Shown piece by piece: positions 1 to 64,000 of a DNA stretch of 64,000 nt; the stretch's first letter is position 1, and each line of letters begins with the position of its first letter. The notes below the pieces were generated by a model, which worked only from the letters and a program-made list of their open reading frames with translations, ran no database searches and was not told where the DNA came from. The position numbers and the translations under genes were made by a program. The DNA is from Rugalucina vietnamica (Eukaryota; Mollusca; Bivalvia; Lucinida; Lucinidae): the NCBI GenBank assembly GCA_964017185.1, contig OZ024870.1, positions 34,798,139 to 34,862,138 on the forward strand, written 5' to 3'.

Positions 1-29
1 TGTCCGCCGACTCAAACCCGGTCCCAAGC

Positions 30-240
30 TAATTAAACTTTTTTCATGCTCAACTCAGCTGAGATTGAAATTTAAATTGGCTATAAATATTGAAATAGCA
101 CAAATAAATTGAAATTTCACCCAAACCTGCAATTTATCCTGCTAATAAATGTTAGAATGCCAACTACTGTTAGCATTTTAACATTTATAAGCAAGATAAA
201 TTTCAGTCTCAGCTGAGTTGAGGATGAAAAAAGTTTTTTA
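30..240. mobile_element. Family C MITE, variant
   Basis: ATGCTCAACTCAGCTGAG at the left and CTCAGCTGAGTTGAGGATG at the right. Matches 54398-54612 in copy 2. Confidence 0.7.
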
Positions 241-689
241 ACTTCATGGCCAGGTTGTGCAACAACTGAAGATGGCATGAGAAATTAAGAAGTACAAGTA
301 CAAGAATTTATATATCTATGTCTCTATATAAAACTAAAACAAATGTTCAGACTTGTACTTTTGTTTTCACGTATGCAAAACATGTAATTTTACACTATGC
401 AATTCATTTAAAACATCAGACTACAAAAGCACTACATTCTGCATTTCTGTTTACATATAAATATATCACACTTCGTCTTTTTGATATATTATAGTTACTA
501 TATGACAAAAACAAGCATGTCTCAAAATTAAGAAATAATTATGTTTTATCAATATTTTATGCCTGTCCTTGACAATTGCTAGAAGCATTTACTTCACAAG
601 CTATATCTGTTAGAGAAAATTTCATGTGTATCCCTCCAAGATACTACGTAGAGGTACAAAAATTGTTTGTTTGTATTGTCAGAGGGTTA

Positions 690-853
690 ATGTCCAAGTC
701 AACAATTTTTCAGTCATGTTGGGACTGAGCCACCACTTCCTGGGTATTCACTATTGGAGTAAATTTACCTTGCACGGTGCCAAAAGTGGGGACTGAACCC
801 AGGACCTCACAATTCAGAGTCGGATGCTCTACCACTACACCACTTTGCTCCCC
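690..853 (-). mobile_element. tRNA-derived SINE (shared)
   Basis: On the minus strand: GTGGTGTAGTGGTAGAGCA (A-box-like), a CTG at the anticodon position, and GGTTCAGTCCCC (B box), then a body ending near a TTAACCCTCTGAC-type tail. Confidence 0.75.
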
Positions 854-1196
854 CAAAAAACTCTTAAGTGTTATGTATAAATACTAAGATTCTCAATTTC
901 AACATTACTCTGCCCAATATATACTGCCTGAAAGTTAAGTTCTGTTTTCGCTATCTTTCCACCAACAATAGACAGTCACCAACATAAAAGCAGTATTGCC
1001 TTGTATGAGGTCTATCAACAATAAGTAGCCTATCTATAAATTTTCATGTCAGGATATTTCTTACAACCTAGCTAACACATATGATCATATTCAATGTGAA
1101 TAATCCTCCAATATTTTGACGACATACTGGTTTAAATATATAGTCCAATATGCGTACATTACACAGTATTAATTATAACAATATTTGAGCCGCCTC

Positions 1197-1420
1197 ATGG
1201 GAAAACCAACAATCTGCATAGGCGAAAACAAAGACGCAGATCAGCTTCGCGGTAACCGCGAAGCTGATCAGCGCCTTTGTTTTCGCTACTCGGATAGTAC
1301 AATTCCTCTTCTACTTAAATCCAAAATTTCAAGCTTCTAGCTCTCTTCTGTGCTTGTACAGGCCGGTTTGTGTCGGACCTGGTCGGAAACCACATTGTTG
1401 GTTTTCCCACGAGGTGGCTC
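1197..1420 (+). mobile_element. MITE-A
   Basis: Type copy: GAGCCGCC...GGTGGCTC with a GATCAGCTTCGCGG / CCGCGAAGCTGATC stem. Flanked by a 16-bp repeat (AATTATAACAATATTT). The matching element in copy 2 (55547) is in the opposite orientation. Confidence 0.92.
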
Positions 1421-1539
1421 AATTATAACAATATTTATCACAATGTGAATGCATGTGAGCTTTTCTCTATGATGACATGGTTATACCATTTACGCAGTGT
1501 CATGAAGAAAACTTGCTTTCTGAAAATTTGACATTTTCA

Positions 1540-1750
1540 TGCTCAACTCAGCTGAGACTAAAATTTATCCTGCTCATAAATGTTAAAATGCCAACAATTG
1601 TTGGCATTTTAACATTTATTAGCAGGATAAATTACAGGCTTTGGTGATTTTAACCTGAAATTTCAATTTATTTGGGGTATTTCAGTAGCTATGGGGAGTT
1701 AAAATTTCATGCTCAGCTAAGATGAGCAAGAAAAAAGTTTTATAACCTTT
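1540..1750. mobile_element. Family C palindromic MITE
   Basis: Inverted ends (ATGCTCAACTCAGCTGAG / CTCAGCTAAGATGAGCA) around an inner palindrome at CCAACAATTGTTGG. Confidence 0.75.
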
Positions 1751-2414
1751 GGGTGAGATGTACCAGCCTTGGACACCTACGCTTTAGCGTAGTCTCCTAT
1801 CTGAATCAAAATTTCAAGGCTATCATAACCTTATGTGGCTATACAGCTCAGATTGGGTAAGACCTAAAGAAAATTTTTCTCATGACACTGCCCGTATTAT
1901 GAAAAAGTCTCCTAAGTCATATGAAAGTTGATTTGGACAACATACTTTATTGTTTGTTCCTCAGAACAGTTATGTATCACTTTTCGCTTCTATGAACTTG
2001 CGAGCCTTTCTGTCTGTTTTATGTGACTACTATACACTGTCTTCAAAATAATATACACTCGTAATCTCGTAAGTCTTCTTCCACATATAGCACTATACAA
2101 CACAGCAATTGTTCCAAGCTTCAGTGAACTAGCTTAAAGAGTTAAAACCTGTAACCAAGGTCACCAACCTCATAAACCTAAGAGCTCATTGGCAACAAGA
2201 TCTGTCCTTTGATGTCTATGTGGCTGACTGGCTTGTTGATGCTTGCTGTTCTGTTGCAGAACTCTACTAAGTCCCCCTGATCTTCAAATGATCAGAAATC
2301 CGCAAAGTCTAGTACCACAGACAGAAATCTGCAAAGGGAATTGTTCCAAGGAAAGTCACTCTATCTTGTTCCAAGGGAAGCCATCCTATCGTATACAAAG
2401 GGGAGCCACTCTAT

Positions 2415-2556
2415 CTACAAATCTGTCTCGGTCTTCTTACGCCCTCCCCTTGGTTTGATGTCCTCAGAAATCTGCCAGAGCGCCTCCTCACCCAGATAGT
2501 CAGAGAAGTTGTCAAACATGGCTATACATTTCTCATTCTTCTTTATCTCATAGTTA
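2415..2556 (-). CDS. RAPGEF1: RAPGEF1 exon A, C-terminal exon with stop
   Basis: Encodes NYEIKKNEKCIAMFDNFSDYL and EEALWQISEDIKPRGG, then a short basic tail and TAG. The end matches the EEALWELSLKIKPR tail of vertebrate C3G. Confidence 0.96.
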
Positions 2557-5500
2557 CTGAAAATAGAAGGAATTTGTGTAACTTATTAAAGTGTCAAACC
2601 CTTATGGCAGTCAATATTATACAATTATTGACTATTGATTCATTGAATATGATGTGATATCCAACAGAGACTACCAATATTGACCGAGGCGAAGCCGAGG
2701 TCAATATTGGTAGTCTCTGTTGGATATCACATCATATTCAATGACTCAATAGTCAACAATTGTTTTATTATATAACACTCGTTTTATACAAACATGATAA
2801 AAACAATTTTAAAATAACTTTTTTATGAGTAAATGAATAAGCGTATACATATAGTTTACATATAGTCCCAGCATGACTGAAAAATGTTCATTGGGACATT
2901 AAGTCTAAATTCAAATAAACTAAACAGTAAGAAAACTGCTTGACAGTAATCAATGTACATTTCCAATGACATAGAGAGTTCTAAATTTAGTAACATATAT
3001 TCAATGGGAAAAACCCCAGGTTATAGAATATGACAAAATATGCAATGGGCTGAAAGACTGTCTGAAATACTGTCTATTTATAGTTATATAATAAAATGAT
3101 TTGTGTCATTATTTCTCATGAACAAGATGCCATCATTCTTTGCTTGTGTGTTGTTGCACAACATCCCAGTGAACAGCTATTGTCAATTCACGATGTCATC
3201 TCCATTTCATGGGACTTCCATGCAACTTTGGGATGAATGACACCCCCCAATATCCTGCAATATAGCACTGCCCACGCAAACTATCGTATTGTAGATACTC
3301 CATTTTTGACATTATACAAATAGCATCATAGTTTTTCATGCTCAAAACGAATCAGAATAAAATATCTTCTTTATGAAGTTCAGTAGTAAAATTTAAGATG
3401 TCAAACTCCAAACACTGGCAGATCTAATCTGTTTTTCATGATCACTGCTCACTATAACTTACCATTTCTTATCTCTAAATCGTCTCATACTGTCCAGTAT
3501 ATGAAACTGTTGCCATCTCTTAGCAAAGTTGATGTTGCCATCAGGTAACAGGTCCTGGTTACCGATATTGATGAATGTTAAGTCTTGAAGTATCAAGCCA
3601 CTGAAAGCATCAAAAGCATAAGTACATAACTTAAAACTTCCGTACTTAACTGTCCGCTGAGATGATTTAAAGATGTTATTATTTAAAGTTAAGATAATTT
3701 AATAACAACATTACTCTCTAAAAATAAAAAATAATATCACTGATTAAGATTTGAATAGCTGTAACCTTTTGTGTCAACCCAATTTCCAAAAACTGTGAAG
3801 ATAAACTAAGAATAACAGATGACCAGCAAAAAGATACAGAAGGTAGAATAGAAACTGTACATATATAGAATATCACTGAAAGATGGAAAAGAAACCAATC
3901 TTACATGTAAGGTATACAAGGTGGGTCTGTCTCTGACAACGCTATCCTGTAGTTACGGAATGATGCGGAACTGTCTATCAGCTGACAAAACTCCTTCAAA
4001 GCCTGGAGAAATTAAAGATGAAAAATTCAAGACAAGAATTCATTTCAAAACTCAGATTTATCTGCAGATATTCATTATTAACCTGGGTTACGGCTATGAT
4101 TTTTATTCTGTGTTCTATAAATGCTTATCATACATACTGATGCATCTGCAAAGCCATTTCTTTCAACTAAATGAAATTTTACCAAAATTATCTCCCTTGA
4201 AACATATACAGATTTACAAATCTTGAGTAGTTTTCAGATGGCACAACAAATTTTGGTAAACAGTGCACACCTCATATAGGAGCCCCTCCATTCACCAACT
4301 TTCTTTGGGTTTTCAATAGAATGAATGAGCAGTTTATTTGATTTTAGGATGAAACTGCTTAGTATCATAAAATTCACAAACTAAAAAAAAAATCATGTAT
4401 TTACCTCTACATTTTGTCTAGGCCAGTCAAGTCTTCTTACTGGTGCCGAGTCAAGAGCTGACAGTATCGCCAAGTAGGAATTGAAGTTACTCATCTTTCG
4501 TAAATGCTGAAATACAATCCTAGAGATTAGACTGGGTGTTTTTTTGTGTGTTTTTTTTTGTTCCTGGACCCTCTATTCTTACCGTACTGGTATAAATAGT
4601 AGTAAAATGAGCTTTCTCAAATGAAAATTCAGCAAACTTCAGCAGAATGAAGGCAGACTTGTATTAAATGTACTTCCTAGCTACTTTTTTCACTTCTTTT
4701 TCCCATAATGTTAAAATGTGAAGAAACTACAATACAGTAGTCAGTTCATAAGTTTGCATGAGCTACGCTCTTACCCTCATAATTTTGATGAATTTCACCA
4801 TGTATTTTTCTCTGTCTTTAACCTCTGTCTGTGTCAGTATTCTAGTCCTGCACCTGTAACAATAACATCATCATACACTTACTGTACATCCGGAAATATT
4901 CGCGAGAACTTAATTTTCGCTAATATTCGCAAATTGGTTACCTCGTATATATTCAAACTTCTCGCTAATAAAGAGTCACTATAAACTTTATAGAATACAT
5001 GTACACTCACTCGCGAAATCAAGAACTCGCTAATAATTCAGAAATAGAAAATTCGCGAAATAAAAGTCGCAGAAAATTTCCGAATTTACAGTATTTACAT
5101 GAATTTTAGCCATTACCTTACTTGAATCACTGTTTTCTCCCCTTTCACATATTCAAAACCAAATTGATGTGAGCATTAAATCTGTGTGTGACACTTACTA
5201 TAATAAACATTTTTTTTAATCTTGTTCTACAGCTGTATATTATGTGCCTTTGCATGAGAAAACTGACAATATGGGTTTCCAACCACGTCCATCACAAAAC
5301 AGACTGTACAGCCACAGAAAATAACTACAAGCTTGAAATTTCAGATTTAGAAAGAAGAGACATCATACTATGTATGGAGTGAAAACATAGGTGATGATCA
5401 GCTGTGCAGTTACTGCACAGCTGATCTGTGCCTTTGTTTTCGCATTAGCAATTTTTTTTTTTATTTTTTTTTTCTGATGCAGCGGCTCTTATGAGATTTT

Positions 5501-8500
5501 CTTACCAGTAAGACATCTTGTTAAAGTGTTCTGTAAACTCTGTAAGGTTGGGACTCAATTCTTCTGATTGTTCTTTAGCCCATAGTAACACCTCGGAAAT
5601 CTGAAACATGACAAAATATTATTAAACTTCCATAACAATGTATACTCTCATAAGTCTTCTTAAATTAATCAAATTAATCATTCATATTCATTCCTGAACA
5701 TACTGCAAAGTATTGCATCAACAAAATGGTGGCACAAAAACCAAGCTTTAAGTTTTTAGACATTTACTCACATTCCTCACTGTAATTCTGTGATCAGACC
5801 AAAATACTCTGAAAAACTTTTTTTCAAAATTACTCAATATTTCGGCCAAAGTTCAGTGTTTATGCAAGTTATCTCTAGAGCTATTTCTTCCAACCCAACC
5901 AACCCAACTTGAAATTTCTTATATAAAATATACATTTTGTTAAACATATAAAAAGACTACACCCAGCTGATCACCAAACCACCATGAAAATCGTACCTCA
6001 ATCCTCTGGAAGAGCTCAGCGTCTATGAGTGTCATCTGTTCAGCTATTTCTCCAGACTTGAAATGTAGCAAATCAGCTGGACTGCAACAAACAAATATGA
6101 GCCTGTGCGTGAGAAAACAAAACAATTTGGGTCTTGATCAGGTCCGACACAAACCAGGCTGTAGTCACAGAGGCTGGAAATTCTGCATTTAGAAAGTAGA
6201 GGAATTGTACTATCCGTGTAGCAAAAACTAAGGTGCTGATCAGCTTCGCAGTTTCTGCGAAGCTGATCAGCGGCTTTGTTTTCGCCTATGCAGATTGTTG
6301 GTTTTCCCATGCATTTGCTCATATGAGAATTGCTTATCTGGCATGCGTGGATCCAGAAATTTTCATGAGAGGGGGTCCAATGAAAATGGTAATTTTTGGT
6401 CATAGACGAGGGGTGGTCCAACCCCAAAAACATCTCGAAATTACCTTTTTTTTAAGGTAAAATTTTCAAATTCCAGGGGGGATCCGCGCATGTCTGGGTT
6501 TGACAGATCAGACTGCTTCAAAATTGATGGTGAGCATTTTCTTAAGTTTAACCATTCTTTAGATATAAATGAGCCGCATCATGAGAAAAACCGGATTTTT
6601 GCCCATACGAAAACAAAGGCGCAGATCAGCTGTGCAGTAACTGCACAGCTGATCAGTGCCTTTGTTTTCGCTACTCGGATAGTAGAATCCCTCTTCTTTT
6701 TAAATCCTAAATTTCAAGCTAATAGCCACATTCTGAGACTGTACAGGCTGGTTGGTGTCAAACCTGGTTGGAAACCCTGAAGAATTTCTCGCATCACGGC
6801 TTGAATAGTTTTACCATGTTTTGACATTGAAGCATTTCACCATACATGTATTTAAAGGTAAATGAAAACTATGACATTATATGAGCTGCGACGCAAGAAA
6901 GTGGTCTTTGGGGTTTCCGACCAGGTCAGACACAAACCTGCCTGTACAGTCACAGAAGCAGGCTAGAGGCTTGAAATTTTGGCTATAAGTAGAAGAGGAG
7001 TTGTACTATCAGAGAAGCGAAACAAAGGCGCTGATCAACTGTGCAGTAAAGTTACTGCACAGCTGATCTACGCCTTTGTTTTTACATATGCAAAAATCCG
7101 GTTTTCTCATGATGCAGTTCAAATATTTGTTGTTTTTTTTTTTATCTCTAACAACTTGTAAGTAAATGTCAGGGAAATCAGACACTATTTCAAAAATCTT
7201 GTGGCAGACAACGTTTTTTATATTTGACATTTTATTCCATCTTTTTTGTGATTATTATACAAATAGATTCTTTTTCATGATATTTTACAGATTCATCGCA
7301 AAACAACATGCACAAAGACGTTCAGGCACAACACAAACAAGCATGCTGACCAAATGTTCTTGCACATGTAGATTTTGGTTGTCTTAGCAATGAAATGCAT
7401 AGATCCTGACCAGGCAGTACAAATTCCCGGCCTGATCTAAGTTTTGTTCTCATAATTTTTAACATAATAAGGCAAGAACAAAGACTTTCTCACAACAAAC
7501 TAAAACATGCTCTTGTTTCAGAATTAAGGACTGAAATATTCTTTATGATTTGTCCTGATTTGCCAGAGTCTGAAACGCCACCATATGAGCCTCGTCATGA
7601 GAAAAATGGATTTTGCCTATGCGAAAACAAAGGCGCAGATCAGCTGTGCAGTAACTGCACAGCTGATCAGTGCCTTTCGTTTTCGCTACACGGATAGTAC
7701 AGTACCTCTTCTTCCTAAATCCGAAATTTCAAGCTTCTAGCCTGCTTCTGTGACTGTACAGGTCGGTTTGTGTCAGACCTGGTCGGAAACCCCGAAGATC
7801 CCGTCACAGCTCATATCATTTCAATTATATACCAGGAACAGAAATACAACTCCTACTATATGCTCATTATCACGTCTTCAGGACACTATCATAAAGAATA
7901 TAAGAGCTAGAAAATATCACACCATCATCTTCAAGTCATCTAAAAACTTGACAACCAATGTTCAATAGTTAGAATGAACCAAACACATTTCATACTTTTA
8001 CTCCATCTCCGATTAAAATCCAGGTCAAACAAAGATTAAGCTTCCTTCATTTTACATGTGATTTATAGTAACATGTATCCATTAGCCATGTGCATTTGTT
8101 TGTCCAAGGTTTTTGTCACAAATTTCCCAGTCATTGCATATTTTGAGTGACAGGTGGCATTTGGTTAATTCCTCCGTAAACCACAGAATTGCAGTGTTTT
8201 CCCGTACTCATACGGCTAGCACCACTTAAACTTACTTTGACGTGACAGATAGTGATGACAAACACGTGACTTGTGACGTCAGCTCCATGTGGTGTTTCTT
8301 TGTCTCACATTTCTCGATGATCTTCCGTCGTAGGATCCTGGCCTTCATGAGGTCACCCTGACACAGCAATTCAAACACTAACTCCATCATAGACTCGATC
8401 ACGCCATCATCTAACTCATGGGGACTGAAAGCACAGAAAATACAGTATAATTGACAGAAAATAATGTAAAATTTCTGTCAAAGGATCCTGGCCTTCATGA

Positions 8501-11500
8501 GGTCTCCATGACACAGCAGTTCAAACACTAGCTATGCGCCGTTGTTTTCGCATAGCCAAAAATCCCATTTTCTAGCGTTGCAGCTCATTTGTCATGCGAT
8601 GCAGAAAGCTTTTTGAAACTGTCTCTTTGGTAAGTAACTCACATTGAATGTAACACATTTTGTGCTGAAGTAAACATGTTAAAATGTTGATGCAGGGCAA
8701 TTTTTAAAGAACTCCCTATCCATGTATAATATTCTAAGGCATTCATTATATGGGAAGGATTAGCATACTTATTAAGACATACAAATAATCTCGGAGCACT
8801 GACTGAATAGCAAAATTTGCTAAGTATGTTTTGCTTTCATTACATAGCACATTTGCTTTATTTCCTAAATCTTAAGTTTCAAGCATCTAGCCATTTTCTG
8901 CAGCCATACAGCAAGGATAATGCTGGACATGGTCACCATCAGGAAAACATGTTCGTGACATGAATACCCCCATATACCCCACTTTTATGAAGCAAAACTG
9001 GGGTATGCTGGGGTATACCTATTTTTCTTATTTTTGCTCGAAAACATAGATTGTGGGTACTCGTTAGAACTGCCTCGACATAAAAGTGGGGTTTAAGAGT
9101 GTATAAATTTCATGAATATGTTTTCTTGATATAGTCACTAGAGTCAAATATATTCACCTCATCAGGTCTACCACACGTATAAGCAGTGAGAAAGCATTGT
9201 TGGCCGTCTTTTTGTTATCCTGTGAGTACTGGAACTTCTGGAACCGGTACAGTAACTTCTCTATCAGCTCCTTAGAAGAGATGAACGTCCTGTAGGTCGT
9301 CAGGAAAGCTTCCTGGTACATAAACTCTGAAAAGGAGTAATTAACCCATTAATGACGAATGGATTCACCCATCATTATCATATGAGCCACCTCGTGGGAA
9401 AACCAACAATGTGGTTTCCGAACAGGTCCTACACAAACCGGCCTGTACAAGCACAGAGAATAGCTAGAAGCTTCAAATTTCGGATTTAAGTAGCAGAGGA
9501 ATTGTACTATCCGAGTAGCGAAAACAAAGGCGCTGATCAGCTTCGCGGTTACAGCGAAGCTGATCTGCGTCTTTGTTTTCGCCTATGCAGATTTTTGGTT
9601 TTCCCATGAGGCGGCTCATTTGGGTGAGTCAACTTTAATTTTTAGGGGCTTCAGGAGTGATTTTAACATTTTATTCTATATTCCATAAAATTCCTATAAG
9701 CAAACAGAATAGCCCCAGATTCTGTGGTGTTACATCTGAGCCTATACTGTGGAGCTATAAATATGTTCCATAAATAAGACGCCAGGCTTATATGAGTTAA
9801 ACTGACTGATATATGTGATGCTGCACCTTGCCAGCCTTATCATTAAGATGAGTTGAACCTGTAGGGTACAAAAAATAAATTTCAATCTCATGAAATCATT
9901 TTTGGAATGAAATACCTGAATACGTACAAGCAGTTACCCAAACATAAGTCACCTGAGCCGAGACACGAGAAAACTGGTCTTCGGGGTTTCCGACCAGGTC
10001 TGACACAAACCTAGCTGTACAAGCACAGAAGATGACTAGAAACTGGAAATTTTGGATTTAGAAAGAAGAGCAATTGTACTATCCGATTGTACTAAAGGCG
10101 TGAAGCTGATATGCGCCTTTGTTTTCGCATAAGCGAAAATCCCGTTTTCTCATTATGCGGCTAATCTCATCTGAAGTTAATTTTGTTTGCATCTAAAATA
10201 AGATGCCACTTTTGTAGGGTTCAAAGTACTGTTACAGTTAACTCTTGATTTAAACCAAGTAGAGGTTTACTGCGAAGCTGATCTGCACCTTTGTTTTCGC
10301 ATAAGCAAAAATCCGGTTTTCTCATGAAGTGGCTAATCTCATCTGAAGTTAATTTAGTTTGCATCTAATAAGATGCCACTTTTGTAGGGTTCAAAGTACT
10401 GTTACAGTTAACTCTTGATTTAAACCAAGTAGAGGTTTACTGCATCTGATTTGAGACTTCAACGTTTAACAGGAAGCCAAAAATTCAAATAACATCTAGC
10501 TTAAAATATTGTGATATTGAAAATTTAATGTTTGGTGTGCTTTGTTTAAAATGAAATTAAATGCTATTCAAAAGCAGATATAGACAGGTATATTTAGGAG
10601 GCTGGAAATAAATACATGAGCCACATCATGAAAACTCAAGTTTTGCATATGAGAAAACAAAGGCGCAGATCAGCTAAGTAGTAACTCGCAGTAACTGCGA
10701 AGCTGATTAGCGCCTTTTTTTCCCGCTACACAGATAGTACTGTTCCTCTACTTTCAAAATCTGAAATTTCCAGCATCTAGCCATCGTCTGTGCTTGTACA
10801 GCTCGGTTTGTGTTGGAACTGACCAACCCAGATTGTTGATTATCTCATGCAAAGGCTCATATTTAAATCTGTGAAACTTGTAAAAGGAAAGTTACAAGTT
10901 CCAAAATCATTTAAACCCTGGCTATGGCTTTTATATTGTCTCTATACAATTTGATCTGAAAAACGTTATTCTACAAACAAGCAAAAATTCAAAACTTATA
11001 AAATGAAATGAAATGAAAGCACAAAACTTAGTTAAAGTATAAACAAAATTAAAGTATATCAGACAAAATGTCTTTAAAGTACAACAAAATCTAAAAGGAA
11101 AGAAATTTGTGATCAATCTATGAAAATAACTCAACAATACAGGAATAATTAAAAGAACAACATTGAGTGACAACTAGCTCCTAAAACACAAAGTCAAAAG
11201 TAGACCAAATCAAACAGGGGGTGGGAGAAAAGGGGTGGAATACACAGCAGAATATATGGCACGATTCCATGGCGCTAGAAACATGATATCTTTGCTTTTA
11301 TCTGTTAAATGTTTAAAGCATAATTATGTTTCTTCTTCTTTTTCTATAAAGTATTTAAAATGTCCGCAAAACTACATGCACACATCTTAATCTGACAGCT
11401 TTTTCATGCTCATTACGAAAACATGCCCATATGATAAACAATATTTTTTTCATGGCAAAAATCGATAAATTTTCAGATGAAATTTTTTGATATTTTTCTT

Positions 11501-14500
11501 ATTTTTGCTCAAAACATAGATTGTGGGTACATGTTAGAACCGCCTCACCGAGGCGGTTCTAACGAGTACCCACAATCTATGTTTTGGAGCAAAAATAAGA
11601 AAAATAGGTAAACCCCTGCATACCCCAGGTTTTTTACATAAAAGTGGGGTTTAAGGGGGTATACATTTCACGGACATGTTTTCCTGATGTATTAACCTTT
11701 GCATCCCTTGTAAATCCCATGTGGACTGTAAACAGTAGTTACTATGCAAAAATCTGTCTAAAAAAGGAAAAATAACATTTCTAAATTTGTAAACCTTTTA
11801 ACTTGTTCATTGTTTTTAAAATGATATGTGTAGTAAATTGACAGTCCACATAGAATTTAAGCACACAATGAAGATATCAGGCAATGTCAAGCTGCAATAA
11901 GAAAACTGAACATTTTAAATTACAAAATAAAGAAAACTGTGTTAAAGGCTTTTAAAAAGGCTTTTCATAATTTGTCTATTTCACAAGATGAGCCATGACG
12001 CGAGAAAACCGGTCTTCAGGGTTTCCGACCAGGTCCGAAACACACCAATCTGTACAGTCACAGAAAAAGACTATAAGCCTGAAATTTCCGATTTAAGAAG
12101 AAGAGGGATTGTACTATCCATGTAGTGAAAACAAAGGCGCTGATCAGCTGTGCAGTTACTGCACAGCTGATCTGCGACTTTGTTTTCGCATAAAAAGCTG
12201 GTTTTCTCATGGCACACCTCATATGAGCAGATCAGCAAGACAATGCCTGAACACTACACCCACTTCTCAAACCAAGCTGTTTCTCAAGGCTAAAACATGC
12301 TCTCAGACTTAACAGGGGTGGCGCATATACTTCTGTGTCATTATTCTAGCCTTCTTTTTTTCTCATAAATTAGAAAAATCAAACTATTGTTGTTGTTTTT
12401 CATACGACCAAAATACATGCTGCACCCTCTGATGATGTCTAGTTTAAATTTGAATCTAGTTTCTGTCACTTTTTCATGCTTCTTACAAACAAAATATTTG
12501 AATGAGATGCTAAAACAGAATGTCTAAATACTATAATATTAAGGATAGCCAGAAATCAATTTATTCAGTTGAGAATTTTGACAATGCCAGACTTTATACT
12601 TATCTTACATAAACATAACACATCATGACAACTACTTGGTTATATAAGAGCCATCTCGTGAGAAAACCAACAATGTGGTTTACGAACAGGTCTGACACAA
12701 ACTGAGCTGTAAAAGAATAGGAGATGGCTAGAACCATGTAGCGAAAACAAAGGCGCTGATCAGCTTCGCAGTTACTGCGAAGCTGATCTGTGCCTTTGTT
12801 TTCACCTATGCAGATTGTTGGTTTTCTCATGATGTGGCTCATTTGTTAAGATATCATGCTTCATTTCTCCAGCGGCTATTCAGTGCTATTTATAGAACTA
12901 GTAGACTGTGCCACAACAATTCACGACAGACTGCTTACCTTCTTGGTTTACCAAGTCGCTGTGAGACCCTTATATACACAGAATACATGTTTCAAAACTA
13001 GTCAATAAGCTTCTAAATTAGTTAAATAAAATTTTGCAAGAAATACTGTGCTTTTCGTATTGTATTTTGCTAATGGGCAAGTCATTTTTCACCACAATTT
13101 CTAGCCGTTGTTTAATAAAATAATAAAACAGTGGAACTTAAAAAAAAAAAAATCATGAGATATTCATGTTTTAGGATTATCATAAATGAGCCGCCTCATG
13201 GGAAAACCAACAATCCGCATAAGCGAAAACAAAGACGCAGATCAGCTTCGCGGTGACCGCGAAGCTGATCAGGGCCTTTGTTTTCGCTACTCGGACAGTA
13301 CAATTCCTCCTCTACTTAACCCATAAATTTCAAGCTTCTAGCCTGCTTCTGTGACTGTACAGCCTGATTTGTGTCAGACCTGTTCAGAAACCACATTGTT
13401 GGTTTTCCCACGAGATGGCTCAAATAATAATAGTTAGCTGTAGATGGTTACATTGAAAAAGGTTGATAAAATGACTGGCACATTAGCAGAATGCGTGTTA
13501 AAATATGTGATATAATTAAATCTTAATAACATTAAATGTATTATCAAAACTATGGTAAGAGTTGTGCAATGCAATATGTATGAGATAATGAATAAAATAT
13601 TTGCATGCTAAATGAGAAAATGTTTGATCCCTATCCCTATACCAAACTTATGCATATGTAATATAATAATTAAATGTATATATTTGAGCTGTGTCATGAA
13701 ACATCCAACATTTTGCATATGCGAAAACAAAGTTGCAGATCAGCTTTGCAGTAACTGCGAAGCTGATCAGCGCCTTTGTTTTCGCTACACGGATAGTACA
13801 ATTCCTCTACTTTCTAAATCCAAAATTTCCAGCCTCTAGCCTGCTTCTGTGCTTGTACAGCTCGGTTTGTGTCAGACCTGTTCGGGAACCACATTGTTGG
13901 TTTTTCATGATGCCGCTCATTTCTTTACTACCAAATGTGCTATAAATAATAACAACACAGAAATGGAAAACTCTTGGAACCCAAGCATTGGGATACATTT
14001 GAGCCTTATCATGAGAAAACTGCAAATGCGAAACAAAGGTACACAGCAGCTGAGCAGCAATCATTCTATGAAGTATTTGATTGGGTGAGACACAAATCAT
14101 CTTGCTCAACTCAAAAAATAACAGAAGTATTGAAATCAGAAATAAATGAGCCGCCTGGTGGGAAAACCAACAATGTGGTTTCCGAACAGGTCCGACACAA
14201 ACCGGCCTGTACAAGCACAGAAAAGAGCTAGAAGCTGGAAATTTCGGATTTAAGTAAAAGAGGAATTGTACTATCCGAATAGCGAAAACAAAGGCGCTGA
14301 TCAGCTTCGCGGTTATCGCGAAGCTGATCTGCGTCTTTGTTTTCGCCTATGCAGATTGTTGGTTTTCCCACGAGGCGGCTCAAATAGCTGCTATTTGGCA
14401 TTGTGCTCACTCAATGTAATTTGCACTGCATCCTGCATGTGCTAAATGAAGGTTTTCTCATGACAGGGCATTACATTTTACATGGCATTTCACTTGTAGC

Positions 14501-17500
14501 AACATACAAAATGTAAAAGTTATTGAAACAAAGGGAGACCAGTCCACAGACCAGTAGAAATGAAGGGAGGTAACTCACCACTTTTAGCAGCAGCAGCAGC
14601 GTGGACAATAAGAGCATCAACAGAGCCACCACGGATATCTGGTCCATCTTCACCCTGAATAATAATGTGTTATAACTAATTAGAGAATTTTATCAAGTGA
14701 AGGTCTTGTGATTCCAGTTGAATTGGGACATACTTGTCATTAATAGTTCCTCAATATGAAAACACGCTCATGTAATATATAGATTTTTCTTAAGTTGTAA
14801 AAATTGAAAATTTTCAGCAGATTTTTTTTTTCTATTTTTCTTATTTTTGCTCAAAACATGGATTGTGGGTACACGTTAGAACCGGCGGTTCGCCTCGCTG
14901 AGGCAGTTCTAACCAGTACCCACAATCTATGTTTTGGAGCAAAAATAAGAAAAATAGGTATACCTCTCCATACCCCAGTTTTACTATATAAAAGTGGGGT
15001 TTTAAGGGGGTATTCAATACACGGACGTGTTTTCCTGATGTTTACTGTAATGGACCTAATCTTTGCCATCAAATTGTATCTGTGAGGCAAAACAACTTGG
15101 AATGCAGGCTTTCCTTGCTGTACTATGTAAGAAAATCTTTCACATACATCATTCAGACAACATTCAACTGTTAAGGTAATTACAATCAGGACCTAGTTGT
15201 TCAAAGCATCGTTAGCTTAACGATATCGTTAAGACATAAATTTGTTAAGCAAATATCAGCTAAAGTAACAAATACACTGTTATTTTTTGTTGAAAAAATG
15301 TGAGAATCCTTTGCAGTGCAAAGGATTCTCACATTTTTTCAACAAAAAATAACAGTGTATTTGTAATATTAATGTTTGAAATTTTAACGAATCGTTAACT
15401 ACAACGTCGTTAGTTTTGAACAACTGGGCCATCTGGTCAAGACATGTAAATAACTTCTGTTATTGTGCTTGACAGCACAAGAGTGTGCTTGACAGCACAA
15501 GAAAAATGAATTCAAATTTTATGACCACAAAAGTTTCCACCTATATGAGAATTTCAACCCTATTTTATATTCTTATTTATATATTCTACATTTTTATCAT
15601 ACCTGTTTCTTGCGTACAAGTTGATCCGAGACATCTATATCATCTAGAGGATTGAGTTCCGCGAAGTCCGAGTCGGCATCTTTAGGTATATCTGGTTTTA
15701 CGACAGGTTCTGTCGGCGTGGTGATGTCTACCACCTGACCAGCAGGGGCAGACGCTCTCTTCTGTTCACTGGAAAATCAAATGCATTAGTTATAAATGAG
15801 CCGTCTCGTGGGAAAACCAAAAATGTGGTTTCCGAACAGGTCCCACACAAACCGGCCTGTACAAGCACAGAAAAGAGCTAGAAGCTTGAAATTTTGGATT
15901 TAAGTAGAAGAGGAATTACACTATCCAAGTGGTGAAAACAAAGGCGCTGATCAGCTTCGCGGTTTCCGCGAAGCTGATCTGCGCCTTTGTTTTCGCCTAG
16001 GCAGATTGTTGGTTTTCCCATGAGGCGGCTCAAATATTCTATATAAGAAAACAATGCATGTGCATAAATGTATGTAATTTATGACTTTAATAGACTGAAA
16101 TCCATTTTTTCAACAAATGTTGGCTATGATACAACGCAAATTTTATAATGCTATTATAAACTGTTTTCTTGCAATGAAGGCAGCCTTGCAATACATTTAA
16201 TTCTGTAAAATTTTGTCATTTAGTTTTCTATTATACTCATTTTAGTTTATGATCTGCCAATTTATCAAATATCATCCCAGAAGGCACATGACGTCAGAAT
16301 GACGTCAGATCGACGTCGATGCGACGTAATGACGTCACATCGATGTTGATATGATGTCATTATGACGTCATGTGCCCGCTGGCATATGACTTGTATTCTC
16401 AATGCCAATAAGAGGCTATTCTGTTCCAGGAACATACCAATTTACATGTGTTTAGCATGATTTATCATTAAAAACATGGGTCAAGGGTACTACTTTCAAA
16501 GAAATCTGATGTAAATTATCTTTCTATGAGGTTTATAAAAAGTCTTATGCAATCAAAAATTGTTATAAAGTTGCCTTACATGTCTAAGTCTTGGTTCAAG
16601 TTGGCTCCCGGTTCAATTAGGCTGATAGATTTATCTCTCATGGCTTCGGCTGTGGTGTCAGACTGACTGGACGTTGTTGACACCTGGCTGTCGCGGTGAC
16701 CACCGTACTGTAGGAGAAATAACAAAAGAAGTTACAAAGCAGACCTTAACTACGTGTGATTTCATGTGCATTAACCAAGCTAAATAAAAGTAGGCAATGA
16801 TCAGGAAACAGCGCAATCAGAAAGAAATGCCCAATCCAAAAATTGAGGTGGGCAAAAAACTAAATTAACAATGAAAACTGCTTTTTAACATTAAAATTAT
16901 GTCCATCGTTTCCTTTCACACTGTTTTGTTGTTTTTTTTAGATTAAATTATGAGAAATTTTTATGATACCTAATACAATCATGTACTTATTTGATTTGCA
17001 AAAACTTGCATGTATTTAGTGCTCATTCTTTTACTGGTAACAGAGAGCCTTCCTTATTAATCACCAGAGAGTGTAAAGAATCCTTCCCTTCATAAAGCAT
17101 ACTAGTGTTAGGACTCAATAATGACATTTGAGCTGCCTCGTGGGAAAACCAACAATGTGGTTTCCGAACAGGTCCGACACAAACCGGCCTGTACAAGCAC
17201 AGAAAAGAGCTAGAAGCTTGAAATTTTGGATTTAAGTAGAAGAGGAATTGTACTATCCGAGTAGCGAAAACAAAGACGCTGATCAGCTTCGCGGTTACCG
17301 CGAAGCTGATCTGCGTCTTTGTTTTCGCCTATGCAGATTGTTGGTTTTCCAATGAGGCGGCTCATTTGCTGTTTACAAAGCAGATTGAACTGTCTCACTA
17401 CAATACAAAATGAGCCACCACATGGGAAAACCAACAATATGCTTAGGCGAAAACAAAGGCCCAGATCAGCTTCGCAGTAACTGCGAAGCTGATCAGCGCC

Positions 17501-18053
17501 TTTGTTTTCGTTGAACGGATAGTACAATCCCTCTCCTTCCTTCATCCGAAATTTAAAGCTTCTAGCTATCTTCTGTAACTGTACAGGCTGGTTTGTGTTT
17601 GACCTGGTCGGAGACCCAAATTGTTGGTTTTCTCATGCACAGGCTCAAATCATTAACCATACCTTTCTTTTCATGGGTAATGCTGGCATAGATGGTGATG
17701 CAGGTTCACTTCCGGCGAGGGAAGAATCTGAACTAAAGTCTGATATAACACTGATGGTGTTGGAGCGCGGGTACAGCGTGTAAGACAGTTCTTTCTGGTG
17801 CTGGTGCCACTGGGCTTCGTAGAAGTTTATAGAATGACGTGAAATATAGTCTATACCTCCTTGTGGCTGTGTGTACTGACCAAATGTCTGCATGTACGCT
17901 TGGACTGAATTTGGAAGAAATATGACAATCATGATGAAATCATATTGTGAATAAATACAACATAGCTAAAATAGAGTGTTTAATGCTCAAATTTTAGTTT
18001 TTAAGTGCTCATCATTAGAATTTCAGACAATCTGTCTTTTACTTTTGCTGTTT

Positions 18054-18098
<45 letters not shown>

Positions 18099-21000
18099 TT
18101 TTTTTTATTAAAAAAAAACAAAGAAGAAAAAAAGATAATTCTGAAACAGCATTTTATGCACAAATGAATACATATTCGTAAAAATTGAATAGAAATCAAA
18201 ACTGTCTGGTATATTATATAAGTACAGATTTGAACAAGGCATATTAATCAATAAATAAAATAGCACATGCATATTTAAACAATCCTTGTCATAATCAAAA
18301 TTTCCCTTTCTTTTTTAATACAAACCATGAAATTCCAACAACCTTTAGTTTTCACAGTAAGTTAAATAAATGAATAAACTCTAAGACATAATCCATACAT
18401 ATATTTTGTGACAAGCTTGGAGTGCTCAGAATGATTTATGCCAAGCCCACTACTTCAGAAGTGTAAATCAGGGACAGTAATAACTAGAGGTGACACATGC
18501 CAAAAGGTGTGAAAAATATGAAAACAGAATCTCCCACTAAGAATTTGTCATAGGGCAATAATTTATATACATTTTTTTTTAAATTGCAAATAACTTTTTT
18601 TTAAAATTGCAAATACACCTACATATTTCATTTAAATTGCAGATATCCCTAAATATTCTTATCAGTATCTAGAATGTATTTCCAAGTAAAAGTAACAGAA
18701 TTTCCCACTTGTGTCAATGGGAATCAGTTTTAAGAGTGATCTTCCTCACTATAATGTCTTTATTTAGAAGATAATATACAAAATGCTTATCTCACATATA
18801 GACCTGGGGTACTCAATCTTACAATTTTGTTGAATTATGAACTCAAACTTGTGCTGTTTTTTTTTTTTCTTTTTTTTTTTTTTTTCTTTTTAGTCAATTA
18901 GTTTCAAACAGTGGTTGCTATGGTACTTAGACTATTAAGCTATCATTCTGATATTCTTACAAAATGACAGAGATAAAAATCAATGTGATATAATTTGATC
19001 TGGGTTTGCATGGGAAAGCATATAGAAAATAAACTTTGTTAAATTTAAGAACACCAGGGCTTTTTTTATTTAGGCGTTTAACTCTACAAAGAAAGACAAC
19101 TCTTATGGTATATTTCCTCAACACTGAAGTCCAAAAGCTTTTTGTATGTTTGTTTGAATCACAGTCAACAGCTATGGTCCTGTTGGGACACTGCCTCCAT
19201 TACCCAAAATGAGGATGTCATGACATCCAAAAAGAGCTTCAAATGTAACCACCCAACTGGTGTGATTCAATGATAATAAGCTCTTAATGCAAGTTTAAAC
19301 ACTTCCCTAAATTTCTAAATTACTCTTAGAAATTTTATAATAGTGCAATAGCGTAAAACCGAGAAAGAACTTACTGTGTCTCTGTTTGGGTGGGAGAGGA
19401 GGGGGCCTTGGGATTTCCATGCTAGAATGGCTTCCACTTGAAAATGATCCTGAACTAGAATAAGTTTCATCCTGTGAGCTTGTCCGTTGACTAAAAGATA
19501 TTGTATTAGATTTTTGCATTTGAACACCGGAAAATGATTGCGAACTACTCGTAGATGAAGATGATAGTCTTGCTTCGGAACTTTGCGAAGTCTGTGAAAT
19601 TCTGGACGTTACCGTCCGACTAATGACCGTTCTCGTACCACTACTTGACGACATGTAACTATCTAACGTCGTCACATCAGGTACATTATCATAACTAGAA
19701 AGCATGCGGTTCAGCTTGGCCGACTTATTTGGTAAAGGAGGCGGTCCTTGCCCATTGTTTTTGTTCCGTCTTGTAATGGCCTCCATATCGGCAGTCAACT
19801 TAGTCAATTTGTTAATCTCTTCTGTTAATTGGTTAATTTGATTCACCGTACATTCAGAATGAGACTGTGACATCTTAACATTTCTGTTCACTAATTTCGA
19901 ATCTGACGAAGTCTTTGAAAATGTGTTTGCCCTTTGGGTCCTTTGTTCACCATTTAATTCTTCTGCAGAATGATTTAGTCCTGAACCAAAACTACTTGTC
20001 GGCGATTTACTCATCGGGGAGCTACAAGTGCTGCTTTGGTTCAACAAACTACTTTGACTAGATCCGAGGGAACAATCTAACAATGATGTATTAGCAGACA
20101 TCATGCTGCTGCGTGGTGATTGGCTGGTTGGTGTCAGCTGACCATGTAACCCAGCATTGTAGACCATTTCGAGCATGTTCTGGACTTGTGAGCGGCGTTT
20201 CTCTTTGTCAGGTAGAGGGGGTGGATGTTCACCATCAACCTCATCCTGGGCGAGCGACTGCTGGATCAACCTACAAAGAAAACAATGTTAACCCATTTGC
20301 TGTTGTGAAAAAGTAACAAATATACCACTAGTACTCAGGGTTCCCACGGAAAGTATAAAACAAAATTCCATGACTTTTCCATGATAATTCCATGATCGGA
20401 GTTAAACCAGTGCTATTTTTTCTGTTTATTTTTTTGCCATATAACACTATATAAAAGGCAAGAACAGATATATTGCAAAAGTAACTAACTTTGAGGTATT
20501 ATCTAGGTTTCTGATAAAGAAACATTAGTTTGAATGCCCGGCTGAAAAACATATGAAAACTAGAAATGCGTGTTTGTAAAACACTATGCCCCCAACTGTA
20601 TGCTTGTCCCTAAACTGGCAGTTTGTATGATTCATTTATTTCATTCGAATGCAGTCAAATTTAATTTCCTAAAGAAGCTGTTCAGTTGCGTCTGTTTTGA
20701 CCTCGATCCAGAAACAGAATGAAAGCTTTTTTGCAGGCGAGTTAGAAATGAAGTAAAAATTTAAAAATGGAGTAATTTTGTCAAAATTTGACAGAGAGTC
20801 CTCAAACGTTAATCAGGTGATCTTCTTCTCAGCCTCAATCAGCATACCAAATATGAAGGCTCTAGCTAGCTAGCTCAAATACGTTTTGAGATATCTTGCA
20901 CACAAGATTTTCAAAATTTGTTTTCAAAGGGACATTATTCCAACAAGGGGCATAACAAGTACATGAAAAAATACAAGCCAACTATTTTTTCATGAGGAAT

Positions 21001-24000
21001 CTGTATATGAAATTTCAAAACCCTATAATTCACCGTTCAAATTTCACCGAAAAGTGGGAAAATCAATCAAAATTTCAAAATTCTGTATTTTTGTAAATAT
21101 TGGACAGAAAGTTCTCAAAAGTTAATCAGGTCATCTACTTCTCAGCCCCAACAAGTGTACCAAATATGAAGGCTCTAGCTTCAATACCTTTTGAGATATC
21201 TTGCACACAAGATTTTCAAATTTTGTTTTCAAAGGGACATAACTCAAAAAAGGGGCATAACTTGGCCATACAAAAAAATACGGGTCAACTATTTTATCAT
21301 GAGGAATGTGTATATGAAATTTCAAAACCCTAGCATTCACCGTTCATAAGTTTCAAATTTCTCCGAAAAGTGGAAAAATCAATCAAAATTTCAAAATTCC
21401 GTATTTTTGTAAAAATTTGACAGAAAATTCTCAAAAGTTAATCAGGTCATCTACTTCTAAGCCCCAACAAGTGTACCAAATATGAAGACTCTAGCTTCAA
21501 TACTTTTTGAGATATCTTGCACACAAGATTTTCAAATTTTGTTTTCAAAGGGACATAACTCAAAAAAGGGACATAACTTGGCCATACAAAAAATACGTGT
21601 CAACTATTTTATCATGAGGAATGTGTATATGAAATTTCAAAACCCTAGCATTCACCGTTCAAAAGTTTCAAATTTCACCGAAAAGTGGAAAAATCAATCA
21701 AAATTTCAAAATTCCGTATTTTTGTAAAAATTTGACAGAAAATTCTCAAAAGTTAATCAGGTCATCTACTTCTAAGCCCCAACAAGTGTACCAAATATGA
21801 AGACTCTAGCTTCAATACTTTTTGAGATATCTTGCACACAAGATTTTCAAATTTTGTTTTCAAAGGGACATAACTCAAAAAAGGGACATAACTTGGCCAT
21901 ACAAAAAATACGTGTCAACTATTTTATCATGAGGAATGTGTATATGAAATTTCAAAACCCTAGCATTCACCGTTCAAAAGTTTCAAATTTCACCGAAAAG
22001 TGGAAAAATCAATCAAAATTTCAAAATTCCGTATTTTTGTAAAAAATTGACGGAAAGTTCTCAAATGTTAATCAGGTCATCTACTCCTCAGCCCCAACAA
22101 GTGTACCAAATATGAAGGCTCTAGCTTCAATACTTTTTGAGATATCTTGCACACAAGATTTTCAAATTTTGTTTTCAAAGGGACATAACTCAGAAAAGGG
22201 GCGTAACTCGGACATGAAAAAAAATACGGGTCAACTATTTTTTCATGAGGAATGTGCATATGAAATTTCAAAACCCTAGCGTTCACCATTCAAAAGTTAA
22301 CACACACACAGACGCACAGACACACAGACACACAGACAAGCCGAAAGCAATATGCCCTTCCAACTTTTTCAAAGTTGGGGGCATAAATATTTATGAATAT
22401 TTAGCAAGCGTGCGAAGTGAGCAGGGAAAATAATCAATGCCAAACACATCCAAACTGGCATTTCATAACAAAGTTCCATGATTGTTCCATGATATTTCAT
22501 CATTTTTCAAATTCCATGACTTTTCCACACATGCACTTTTTTTTTCCATTTTCCATGTTTTCCAGAGCCCGTGGGAACCCTGTGTAATGCATAATGAGTG
22601 GATACAGGTGAAATAAAGCAGATTAAAGTTTTGCTGTTCTTTGTATTTTCAAATTAGACACTATCATATCAAAATATTTCCAATCATTCTAATTTTAATT
22701 TCAATGACCTATGGTCAGATTCTACTGGGAAAGCAGCTATGCGAGGTCAATTGCAACATCTTATTCACAACACTTAGGCCACAGTTCAAGCTAGCCAGTG
22801 TTAGACTAGACAAACCTCCCTGATCCAAGCAAAATACACCTCAACCTCTTTATAACACTATTGTTGGGATCCAAGCCGATTTCTGTGTTAGCTATCCAAT
22901 CCATGTTATAACCAGAGTAAAATGTATAGACATACAGTAAAAATAGTCTAAAATGGCCATTTGCGGTCCAAAAATGATCAGTGTTATATCCAAAACCGTG
23001 TTGTAAAGAGCCATGTTTTAAAGAGGTCCAGGTGTACCTTATTATCTGGTAATGTCTTGATGTAGAACTTTAATATATAAATCTAGGGTGTAAATAGGGT
23101 TAACATATTTATTTTTGCTTTAAAACATAGAATATGGGTACTTATTAGAACAGTCTTGGCAAGGCTGTTCTAACATGTACCCAAAATCAGTTTTGAGCAA
23201 AAATGAGTAAAAAATATTGAGTTTTTTCAACTGAAAATTATCATTCTTACTGATGAAAAAAAAATCACTTTCTATGACATAGGTGTATTTGAGCCTCTTC
23301 AAAAGAAAACCAGATTTTTGCCTATGCAAAAACAAAGGCGCAGATCAGCATCGCAGTAACTGCGAAGCTGATCAGCACCTTTGTTTTCGCTACACAGACA
23401 GTACAATGTCTCTTATTCTTAAATCCGAAATTTCAAGCTTCTAGCCTACTTCTGTGACTGTACAGGTCGGTTTGAGTCGGACCTGTTCGGAAACCCTGAA
23501 GACCGGTTTTCTAGCGTCATGGCTCATTTGTCTGCTCACAACTATACTTACTGTGGTATAATAGTTTCAGCATTCTGAGGTAAGGGAGGTTTGGGGGGTG
23601 GGGGCGGGGAGGGTTGGTGGTTAAAGTCAAAGCTAGTGTGATTGGTGAGGGTGACACTGTCGGACGACTTGGAGCCGTGGAGTGACGTGTTGTCGTAGAG
23701 CCCCAGGTCACTGGTCTGGTGCAGGATCTCTCTCTCTCTAGGGGTGAGGGGTATATCTGGGAGGGAGCTACGCTTTGGGCTGGAAGAGATAATGTGTATA
23801 GTGCAATAATAAGAAGCACAAAGGTATCAAACGAGCCACCGCATGGGAAAACCAACAATTCGCATAGGCGAAAACAAAGGCGCAGATCAGCTTCGCAGTG
23901 ACTGCGAAGCTGATCAGCGCCTTTGTTTTCGCTACACAGATAGTACGATCACTCTTCTACTTTAGTCTAAAACTTCAAGCTTCTATCCTGCTTGTGTGGA

Positions 24001-25823
24001 TGTACAGACCGGTTTGTGTCAGACCTGGTCGGAACCCAAATTGTTGGTTTTCTCACGCACAGGCTCAAATAATGTCTAGTACAACACTTAGAATATTATA
24101 GTGGTTGTATCCTTAAAACTATGCATGAACAAAATATGAGCCGCCTCCTGGGAAAACCAACAATGTGGTTTCCGAACAGGTCCGACACAAACCGGGCTGT
24201 ACAAGCACAGAAAAGAGCTAGAAGCCTGAAATTTCGGATTTAAGTAGAAGAGGAATTGTACTATCCACGTAGCGAAAACAAAGGCGCTGATCAGCTTCGC
24301 GGTTACCGCGAAGCTGATCTGCGTCTTTGTTTTCGCATATGCAGATTGTTGGTTTTCCCATGAGGCCCCTCAAATATGTGTACAGTACTCGGCAATCAAC
24401 ATAAGAGTGATTTACCATTTGAAATATGAATGAAACAAAATACAATTAACCAATAAGAACAGACATACTATTCAGATTACTAACAGTAAGATGTCACTCT
24501 TACGTTGATTGCCGAGTACTGTAGTTCAGACAATGAATATATGCACCTTGTATATACAATGAGCATACATGTATTACAATATAGTACAGTCAGAATTCTT
24601 TATAACCATGAACGCTATAACGAAATATTCGACTTCCGACAAAAATTTTGTGGGGACGGATTTTTTCCTATAAAAATTACTACGTTATTACGGAAAACAC
24701 GCTTACCAACACCGACAGTAATCATTGGGAACAAATCTGGCTTTTGTACACATTTTTCTGCCTTTACAACGACACAGACAATTATTCCGAAAATTTGTTT
24801 ATTGAAGTTTACGACATACCGCCAACCGGCAAAGTGATTGACAGGTAATCAAGGGAGACTAATCTTACGGTATCGGATTAATTAGTTGGAACGCCAATAC
24901 AGTAACGACTGATGTTTTAACAATACCGCATTAATTTTTTGACAGGAGTTCATCGCTTTAAGGTTATCAATTATCCAAATTAAGAGTTAATTGATATAAT
25001 TTGTGTTCTTTAATTGAGTGAGAAGATGAGATCTTTGAGTACAGGTGTCAAATTTGGATACAAAAATGGAGCAATCGACGTTAAATTTATTAATCTTTGA
25101 AAGTGTAAAAACCTTTATAATGTCTCAGCCGCCAGCAAAACGACGAAGAACACAATTTTCCGTCGCCGACAAGAAAGAGATCATCGCCTACAAGACCGAC
25201 CATCCGACAGCAACCCAATATGAGATTGCAGCCCGTTTTGCAAGGAAATGGGGGATGAAGGTAGGCAGATTAACGGTGAGGGACATTCTGGGGTGCTACT
25301 AATCACCCCACGGCACACCACGGGACCCCACGGCACCCCACGAGACCCCACGGCACTAATTTAATTCATAAATATCATTGACTGAACTAAATGAAAGTTG
25401 TTAAAGTCACGAGATATTGTTTATATTGTGATAATTATTGAATAAATTATCTTATTTGTATGGAGTTGAGTGATTTTGTTTGACTATCTAATGAAATTTG
25501 ATTGATGTTAATTGTTTGAATAATCCTGGGCAATAGCACGGATCTGTGTTTCCAAATACGTATTAAAAGAATGAATCAAGTGAAAAGTTTTCAAACCTAA
25601 AGCTGTAAACACATTTTATTGTATTTTGACCTGTCATGCTAGCCTATGTATGAGTCAAATGTTTTGTTTTTATCAATGGTATGAATTTGAAAGAGGGTGT
25701 TTTTTATTCTCTTGCATCTATTAGTCAGTACCACGAGGGGGTATGACTAGGTCTTGCATGGAAACTGATTTACAACCATTTGCCGACCATCTTTTTTTTT
25801 AATTAATTCTACATTTACTTAGT

Positions 25824-25869
<46 letters not shown>

Positions 25870-26984
25870 CAAAATACATTTTTCCCATTGTCTTATTTGT
25901 TTTCTTATCTCGGTTCTGACATAAAAAATATGAGCCTCGTCGTGAGAAAACCGGATTTTTTCCTATGCAAAGTGTCACACATGTGGTGAAATATGTCAAA
26001 TATTGTTTGGAAATTGGTCTTTGTTGTCTCTTGTTCTTTGGATTAATATGTTTGGAGGCTTGTTCTAAGAATTCTATAGGTGCATCTTATTACACGTAGA
26101 GAAAGAAGAAAGAAACAATTTTGTGCATTGAGAATCGTTTGTATATTAAGATCATGTGACTGAGCAATAAAAGGTGTGAAAACGTGTGTCAGGTTACCGT
26201 GCGGTAAACGAATTATCAGTTATGTGTCTGTTTGCGAGGTGTTAAAACAATCGGCTACTGTTGTTGAATTAATCTCTAATAGCGCGTGTCATTAATTAGA
26301 TTATCAAGTATTTCGTGTTAACTGAAATTGGAATGTTCCCCAATTTGAAATTTATTAGAATGTTTCATATCGGCCGCGGTAGTCTAATGGATAGCGTTAT
26401 AACTTTTAATACTTTTATTCTCGAAAAGGGAACATGTTAATAACAAATAATTTTAAAACATGTTAGCTTTTTGCAACTAACATGTTTGCGCAATGTTAAA
26501 TTTCATTAATTGAAGCAAGTTTTACGATTGCGCGGCTATGATACGTTCAAGAGCTCTGTTTTTTTGTTTGTTTTTTTCAACCAAAGTTAGTACCAAAGTT
26601 GGTTTGCGCTAAAACATCATTCTCAGAGATTTGGGCTTTGCCATTAAGAGTAGAATAAATGATTGTGTTAGTTATGTTTCCCGGTGTTATCATATAACGA
26701 GGAAGCATCATCACGAGCAGCTAGACTGGTTGTATAGCACACAATTGGTCGCATGTTTAGCGCATGTTGCAGTTGTAGTTTCGCTTCTACGGAAAACCTT
26801 ACTGGTCACGGCCTCGTTTCAGTTAATATTCGGCTGTGTCTTTATACACACTAATTATTCATTGTTTATGATAAAGTATGACTATCAAAGAATAAGGCTT
26901 TACAGCCTGTACACATTTGTTTCCATGGGTAACGGGAAATGCGCACGTGATACCTCGCCATTAAGCTATCATTTTTTTTTTTGG

Positions 26985-27032
<48 letters not shown>

Positions 27033-29132
27033 TACATTTTAAACCATTACATTGCGACCCAAAATCCCATTTTAATCGGGCATGGCTGGTAAATTGTTAG
27101 AATTGTGATTTTAAAAATCTTCTTTATGTAAGTTTTTTTTTTTTCTCCAGTATGCAATCGCTAAGCAAGGATTTATCAGCTGACAATGTATGCTAAGTGT
27201 GTGAACAAAGTGCAGAAAAATTGTTAGAACAAAACACCAGGAAAACATGTTTGTGAAGTTTATACACCCTTAACCCCAACATTTATATAAAAAAACTGGG
27301 ATTTGCAGGGGTATATCTATGTTTTTCTTTTCTTATTTTTGTTCCAGTTCCAAAACACAGATTGTGGGTACTCGTTAGAACCGCCTCGACGAGACGGTTC
27401 TAACGTGTACCCACAATCAATGTTTTGAGCAAACATATTAAAATTAACAAAATTTTGCAAATGAAATTTTTGCTTTTTTGTGCTAAAAAAGTTCTCTGAA
27501 TATAGCATGGGCATGTTTTCGTAATTTTATTGCATGGGCATGTTTTCGTAATGATGTGTCTGAGTACCCTCTGGTTAACTGAAAAGATTCCAATCGCCCA
27601 ATTACCGTTGAAGAGAACAAGAAAAGCGATGCAAAACTTATTTAACAATGAATCCCCAATCTGATTTATGACTAATATTTCTTGAGCACATTTCGACGCC
27701 CAGTTTCAAATGCTATATATCAGCGAATAATATATATCTTTGAAAAAAAATTGTGACCTTCTTGAAACATTGAGCACAGCCGACCAAGAAGAGTTGATTA
27801 ACACATACATGTATATGTATGGGTGATAGGCTTGATATGCAGGAAAGAGGTTTTCGTTTATACCACGAAATATAACGTTACAAATATAGAAAAAAAATAT
27901 AGCACAGTCTATGATAGATTTTAGGCAGTTTTGTTTCTTAACATTGTTTCTTAACAACAAGTCCTAGTCACACCTCCCCTTGTCGATGACAATACTACAC
28001 TGCGAGGTGCCAGCTGGAAACAAAGGATACAATTTATCCTTTGGCTAATGTGGCAGTGCAAAAATCAAGTATATGCTTCGAACAATGCATTAAAATTGTG
28101 TGACAGCGTGGATTAGCGGCGTCCGTTTGATTTCCAAATTACTAGAGTATAGATTAAGCTGTTCAATTTCTTCTGATATAAAGTTAAGCAAAGATATTTT
28201 CGAAATAAAACCTTATTTTTGTTTAATTTGGTTGCCAAAACTGCACACTTGATAAGAATTATACACATATTTTGGTGCCGTGGGGTGCCGTGGGGTCCCA
28301 TGCGGTGCCGTGGGGTGACATGGGGTGACGTGGGGTGATTAGTAGTACCGGACATTCTGCAGGTAGGCAGATTAACGGTGAGCAACATTCGCCATGACAA
28401 AGAGAAATGGTCCAGCGTAACGAAATATAGTGACTAATCTCTACGACACCGTTCCGGCAAGCACGAGGACCTAGAGCAAGCGCTGTACATGTGGTTTACT
28501 GACGTTGTCAAAACAAGTAACCATCAACGATGACATGTTGCTTGACAAAGCAAAGACGTTCGGTGCACAAATCTTTGTTATGTGTATCTTGTTAAATGAA
28601 ATGTAGTACATGAAATAATATGTTTTGTGTTATTTTTGTTATCCTTTTAAGCCATACATCGGAACTACGACATGAAATAAATATGTTTATGCAAATTACA
28701 TGTACATGTACACCTAGCGTAATTATGGGAGCATATCTAAGTTCTTGTTTGTCCGTCAGAAGACCAATTTCCTTATACAGCAAATTCACTTTAACGTCAC
28801 AAAGCACTGGCGACAAACACCGTCGTTGTAAAGAGGGTCGACTGTAGCATATAGATTTATACCAAATCACATTTTTGATACACCTGCAACCCAAAATTAG
28901 CAATGAAATTTTGAATTGTTCTTTTTATATACTGATACTGTATACCGACTGAGAAGACGCAAATTTGTTACTGCACAGCTGATCTGCTGATTTGTTTCAG
29001 CATAGGCAAGAATTTGGTTTATACATCTATTTACCTGTCATAGTTTGGTGAGGCTGGGGCCGCGGGAGATTTTGGGGGTGAGAGTTGACTGTGCCGGTGC
29101 TCCCATTTATCTATGCAGATCTGGGTCAGCTC
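2415..29132 (-). CDS. RAPGEF1: RAPGEF1 (C3G) Rap1 guanine-nucleotide exchange factor, 16 exons, N-terminus not found
   Basis: This gene encodes an exchange factor that loads GTP on Rap1 after SH2/SH3 adaptors of the Crk family recruit it to membrane signalling complexes. I spliced sixteen minus-strand exons by GT-AG borders; all phases agree and give 976 residues plus a stop. The order is a Ser/Pro-rich linker with several PPPLPxK-type Crk SH3 ligands (residues ~1-490), an acidic linker, the RasGEF N-terminal (REM) domain (~586-730), and the CDC25-type catalytic domain (~745-970). Family hallmarks are EAFLTTYRTFIS in the REM domain, and IAEQMTLIDAELFQRIE, FTEHFNKMSYW and NFNSYLAILSALDSAPVRRL in the catalytic domain. 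The vertebrate protein is about 1077 residues, so roughly 260 N-terminal residues are missing here. They may lie in divergent exons I missed or outside the window. Introns are full of MITEs. A second copy of the 3' exons lies at 56797-62298. The family call is near certain. Confidence 0.95.
2613..3093. mobile_element. Copy-1-specific insertion with long palindrome
   Basis: Absent from copy 2 (near 56997). It carries a palindrome of about 62-bp arms around 2618-2763, centred near gaggcgaagccga, and then AT-rich sequence. Confidence 0.75.
3463..3600 (-). CDS. RAPGEF1: RAPGEF1 exon B
   Basis: Encodes GLILQDLTFINIGNQDLL and FAKRWQQFHILDSMRRF, the distal CDC25 domain. Confidence 0.96.
3905..4002 (-). 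CDS. RAPGEF1: RAPGEF1 exon C
   Basis: Encodes ALKEFCQLIDSSASFRNYR and ETDPPCIPYI, the conserved PPCIPYLG segment of CDC25 domains. Confidence 0.96.
4405..4506 (-). CDS. RAPGEF1: RAPGEF1 exon D
   Basis: Encodes HLRKMSNFNSYLAILSALDS, the catalytic-core NFNSxxAIxSAL motif of Ras-family exchange factors, in phase 0 on both sides. Confidence 0.96.
4775..4853 (-). CDS. RAPGEF1: RAPGEF1 exon E
   Basis: Encodes CRTRILTQTEVKDREKYMVKFIKIMR of the CDC25 domain. It is less conserved than its neighbours at its start but identical in protein to the second copy. Confidence 0.94.
4882..5091. mobile_element. Family F TA-flanked MITE, only in copy 1
   Basis: Ends CTGTACATCCGGAAAT and ATTTCCGAATTTACAG, with TA flanks. 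Copy 2 shows the empty site (cactta-tttacatg) near 60755. Confidence 0.85.
5244..5488 (-). mobile_element. MITE-A (shared by both duplication copies)
   Basis: GTGCA-type stem; TTAT flanks; counterpart 61239-61465. Confidence 0.85.
5506..5600 (-). CDS. RAPGEF1: RAPGEF1 exon F
   Basis: Encodes ISEVLLWAKEQSEEL and FTEHFNKMSYW of the CDC25 catalytic domain. Confidence 0.95.
5997..6081 (-). CDS. RAPGEF1: RAPGEF1 exon G
   Basis: Encodes PADLLHFKSGEIAEQMTLIDAELFQRIE, the first structurally conserved region of the CDC25 catalytic domain. A copy-1-specific MITE begins 18 bp upstream of its acceptor. Confidence 0.95.
6099..6320 (-). mobile_element. MITE-A, copy-1-specific
   Basis: TTCGCAG stem; ATAT duplicated. 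Copy 2 shows the empty site agATATgagaa near 62315. Confidence 0.9.
6342..6492. mobile_element. 151-bp element with TCTGG target duplication
   Basis: Ends CATGCGTGGATCC and inverse CATGCGCGGATCC; flanked by TCTGG on both sides. Copy 2 has the uninterrupted sequence. Confidence 0.8.
6571..6802 (+). mobile_element. MITE-A, copy-1-specific
   Basis: Perfect GTGCA-type stem (CAGCTGTGCAG / CTGCACAGCTG); left flank AAAT. Confidence 0.85.
6893..7120 (-). mobile_element. MITE-A (shared)
   Basis: GTGCAG stem with a small loop insertion; counterpart 62674-62926. Confidence 0.87.
7587..7812 (+). mobile_element. MITE-A (shared)
   Basis: GTGCA-type stem; ATAT both sides; counterpart 63409-63640. Confidence 0.9.
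8236..8424 (-). CDS. RAPGEF1: RAPGEF1 exon H, end of REM domain
   Basis: Encodes MMELVFELLCQGDLMKARILRRKII and a linker to the CDC25 domain. A ~53-bp fragment of this exon is repeated nearby at 8482-8534 with mutations and no splice context. Confidence 0.92.
8482..8534 (-). pseudogene. Stray fragment of RAPGEF1 exon H
   Basis: About 53 bp (AGGATCCTGGCCTTCATGAG ...) repeat part of exon H with a few changes and no splice sites. Confidence 0.8.
8527..8588 (-). mobile_element. MITE-A end fragment
   Basis: Only the hairpin-proximal end remains (GTTGTTTTCGCATAGCC...GCAGCTC), next to a stray exon-H fragment. Confidence 0.6.
8935..9130. mobile_element. Family B foldback element, deleted
   Basis: CATCAGGAAAACATGTTCG at the left and inverted end at the right. 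The inner palindrome is reduced to one arm (GTGGGTACTCGTTAGAAC). Confidence 0.65.
9158..9326 (-). CDS. RAPGEF1: RAPGEF1 exon I, REM domain
   Basis: Encodes FMYQEAFLTTYRTFISSKEL...LLIRVVDLM, the core of the RasGEF N-terminal domain. The acceptor is ccttttcag and the donor gtgaat. Confidence 0.95.
9343..9779. mobile_element. Family E TTAA-flanked MITE with nested MITE-A
   Basis: TTAACCCATTAATGAC ... ATGAGTTAA. Split by the MITE-A copy at 9384-9617. Confidence 0.75.
9384..9617 (-). mobile_element. MITE-A nested in family E
   Basis: Flanks ATAT/ATTT; other family E copies read catttggg at this point, so the empty target is known. Confidence 0.9.
9955..10162 (-). mobile_element. MITE-A, damaged stem
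   Basis: One stem arm is reduced (GGCGTGAAGCTGATATGCGCC). Its 3' part is repeated downstream in a tandem duplication. Confidence 0.8.
10095..10445. repeat. ~175-bp tandem duplication starting inside a MITE-A
   Basis: The MITE 3' half plus ~110 bp of flank (aatctcatctgaagtt...gaggtttactg) occurs twice in line. Confidence 0.88.
10618..10858 (+). mobile_element. MITE-A
   Basis: Stem interrupted on the left by an extra 'taagtagtaactcg'; ends GAGCCACATC / AAAGGCTC. Confidence 0.82.
11410..11690. mobile_element. Family B foldback element
   Basis: Centre GTTAGAACCGCCTCACCGAG and its inverse between 'tgtgggtac' arms; right end GGACATGTTTTCCTGATG. Confidence 0.72.
11990..12220 (-). mobile_element. 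MITE-A
   Basis: Perfect GTGCA-type stem (CTGTGCAGTTACTGCACAG). Confidence 0.85.
12658..12840 (-). mobile_element. MITE-A, internally deleted
   Basis: About 45 bp missing before the TTCGCAG stem; both ends intact. Confidence 0.83.
13188..13421 (+). mobile_element. MITE-A
   Basis: TTCGCGG stem with GTGA loop; AAAT duplicated. Confidence 0.9.
13686..13918 (+). mobile_element. MITE-A
   Basis: TTTGCAG/CTGCGAA stem (one mismatch); ATTT duplicated. Confidence 0.88.
14002..14090 (+). mobile_element. MITE-A remnant
   Basis: GAGCCTTATCATGAGAAAAC followed by a decayed stem; abuts the next copy. Confidence 0.5.
14148..14381 (-). mobile_element. MITE-A
   Basis: TTCGCGG stem (loop TTAT); AAAT duplicated. 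Confidence 0.92.
14579..14654 (-). CDS. RAPGEF1: RAPGEF1 exon J, start of REM domain
   Basis: Encodes GEDGPDIRGGSVDALIVHAAAAAKS, the highly conserved DGPD-RGG entry to the RasGEF-N domain. The alanine run comes from GCT repeats. Confidence 0.94.
14756..15043. mobile_element. Family B foldback element
   Basis: Same palindromic centre at about 14867-14920; ends GAAAACACGC and GTGTTTTCCTGATG. Confidence 0.72.
15189..15430. mobile_element. Family D MITE with 97-nt perfect hairpin
   Basis: Ends GGACCTAGTTGTTCAAA / TTTGAACAACTGGGCC. Inside, 15268-15364 is a perfect palindrome of two 48-bp arms around one base. RAPGEF1 intron between exons J and K. Confidence 0.88.
15603..15768 (-). CDS. RAPGEF1: RAPGEF1 exon K
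   Basis: Acidic linker ending LNPLDDIDVSDQLVRKKQ, just before the REM domain. It matches the segment that precedes EDGPD in C3G proteins. Confidence 0.9.
15798..16031 (-). mobile_element. MITE-A
   Basis: TTCGCGG stem (loop TTT-type); AAAT duplicated; intron between RAPGEF1 exons K and L. Confidence 0.92.
16282..16377. repeat. Palindromic cluster of four TGACGTCA sites
   Basis: Perfect TGACGTCA octamers at 16289, 16300, 16330 and 16363, inside inverted arms GGCACATGACGTCA / TGACGTCATGTGCC. The octamer is the CREB/ATF site. It may instead be a small transposon. RAPGEF1 intron between exons K and L. Confidence 0.7.
16580..16707 (-). CDS. RAPGEF1: RAPGEF1 exon L
   Basis: Hydrophilic linker exon (YGGHRDSQVSTTSS...). 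It has a tcctacag acceptor and gtaagg donor, and both phases join its neighbours. No domain is recognised. Confidence 0.85.
17130..17363 (-). mobile_element. MITE-A
   Basis: Perfect TTCGCGG stem; ATTT duplicated. Confidence 0.92.
17412..17646 (+). mobile_element. MITE-A beside RAPGEF1 exon M
   Basis: TTCGCAG stem; AAAT duplicated; 48 bp from the previous copy in opposite orientation. Confidence 0.92.
17663..17904 (-). CDS. RAPGEF1: RAPGEF1 exon M
   Basis: Encodes QAYMQTFGQYTQPQ, a Tyr-containing segment, a Ser-rich stretch and PALPMKRK, a fourth PxLPxK-type candidate SH3 ligand. A MITE-A copy ends 17 bp beyond its donor side. Confidence 0.92.
18055..18098. repeat. (ATC)n microsatellite
   Basis: About fourteen ATC units in a RAPGEF1 intron. 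Confidence 0.97.
18100..19374. other. Intronic stretch, no gene seen
   Basis: AT-rich RAPGEF1 intron with poly-T tracts (18848-18890) and a degraded SINE-like piece at about 19140-19265. Confidence 0.6.
19375..20270 (-). CDS. RAPGEF1: RAPGEF1 exon N, large Crk-binding exon
   Basis: This 896-nt exon encodes a low-complexity Ser/Thr-rich linker with three PPPLP-x-K motifs (PPPLPDK, PPPLPNK, PPPLPPK at about residues 125, 284 and 400). These fit the Crk N-SH3 ligand consensus PxLPxK. A short Leu/Ile heptad-like stretch (INQLTEEINKLTKL) lies in the middle. The last motif runs into exon M as PPKQRH-I-QAYMQ, the same join as vertebrate PEKKNKHMLAYMQ. Confidence 0.93.
20556..22387 (+). mobile_element. 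Composite hairpin element 1 (Helentron/HINE-like)
   Basis: Starts AAAACTAGAAA, then a 6-bp hairpin at 20570-20584 (GTGTTT-GTA-AAACAC), then the motif TATGCCCCCAACT at 20585-20597. About five tandem ~315-bp units follow, then an (ACACAG)-type microsatellite at 22299-22338 and a 3' hairpin at 22351-22385. The 3' arm of that hairpin is the exact reverse complement of the 5' motif; its own 5' arm has a TT bulge. The element is nested in a larger inverted-repeat element. Confidence 0.75.
20750..22295. repeat. ~315-bp tandem array
   Basis: About five units inside composite element 1. Two neighbouring units (starting near 21482 and 21797) are virtually identical while the outer ones have diverged, indicating recent local homogenisation. 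Short open frames inside are by-products. Confidence 0.9.
22837..23034. mobile_element. TA-flanked MITE (CACCTCAACC type)
   Basis: Inverted ends CACCTCAACCTCTTTATAAC / ...AAAGAGGTCCAGGTG between TA dinucleotides. Same family as 62372-62560. Confidence 0.8.
23098..23255. mobile_element. Family B fragment
   Basis: Palindromic centre with diverged arms (GGGTACTTATTAGAACAG / CTGTTCTAACATGTACCC). Confidence 0.6.
23291..23525 (+). mobile_element. MITE-A beside RAPGEF1 exon O
   Basis: Left arm mutated (CATCGCAG), right arm CTGCGAAG; ATTT duplicated. Ends 26 bp from exon O. Confidence 0.88.
23552..23779 (-). CDS. RAPGEF1: RAPGEF1 exon O
   Basis: Encodes a segment with IPLTPREREIL, equivalent to the LTDREVEIL motif of vertebrate C3G, then a PSPPPPPKPPLP polyproline stretch. 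The acceptor is ctcttccag and the donor gtaagt. The spliced frame continues into exon N through a glutamine codon. Confidence 0.88.
23833..24066 (+). mobile_element. MITE-A
   Basis: TTCGCAG stem with GTGA loop. Confidence 0.88.
24138..24371 (-). mobile_element. MITE-A
   Basis: Perfect TTCGCGG stem; right end mutated (CCCCTC). Confidence 0.9.
24380..24522. mobile_element. 143-bp TA-flanked MITE
   Basis: TA flanks; ends CAGTACTCGGCAATCAAC and its near-perfect inverse. Tc1/mariner/pogo type by target site. Confidence 0.8.
25117..25290 (+). pseudogene. Tigger/CENP-B-type helix-turn-helix fragment
   Basis: Encodes KRRRTQFSVADKKEI and YEIAARFARKWGMKVGRLTV, a CENP-B/pogo N-terminal DNA-binding domain. 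The frame is cut by the nested element. A degenerate continuation with stops (KHEDLEQALYMWFTDV) resumes at about 28370-28560. Confidence 0.8.
25825..25870. repeat. Poly-T tract
   Basis: About 45 consecutive T. Confidence 0.95.
25931..25978 (+). mobile_element. MITE-A left-end fragment
   Basis: GAGCCTCGTCGTGAGAAAAC and a few more bases, then unrelated sequence. Confidence 0.6.
26984..27029. repeat. (GA)n microsatellite
   Basis: About 22 uninterrupted GA units. Confidence 0.97.
27235..27500. mobile_element. Family B foldback element
   Basis: Centre GTTAGAACCGCCTCGACGAG and its inverse; lies inside the 3.06-kb element. Confidence 0.68.
28966..29022 (-). mobile_element. MITE-A right-end fragment
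   Basis: TTACTGCACAGCTGATCTGC and the adjacent end; lies against RAPGEF1 exon P. Confidence 0.55.
29035..29132 (-). CDS. RAPGEF1: RAPGEF1 exon P (most upstream exon found)
   Basis: Encodes ELTQICIDKWEHRH followed by a Pro/Ser linker, and starts in phase 0 after a tttccag acceptor. It matches the KELVRLTIEKQG region of vertebrate C3G, so more coding exons should lie upstream. It ends with two bases of a serine codon completed by exon O. Confidence 0.85.
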
Positions 29133-29169
29133 CTGGAAACATACACAGAGATAATGAATTTCTTAAACA

Positions 29170-30204
29170 AGAACTCCGCGGAGGTCGATATCGCACCTGC
29201 ATCGGGCAAAGTCAATAGACCATGAAATATAGTTCAAGGGCACCGGGTCAAGGTGCGTGCTTGAAGGGCATGTCAAGGACAATTACTATGCAAGGTCTCA
29301 GACTTGCAGCTATCTCTGATGTCGAGAAAACCAAACTTCGACGTAAAAATTTTCAAAGTCAGTGGACCGTGAAATATAGGTCAAGGGCACCGGGTCAAGG
29401 TGCGTGCTTGAAGGGTATGTCAAGGACATTTACTATGCAAGGTTTCAGACTTGCAGCTACCTCTGATGTCGAGAAAACCAAACTTCGACGTAAAAATTTT
29501 CAAAGTCAGTGGACCGTGAAATATAGGTCAAGGGCACCGGGTCAATGTGCGTGCTTAAAGGGTATGTCAAGGACATTTACTATGCAAGGTTTCAGACTTG
29601 CAGCTATCTCTGATGTCGAGAAAACCAAACTTCGACGTAAAAATTTTCAAAGTCAGTGGACCGTGAAATATAGGTCAAGGGCACCGGGTCAAGGTGCGTG
29701 CTTAAAGGGTATGTCAAGGACATTTACCCTGCAAGGTTTTAGACTTGCAGCTATCTCTGATGTCGAGAAAACCAAACTTCGACGTAAAAATTTTCAGAGT
29801 CAGTGGACCGTGAAATATAGGTCAAGGGCACCGGGTTAAGGTGGGTGCTTGAAGGGTATGTCAAGGACAATTACTATGCAAGGTTTCAGACTCGCAGCTA
29901 TCTCTGATGTCAAGAAAACCAAACTTCGACGTAAATGTTGACAAAACTTCGACGTAAAAATTTTCAAAGTCAGTGGACCGTGAAATATAGGTCAAGGGCA
30001 CCGGGTTAAGGTGCGTGCTTGAAGGGTATGTCAGGGACAATTACTATGCAAGGTTTCAGACTCACAGCTATCTCTGATGTCGAGAAAACCAAACTTCGAC
30101 GTAAATGTTGACGGACGGACGGACGAACGAACGGACGAACGAACGAACGGACGGACAGAAATTTGGACTCCTATATCGCACCCTGCTATAAGCAGGTGCG
30201 ATAA
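29170..30204 (+). mobile_element. Composite hairpin element 2
   Basis: 5' hairpin CTCCG-CGGAG at 29174-29183, motif TATCGCACCTGC at 29189-29200, ~147-bp tandem units, a GGAC/GAAC microsatellite at 30111-30157, and a 3' hairpin at 30174-30203. The hairpin's outer arm is the exact complement of the motif and its inner arm has one extra C. It directly abuts composite element 3. Confidence 0.75.
29222..30090 (+). repeat. ~147-bp tandem array that stays open in one frame
   Basis: About six units. Four and a bit are stop-free and would read as a 49-residue repeat (RSRAPGQGACLKGMSRT...). The unit length is a multiple of three, which explains the long open frame. There are no splice sites or protein features, so I do not call a gene. 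Confidence 0.85.
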
Positions 30205-31500
30205 AAACTAGAAAAAGTGCCTTGAGAGGCACGTATACCCCCGGCTGATAGCCACCAAGCCCCCTTCCCTACCCCATACCTAAGCAATCCGGCACATGCT
30301 CATCCCTGACATCGAACCTCACATCACCAATGAAAAATAGTACCCTTATCAAGTACATTTAAGAAACCACCAAGCCCCCTTCCCTACCCCCTACCTAAAC
30401 AACCCGGCACATGCTCACCCCTGACATTGAACCTCACATCACCAACGAAAGACAGCACCCTCATCAAGTACATTTTAGAAATAAGCTGTGTAAAGTACTT
30501 TACATACAAATATGGGGAAGTGTAGTTTTAGTATGACATATCTATTTTAGAGCGGTATACAGAGCTGACGTGTATACCCAATCTAGGACATAAGCGCGGA
30601 CATTTTGGGTCAGGTCCTCAGTCCTAGATTGAAATGAAATTAGAATGTCATTCTTAAAAAAAAAAAAAAAAAAAAAATTAAGATGTCCTAGATTTTGACC
30701 TCTAGCCCCACCCCCAGCATGTACCCTAGTGTCTAATGTCATTAGAAACAAGGCAAACCTTATAGAGTACCTATGGGGCAAGTATGAATGATTTCTTAAC
30801 ATGATAGTAAAAAAAAAGTACAGAAAATACAATTATTAAAGAAGTTCTAGATTTTGACCTCTAGCTCCTCCCCCCCCCCCCCTCCGCACATAGACCCTAG
30901 AGTCTGAATCTTACGTGGTACCTATGGTCTAAGTATGAATGCATTCTGGCAAGACTTAGTGGATGTCAAGAAAACAGACTTACAGAAAGTTTATCATGGT
31001 ATATATCATATAAAAATGTGTCCTAGATTTTGACCTCTAGCCCCACCCCTGGGGACGGTAACCAGGATTTGGTGACATTGAATATGAAAGCAAACCCTAA
31101 AGGGTATCTATGAACTATATAAGAACTATATAAGAATACATTCCTATGATTGTTTGTTAAGATATGAACTTAAGAGAAGAAACATTAACATTGTAAACAG
31201 CACATTTTAAAGGTGACCTAGATTTTGACCTCCAGCCCCACCCCCAGGCATGGACCCTGGGGTCCGAACTCATGGAAACAAAGCAAACCCTATAGGGTAC
31301 CTATGGTCCAAATATGAATAGTTTCTGACCATTGGTTCATGAGATATACACCTCTAGAGAAACTTTGACCAAAACTTTGACATAAATTCTACGAACGTTC
31401 CGGAATTACGAACGAAGAAACGAACTAACGAACGAACGAACATACGAACGGAAAAGCGAAAACTATATACCCGTCGGCATAAATGCCGGGGGTATAAATA
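30205..31500 (+). mobile_element. Composite hairpin element 3
   Basis: Starts AAACTAGAAA as element 1 does. 5' hairpin GTGCCT-TGAG-AGGCAC at 30217-30232, motif TATACCCCCGGC at 30234-30245, degenerate units of ~160-195 bp carrying a 'tagattttgacctctag' core (30689, 30848, 31024, 31219), a CGAA-rich microsatellite at about 31400-31455, and a 3' hairpin at 31466-31496. The outer arm exactly complements the motif; the inner arm carries a GT bulge. Confidence 0.72.
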
Positions 31501-31536
31501 TCAAGAGATGAGCTTACTACTTACTGGCTTGAAATT

Positions 31537-31640
31537 TCTGCTTACCCCATAAATGACAAATGGACTTTCCCATTGTTATCATTTGGACGAGTCCACTTTC
31601 ATTTTAAGGGTAATCAGGAGTTGTTTTAATGTGCTACATT
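31537..31640. mobile_element. Family E MITE fragment
   Basis: Left part only (CCCCATAAATGACAAATGGA). Confidence 0.55.
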
Positions 31641-31644
31641 TGCT

Positions 31645-31712
31645 ATGTAGTCGGCATTTGAGGTCTTAACAATGACGTTAAGCTAACAAAGTTTTGAACA
31701 ACTGGCCCCAGA
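31645..31712. mobile_element. Family D MITE fragment
   Basis: Only the right end remains (TTTTGAACAACTGGCCCC). Confidence 0.6.
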
Positions 31713-32616
31713 TATGTAAGCCACCTGACTTCACCTTTTAAAGTACAACAGAAATAATAACAAAATAGCGATTGAGGACAGTATAATGCAGTTGGCCACC
31801 GCTGATTTGTTAAAATTTTATCAGTCATTTATCAAATATCAAGACCTTTGTTTAAGTAGTTTGCAATGCAAAATACTGATCTGTCACAAATCACATAAAT
31901 ATCCTACAAATATTTGGTATAATAGTACTTGAATGATAATTTTAATATCATAAATCAGCCAAAGCAAACATAATATGCTCAGTGATGTTTACACGGTTCT
32001 CTAAAACATAAACTTATTAACTACTGTTTTATATAAAGTTGTTCAAATAATAAACTTGTAATTTGCCAGTTTATATTTATGGCTATATTCCCAAGCAATT
32101 TATGTTTGTCTTTATCGGGGAAGACTTGTCTGGTTGTCTTAACTTTTAAAGTTTTCTGTCCATCTGTCCATTTGTGACTCTTATAATGATATTCCTGAAA
32201 ATACAAATGTTAAAATGAAGTGTTTGCTATTCATCATACTTAGTTTGTAAGATATCAACAAGCCTATGTATAAGAAGAACTGCATCTAATATAAATGTGC
32301 AATACTGTTATCTATCATACAGTGGGTTTTAAACTCTAAAATTCACTGATAATGCAGTAAAGCCTGCTGTCTATAAGTGCAAAGAAGCAAATATTTTCGT
32401 TTTAAGAGTATTTGCTTTCATTCTTATTAAAACTGTGTAATTATGTATATCTAGGTTTTATTCAAAATATTAAGCTAAATATAAGTTGTTAAGTGTCAGC
32501 TATCCATTTGCAGCACTTTAAACCTTTGGATTTACAACAATTAACTTTCACACAAATACTGTTGTGCTGAGGCACTGATTGGAGGAGGTCTCTGTGGGGT
32601 AGAACAGATAGTGTAA

Positions 32617-33071
32617 AGCACCAGTCATTTGTATCCCCGGCTCCCCTAGGGCCGGGGAATAGCAGGGCTTTTAACTTTTCAATCTTTAAAGCCCAGGTAA
32701 AAGCCTGGAACTGCGGAGCCAGATTGTGGTAAAATCCCTGCTGAAAGCCCCAGCTCCCGGAGGCTGACAATAATGTGGAGCAACAGCTGGGAGTTGCTCT
32801 GGTGAAACTGAAAAATGGGACAAGGGCTCCAATAAATATTTAGGTGCATTTGCAAATTAGATTAGTACTATAAAAGTTAAATGTTAAAAATACCATCAAT
32901 ATCTAATTTGAATTAATGTGACCATGTATTGGCAGGAAATGAAAACCCCGGCAAAATCCCCGGCAAGGCAGGGACTCATCAGAGATTAAAGCCTGGCACT
33001 TTAGCCCCGCTTTGTCCCTGATATCCCCGGCCCCCCTTGGGGCGGGGCCGGGGATACAAATGACTGGTGCA
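32617..33071. mobile_element. ~455-bp inverted-repeat element
   Basis: Ends GCACCAGTCATTTGTATCC and GGATACAAATGACTGGTGC with G/C-rich subterminal palindromes; no coding capacity. Just upstream of the SPMIP5-like gene. Confidence 0.8.
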
Positions 33072-33233
33072 TAACTGTACTCTGCATAATCATGGAGCAT
33101 TGTGGTGTACACCATTGCAATAAGTGGACTAAAACAAAAAATTGTTGAACAGTGAATATTCCACACTAACTGATCAAAAAATTCAGATGACGTGGATACG
33201 ATTTATGATAATTGTATGTCAACTGTTTTTCAG

Positions 33234-36200
33234 AGTTGCCTCCATGTATACCCTACACAATCTGTTACGCCTGCCCAGGCTGAAGTCATGACTCTACGCA
33301 ACCAACTACCCAAGTCCACTGGGGACAATAAACTCACGGAGGAGATGGTTCCCGGTTACACAGGTATGGTACACATAGCTAACTTCATATGACTTGATAT
33401 TCCAATGTTGTGTGAGCCGCGACATGAGAAAACCGGTCTTCGTGATTTCCGACCAGGTCCGACACAAACTGGCCTGTACAGTCTCGGAAAATGGCTAAAA
33501 GTTTGAAATTTTGGATTTAAGAAAAAGAGGGAATAATGGCGCTGATCAGCTGTGCAGTTAATGCACAGCTGATCTGTGTCTTTGTTTTCACCTATGCATG
33601 TTGTTGGTTTTATGTGGCGGCTGGTGTTGAAGTCCAATGAAATGACGGCAACATCCCAACATGACCATAACTGTTGACTGGGATGTTAAGCAACATATTT
33701 ACATGTAACAAACAAACAAAAATATTGTATTGATTTTCATACATTAATGTATTGAAAAATACATGTATTGGTGATTCAAATCTTAACCGTTAATTTGAAT
33801 TTCAAGTTGTTTAAAACTTGATAAAATATATCATCAATTTTGATGGTTATCATACATAATGGATATGATTTCTGATCAGCTGAATGACTTTGTTCATTGT
33901 GCACATTTAGGCCTTTGTGTGACTTATTAACCATTTGAGCCGCATCATGAGAAAACCAACAATCTGCATATGCGAAAACAAAGACGCAGATCAGCTTTGC
34001 GGTAACCGCTAAACGGATAGTACAATCCCTTTTCTACTTATATCTAAAATTTCAAGCATCAAGCATCTAGCACTTTTCTGTGCTTGTGCAGCTCAGTTTG
34101 TGTCGGTCCTGTTCAAAAACCACATCGTTGGTTTTCCCACGAGGCAGCTCAAATATTGTAAATTTTATTTCAACTCTCTTTTAGGCTACATTCCCAGGAT
34201 CCCATTCAAGTTCGGAGGAACCTATAAGAATGACTGTGATGTATGTATCGATGAACACATGACCAACTATCAAAACCAGGAGTTCAAAACCCGGGACCTG
34301 AAGAACCAAGTCAACTCTGTCCCGAGACTTACAGCAATATCACATGACCCACATGTCAAAGATTATTTAGATCGTTATCGAGATACACATCCCAACAGAC
34401 CTATGCTGATGGGTAAGTGATATTTCACAAAAAATTTAAACAGCAGTACTTTTAAAAAATTAGGGAATTTTTAGGATTTATCATAGTGTTCTAACTGGCA
34501 TTTGATGCCAAAGAAAATCGTCTGTCTTCATCCAAATCCTAAATACTGAGCATGAAGTTTGGTTGGTAGTGCTGCAGTTTAGGGTGGAAAACATTCATAG
34601 ATTGATCATTGAATCCAAAACATTCTTTAGCCAAAAAAATTAAGTTGTCAGTTAACGGTAAAAGTTGCATGCTTCTGGTTGACTTCCTCTTGGACATGAC
34701 TGTACAGGCTGGTTTGTGTTAGACCTGGTCAGGTACCCAGATTTATGTTTTCTCATAATATGAAGGTTCATTTAATTAATTACAATTTACAGATGACCAC
34801 AGACCATTAACAGAGCCCCCAATACCTGGGTACAAAGGTTATATTCCCAGAATAAAACCCACAGAACTGGGGCTCGGACAGCGGTACCACACAGCCACAG
34901 CTAATGGGTTTGAAGACTTTGTGAGACAGACCGCCAGACAGTCAGAGAAGTTGTATGGTACAATACCTAGGGCATTAGAAGGGTAGGTATATGCGCATAT
35001 ATACGAGCCGCCTCGTGGGAAAACCAACAATGTGGTTTCCGAACAGGTCTGACACAAACCGGCCTGTACAAGCACAGAAAAAAGCTAGAAGCTTGAAATT
35101 TCGGATTTAAGTAGCGGAGGAATTGTACTATCCGAGTAGCGAAAACAAAGGTTACCGCGAAGCTGATCTGCGTCTTTGTTTTCGCCTATGCAGATTGTTG
35201 GTTTTCTCATGAGACGGCTCATATTTTGGAACATCCTTGGTAAACCTCCAATAATTTGGGTTAGGAGGTTGTAAAATGCTTCTACAAATGATTGAAAAGA
35301 TGCCACAGACCCATGTGTCGGAGTGATGAGGAAATGTTAAAATAAGTGTTAGATCAGCCAAATAAAAAATAATACGTACAGTTATTTTCCTCCTGTAACT
35401 GAATATGTGATGTATATCATTTTTATTGCAATGAATTAAAAGATTTTATAGTGCTCTTAAATTACCATGCTCAAAGTAGGGATACAGTGCTCAGTACACC
35501 CTGCAAATTGTTTCATTTATAGAGCCAAATGTGAATCTCTCCTGCACAAAATGGGATTCTAGCAATTATTGTAAATTATTTGCTGTGATGATTTTTAAAC
35601 AATTGGTTTTCTTTTTGTTTCACAGTCTTGAAATCCCAAGGTTTGTAAACATGTAGAATAACTAGATTAGAATTAAAAGCTTGTACATAATAATATGTAA
35701 ATTTCTTTGCATGCTTATAATATTTACATTTTTATTGCAATCACCCTAGATGAAGGTATCTTTCTTGATGTTCTTCATTTCCCAATGAAAAACATTAAGT
35801 CACGTGATCTAGAGGCCACACCTATGGGCAGGGCGACATCAAAACCAGCTAGTGACGATATTTGTATTCTTTTGTTGTCATGGCATTGGTCGCGTATCGC
35901 CATGATGTTAGGCGCGGAAATTTGACGTTTTGGCTGTTCCAAAATTAGGTTAAGTCTGATGTAATGTCAGATAATATGAAAATGAACGGTAATATTTTCA
36001 ATTAAAAATCTGACATTTGATTGATAATATAAAATGTAAATATAAGTATTGAAATTCAGATTTTAGCTTTCACTGTATGATGAAAAACATTAGCTCTTTT
36101 AATGTCTCAGAGAAGCCCTTTGGGCTTCACAGACATTGAAATAGCCTTATGATTTTCATCATCCAGTGAAAGCTAAAATCTGAATTTCAATCCTTAATTA

Positions 36201-37557
36201 TAAATGTTTTCTCTATAATGCATGGCATATTTTTCACTTTCCTATATAGACAACTAACTATACTTGTAATAATGTAAACATATACATTCATTTTTTTTAA
36301 TCGAGAAAATGTATAGAAAGCTAGAATATTCACCATCAATTCTAATATGATTGCTGCACTAGTATGGTTCCATTTAGCCTTCTGCTATTTTGCCCTATTC
36401 CTAGAAATATTCATTACTCCCATTTCTTCTACTCAATTTAAGTTCCTGAATTACAAGGCAAAGTTGAGCAGTGACGCAAGAAAACCGGTTTTCGGGGCTT
36501 TCGACTAGGTCCGACACAAACCGGCCTGTACAATCACAGAAGCAGGCTAGAATATTGAAATTGCGGATTTAAGAAGAAGAGCGATTGTACTATCCGTGTA
36601 GCGAAAACAAAGGCGCTGATCAGCTTTGCAGTCACTGCAAAAATCTGGTTTTCTGAAGATGCGGCTCAGTTACAATTAAACCTTAGCTTGAAAGTGAATT
36701 TTTTGCAATTTTACAGACCAAAATAACGTAGTTGATTAGTTGCTTAAATAAAGAGGAACAAGTCTGGCTTATAACTTTACTACAATGCCTTTGTTCTGGT
36801 AATACATGTAAATTTTTAAGAATTGTGCAAAGCAGTGATATTTGACAAAGATATGATTTTGGGATGATTTTCTCTATTCTGTCAATTTGAAGATTTTTGA
36901 CCGATTAACGTGATTAAGAAAATGAATGTTGTAAAGCTTACCAGAAATAGATCTCTAAACTGAACAGCCAGCAATTTTGAAAAACAACAACAACAACATA
37001 GTTTTGAATCTTCACATAGTAACCGTTCCTAGTATTAATCATCTGGCTGTGTTTACAGGGTTCCACGTGAGCAGCTGAGGAGTGCACCACCCACCTTCCA
37101 CAGACGATTATATGTACCAGATGGCATGATTCCAAAATATACAGGATATATTCCACGTAAGTTGACTGTAAATAAACTTTGTAGTGGTTAGGGCATTCCT
37201 CATAAATCAGGACAAAAAACGAGATGTTGCGAGTGGTTGCAAAGGTGGAAGAGCCATCATCAAACAGAACTGCTGGCCGCATGTTGATCATGTGAGATTA
37301 TTTAAAGAATTTCATGCAGCTGCTGCACCCTCCATAATGCGCGTGTTGTGTTTTTAAGTCCATGAGTATATGTGTTGCAAGATGCCTCGCTTATAATTTG
37401 CAGTACTGTACATTATTCCAATTCTATTTCAGATAAACGTTTTGTGTTTGGTAACACATATGGAGATACAACTCGTGGATTAGATGTTTGCTCACACAAT
37501 GCTCCCAGTTTTGGTGAATTTACCAAGATGAAAGCCAGTCAAAGTATAGCGGCATAA
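33234..37557 (+). CDS. SPMIP5: SPMIP5/CIMIP2-like microtubule inner protein, 5 exons
   Basis: This protein is predicted to line the lumen of ciliary or sperm-tail doublet microtubules. The exons are 33234-33363, 34185-34412, 34793-34982, 37059-37156 and 37433-37557; all phases agree. The likely start is the ATG at 33288, giving 238 residues; the exon is open upstream of it, so an earlier start is possible. Four glycine-tyrosine repeats are visible: VPGYTG-YIPRIPFKFGGTY, IPGYKGYIPRIKPTELG, and IPKYTGYIP joining HKRFVFGNTYG. The middle resembles vertebrate C10orf82 (PRL...YRxxHP then EPPIPGxxGYLPR). The C-terminal GYIP...FGNTYG repeat is more like CIMIP2B (FAM166B), so the protein joins features of both. 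Two MITE-A copies sit in intron 1, and others lie in later introns. Confidence 0.82.
33414..33622 (-). mobile_element. MITE-A
   Basis: GTGCAG / TGCACAG stem with one mismatch; first intron of the SPMIP5-like gene. Confidence 0.83.
33937..34150 (+). mobile_element. MITE-A, right stem arm lost
   Basis: GATCAGCTTTGCGGTAACCGC then jumps to the body; 34 bp before SPMIP5-like exon 2. Confidence 0.85.
35005..35220 (-). mobile_element. MITE-A, left stem arm lost
   Basis: CAAAGGTTACCGCGAAGC: the first arm is deleted at the palindrome. 22 bp after SPMIP5-like exon 3. Confidence 0.87.
35626..35640 (+). CDS. Candidate 15-nt microexon of the SPMIP5-like gene
   Basis: A strong polypyrimidine acceptor (tttttgtttcacag) is followed by 15 bases and a GT donor (gtttgt). 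The segment encodes LEIPR-type residues and keeps the frame between exons 3 and 4 whether included or skipped. The donor is weak, so it may be an alternative exon or chance. Confidence 0.35.
36045..36205. mobile_element. Foldback element
   Basis: Arms containing GAAATTCAGATTTTAGCTTT and the inverse AAAGCTAAAATCTGAATTTC around GAGAAGCCCTTTGGGCTTC. Confidence 0.75.
36466..36667 (-). mobile_element. MITE-A, right stem arm lost
   Basis: CAGCTTTGCAGTCACTGC followed directly by the terminal part. Confidence 0.8.
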
Positions 37558-37794
37558 AAGAGGACTTTATTAATTGGGTTAATGTCATTGTGATTGTGGA
37601 CATCAATGATGCCAATGAAATATAACAGAGACACAAGCCAATTATACTGTTAGGTCGATAAACATTCACTTGGAAAAGATAGAATTTTCAGAAAATTTGG
37701 TAACTAAAAGGCTGTAAAAATGTTATGTGTAATTCATGCTTCTTACCTGTCTGGAATATTTCGAAGCAAGAAGCTATATCTGAAAATAGTATAT

Positions 37795-38016
37795 GAGCTG
37801 CTTCGTGAGAAAACCAGATTTTTGCCTGTGCGAAAACAAAGGCGCAGATCAGCTGTGCAGTAACTGTTTTCGCTACACTGATAGTACAATTCTTCCTCTA
37901 ATTATACCCAAAATTTCAAGATTTTAGCTCATTTTTGTGACTGTACAGGCAGGTATGACACATTGTGTCGGACCTGATCAGAAACCCCGAAGACTGGTTT
38001 TCTCGCATCGCGGCTC
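37795..38016 (+). mobile_element. MITE-A, right stem arm lost
   Basis: CAGCTGTGCAGTAACTG then TTTTCGC; ATAT duplicated. Confidence 0.86.
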
Positions 38017-38031
38017 ATATAATACCAACAT

Positions 38032-38170
38032 GGAGCACAGGAGTGTGGTGGCATAGTGGCTAGTGTGTCAGACTCCGCTCCAGAGTTAACTCCCTTAGTA
38101 CTGATCACTACACAGGGAGCTGTCAGTTCCATGGTCACATTACTCTATAACCTTTGACTGGGACGTTAAA
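38032..38170 (+). mobile_element. SINE-like sequence
   Basis: GTGGCATAGTGGCTAGTGTG head and a TGACTGGGACGTTAAA tail, as in the other SINEs here. Confidence 0.5.
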
Positions 38171-38477
38171 TTTTCACATTTACTTTTTTGTATAGATTCA
38201 AATGTTTTAAGCATTTGTTTTGTCTGTAGGTTGTGAGTATTTATTGTTAAAAGCGTAATTGTGATAAAAGTATGTACTTTTTGCATATAAACTGAGATAA
38301 ATATTGTATCAACAGTACTGTCAGGTGCACAACAGTACCATTGGTGATCAAAGGTTTGTGATTAAGTTGAAGTGATAGGTACTTAAACTGACATGTTATT
38401 TAAGGCCTCGTCACACATAAGTGTAAATCTCTCTACGTAGACTTGCGTTTAATTGCATTAAAAATAGGGTTTGTTTG

Positions 38478-38570
38478 TTTGATTTATTGCTGTGCATCCC
38501 AGACAAGAGCTATGGTCTTGTCGGGATGTTAGCTGTTGAAAGGGACATAAAGACATAAACAAACAAGAAT
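38478..38570. mobile_element. SINE tail fragment
   Basis: GTTTGTTTGATTTATTGC ... GGTCTTGTCGGGATGTTAG, like the tails at 19140 and 33640. Confidence 0.4.
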
Positions 38571-38898
38571 TACGCAAGTCTACGCAATGGTGGGTCGAGA
38601 GATTTTCGCTCGTGTGATGAGTCCTTTAGCAAAAATAGAAAAATTGAAATAGCTTTTGCTTCTGCAATTTGAGTTAACTAATTGGATGTGGTAATTAATT
38701 AGTAGCATGTCTGCTTTACTGAATAAATGCAGCCTCAGAATTGAACCTAATTATGCCCAGCTGTCGTGTTCAATGCATTCTATCATTGTGACTTCACTTT
38801 CTTTTTTGACCGATTCATTTAAAGCGAAGTGACAGTCACTGCCAAATAAGTGAGCACTCAATACTCAGTAAAGGCTTCTAGAAGGCTTGCCCAGGCCC

Positions 38899-39127
38899 CG
38901 AGGTTATAAAACTTTTTTATGCTCAACTCAGCGGAGACTAAAATTTATCCTGCTCATAAATGTTAAAATGCCAACAATTGTTGGCATTTTAACATTTATC
39001 AGCAGGACAAATTACAGGCCTTGATGATCTAAACCTGAAATTTCAATTTGCTTTGGCTATTTCATGGTTAATGAGCAGTTGAAATTTTGTGCTCAGCTGA
39101 GTTGAGCATGAAAAAGTTTTATAACCT
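38899..39127. mobile_element. Family C MITE
   Basis: Starts GGTTATAAAACTTTTTTATG and ends AAAAAGTTTTATAACC, with the CCAACAATTGTTGG core. Confidence 0.78.
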
Positions 39128-39129
39128 TG

Positions 39130-40080
39130 GGGCCAGATGTCTGCTTATTATCAGAATTAGAAAAGAAAAACTTACTGTGATTTATACTTTACTGAAATAA
39201 CTACTGCAAGTTCTCAGGAAATGTATTCGTTTTACGTAGTTTTGTAATGCTATGTTACCATCTTTGTTGATATAGTTTTCATAGTTTTCACATCATTTTA
39301 TGTAGCAATTAACATTTTGTTTCTGTTTTAATGGAATTTATTACATGTAAATTTTGGGAAGAGACTTTTTTATTATTAAGTTTTTAACATCTGTTTTAGT
39401 GAGTTTGTATAGTTGATGGGCAAAATTTCATGGTGTTCTAATTGACATTCTTGCCTAGACATTATATGGCTGTAAATTGATTTGTTTTTTAAGCCCACAA
39501 CATTATGCAGTATGTCTTTCTTTGCATTGTTTATACCCAGACTGAAACTGGCATATTTCCATTGATAATTCTGAAAGTTTTAGATATCCGATAATAATGT
39601 ACACATTTAAACTGCATGTAGGCAATGAGTGTAAAAGACGTTGCATTTCATAATTGTCACTTTATATTACTGGTATCATCTATGCCAGATAAAAGAGAAA
39701 TTCAGCATTTCACACATAAAACCATATTAATGGGCACACTTGCAGAATTTTATATAGTGCAACTTTGTGTAATAAACTATGCAAAAATATCATGTAGAAC
39801 TACCGTGGATTATTCAATATGTTGTCCGCTCTTGTTTCTGTGTTTGTCATTTTTCATGCCATTACTTGCTTAGTTTGATATTAGTATTATTGCTCAGCAT
39901 TTATTTATCCCTAGTGTGATGTTTTGTGTAAGAGTAAAGGTTTGGTTTGCTCTCGCTTATTTTCCCTAGTTTTAATGCTAAGCCCAGTGTGTGTTAGCAC
40001 TTATAAATTAGGCAAACAGTGCAGCTAGGCTATCATGCAATCTGTACTTTATGATAGACCGAAATGTCTAAAAATAATTT
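39130..40080. other. AT-rich stretch, no gene seen
   Basis: No coding signal; lies downstream of the SPMIP5-like gene and may partly be its 3' UTR. Confidence 0.5.
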
Positions 40081-40306
40081 GAATCTCGCCATGAGAAAAC
40101 CATATTTTTTGCCTATGTGAAAACAAAGGTGCAGATCAGCTGCGCAGTAACTGCACAGCTGATCAATGCCTTTGTTTTTGCTACATGGTTAGTATAATCC
40201 GTCTTCTTAAATCTGAGCTTCTAGACTTTTTCCGAGACTGTACAGGTCGGTTTGTGTCGGACCTGGTTGGAAACCTTGAAGACCAGATTTCTCGAATTGC
40301 AACTCT
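40081..40306 (+). mobile_element. MITE-A, diverged
   Basis: Stem CAGCTGCGCAG / CTGCACAGCTG, ends decayed. Confidence 0.7.
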
Positions 40307-40747
40307 TTTGTCATACATAAATGGTCCTTCGGGGCTTTATAGTTGTTACAAGAGGGTGCACTAGCTATAAAATCTAGAGTCCAAAGAGTGCTTCTGTAAT
40401 GCTGATATATCACAGTGCTGCATGCAAGTTTATCGTTTCATTTTTTCATACGACCAGTTGTAGCAATTTGCATTTACAAATGTTTTTTAAAATTGTTCAA
40501 CAATTTTATTGGGGTTCTATTTTCAATTAAAGTAGCTTCATGGGATTTTTCTTTAGAAAGTATTCTTACAGTAGATGTTGTCTGTGGGATAAAACTAAAT
40601 AGGGAATTGTTGGCTCCTTAGTATGATTTCTATGCCATTGGTAAATTCTATGCCTAACATGTTTTTATATAATAGGGGTAAAAGTGTTAAAAATATACTT
40701 GTTTTACGGTCATTTATCTAAAATGTATGTTCAGAGGAAAGGGTTTA

Positions 40748-40852
40748 GTGTAGCGAAAACAAAGGCGCTGATCAGCTATGCAGTCACTGTACAGCTGATC
40801 AGCACCTTTGTTTTTGCATAGTCAAAAATCCAGTTTTCTCATGATGCGGCTT
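40748..40852 (-). mobile_element. MITE-A half element
   Basis: Hairpin half only; the outer stem here is fully symmetric (GCTGATCAG on both sides). Confidence 0.7.
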
Positions 40853-41071
40853 ACATCTAAGTTTGCAACTAGTTCTATTCTGTATTGCCTTCACAAACTG
40901 GCACACAAATAAATGTTAAAGCTTGTCATTATGTTACTGAATAACCTTTTCCTCTGAGCGTATTATCATCAATAAATAGCATTAAAACTAAAATATTTTT
41001 GGACTGTCTTTTTAAATAGTTCCGTATTTTAAAATGTGTATTTTGACATTTACTTTCATATTTTCTACAAC

Positions 41072-41450
41072 TTCACTGGGTGCTTCCTTGGTCCCGATAT
41101 AAAAAGGTTTTGTTTGACTTTTTGGGAACGGATTTTGTTCTACTTTTTAACATAGTAAATATCCACAAAACAGAGTCGACAATAACATAAATTGCTTAAT
41201 TTATATCACTTTTTAACGAATCAAACCTAATTTTACTATTAAGATGCATTCAAAGCACTGTATTATGACTTGAAATTCTTTCAGTGATGTCATAAATTAG
41301 AATCAAATCAAATCTTTGACCAAATTCTAGGAATTAGTGTAGAAAAAAATCCGGTACCTGAATCAAACAAAACCAAATCCTATCGGGACCTATAGTAAAA
41401 GTCAAACAAAACCTTTTTATATCGCGACGAAGGAAGCACCCAGTGAACTT
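41072..41450. mobile_element. ~378-bp MITE with ~50-bp inverted ends
   Basis: TTCACTGGGTGCTTCCTTGG...ATATAAAAAGGTTTTGTTTG inverted at 41400-41450 with one short mismatch block. Confidence 0.8.
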
Positions 41451-42079
41451 GTCTGCAATTTTAGACCAATATGCAAATGACTCCTATATGTAAGACATTG
41501 AGCACTTTTTAATGGAATATTTGTCATTACCCGGTACCTCCCAAAAGATGAAAATATAATCTTGCACTTTCCGTTTATTATCGATATGAAAATTAAAAAA
41601 AGAAACCTGTTTATTTCTGACACATTATTGTTATAAAGGTGCTTTGATAATTATAAGCCTACACAAAATATGAATTTAATGAATGATCATGTTAGTAACA
41701 TAAAGGTGTTTGTTATTATTTTCCTCCTAGAAGGTGACCAAAAGCTTGAAATATTAGGATTTTTTTCCCGAAATATAAGGATTTTACTCAAGCTGCTCTT
41801 CGATGATTGGAGAAATTTTACGACAGCCTCAACATTGGACACAATTAAATATGGTCTAGGACATTCTATCATTATATATTTCTATGTGGACAAAGAAAAG
41901 TATGAATAACTACATGTATACAGGGGAAGCAAGAAATTTAAACATTTTTTGAAAGCTTACAAGAAAGGTTTTTGAAATAATACTCTCAAGGTTATTAAGA
42001 AAAATGAAAATTCTTGGGTGTGCAATATTTTGTTTTTAATGAAATGTTGTTTTTTTTACTCTTTGGTTACAGTACATCA

Positions 42080-42320
42080 GGGCCCAGTTGTTCAAAACTT
42101 TGTTAGCTTAACGTCTTCGTTAAGACCTCAACTTGAAGTAAATGCCGCCTACATAAGCAAATACGTGTACACTGTTATTTGCAAATACACTGTTATTTTT
42201 TAGATTCTCACATTTTATCAACAACAAATAACAGTGTATTTGTAATATTTATGTTTGAACTTTCAACGAATCGTTAACTAATAACTATAACAACATCGTT
42301 AATTTTGAACAACTGGGCCC
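42080..42320. mobile_element. Family D MITE, diverged
   Basis: GGGCCCAGTTGTTCAAA ... TTTGAACAACTGGGCCC; the inner hairpin is degraded. Confidence 0.8.
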
Positions 42321-42488
42321 AGGACTGAGGTTGCAAATTTGATCACCACACCACAAGCCATAAAAATTATACCATATTAGCGCCATTAATTAAGAGTTTG
42401 CAACAGATGTTCATTCCAAGAACATGTAAGAAGCATGTTAGTTCTGAAAATTATTCTCGTCATAGCAAAAGTTCTATAGAACTCATGT

Positions 42489-42528
<40 letters not shown>
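42489..42528. repeat. Poly-T tract
   Basis: About 40 consecutive T. Confidence 0.95.
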
Positions 42529-42529
<1 letters not shown>

Positions 42530-42853
42530 TTGGCAACAAAATACAGGCACCATTGAGACACAGACTGGCTTATTTAAGTCTACAGGTTTCAAGTACAAAG
42601 TTCACCGCACTTAAAATTAAAGAAGGTGGTGTTAAATATTAATGGGAAAATTTGTAGAATGAAAAAGTTTATCAGTATTAAATGGAAGTGATAAGCATAA
42701 AATTTAATCAATTAATAAAATGTAAGCAATCAAACCGTGGAGGATGGTTGTATCGAGGACTCGAATTTTATAACTGGATGATCAAAAGATGTATTAAATA
42801 ATAAATGTGGCAAAGATCGAACATGAAAATGGTATACCAAGTACAGAACAGTT

Positions 42854-43087
42854 GAACCGCATCATGAGAAAACCAACAAAGTGTTTTCCAAGCAGGTCTG
42901 ACACAAACTGAGCTGTACAAGCACAGAAGTTGGCTTGAGACCAGAAATTTTGGATTTAGCAAGTAGAGGAATTGTACTATGCGAGTAGCGAAACCAAAGG
43001 CGCTGATCAGCTTCGCAGTTACTTCGAACCTGATCTGCGTCTTTGTTTTCACATATGCAGATTGTTGGTTTTCTCATGATGCAGCTC
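42854..43087 (-). mobile_element. MITE-A
   Basis: TTCGCAG / CTTCGAA stem with mismatches. Confidence 0.82.
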
Positions 43088-43339
43088 ATATCATGAATGG
43101 TCAAATTTGATATGTATCGTGTTCGAATTTGTTCAGCAGTTCGGCCGAGGTTGTAATTGCACACCAGTTATGTGAGAAATGAATATATTTATGGAAATAT
43201 TATATTTGATAAACAGCTATAACACTAAACATTGAAAACAAAAAAACATGTGACAGCTCCTTTTGGATGGAATAGTTATTCTCGGTATGGGATTTTTAAG
43301 CTGATTTATGTTTGTTCTTCTTAAAATATACCATACTTA

Positions 43340-44098
43340 AGTCTAATTCGCATGCGCCAAAAATACACGCTTATAAATATACTCCGGTGTGCAAATTTTA
43401 CTCGGGGTAAGCAAATGGCGCATGCGAACGCAAATACACTCCCGAGGATATTTACATATGGGTAAATTTACTCCTGGGTCTGACCAGATGCAAATTTTAT
43501 TTTTACAAATACACACGTGTAAATTTACAATTTTGTCCCATGCGAACGCAAAGTAAAATTTACCCATGAGTATTTTTATTTCAGGTCAATATTCTGCTTT
43601 TAGATAAATTCACATTTTTTGTTCATAACTGATTATATGACAGTTGCTGGAACTTTGGACATTGTTGCTAAATAAGAGTTAACTTTATTGCCATTCATCA
43701 CATTTTAGATCATATGCCATGGAGTGCAAACAGCCACACTATTTATTCATCATTCTTGGTGAGATTCTTGGGGCATTTTAACAGTAATTCCTTGTGAAAG
43801 GATGATAAAAGGGAACTGTTTTAACCGCTGAGGTTATGCATGACCATTACATGATTCTCCTCTGCCAAAGTCTACAAGAATACCTTGAAGCAGCCTCTTC
43901 TTGTTTTGCAAATACAGAAAACTTAAATGAACAGGTTTTAATCCAGAAATGATAAATTTACATACAAAAATACTCCTGGTGATAAAACCCATGCAAACGC
44001 AATTTAAAAACTCACAGGTTGATTTGCCACCGGAGTATATTTACACACCGGAGTATATTTATATGTGTGTATTTTTTGCGCATGCGAATTGGACTTTA
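43340..44098. mobile_element. ~760-bp element with ~60-bp inverted ends
   Basis: AAGTCTAATTCGCATGCGCC at the left and GCGCATGCGAATTGGACTT at the right, followed inwards by repeated ACTCCGGTG motifs. Confidence 0.8.
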
Positions 44099-44392
44099 TT
44101 TAGTTGTACTAGAACATGTAAATAGAATTAGTACAAAACCACTTGTCTTCCTAAATCCGAAATTTCAAACCACTAGTTTTCTGTGGCCAAGCTCAGTATG
44201 TATCTGGAAAGGTCAGAAATCAGTTGTTTGTTTTTCTAGGACTCCATCAAAACAAAGTCTGTCTTAGGTTTGTGACAAAAAAAAAAAGACTAGAAGGAAA
44301 TGTAGAGTTCGCATAAAATATACTCAGATACAATATGCCGTCTGTCTGTTCCTATTTTCAACATATGAGCAAAATTAATTCTGCTACAAATT

Positions 44393-44631
44393 GAGCCTCG
44401 ACGCGAGAAAACCGGTCTTCGGGGTTTCCGACCAGGTCCGACACAAACCGGCCTGTACAAGCTCAGAAAAGAGCTAGAAGCTTGAAATTTCGGATTTATT
44501 AAAGTAGAAGAGGAATTGTACTATCCGAGTAGCGAAAACAAAGGCGCTGATCAGCTTCACGGTTACCGCGAAGCTGATCTGCGCCTTTGTTTTCGCCTAG
44601 TCAAAAATCCGGTTTTCTCACGATGCGGCTC
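44393..44631 (-). mobile_element. MITE-A
   Basis: TTCACGG / CCGCGAA stem; AATT duplicated. Confidence 0.88.
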
Positions 44632-44889
44632 AATTATGTCATTTCTTTTACATGCATTTGCACTTTCCAGTATACGCTTTTAGATTTAATCCCATGCATT
44701 CAGTAAGATAAAAATGTAAAGCTTAAACATATCTTTTCTCCTTCTTAGTCTATCTAATATTGCTAAATGACAAAAATCAATATCAAAAGCTATTAACTGG
44801 CCAAATGGTCAACATCTAGACTAAGTGTCAAGCTTGCATGTTTCTCTTATATTTTTTTTTATTTATTTCTTTTTTTAATTCAGTTTTAC

Positions 44890-45066
44890 GCCCCTTTCAA
44901 GATTATTTCAGCTCACATGAGACGGGCCAATCAGTAGGTGGGGCGAAAGCGGGAGAACCCCTAGAAAAACCACCTGACACACCCACAAGCAGAACTTGGC
45001 TTGTCTCGCATGGCCAGAGCGGGGCTCAAACCCACACCAGACACAGCGGTGAAATGATCGAGTGTT
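44890..45066 (-). mobile_element. SINE-like sequence
   Basis: The minus strand carries GGGTTTGAGCCCCGCT, a good B box, about 60 bases from its 5' side. Confidence 0.5.
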
Positions 45067-45261
45067 TAAGTCTCTTATTTTTCACCAAACATGGCTATAA
45101 AACGATGAAATTTCAGATTTAGAAATACTTATATGTATGTCAAACATACCAAAAAAGTTTTTATCAGCTACTTGCAAGGTGCCTCCACTTTTGTAGTTTT
45201 TCTCAGGATACAGCTCATATAGACCTGCCTCGGCGTCACCCTGTCTTTTTATTTCCTTATA

Positions 45262-46093
45262 AATAAGAGCTGTCGCAGGACAGCGTAGCTCGCCTGAATT
45301 GTGCTTTGCCACTAAATCTATTACAATCTCTGAACCAAGACCTTGACCTCAAGGTCTCTCAGGTGGGCAGTGAAGGTAAAGCATAAAACTTCTGACCAAT
45401 TCATGTATCTACCAACATGATCCATCAACATATTCAAGAGATATAAACTTATAAAAACTTTAACTCAGAGTGATTTTTACATAAAATTTCTAAGTCCGTG
45501 ACCTTGACCTAAAGGTCACTCAGGTGGGTTGTGATGGTACATCATAAAACTTCAGACCAATATCTATCAATATGCAAAGTATCAACTTGATCCATCAACA
45601 TATTCAAAAGATATAGACTTACAAAAACTTTAACCAAAAACTTTAACACAAAATTTCTAAGTTCGTGACCTTGACCTCAAGGTCACTCAGGTGGGTCATG
45701 ATGGTACAGCATAAAACTTCAGACCAATATCTATTAATATGCAAAGTATCAACTTGATCCATCTATATATTCAAGAGATATAGACTTACAAAAACTTTAA
45801 CCAAAAACTTCAACACAAAATTTCTAAGTCCGTGACCTTGACCTCAAGGTCACCCAGGTGGGTCATGATGGTACAGAATAAAACTTCAGACCAATATCTA
45901 CCAACATGCAAAGTATCAACTTAATCCATCTACATTTTCAAGAGATATAGACTTATAAAAACTTTAACCAAAAACTTTAACATTTGAGCAACGCCGACGC
46001 CAACGCCGACGCCGACGCCGACACCGACGCCGACGCCGACGCCGAGGTGACTGCAATAGCTCTTCCTGTACTTTCGTACAGGCGAGCTAAAAA
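45262..46093 (+). mobile_element. Composite hairpin element 4
   Basis: 5' hairpin GCTGTC-GCAG-GACAGC at 45269-45284, motif TAGCTCGCCTG at 45286-45296, ~165-bp units (cores at 45339, 45500, 45667, 45834), a GACGCC-type microsatellite at about 45990-46045, and a 3' hairpin at 46057-46089. The outer arm exactly complements the motif; the inner arm carries TT in place of the matching base. Confidence 0.74.
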
Positions 46094-46453
46094 GTTATTG
46101 TCCATGTTAGCTGACCATTTAAAGCAGAAGACACTGATCAGAATGTGGGGATGAGCTGACCTGCATCTTCAGCATCTCCACTTTGTACATGTATGTACAG
46201 GTCATTCTGTTCTTATTGCCACAATTCCCATTTGTTACAATATCCAACCATGGGCATGGATAACCAAACTGGCTACCATTGTCCAGAGAAAATTACATCC
46301 ACTCACGCCTACAATTGCCACCTATTAACATCATCAACCTCCATTTCTAACCATTCATTGCCAGCTAATTAGACCTATTCTGTAACTTATAAGGACACTT
46401 AAAACTCAATAGACCTACCTGATCTAACCAGCAAGGATTAAGCATCACTATAT

Positions 46454-46675
46454 GAGCCATGATGCAAGAAAAACGGTCTTTGGGGTTTTCGACCCAGTCT
46501 GACACAAACTGGTCTGCACAGGCACAGAAGATGGCTAGAAGCTTGAAATTTCGGATTTAAGAACAAGAAAAAATTAGCAAAAACAAAGGCGCTGATCGGC
46601 TTCGAAGTTACTGCGAAGCTGATCTGCGCCTTTGTATTCGCATAAGCAAAAATCCGGTTTTCTCATGACGCGGCT
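46454..46675 (-). mobile_element. MITE-A
   Basis: TTCGAAG / CTGCGAA stem with one mismatch; part of the body deleted. Confidence 0.82.
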
Positions 46676-46679
46676 TATA

Positions 46680-47356
46680 GAGCTGCATCATAAAACCTGC
46701 TATTTTCCATTATACATTAAGGCAAAGATCAACTCAAATGTTCACTGAGTCTGAGTCTGCACTGTTTATATACATCAATATACAGAACATAAAGGAGTCT
46801 GACTAGCCATTTAAGTCATTTGCATGTTAATGATCTCCGAAAATGGACGAAAATCTAATATTGATTATGGAAAGTATCAAAATCAGATGCAATGGCACTA
46901 AATGCCTATTAAACATGTAAATGTCCTTTGATTCTTTTCAGTGATGCTGAGTTAATCAACAGTATGTCATTTCAGGATGTTTGAATCTTTTTATTTGGAT
47001 TTTCCCATGGATACAACATGGAGTACCGTATATTAAGAAACATGCTGGTACAGCTTACGTCACTGGACAAATTCTTGTAATCAGTTTTAGAATTTTAATA
47101 GATCAAACTTTATATTTCAACAGCTAGATTGCCATATAGCTTACAAAACACCATGAATGTATTTTAATTACAGTGCGACAAAGAAATCATACATAATGGT
47201 GTATGTAACAGAGAGGTTTCTAGATCGGTCATAATGTAGATGCAACTTGGTCAAAACAGTCTAAGCATACAATCATGTACATGTACTTCGAGACTTTAAA
47301 TTAGAGACATTTGATCATTCTTGAAAGTTAAAACTAAGAACCAATTAAGAATTCTA
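46680..47356. other. Upstream region of the GPCR gene
   Basis: No repeat or coding signal recognised; would hold the promoter and 5' UTR if the gene starts here. Confidence 0.4.
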
Positions 47357-49666
47357 ATGGAAGTTAGTGCTATCATAGAAGCAGTCATAATATGTCTCAT
47401 AATTACGGTTGCCGTTAGCGGCAATATCTCACTGTGGATTATAATTTGTAAATCGCGAGATCTACAGACCGTGACCAACATGTTCATCCTGGGACTCTCC
47501 GCCGCTGACCTGCTGGTTTCCGCAGTCAACATGCCACTAACAGTTTCTGCCATAGTTGCCAATGATTGGCCATTCTCCGAGTCTTCGTGTACGATTCTAG
47601 GTTTCTTCAATATGCTGTTTCTTGTGACGAGTGTGATGTCACTGTGTAACATTAGCATCAACAGATACTGCATGGTGTGTCGGCCACACAAATTTAAAAA
47701 TATTTATACAACAAGAAATGCTATTTTTATGATAACAGGTAAGCCATTTTATATTGAATTCTTTGAAGCCATTATAGTACAAAGTCAAAATAATCCTCTT
47801 TATATTTGAATCCAATATGTTACATATGTGTGTCTTTTACAGTTGCTTAACCCATTCATGACAAATGGATTCAACGATCATTATCATTTCATTTCACTTT
47901 CATTTTAGGGCATTCAGGTGTGATTTTAAATTTCAATTTCATTTTTTGAGGAAATACCTTTAAGCAAACAGTATAGCCCCAGATGGGACGCAGTGTTTTG
48001 CAGCATCACATCTGGGACTAAACTGTTTGCCTATGTCCCATAAAAAGAACGTCAGGAGTTAATATCAAAATAATAACATGATCTCCATGTGTCAAATAAG
48101 TTCAACAATATTTTTAACAGTATATGAGCTGCCTCGTGGGAAAACCAACAATGTGGTTTCCTAATAGGTCCCACACAAACCGGCCAGTACAAGCACAGAA
48201 GCTGGCTAGAAGCTTGAAATTTCGGATTTAAGTAGTAGAGGAACTGTACTCTCCGAGTAGCGAAAACAAAGGCGCTGATCAGCTTCGCAGTTACTGTGAA
48301 GCTGATCTGCGCCTTTGTTTACGCCCATGCAGATTGTTGGTTTTCCCATGTGGTGGCTCATATTTTTGTCAGCTAAAGCAAAGAGTGACTGGGCAAATTT
48401 TATCATTCAGTTGAATGTATCTATTACCTATGAATGTCAATCAAAACTTTTATGAGCCAGCAAAATCACTTTAAAAGGTCAAAATATAGAAAACGAACAA
48501 AAAAAATAAAGTCATTTCACTTGCTTTGCAAAAAAAAAAGAAAAAAAAAAGTAATTTCACTTGGTTTTCCAAGCGACAGCACTTTCAATTTCAAGAATAC
48601 TACAGAACAAATGACTATGAGCCGCCCCATGGGAAAACCAACAATCTGCATATGCGAAAACAAAGGCGCAGATCAGCTTCGCGGTACTGATCAGCGCCTT
48701 TGTTTTCGCTTCTCGGATAGTACATTTCCTCTTCTACCTAAATCCGAAATTTCAAGATTCTAGCTCTTTTCTGTGCTTGTACAGGTCGGTTTGTGTCAGA
48801 CCTGTTCGGAAACCACATTGTTGGTTTTCCCACGAGGTGGCTCACTATATTGAATTACCTTACCAATACAATACTGTACAGTTGTGGCACCCACCAGTGC
48901 TGTAACTATGATGTTATATTAACAAAATAAGCAAATTTTTGCCTTTTTGTGATTTTTCAAGCGGTTAATTGTAATAAGCCACAATTTTGTATAATTTTCA
49001 GGTGTGGTATCTTTATCAGTATTACTATCATCACCACCATTGTTTGGCTGGGGAAAATATTCCTATATCACTGTACAATCATTCTGCTTCTGTGACTGGT
49101 CCATGAGCATGTCCTATGCAATCTTCATGATCATTTGCTGCTTCGGAGGCCCATTCAGTGTAATGACTGTTTGCAACATTTTCATTTATCGGTCTGTAAG
49201 GGCGAGCAGTAAAAGGGTTTCTAAAATCAGCCCGGCTCCAGTTACCACGACCGAAAGAACAAGTGCTACAGAGACTGAACTGTCTAAGATGGATGTAGCT
49301 ACAACTTCTATAACAGTAACGGACAGAGATTCAGGAACATCAACTACGGTTGCTATGAGGGTAACAGAGAAACTGAAGAAAAAAGCTGCAGCGAAACGAA
49401 AATCAGCGTCAGAAATCATGGAACAGCGATTAGCCATGTCGCTGATAGTTGTCGTGATAGTGTTTGTGATATCGTGGCTACCCTACTGCATCAGTATGCT
49501 ACTACTGATATTCCATGATGACTCGGTGCCCAGGATTTTTCACATGTTTACAATAACCCTGGGGTATGCCAATAGCTGTTGTAATCCTATAATTTATGGC
49601 CTTATGAACACCCAGTTTGCCAAAGGATTCAGGGACCTGTACTGCTGGTGGAGAAAGAAGTGCTAG
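47357..49666 (+). CDS. Class A (rhodopsin-like) GPCR, NRY type, 2 exons
   Basis: A seven-transmembrane receptor at the plasma membrane; the ligand is unknown. The exons are 47357-47738 and 49002-49666, joined through a glycine codon (gtaagc donor, attttcag acceptor), giving 348 residues. Visible marks are N23 of TM1, D51 in LSAADLL of TM2, C78 at the start of TM3, N102-R103-Y104 replacing DRY, SSPPLFGWG after TM4, a proline-containing TM5 (FGGPFSVMTV), a Ser/Thr-rich third loop with a basic KLKKKAAAKRK end, SWLPY in TM6 and N322-PIIY in TM7. NRY and GWG recall melatonin, GPR84 and Tre1/moody-like receptors, but it belongs clearly to none. The first ATG gives a very short N-terminus; the frame is open for only 36 bases upstream. 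Two MITE-A copies lie in the intron. Family certain, subfamily open. Confidence 0.92.
47848..48060. mobile_element. Family E TTAA-flanked MITE (GPCR intron)
   Basis: TTAACCCATTCATGACAAA to GAGTTAA, with an inner palindrome around ccccagatgggac...catctggg. Confidence 0.78.
48126..48359 (-). mobile_element. MITE-A (GPCR intron)
   Basis: TTCGCAG / CTGTGAA stem; ATAT duplicated. Confidence 0.9.
48619..48843 (+). mobile_element. MITE-A with stem deletion (GPCR intron)
   Basis: GATCAGCTTCGCGGTACTGATCAG: most of the right arm is gone. Confidence 0.88.
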
Positions 49667-49695
49667 TAAATATGACAGATCTCAAAAAGATATTT

Positions 49696-49929
49696 GAGCC
49701 TGTGCGTGAGAAAACCAACAATTTGGATTCTGACCAGGTCTGACACAAACCGCTCTGTACAGCCACAGAAGCAGGCTAGAATCTTGAAATTTCGTATTTA
49801 AGAAGAAGAAGGATTGTACTATCCGTGCAGTGAAGACAAAGGTACTGATTGGCTGTGCAGTTACTGCACAGCTGATCTGCGGCTTTGTTTTCGCCTTTGC
49901 AAATTGTTGGTTTACTCATTTGGTGGCTC
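49696..49929 (-). mobile_element. MITE-A just after the GPCR stop
   Basis: GTGCAG stem; ATTT duplicated; begins 30 bp past the stop codon, so it likely lies in the 3' UTR. Confidence 0.88.
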
Positions 49930-50212
49930 ATTTAATTTTTTCTAACCACGGCCGTTCCGGTGACAATAGAGAATGACTAGGAACATTATGTCAATAAGAT
50001 TCTGTATAAATGGTTAGTTGTCCGACCTAACTTTTTTCATGCTCATGTCAGATGAGCAGAAGGTTAAACAGCCTTAGTCAAAATTGGTATACATGTACAT
50101 AGATATTTTTTTTTTCATTTTTAAAGAAATGCAATTTATTGTCTAATACAGAAATTATAATAGATTTTCTAATACAGAAATAATAATGATTTCATAAACC
50201 CAGTTCACACCA

Positions 50213-50456
50213 GGACCCGGTTGTTCAAAGCATCGTTAGCTTAACGATATCGTTAAGACATAAATTTGTTAAGCAAATATCAGCTTAAGTAACAAATACA
50301 CTGTTATTTTTTGTTGAAAAAATGTGAGAATCCTTTGCAGTGCAAAGGATTCTCACATTTTTTCAACAAAAAATAACAGTGTATTTGTAATATTCATGTT
50401 TGAAATTTTAACGAAACGTTTACTAACGACATCGTTAGTTTTGAACAACTGGGCCC
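50213..50456. mobile_element. Family D MITE, near-identical second copy
   Basis: GGACCCGGTTGTTCAAAG ... TTTGAACAACTGGGCCC with the same perfect 97-nt hairpin as 15268-15364. Confidence 0.88.
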
Positions 50457-50459
50457 AGA

Positions 50460-50878
50460 CCACGTTCCCACTACCTCCTTACCACTCCCTAAAAGAATCA
50501 AGAATGTGGTACGGTCTTGTAGAATGTAGTATAAATTTAAAGGACGTAGCGAGGTCTTGATGGACGTGGAGGTCTTGGTCAAAGTTTGAACGTGCTCAAT
50601 AAAGTGTGGAGAGGACGGGGTGGAATGGACGTGGTAAGGACGTGGTAAGGACGTCGTAGGAACTTTAGGACCTAGTAAGAATGCAGCGCAAACGTAGTGC
50701 TGTCTTCATCAACGTGGTATATGAACCTGTTGCCGACCATCAAGACCTCACTACGACTCCATTACATCTGCGCTACGTTAATCAGGTTCTCGATAAGACC
50801 ATACCTCACTTCTTGTATGTCCATACCATGTCCTAGAAGACTGGAGTCAGAGTGCATTCTTATTACGTCCTTATGATT
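50460..50878. other. Stretch of repeated GGACGTGG(T) words
   Basis: GGACGTGGTAA-type words recur on one strand, and complementary words (CCACGTT, CCATACC) lie at the left and right, suggesting a degraded inverted-repeat element. No coding frame. Confidence 0.4.
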
Positions 50879-50879
50879 T

Positions 50880-51114
50880 GAGCCGCATCGTGAGAAAACC
50901 GGATTTTTGCCTAGGCGAAAACAAAGGCGCAGATCAGCTTCGCGGTAACCGCGAAGCTGATCAGCGCCTTTGTTTTCGCTACACGGATAGTATATTTCCT
51001 CTTCTTCTTATATCCGAAATTTCAAGCTTCTAACCTGCTTCTGAGACTGTACAGGTCGGTTTGTGTCAGACCTGGTCGGAAATCCCGTAGACCGGTTTTC
51101 TCGCGTCGCGGCTC
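50880..51114 (+). mobile_element. MITE-A
   Basis: Perfect TTCGCGG stem; ATTT duplicated. Confidence 0.92.
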
Positions 51115-51318
51115 ATTTGTCCTCAGTCAGTTCTGATGAGATTGCTTAAAAGCCGTGACTTGTTACATTTGTATTTTAACTTCTCATTCAAAAATCTTTT
51201 AGTAATGTCTGGAGGAAGCCATAACTGGTACTAAGGGAAGCTAACGTGTCGTTATCAAAGACACAACATTGCACCAGTGGTGTACAAACCCCAACCTCTT
51301 GATCCAGATCCAGCCCTC

Positions 51319-51552
51319 GGCCCCCTCATTAGAAAACCAACGATGTGGTTTCTGACCAGGCCTGACACAAACCGGGTTGTACAGCAACAGAAGCAGGCTA
51401 AACACTTGAAATTCTGGATTTAAGTAGAAGAGGAACTGTACTATCCGAGTAGCGAAAACAAAGGTGCAGATCAGCTGTGCAAATTACTGCACAGCTGATC
51501 TGCGTCTTTATTTTCATATATGCAAATTGTTGGTTTTCTCATGATGCGGCTC
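51319..51552 (-). mobile_element. MITE-A
   Basis: Perfect GTGCA-type stem; left end diverged. Confidence 0.8.
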
Positions 51553-51862
51553 ATTTTATTAGGAATAAAACAAAGGAACAAGCTATGATTATCCTGTCAT
51601 GTATTTTTCCTCCAATTTTGTTTTCACAAACTATTTATAAACTTCAACATACAAGTCATAAAGCAGAGTTAACATTTTTAAACACTGCATGAACCCTGTA
51701 AAATCATCAAATAGGTTAGCATCCAATTTTTTGGAAAACTAATGTTTGGCAGCTTTTTTGGATTTCATTTTTTTTTCTCGTAACAAATAAAAACAGTGAA
51801 GCAAGGTGATGCTATTTGCAAAGAAAATCGCCAAGTTAAACAGGTAATTTAGAAGTACACAT

Positions 51863-52177
51863 TATGAAAACTTGCCCATGCAATATATAGAGAATTTTAT
51901 CAAATGAAAAAATTTAAAATTTCATTGGAAAAATTTTGATATTTTTAATAATTTTGCTCAAAACATTGATTGTGGGTACACGTTAGAACCGCCTCGCCGA
52001 GGCGGTTCTAACGAGTACCCACAATCAATGTTTGTGGACCGCCTTGCCGAGGCAGTTCTAATGAGTACCCACAATCAATGTTTTGAGCAAAAGTAAGCCA
52101 ATTTATACTCCAGTTCTGCCATATAAAAGTGGGGTTGAAGGGGGTATACACTACATGGACATGTTTTTGTGATGTAC
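51863..52177. mobile_element. Family B element with duplicated centre
   Basis: The palindrome centre occurs one and a half times (51965-52027 and a second CCGCCTTGCCGAGGCAG at about 52038). Confidence 0.7.
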
Positions 52178-52242
52178 CAAGAAAATGGCAGCAAAGTAAA
52201 ACAGGTAATTTGGAAGTACGTGAATACAAGGACACAATTATA

Positions 52243-52477
52243 GCTGAGACAAAAGAAAACCTGTTTTTGAGTTTTCTAACCAGATCCGACACAAACTGAT
52301 CTGTACAGTCACAGAAAGAGGCTAGAAGCTTGAAATTTCAGCTTTGAGAAGTAGAGGGATTGTTCTATATCAAAGAAGAGAAAATAAAGGTGCTGATCAT
52401 CGGTGCAGTTACTGCACAGCTTATCTGCGTCTGTTTTTCGCATATGCAAAAATCTAGTTTTCTCATGAAAGGCTCAT
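52243..52477 (-). mobile_element. MITE-A, diverged
   Basis: Stem GGTGCAG / CTGCACAG retained though the outer stem is decayed. Confidence 0.7.
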
Positions 52478-52479
52478 TC

Positions 52480-52948
52480 CGGTAAATGCTTATGTAGTAT
52501 TATTGTCTATGACAGACCAAATCAAGTTGCAAGAGAATTATGGATTTTGTACATTGTAACTATACGGGCACAGCCATGATAAGTTGATTGAATGGATAGA
52601 TGGAATATTTTCAAAAGTCTTGACTTTAAAAAGTCTTGACACACCTCTTGATGGAAAGTATTTCCATTATGCATACCATCTTGGTCATCAGACCTATGTG
52701 TTTAGTTTTATCTTTGTACATATAAAATGTTCATATCTACTAAATTCTGTGCATTTTGGCAAAGTATAAAAAGGATTTGAAGTATATCTGTAACTGACTG
52801 TGAAGCCTTCGTATTATCAAATGACATACAATTTAAAATACTAAGCTCAAAAATGTAATCTCTTCAAAAATATGTTAAAAGTACATGTAGTTCTAAAGTC
52901 TATGAATTTAAGCTTTCCATCTGGGCTTTTAGCCTCATATTTCATTTA
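52480..52948. other. AT-rich stretch, nothing recognised
   Basis: No coding, repeat or RNA signal seen. Confidence 0.5.
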
Positions 52949-52949
52949 A

Positions 52950-53184
52950 GCTGCAGTATACGAAAACCAATGACATGCATAGGCAAAACCAAAGGCGCAG
53001 AGCAGCTGTGCAGTATCTGCACAGGTGATCAGCGCCTCTGGTTCTCCCCCATAGATAGTACAATGTCTCTTATTTTCTAAATCTGAAATTTCAAGCGTCT
53101 TGTCTGATTCTGTGGCTGTACAGCCTGGTTTGTGTCAGACCTGTTCAAAAACTCAAATAGTTGGCTTTCTCATGCAAAGGCTTA
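52950..53184 (+). mobile_element. MITE-A, diverged
   Basis: CAGCTGTGCAG / CTGCACAGGTG stem; both ends mutated. Confidence 0.7.
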
Positions 53185-53461
53185 TTTTAGTTCCAGGAAA
53201 CCAATACATACAAGGACTCAAATAAATGCAAAAGCTGATAATAAATTAAGACAGCAACTATAAATTAAAATGGAGCTTAGCCCAGCTAGCTCAAAATTTA
53301 ATCAGTTTATAATTAGTCCATAATATTTACAGTGACTATACAATACACTATACAACAAAATGAAAATTATCAGAAAAAAAAACAAACTGTCATTTGGGAT
53401 TTCAACCCGATATGGCACTACTAAGCCCACTTATTCTTCAGTTTTAGATTTATTCTTATTA

Positions 53462-53632
53462 TCATCCCAGTCAACAATTTTGCAGTCATGTCAGGACTAC
53501 ACTGCCATGTCATGGGTGCATGGGAGTTACGGATATCTTGCTCAAGGACACAACAGGGCAACAGTGGGCTTAAACTCCCCAACCCACTGGCTCAGAAGTC
53601 TGAGGATCTACCATTAAGCCACTAAAACTCTA
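53462..53632 (-). mobile_element. tRNA-derived SINE
   Basis: Minus strand: TAGTGGCTTAATGGTAGA head, GAGTTTAAGCCC B-box-like, then TGTCCTTGAGCAAG, a motif like those in conserved SINE central domains. Confidence 0.65.
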
Positions 53633-53980
53633 GATGCCTTGAAGCTTCACATTTAAGAATTTGAAGCATTATGCTGTCAAATGCATTATGCTATCAACCC
53701 ATTTAAAAGATATGGGCCAATCCACCCTTTTTTTCCACATGCGAGCTTGACGACATTTCAGTTTTTATATGAGATTGTTTGACATTCACAGTTTTTCCAT
53801 AACAGGCTCATATAATACAATAAACAATAAGCACTTAGATGCTACAAAATATAACAGAGTTTTGTTTGTTTGTTTGTCTTTTCTTTTTTTTTTAAGAAAA
53901 CAACATAAAATGTGAGTACCAGGAAAGGCAGCATTAAAAATTACAGAAATTTATCTTTTTAATAAAATAAAATTATAATT

Positions 53981-54186
53981 GAGCCGCCTCATGGGAAAAC
54001 CAACAATTTGCATATGCGAAAACAAAGGCGCAGATCAGCGCCTTTGTTTTCGCTACATGGATAGTACAATCCCTCTACTTCCTAAATACGAAATGTCATG
54101 CTTCTAGCTGTTGTCTGTTACTGTGCAGTCCAGTTTGTGTCGACCTGGTCGGAAACCACAACGTAGGTTTTCCCACAAGGTGGCTC
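53981..54186 (+). mobile_element. MITE-A lacking the inner hairpin
   Basis: GCGCAGATCAGCGCC: the whole inner palindrome is excised between GATCAG repeats. Confidence 0.88.
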
Positions 54187-54397
54187 ATATATAGACACAG
54201 TGACCTACTTTAAACTCAGTATAAACTCAAAGTCTTAAAAAGTTTTTTTAAAAAATAAGTTGCATGAAAACAAGGTTATTCCATAACTCTTTTTATTCCA
54301 ACCCTGCATATCACACTATCAAAACTGTGTTATGACTTGTAAAAGCCCTGCTTAAGAATTGCTGACCCTGTCCGCCGACTCAAACCAGGTCCCGAGC

Positions 54398-54612
54398 TTA
54401 TAAAACTTTTTTCATGCTCAACTCAGCTGAGATTGAAATTTAAATTGGCTATAAATATTATAATAGCCCAAATAAATTGAAATTTCACCCAAACCAGCAA
54501 TTTATCCTGCTAATAAATGTTAGAATGCCAACTACTGTTAGCATTTTAACATTTATAAGCAAGATAAATTTCAGTCTCAGCTGAGTTGAGGATGAAAAAA
54601 GTTTTATAACCT
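54398..54612. mobile_element. Family C MITE variant (copy 2)
   Basis: Counterpart of 30-240; ends TATAAAACTTTTTTCATGC and AAAAAAGTTTTATAACC. Confidence 0.75.
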
Positions 54613-55039
54613 CATGGCCAGGTTGTGCAACAACTGAAGATGGCAAGTACAAGTACAAGAATTTATATATCTATGTCTCTATATCAAACTAAAACAAATG
54701 TTCAGACTTGTACTTTTGTTTTCACGTATGCAAAACACGTACATTGTATTTTTACACTATGCAATTCATTTCAAATATTAGACTACAAAGCACTACATTC
54801 TGCATTTCTATTTACATATAAATATATCACACTTCTTCTTTTTGATACATTATGGTGACTATATAACAAAAACAAACATGTCTCAAAATTAAGAAATAAT
54901 TATGTTTTTATCAGTATTTTATGCCTGTCCTTGACAATTGCTAGAAGCATTTACTTCACAAGCTATATCTGTTAGAGAAAATTTCATGTATATCCCTCCA
55001 AGATACTATGTAGAGGTACAAAAACTATTTGTTAGTATT

Positions 55040-55208
55040 GAGGTTTAACATCCAGTCAACAATTTTTCAGTCATGTTGGGACTGAGCCACCACTTCCTGG
55101 GTATTCACTATTGGAGTAAATTTACCTTGCACGGTGCCAAAAGTGGGGACTGAACCCAGGACCTCATGATTCAGAGTCAGATGCTCTACCACTACACCAC
55201 TGTGCTCC
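55040..55208 (-). mobile_element. tRNA-derived SINE (shared, copy 2)
   Basis: Counterpart of 690-853, with a few substitutions in the tRNA-like head. Confidence 0.75.
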
Positions 55209-55546
55209 TCCCACAAAAACCCCTAAAATGTTATGTATAAATACTCAGACTTTCAATTTCAACATTACTCTGCCCAATATACACTGCCAGAAACTTAAGT
55301 TCTGTTTTTGCTATCTTTCCACCAACAATAGACAGTCACCAACATAAAAGCAGTATTGCCTTGTATGAGGTCTATCAACAATAAGTAGCCTATCTATAAA
55401 TTTTCATGTCAGGATATTTCTTACAACCTAGCTAACACATATGATCATATTCAATGTGAATAATCCTCCAATATTTTAACGACATACTGGTTTAAATATA
55501 TAGTCCAATATGCGTACATTACATAGTTTTAATTATAACAATATTT

Positions 55547-55781
55547 GAGCCGCCTCGTGGGAAAACCAACAATGTGGTTTCCGAACAGGTCGGACACAAA
55601 CCGGCCTGTACAAGCACAGAAAAGAGCTAGAAGCTTGAAATTTATGAGTTAATGTAGAGGAGGAATTGTACTATCCGAGTAGCGAAAACAAAGGCGCTGA
55701 TCAGCTTCGCGGTTACCGCGAAGCTGATCTGCGTCTTTGTTTTCGCCTATGCAGATTGTTGGTTTTCCCACGAGGCGGCTC
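55547..55781 (-). mobile_element. MITE-A, copy 2, opposite to 1197
   Basis: Perfect TTCGCGG stem; a clean ATTT duplication at the same target as the copy-1 element. Confidence 0.92.
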
Positions 55782-55890
55782 ATTTATCACAATGTGAATG
55801 CATGTGAGCTTTTCTCTACGATGACATGGTTATACCATTTGAACAGTGTCATGAAGAATACTTGCTTTGTGAAAATTTGAACAAGCCCAA

Positions 55891-56119
55891 AGGTTATAAA
55901 ATCTTTTTCATGCTCAACTCAGCTGAGACTAAAATTTATCCTGTTCATAAATGTTGAAATGCCAACAATTGTTGGCATTTTAACATTTATTAGCAGGATA
56001 AATTACAGGCTTTGGTGATCTTAACCTGAAATTTCAATTTATTTGGGGTATTTCAGTAGTTATGGGGAGTTAAAATTTCATGCTCAGCTGAGATGAGCAA
56101 GAAAAAAGTTTTATAACCT
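55891..56119. mobile_element. Family C MITE (copy 2)
   Basis: Counterpart of 1540-1750, with better-preserved ends (GGTTATAAAATCTTTTTCAT ... AAAAAGTTTTATAACC). Confidence 0.78.
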
Positions 56120-56796
56120 TAGGTCCAGATGTACCAGCCTTGGACACCTATGCTTTAGCGTAGTCTCCTATCTGAATCAAAATTTCAGGGTTATCATAAA
56201 CCTTATGTGGCTATACAGCTCAGATTGGGTAAGACCTAAAGAAAATTTTTCTCATGACACTGCCCTTTTATGAAAAAGTCTCCTAAGTCATATGAAAGTT
56301 GATTTGGACAACATACTTTATTGTTTGTTCCTTGGAACAGTTATGTATCACTTTTCGCTTATTTGAACTTGCAAGTCTTTCTGTCTGTTTTATGTGACTA
56401 CTATACACTGTCTTCAAAATAATATACACTCGTAATCTTGTAAGTCTTCTTCCACATATAGCACTATACAACACAGCAATTGTTCCAAGCTTCAGTGAAC
56501 TAGCTTAAGCCGTTAAAACCTGTAACCAAGGTCACCAACCTCATAAACCTAAGAGCTCATTGGCAACAAGATCTGTCCTTTGATGCTTGCCTTCGTCTAC
56601 GTGGCTGACTGGCTTGTTGATGCTTCCTGTTCTGTTGCAGAACTCTACTAAGTCCCCCTGATCTTCAAATGATCAGAAATCCGCAAAATCTAGTACCTCA
56701 GACAGAAATCTGCAATGGGCATTGTTCCAAGGAAAGTCACTCTTGTCTTGTTCCAAGGGAAAGCATCCTATCTTATACAAAGGGGAGCCACTCTAT

Positions 56797-59700
56797 CTAC
56801 AAATCTGTCTCAGTCTTCTTACGCCCTCCCCTTGGTTTGATGTCCTCTGATATCTGCCAGAGCGCCTCCTCACCCAGATAGTCAGAGAAGTTGTCAAACA
56901 TGGCTATACATTTCTCATTCTTCTTTATCTCATAGTTACTGAAAACAGAAGGAATTTGTGTAACTTATTAAAGTGTCAAACCCTTATGGCAGTCAATATA
57001 ATGATTTGTGTCATTATTTCTCATGAACATGATGCCATCATTCTTTGCTTGTGTGTCCACATCCCAGTGAACAGCTATGGTCAATTCACAATGTCATCTC
57101 CATTTCATGCGACTTCTATGCAACTTTGGGATGAATGACAACCTCAATATCCTGCAATACAGCACTGCCCAAGCAAACAATCTTATTGCAGATACTCCAT
57201 TTTTGTCTTTATACAAATAGCATCGTAGGTTTTCATGCTCAAAACAAATCAGAATAAAATATCTTCTTTATGAAGTTCAGTATTTAAATTTAAGATATCA
57301 AACTCCAAACACTGGAAGATCTGATTTGTTTTTCATGATCACTGCTCACTATAACTTACCATTTCTTATCTCTAAATCGTCTCATACTGTCCAGTATATG
57401 AAACTGTTGCCATCTCTTAGCAAAGTTGATGTTGCCGTCAGGTAACAGGTCCTGGTTACCAATGTTGATGAATGTCAAATCTTGAAGTATCAAGCCACTG
57501 AAACATAGAAACGTAAGTACATAAGTTTAAACTTTCTTGCTTAACCTATAATTGACAAATGGACTTTCTCCATCATGACCATTTGGGTGAGTCGACATTC
57601 ATTTTTAGGAGAGTTAGGAGTAATTCTTTAAATCTTTATGTCATTTTCTGATGAAATTGCTCTAAGCAAACAGAATAGCCCCAGATGGGACACTGCATTT
57701 TGCAGTGTCACATCTGGGGCTATACTGTTTGCCTATGTCCCATGAATATGACACCAGGCTTATATATATGAGTTAACTGTCAGCTGAGACAATTTTAAGA
57801 TATTATTTTAAGACACTTTTTCAGTCAAGACAATTTACTAACTTACAACATTACTCTATAAATCTGAATGCTGATGGGTGGTAGGGGTTGAAAAGTTCAT
57901 GTTTTTAACCCACCAAAGAGCTAAGGTCAGTTTAACTCCCTGGCATCCTTTTTTATGGGACATAGGCAAACAGTATAGCCCCAGATGTGACATTGCAAAA
58001 TGCGGTGTCACATCTGGGGCTATTCTGTTTGCTTAGAGGAATTTTTTTAAAAAAAAAAAATGGAATAAAATTTTAAAATCACACCTGATGCCCCTAAAAA
58101 TGAAAGTGGGCTCACCCCAATGACAATGATGGGTGAATCCATTCATCATTAATGGGTTAAAGTCTGAGCCCAGTATCCAACTCATGGGAATGCCGATCAG
58201 TGTTGGAGACACTGTTCTTATCCGCGTCATAGACATAAGGACAGAATGGAAAATCCTATATAAAAATAATATCACTGATTAAGATCTGAATAGCTGCATT
58301 CTTTTGTGTCAACCCCAAGACAGTTTTATACACTGTGAAGCTAATCTAAGAACGCCCCTTGACCAGCAAAAAGATGCAGAAGGTATATGGGTAGAATAGA
58401 AACTGATGATATACAGAAAATGAGCCACGACGTGAGAAAACCGGTTTCCGACCTGGTCCGTCACAAACTGGCCTGTGCAGCTAAAAAAGATGGCTAGATG
58501 CTTGAAATTTCTGATTTAGGAACAAGAGGAATTGTACAATCCATGTAGCAAAAACAATGGTGTGATTTTTGCCAATGCGAAAAACAAAAACGCAGATCAG
58601 CTTCGCAGTGACTGTTTTCACATTGGCAAAAATCCGGTTTTCTCATCAGTGATGTAGATAATTATTTTTCGCAATGCGTACTGTACGCATCAGAATAAAT
58701 GTACAGTGAGTACTGACAATATTACTGTGTACACGTTCTCTGAAGGTTCATATTCTAACCTCTCATTCAGAATCAAACTTATAGATATGCACACGTATGG
58801 ATAAGACCATTTATTCAAGTATGAAAATTCAAGTAAACTGGTTGATAATCCTAAAATTACATGTTATTCTGTCATTAAGGCTTGTTAAACCATACTTTTG
58901 TATCCAGTATAGATAATAGGAGAGCAAAAGTGAGGAAAAACATAACTGGCATGGCTGTAGAACATGGAATACATCAAGTTTTGAATTAAAAAAATATGAC
59001 CAGAAATCGATGCAAAATGCCTGTTCAATAAACCAAAGTGACACACTACTAATAAATTCATGAATAAACCTTTGGTTAACAGACACTGAACGGAATACAC
59101 GTTTATGGTATAACTACTGAAGACACATAATATATTGCATGGTATGTAATATGAAACGATCAGATCAAAGCTGCATTCATATTGTAACTACTTTTCGATT
59201 GTTGACAGAGCAGCCTCACAATAATAGTTGACAAATTGTCATTTTGTGACGATTTTAAATGTATTTTTATCTGTGTACGCATTAAATCGTAAACTGTTTG
59301 CGTACCGCTGATTTTTACTGCGTACATGGTACGCACAGGTCTGATATTTCTATGCATACAGGGCGAAAAATCGTGCGTACATACACAGTACGCATCGTTA
59401 TCTATTTCGCTGCTCATGACGCACCTCAAATCACAGAATGATGGAAGAGAAACTAATCTTACATGTAAGGTATACAAGGTGGGTCTGTCTCTGACAACGC
59501 TATTCTGTAGTTACGGAATGATGCGGAACTGTCTATCAGCTGACAAAACTCCTTCAACGCCTGTAAAAATTAAAGATGAAAAATTTTCAACAAGAATTCA
59601 GTACAAGATACAGCTTTATCTACAAATGATTATTCATTAATTATGCTTGCAGCTATTTGTTTTATGCTTATTTTTAAATACATACTTATTGATGCATCTG

Positions 59701-62298
59701 CAGAGCCATATCTTTCAATTGAGTAAAATAATTATCAGAATTGTGCCCCTTGCAATGTGTACATGTTAACCATAACAATCTCAAAACAGTTTTCTAATGG
59801 CGATACAAATTCGGGTAAATGGTCAGATCAAACTGCACTTATAGGAGCCATTAGATTCTTTTATTTTTTCATAATTTTTTCTTTAAAATAATCTGTTTCT
59901 AGTTCTTTGATTTTTAACCACTGAAGTACTGGTACTCAGTTTTTCATGTTGGAAAATTCACAAAAAATCTATCAATTTCTTACCTCTACATTTTGTCTAG
60001 GCCAGTCAAGTCTTCTCACTGGTGCTGAGTCAAGAGCTGACAGTATCGCCAAGTAGGAATTGAAGTTACTCATCTTTCGTAAATGCTGAAATACAATCCT
60101 AGAGATTAGACTGGGTGTTTTTTTGTGATGTTTTGTTGTTTTTTGTTTTGTTTTTGTTTTTTGTTCCTGGACCCTCTATTCTTATCATACTGGTCTAAAT
60201 AGTAGTAGTAAAATGAGCTTTCAAAAATGTAAATTCAGCAAACTCCAGCAGAATGTAGGCAGACCTGCATTAAATGAGCTGCCTCCAGAGAAAACCAACA
60301 GTCTGCATATGCGAAACCAAAGGCGCAGATCAGCTTCGCAGTTACAGCGCCTTTGTTTTCGCTACATGGATAGTACAATTCCTCTACTTTCTAAATCCAA
60401 AATTTCCAGCCTCTAGCCATCTTCTGTGACTGTAAGGCTTGGTTTGTGTCAGACCTGTTCAAAAACCACATTGGTTTTCCCATGAGCCAGCTCAAATGAT
60501 GAGTGCCTTTGTAGTTCCGGGCTTTTTTTTTTCGTTTCTTTTTTTTTTGTTTTTCCATAATGTTAAAATGTGAATTCATAACTAGAAAGAAACTCAACTG
60601 AAACAATCACAATACAGCAGTCAGTTGTTAAGTTTGCATGAGCTACGCTCTTACCCTCATAATTTTGATGAATTTCACCATGTATTTTTCTCTGTCTTTG
60701 ACCTCTGTCTGTGTCAATATTCTAGTCCTGCACCTATAACAATAACATAATCATACACTTATTTACATGCAAATTAACCCATACTTGACAAATGGATCTC
60801 CCATCATTATCAATTGGGTGAGTCCACTTTCATTTTTAGGGGTGTTAGGAGTGATTTTTATCTTTTATCTCATTTTTCGATGAAATTTTTCTGTGCAAAC
60901 AGAATAGCCCCAGATGGGACGCCGCGTTCTGCGGCGTCACATCTGGGGCTATGCTGCTTGCCTATGTCCCATAAAAGGGACGTCAGGCTTAAATGAGTTA
61001 ATGTAGAGACCTTCGAATTTGCAAATACATGTATTAATAAGTTTTTTCTTTGTTTTTCTTTTTTTCTCTCTAAAAAGCTTGATAACTGCCAATAGTTAAC
61101 ATGAATTTTAGCCATTACCTTACTTGAATCACTGTTTTCTCCCCTTCCACATATTCAAAACCACATTGATGTATTAAATCTGTTAGTGACACTTACTTCA
61201 ATAAACATTTTTTTAATTGTTCTATAGCGGTATATTATGTGCCTTTGCATGAGAAAACCGACAATATGGGTTTCCGACCAAGTCCGACACAAAACAGACT
61301 GTACAGCCACAGAAAATAGCTACAAGCTTGAAATTTCAGATTTAGGAAGAAGAGACATCATACTATATATGGAGCGAAAACAAAGGTGCTGATCAGCTGT
61401 ACAGTTACTGCACAGCTGATCAGCGCCTTTGTTTTCGCATATGCAGATTGTTTGCTTTTTGGCTCTTATCAGATTTTCTTACCAGTATGACATCTTGTTA
61501 AAATGTTCTGTAAACTCTGTAAGGTTGGGACTCAATTCTTCTGATTGTTCTTTAGCCCACAGTAACACCTCGGAAATCTGAAACATGACAAAATACATGT
61601 ATTATTAAACTTTCATAACAATCTATACACTCTAAGTCTTCTTAAATCAATCAAATTAATCATTCCTATTCAGTCCTGAATACACTGCAAAGTATTGCAT
61701 CAACAAAATGGTGGCACAAAAACCAAGCTTTAAAACCAAAAAGCAGTTTTTAGACATTTAATCACATTCCTCACTGTAATTCTGTGATCAGACCAAAATA
61801 CGCTGAAAAACTTTTTTTCAAAATTACTCAATATTTTGGCCAAAGTTCAGTGTTTATGCAAGTTATCTCTAGAGCTATTTCTTCCAACCAAACCAACCCA
61901 ACTTGAAATTTCCTATATAGAATATATATAAAAGAACTACTACCAGCTGATCACCAAACCAATAGCAAAGCATAGCATAATATCTCTGGCCAAGGTGGAA
62001 TCAGCTGAGCATCATATCACCATGGCTGACACTGCCAACATGAGCAAAAGAGATAGTGCTAGCCTAACGCTGCATGTGTTGCTATTGTTAATGCACCATA
62101 ACTGGATTTGCTTGGTACGCTGAAACATGGGTCAAAATGTATTTGGATATAAGGGCCGCACCCCCGCAGTCATTATATCATATTTGATCACCAAACCACC
62201 ATGAAAATCGTACCTCAATCCTCTGGAAGAGCTCAGCGTCTATGAGTGTCATCTGTTCGGCTATTTCTCCCGACTTGAAATGTAGCAAATCAGCTGGA
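56797..62298 (-). CDS. RAPGEF1: Second copy of RAPGEF1 3' exons (A'-G')
   Basis: Seven exons repeat the catalytic C-terminus of RAPGEF1: 56797-56938 (stop at the low end), 57360-57497, 59463-59560, 59984-60085, 60655-60733, 61483-61577 and 62214-62298. Exon lengths, phases and the encoded protein are identical to the copy at 2415-6081. The 739 aligned bases carry 19 substitutions and all are synonymous. Splice sites are intact (for example ctgttttcag before A' and tttttacag before C'). Upstream exons would lie beyond the right edge. The exclusively silent divergence shows that both copies have been kept under protein-level selection. They are either two working tandem genes or two divergent haplotypes placed in line by the assembly. 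Confidence 0.93.
57541..57778. mobile_element. Family E MITE, copy-2-specific
   Basis: TTAA on both sides. Copy 1 has the uninterrupted target TTAACTGTCC near 3647, so TTAA is the target duplication. Confidence 0.85.
57930..58160. mobile_element. Family E MITE, reverse orientation
   Basis: TTTAACTCCCTGGCATCC ... CATTAATGGGTTAA; the inner palindrome GCCCCAGATGTGAC / GTCACATCTGGGGC is well kept. Confidence 0.8.
58422..59427 (-). mobile_element. MITE-A split by a 766-bp element
   Basis: AAAT duplicated at the outer ends (gaaaat / ctc-aaat). The inner insertion is at 58647-59412. Confidence 0.8.
58647..59412. mobile_element. 766-bp element inserted inside a MITE-A
   Basis: Ends CAGTGATGTAGATAA and inverse of TTATCTATTTCGCTG; flanked by CTCAT on both sides. 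Subterminal GCGTACTGTACGCA-type palindromes at both ends. Confidence 0.72.
60276..60493 (+). mobile_element. MITE-A, copy-2-specific, stem deletion
   Basis: AAAT duplicated; copy 1 has attaaatgtac uninterrupted near 4670. The stem lacks its right arm. Confidence 0.85.
60776..61004. mobile_element. Family E MITE, copy-2-specific
   Basis: TTAACCCATACTTGACAAA ... AATGAGTTAA; inner palindrome gacgccgcgttctgcggcgtc. Confidence 0.8.
61239..61465 (-). mobile_element. MITE-A (shared, copy 2)
   Basis: Counterpart of 5244-5488; here the outer stem is symmetric (GCTGATCAGC on both sides). Confidence 0.87.
61962..62184. mobile_element. 223-bp insertion with 14-bp target duplication
   Basis: TGATCACCAAACCA is repeated on both sides (61948-61961, 62185-62198); copy 1 has it once. 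The long duplication suggests retroposition. It lies 16 bp from the RAPGEF1 copy-2 exon G'. Confidence 0.7.
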
Positions 62299-62371
62299 CT
62301 GAAACACAGAGATATGAGAACTGCTTATCTGGGTTTGTCAGATCAGACTGCTCCAAAATGGATGGTGTATA

Positions 62372-62560
62372 CACCTGGACCTCTTTATAACACGGTTAGT
62401 TACAACACAGCTTTGGATATGTCAATGATCATTGTTGGACTCCAAATGGACTATTTTTGCTATATGTCTATACATTTTACTCTCATTATAACACGGATTG
62501 GATAGCTAACACGGAAATTGGCTTGGACCCCAGCAAAAGTGTTATAAACAGGTTGAGGTG
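62372..62560. mobile_element. TA-flanked MITE, only in duplication copy 2
   Basis: Ends CACCTGGACCTCTTTATAAC / ...GGTTGAGGTG with TA on both sides, related to 22837-23034. Absent from the matching place in copy 1. Confidence 0.8.
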
Positions 62561-62673
62561 TATTTTCTTAAGATATAAATTGTTTCACCATGTTTTGGCA
62601 TTGCAGCATTTCACCATATATGTATTTGGACTTTGTATTGACTCAAGGTAAATGAAAACCTGTGACATTATAT

Positions 62674-62926
62674 GAGCCGCGGCGCGAAAAAGCGGTCTTC
62701 CGGGTTTCCGACCAGGTCCAACACAAACCGGCCTGTACAGTCACAGAAGCAGGCTAGAGGCTTGAAATATTGGCTATAAGTAGAAGAGGAATTGTAATAT
62801 CCGAGTAGCGAAAACAAAGGTGCTGATCAGCTGTGCAGTTACTGATCAGCTGTGCAGTTACTGCACTGCTGATCTGCGCCTTTGTTTTCGCATATGCATA
62901 AATCCGATTTTCTCATGATGCAGTTC
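62674..62926 (-). mobile_element. MITE-A (shared, copy 2)
   Basis: The left arm is tandemly repeated (ctgatcagctgtgcagtta twice). Confidence 0.87.
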
Positions 62927-63408
62927 AAATATTCTTTTTTTTTATCTCTAACAACTTGTAAGTAAATGTCAGGGATACTGTTTCAAAAATCTTGTGGCAG
63001 ACAATGTTTTTTTTATATTTGACATTTTATTCCATCTTTTTTCTGATTATTATACAAATAGATTCTTTTTCATGATATTTTACAGATTCATCGCAAAACA
63101 ACATGTACAAAGACGTTCAGGCACAACACAAACAATCTTGCTGACCAAATGTTCTTGCACATGTAGATTTTGGTTGTCTTAGCAAAGAAATACATAGATC
63201 CTGAGTAGGCAAAATAAATTCCAGGCCTGATCTAAGTTTTGTTCTCATATTTTTAACATATTATGGCAAGAGCAGAGATTTTAACATATTAAGGCAAGGA
63301 CAGAGATTTTCTAGTGACTAACTAAAACATGCTCTTGTTTCAGAATAAAGGACTGAAATATTCTTTATGATTTGTCCTGATTTGCCAGAGTCTGAAACAC
63401 CACCATAT

Positions 63409-63640
63409 GAGCCGCGTTATGAGAAAACCGGAATTTGCCTATGCAAAAACAAAGGCGCAGATCAGCTGTGCAGTAACTGCACAGCTGATCAGCGCCTTTG
63501 TTTTCGCTACATGGATAGTACAATTCCTCTACTTTCTAAATCCAAAATTTCCAGCCTCTAACCTTTTCCTGTGACTGTACAACCCGGTTTGTGTCAGACC
63601 TGGTCGGAAACCCCAGACCCGTTTTCTCGCGTCATGGCTC
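63409..63640 (+). mobile_element. MITE-A (shared, copy 2)
   Basis: Perfect GTGCA-type stem; ATAT both sides. Confidence 0.9.
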
Positions 63641-63796
63641 ATATCAATTCTATACCAGGGACAGAAATACAACTCCTACTATATGCTCATTATCATGTCT
63701 CCCCGACACTATCATAAAGAATATAATAAATTGTAGAAAATATCAGACCATCATCTTGAAGTCATCTAAAAACTTGACAAACAATGTTTAACACTG

Positions 63797-64000
63797 TAGA
63801 TCCGGAAATATTCGCCAGACTTTATTTTTGCTAATTTTCACGAATTGGTTGCCTCGCGAATTCTAAGTTCTCGCTAATAAAGTGTCACTATAAGCTTTAA
63901 ACAATATATGGACATCCACTCGCGAAATCAAGAACTCGCCAAAAATGTGAAATAGAAAATTCACGAAATAAATGTCATGGGAAAATTTCCGAATTTACAG
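63797..64000. mobile_element. Family F MITE at the right window edge
   Basis: CTGTAGATCCGGAAAT to TTTCCGAATTTACAG; related to 4882-5091. It interrupts the duplication match. Confidence 0.8.

Follow-up and report, generated by a model that had tools for sequence, protein, structure and literature searches.

What kind of element can repeat one architecture under largely different sequences, and whether the two ends of such an element could pair with each other, are the questions raised by four stretches in a 64-kb window (the whole stretch of DNA analyzed, 64,000 nucleotides) from the bivalve Rugalucina vietnamica. An earlier note had reported four elements sharing one plan, and when these stretches were read and every part was placed, all four were present where the note had put them (E1 to E4; Table 1). 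We are highly confident that they belong to the non-autonomous rolling-circle transposons of the Helentron/Helitron2 type (HINEs, DINE-1-like) and lie on the minus strand. Very probably, they represent four new families of an already known kind and are ordinary noncoding members of it.

Anatomy and orientation of the four elements

Anatomy and orientation were computed directly. On the minus strand, each element runs in the same order: at least two T, a 5' subTIR of 11 to 13 nt, an imperfect IR, a microsatellite, and tandem repeats, then an exact 3' subTIR, a palindrome, CT[AT][AG], and at least three T. The gap between the 5' subTIR and the IR is 5 to 10 nt, the palindrome starts 0 to 5 nt past the 3' subTIR in all four elements, and the 3' subTIR lies 21 to 26 nt from the CT[AT][AG] end, if that motif is the terminus. 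T runs flank both ends of every element, and the 3' termini (CTAG in E1 and E3, CTTG in E2, and CTTA in E4) are each followed by at least three T. The minus strand of the window has 35 occurrences of CT[AT][AG]TTT; for each element, one would lie within 8 positions with a nominal probability of 0.004, for a motif picked after inspection. The lengths of the tandem units, as measured, are given in Table 1.

Table 1. Positions of the parts of E1 to E4 and of copies of a short dispersed hairpin in the window
Element	Feature	Positions	Strand	Remarks
E1	Element, HINE/DINE-1-like	20556..22387	minus	5' end near 22387
E1	5' subTIR	22373..22385	minus	TATGCCCCCAACT, TT before
E1	IR	22351..22365	minus	AGTTGGAAGGGCATA, subTIR complement plus 2-nt insertion
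E1	Microsatellite	22300..22338	minus	Unit GTGTCTGT on element strand
E1	Central tandem repeats	20756..22298	minus	315 bp x 4.9
E1	3' subTIR	20585..20597	minus	
E1	3' palindrome	20570..20584	minus	6-bp stem
E1	3' terminus	20556..20563	minus	CTAG, then TTTT
E2	Element, HINE-like	29165..30204	minus	5' end adjoins E3 3' end
E2	5' subTIR	30192..30203	minus	TATCGCACCTGC
E2	IR	30174..30186	minus	1-nt insertion
E2	Microsatellite	30110..30156	minus	GTCC/GTTC type on element strand
E2	Central tandem repeats	29207..30112	minus	147-bp units
E2	3' subTIR	29189..29200	minus	
E2	3' palindrome	29174..29183	minus	CTCCGCGGAG, 10 nt, no loop, not predicted to fold alone
E2	3' terminus	29165..29171	minus	CTTG + TTT
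E3	Element, HINE-like	30204..31498	minus	Head to tail with E2
E3	5' subTIR	31485..31496	minus	TATACCCCCGGC, begins TATACCC
E3	IR	31466..31478	minus	Interrupted (two bases opposite one)
E3	Microsatellite	31408..31450	minus	GTTC type on element strand
E3	Internal repeats	30252..31332	minus	115 bp x 2 + diverged longer units
E3	3' subTIR	30234..30245	minus	
E3	3' palindrome	30217..30232	minus	6-bp stem
E3	3' terminus	30204..30211	minus	CTAG + TTTT; T run common to E2 5' end
E4	Element, HINE/pearl-like	45261..46093	minus	
E4	5' subTIR	46079..46089	minus	TAGCTCGCCTG
E4	IR	46057..46068	minus	Interrupted (two bases opposite one)
E4	Microsatellite	45991..46045	minus	GGCGTC on element strand
E4	Central tandem repeats	45339..45982	minus	167 bp x 3.9
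E4	3' subTIR	45286..45296	minus	
E4	3' palindrome	45269..45284	minus	6-bp stem
E4	3' terminus	45261..45267	minus	CTTA + TTT
	31-nt hairpin, example copies	1239-1269, 5396-5426, 12758-12788, 17281-17311, 24289-24319, 50932-50962, 55699-55729, 63460-63490		

The earlier note had oriented the elements on the plus strand. This reading was rejected, since the features agree with published HINEs solely on the minus strand; what had been called the 5' hairpin is thus the 3' palindrome and vice versa. The 5- to 6-bp stem described for that hairpin was recovered in E1, E3, and E4 (6 bp each) but not in E2, which has a 10-nt loopless palindrome instead. The distant motifs match exactly in all four elements, as had been claimed, over 13, 12, 12, and 11 nt (E1, E2, E3, and E4).

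At E ≤ 0.01, the sole similarity between elements lies in the microsatellites of E2 and E3 (78.7% over 47 bp). The first description, in which every element had its own microsatellite, therefore does not hold for this pair, while no other pair is similar at this threshold. With the same exception, the absence of shared sequence stands at E ≤ 0.01, but comparison by eye shows that E1 and E3 both carry TAT[A/G]CCCCC and CTAGTTTT. No second copy of E1, E2, E3, or E4 was found within the 64-kb window. The abutment of E3 and E2 at a common T run fixes the 3' end of E3 and the 5' end of E2 within a few bases, if both elements are intact.

Four chance coincidences of inverted repeats could in principle imitate such a plan, and a permissive search does yield matches in random sequence. 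The first scan, which required no TA start, accepted motifs that paired imperfectly nearby and exactly at a distance, with a palindrome past the distant partner. It gave 4 matches in total on both strands of 40 order-2 Markov windows and 10 merged matches on both strands of the real window, namely, E1 to E4 and six others, whose local arms are equal in length and which derive from other repeats in the window. A second scan was tuned on E1 to E4 (T before TA; local score, taken as pairs minus length difference, of at least 8). With an exact distant match, it returned E1 to E4 only, four on the minus strand and none on the plus strand, against none in 20 random windows. When one mismatch was allowed, there was one extra real match (1611-153, with uninterrupted local arms) and one match in the 20 random windows. 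The random windows preserve base composition but not repeats. Beyond these counts, all four elements also have tandem repeats and a microsatellite at the right place, which makes coincidence exceedingly improbable. We take the arrangement as not due to chance, as the earlier note had argued from its four cases out of four.

Patterns taken from the elements were also compared with viral contigs. The E1-end pattern had a single match there (L001), a stretch without the outer half of the IR that was taken as chance, and neither the DINE-1-end pattern nor the E4 repeat pattern had any. The E3-end pattern had 94 matches, and the E1 repeat pattern had 4, compared for base composition alone.

Relation to Helentron-type elements

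The comparisons that follow draw on parts of the cited papers. Elements of the HINE/DINE-1-like class have exact or near-exact subTIRs of 11 to 15 bp, a range into which all four exact pairs fall. Each element has a 5' subTIR near the terminus with a complementary IR and, on the minus strand, a left (5') microsatellite and central tandem repeats. A palindrome follows the 3' subTIR in all four, and a hairpin is predicted to form alone in three of them, E2 being the exception. Because this plan matches the published anatomy of DINE-1 and HINEs, we identify E1 to E4 as non-autonomous Helentron/Helitron2 elements; the earlier note was right in naming Helentron, HINE, and pearl elements as relatives. 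Against this identity, each element was found in one copy in the window, two of the four termini are CTTG and CTTA rather than CTRR, and the 3' palindrome of E2 lacks a loop and is not expected to form a hairpin by itself.

In Drosophila, the subTIRs of DINE-1 are 13 bp long, and the 5' one has a partial or interrupted IR next to it; the element also contains a microsatellite rich in GTCY, central repeats, and a stem-loop at the 3' end, and it inserts at TT (Yang and Barbash 2008, PMC2374699). E1 to E4 resemble it in the order of parts, the partial or interrupted IR, and the GTCY microsatellite, and their flanking T runs would suit a TT target, but they differ from it in their central repeats; DINE-1 proper has a conserved core of >90 bp (PMC2374699). 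Among 14 tabulated DINE-1 subTIRs, 5 start with TATACCC, as does that of E3, while 7 start with ATACCC, 1 with TACCC, and 1 with TATACCA (PMC2374699). The DINE-1-like Helitron2_Cv of Calliphora has the same feature set as E1 to E4, with 11-bp subTIRs, a partial IR, a GTCY repeat, and a hairpin (PMC3630058), and Thomas et al. (2014) link DINE-1/HINE-type elements to Helentrons (PMC4067079).

In the oyster Crassostrea gigas, Cg_HINE elements have subTIRs of 11 to 12 bp, complementary IRs of 7 to 12 bp after a gap of 1 to 12 bp, and a left-flank microsatellite, which in several elements is of the GTCY/GTCC/GTCK type (Vojvoda Zeljko et al. 2020, PMC7492417). By description, E1 to E4 are like them in subTIR length, the IR after a short gap, the left-flank microsatellite, the central satellite-like array, and the palindrome after the 3' subTIR; an inserted IR base is not mentioned in the text examined (PMC7492417). 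Perfect subTIRs occur in most copies of only two oyster elements, whereas for the remaining elements fewer than half of the pairs examined were perfect, and exact pairs in all four elements are thus slightly above the oyster average (PMC7492417). Helitron-like elements with CTAG 3' ends have also been described from the oyster genome, with subTIRs in 257 of 751, but they are not a full match: unlike E1 to E4, they carry TC at the 5' end and insert into AT, and the microsatellite was present in a single one (PMC7992393).

Helitron2 is defined by a 5' hairpin formed from the 5' ATIR and downstream bases and by a 3' ATIR upstream of a hairpin, ~20 to 30 bp from the 3' end (Bao and Jurka 2013, PMC3627910). 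The ATIR-based 5' hairpin and the 3' ATIR just upstream of the 3' hairpin are common to E1 to E4, whose corresponding distance to the CT[AT][AG] end was given above (PMC3627910). Unlike E1 to E4, autonomous Helitron2 elements encode Rep/helicase, and imperfection of the 5' hairpin is not mentioned in the section examined (PMC3627910). Canonical Helitron1, with a 5' TC and neither a 5' hairpin nor an ATIR, was rejected as a model, since in all four elements the subTIR opens with TA preceded by T, and a 5' hairpin and an ATIR are present.

Pearl elements of bivalves are short arrays of up to six ~160-bp repeats (PMC7492417, PMC5139131), and by description they resemble the 167-bp, 3.9-unit array of E4. 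In an older filing, pearl elements counted as MITE-like, moving by cut and paste and built around long tandem cores. This reading would account for the short inverted repeats close to either end of E1 to E4 and for the absence of long coding frames beyond the tandem array. However, if CT[AT][AG] is the end, the inverted repeats do not occupy both termini; they are asymmetric, with one side terminal and the other 21 to 26 nt inside. The palindrome, CT[AT][AG], and T runs likewise speak against MITEs, and pearl has since been reclassified among the non-autonomous Helentrons (PMC7492417). We therefore regard a MITE-like nature as very unlikely.

As Helentron-type elements, E1 to E4 would, from what the literature describes for their class, move by rolling-circle transposition. 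No Rep or Helitron helicase was found by Pfam (E up to 0.001) among the 13 stop-to-stop ORFs of at least 120 aa within the window; a partner element outside the window would supply it. This Rep/helicase would nick the 5' end beside the subTIR/IR hairpin, peel one strand off, and, close to CT[AT][AG], halt at the 3' subTIR with its palindrome, with the matching subTIRs as probable recognition sites at both ends.

Coding content and other repeats of the window

The Pfam scan of the 13 ORFs yielded two probable rhodopsin-type GPCR exons and spurious matches in the E2 array. Two plus-strand frames (47315-47809 and 48995-49666) match the rhodopsin-family GPCR profile (PF00001; E = 2e-26 and 7.8e-27), one in its N-terminal part and one in its C-terminal part, and are probably two exons. 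A 206-aa ORF in the E2 array matched Tn3 DDE (2.3e-06), PAS_5 (3.8e-05), and Ribosomal_S11 (7e-04), with no stretch passing alone, and these matches were treated as a repeat read as protein. A 326-aa serine-rich frame with PPPLPPK-like motifs (19307-20287, minus) had no Pfam match at 0.001.

Several short palindromic repeats are scattered through the window. A 31-nt hairpin, GATCAGCTTCGCGGTnACCGCGAAGCTGATC, is present in many copies (examples in Table 1), along with variants such as GATCAGCTGTGCAGTnACTGCACAGCTGATC, where a change in one arm is matched in the other, and looks like an abundant dispersed element with covarying arms. It often adjoins CAAAGGCGC (26 plus-strand sites). Minus-strand ORFs at 17210-17632 and 23517-23948 bear ENKGADQLRS.CEADL.LCFR peptides. 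Two 97-bp palindromes with 48-bp arms (15268-15364 and 50292-50388) lie 35 kb apart with zero differences, two perfect 44-bp palindromes (1576-1619 and 38956-38999) are likewise identical, and GTTAGAACCGCCTCnCCGAGGCGGTTCTAAC hairpins at 11533-11563 and 51981-52013 form another short palindromic repeat.

The interrupted IR and possible pairing between the ends

The imperfect local hairpin that the earlier note had pointed out is present in all four elements. The IR exceeds the subTIR by 1 to 2 nt at a single place, 6 to 9 nt from the outer end, with the flanking stems intact (two extra nucleotides in E1, one in E2, where the position of the bulge is ambiguous by two positions, and two bases opposite one in E3 and E4). 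The IR of D. melanogaster DINE-1 probably also has two bases opposite one after its TATACCC stem. The letters of the DINE-1 IR gave no literature match; among the listed papers matching shorter strings, PMC2374699 alone concerns DINE-1, and it contains the subTIR string and not the IR string. A perfect distant partner with an interrupted local one had been put forward as an unrecognized rule, but an interrupted 5' IR is already described in PMC2374699, and the matter has been in print since 2008/2013.

The earlier note was right that pairing with the distant motif could push the local arm aside; this idea coincides with the displacement model stated for Helitron2 by Bao and Jurka (2013, PMC3627910), to which only modeled pairing energies are added here. 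Under this model, the 3' subTIR may anneal to the 5' subTIR, displacing the weaker local hairpin, and so mark the endpoint and join the ends. In Helraiser, a Helitron1, the 3' hairpin acts as a terminator, and circles arise in which the ends are precisely joined (PMC5876387); at least one Helitron2-related subgroup in Fusarium occurs with joined ends (PMC5148889).

Relative pairing energies were computed directly (DNA parameters, before loop closure). End pairing gains 4.9, 4.0, 8.9, and 4.1 kcal/mol over the two local hairpins in E1, E2, E3, and E4, respectively, compared with 0.8, 0.0, 2.6, and 0.0 kcal/mol for a hypothetical exact IR. In this model, it is thus the interruption that tips the balance toward end pairing. 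Closing the loop of 0.8 to 1.8 kb costs ~7.6 to 8.4 kcal/mol by a crude formula of our own. In three of the four elements, this would more than offset the gain unless a protein or annealing in the course of strand displacement assists. An endpoint switch in E1 to E4 is thus a conjecture, published by others, that we hold to be possible but somewhat short of an even prospect.

The same elements may instead work with no switch at all, an explanation that concerns mechanism and is compatible with their HINE identity. The motifs would then serve solely for protein binding and be conserved in identical form at the two ends, and the IR would be a relic that is decaying or merely forms a cruciform; this accounts for both the exact subTIRs and the imperfect IR. 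DINE-1 IRs differ among species as "partial and/or interrupted" repeats (PMC2374699), the loop cost may prevent spontaneous end pairing, and the E2 palindrome is not predicted to fold alone, all of which would fit. Against this, the sole fault in all four elements is a net excess of 1 to 2 nt at a similar place with both flanking stems intact, whereas random decay would be expected to leave scattered substitutions, although the sample is four. We give the absence of a switch about an even chance.

A stronger proposal is that Helentron-type elements keep a defined asymmetric bulge, an extra 1 to 2 nt in the IR at 6 to 9 nt from the outer end, that weakens the hairpin just enough for displacement by the 3' subTIR. 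We consider this doubtful. It does not serve as a universal rule: in Fusarium, the printed letters of FoHeli1 and FoHeli2 appear to show short stems without interruption (PMC5148889), and mite HINE subTIRs are palindromic themselves (PMC4067079). The text passages and search listings covered contained no statement of such a bulge rule, and we make no claim of novelty from this.

E1 to E4 add four families to a well-described class, whose defining features the earlier note had recovered, in reverse, from the letters alone. For the choice of the Helentron 3' endpoint, a proposal is in print (PMC3627910), and the text examined held no test of it. If the bulge rule were true, a structural rule would be conserved over families of differing sequence, and the displacement model would gain a quantitative part; if it held in many families, it would offer a way to test how the 3' endpoint of Helentrons is chosen.
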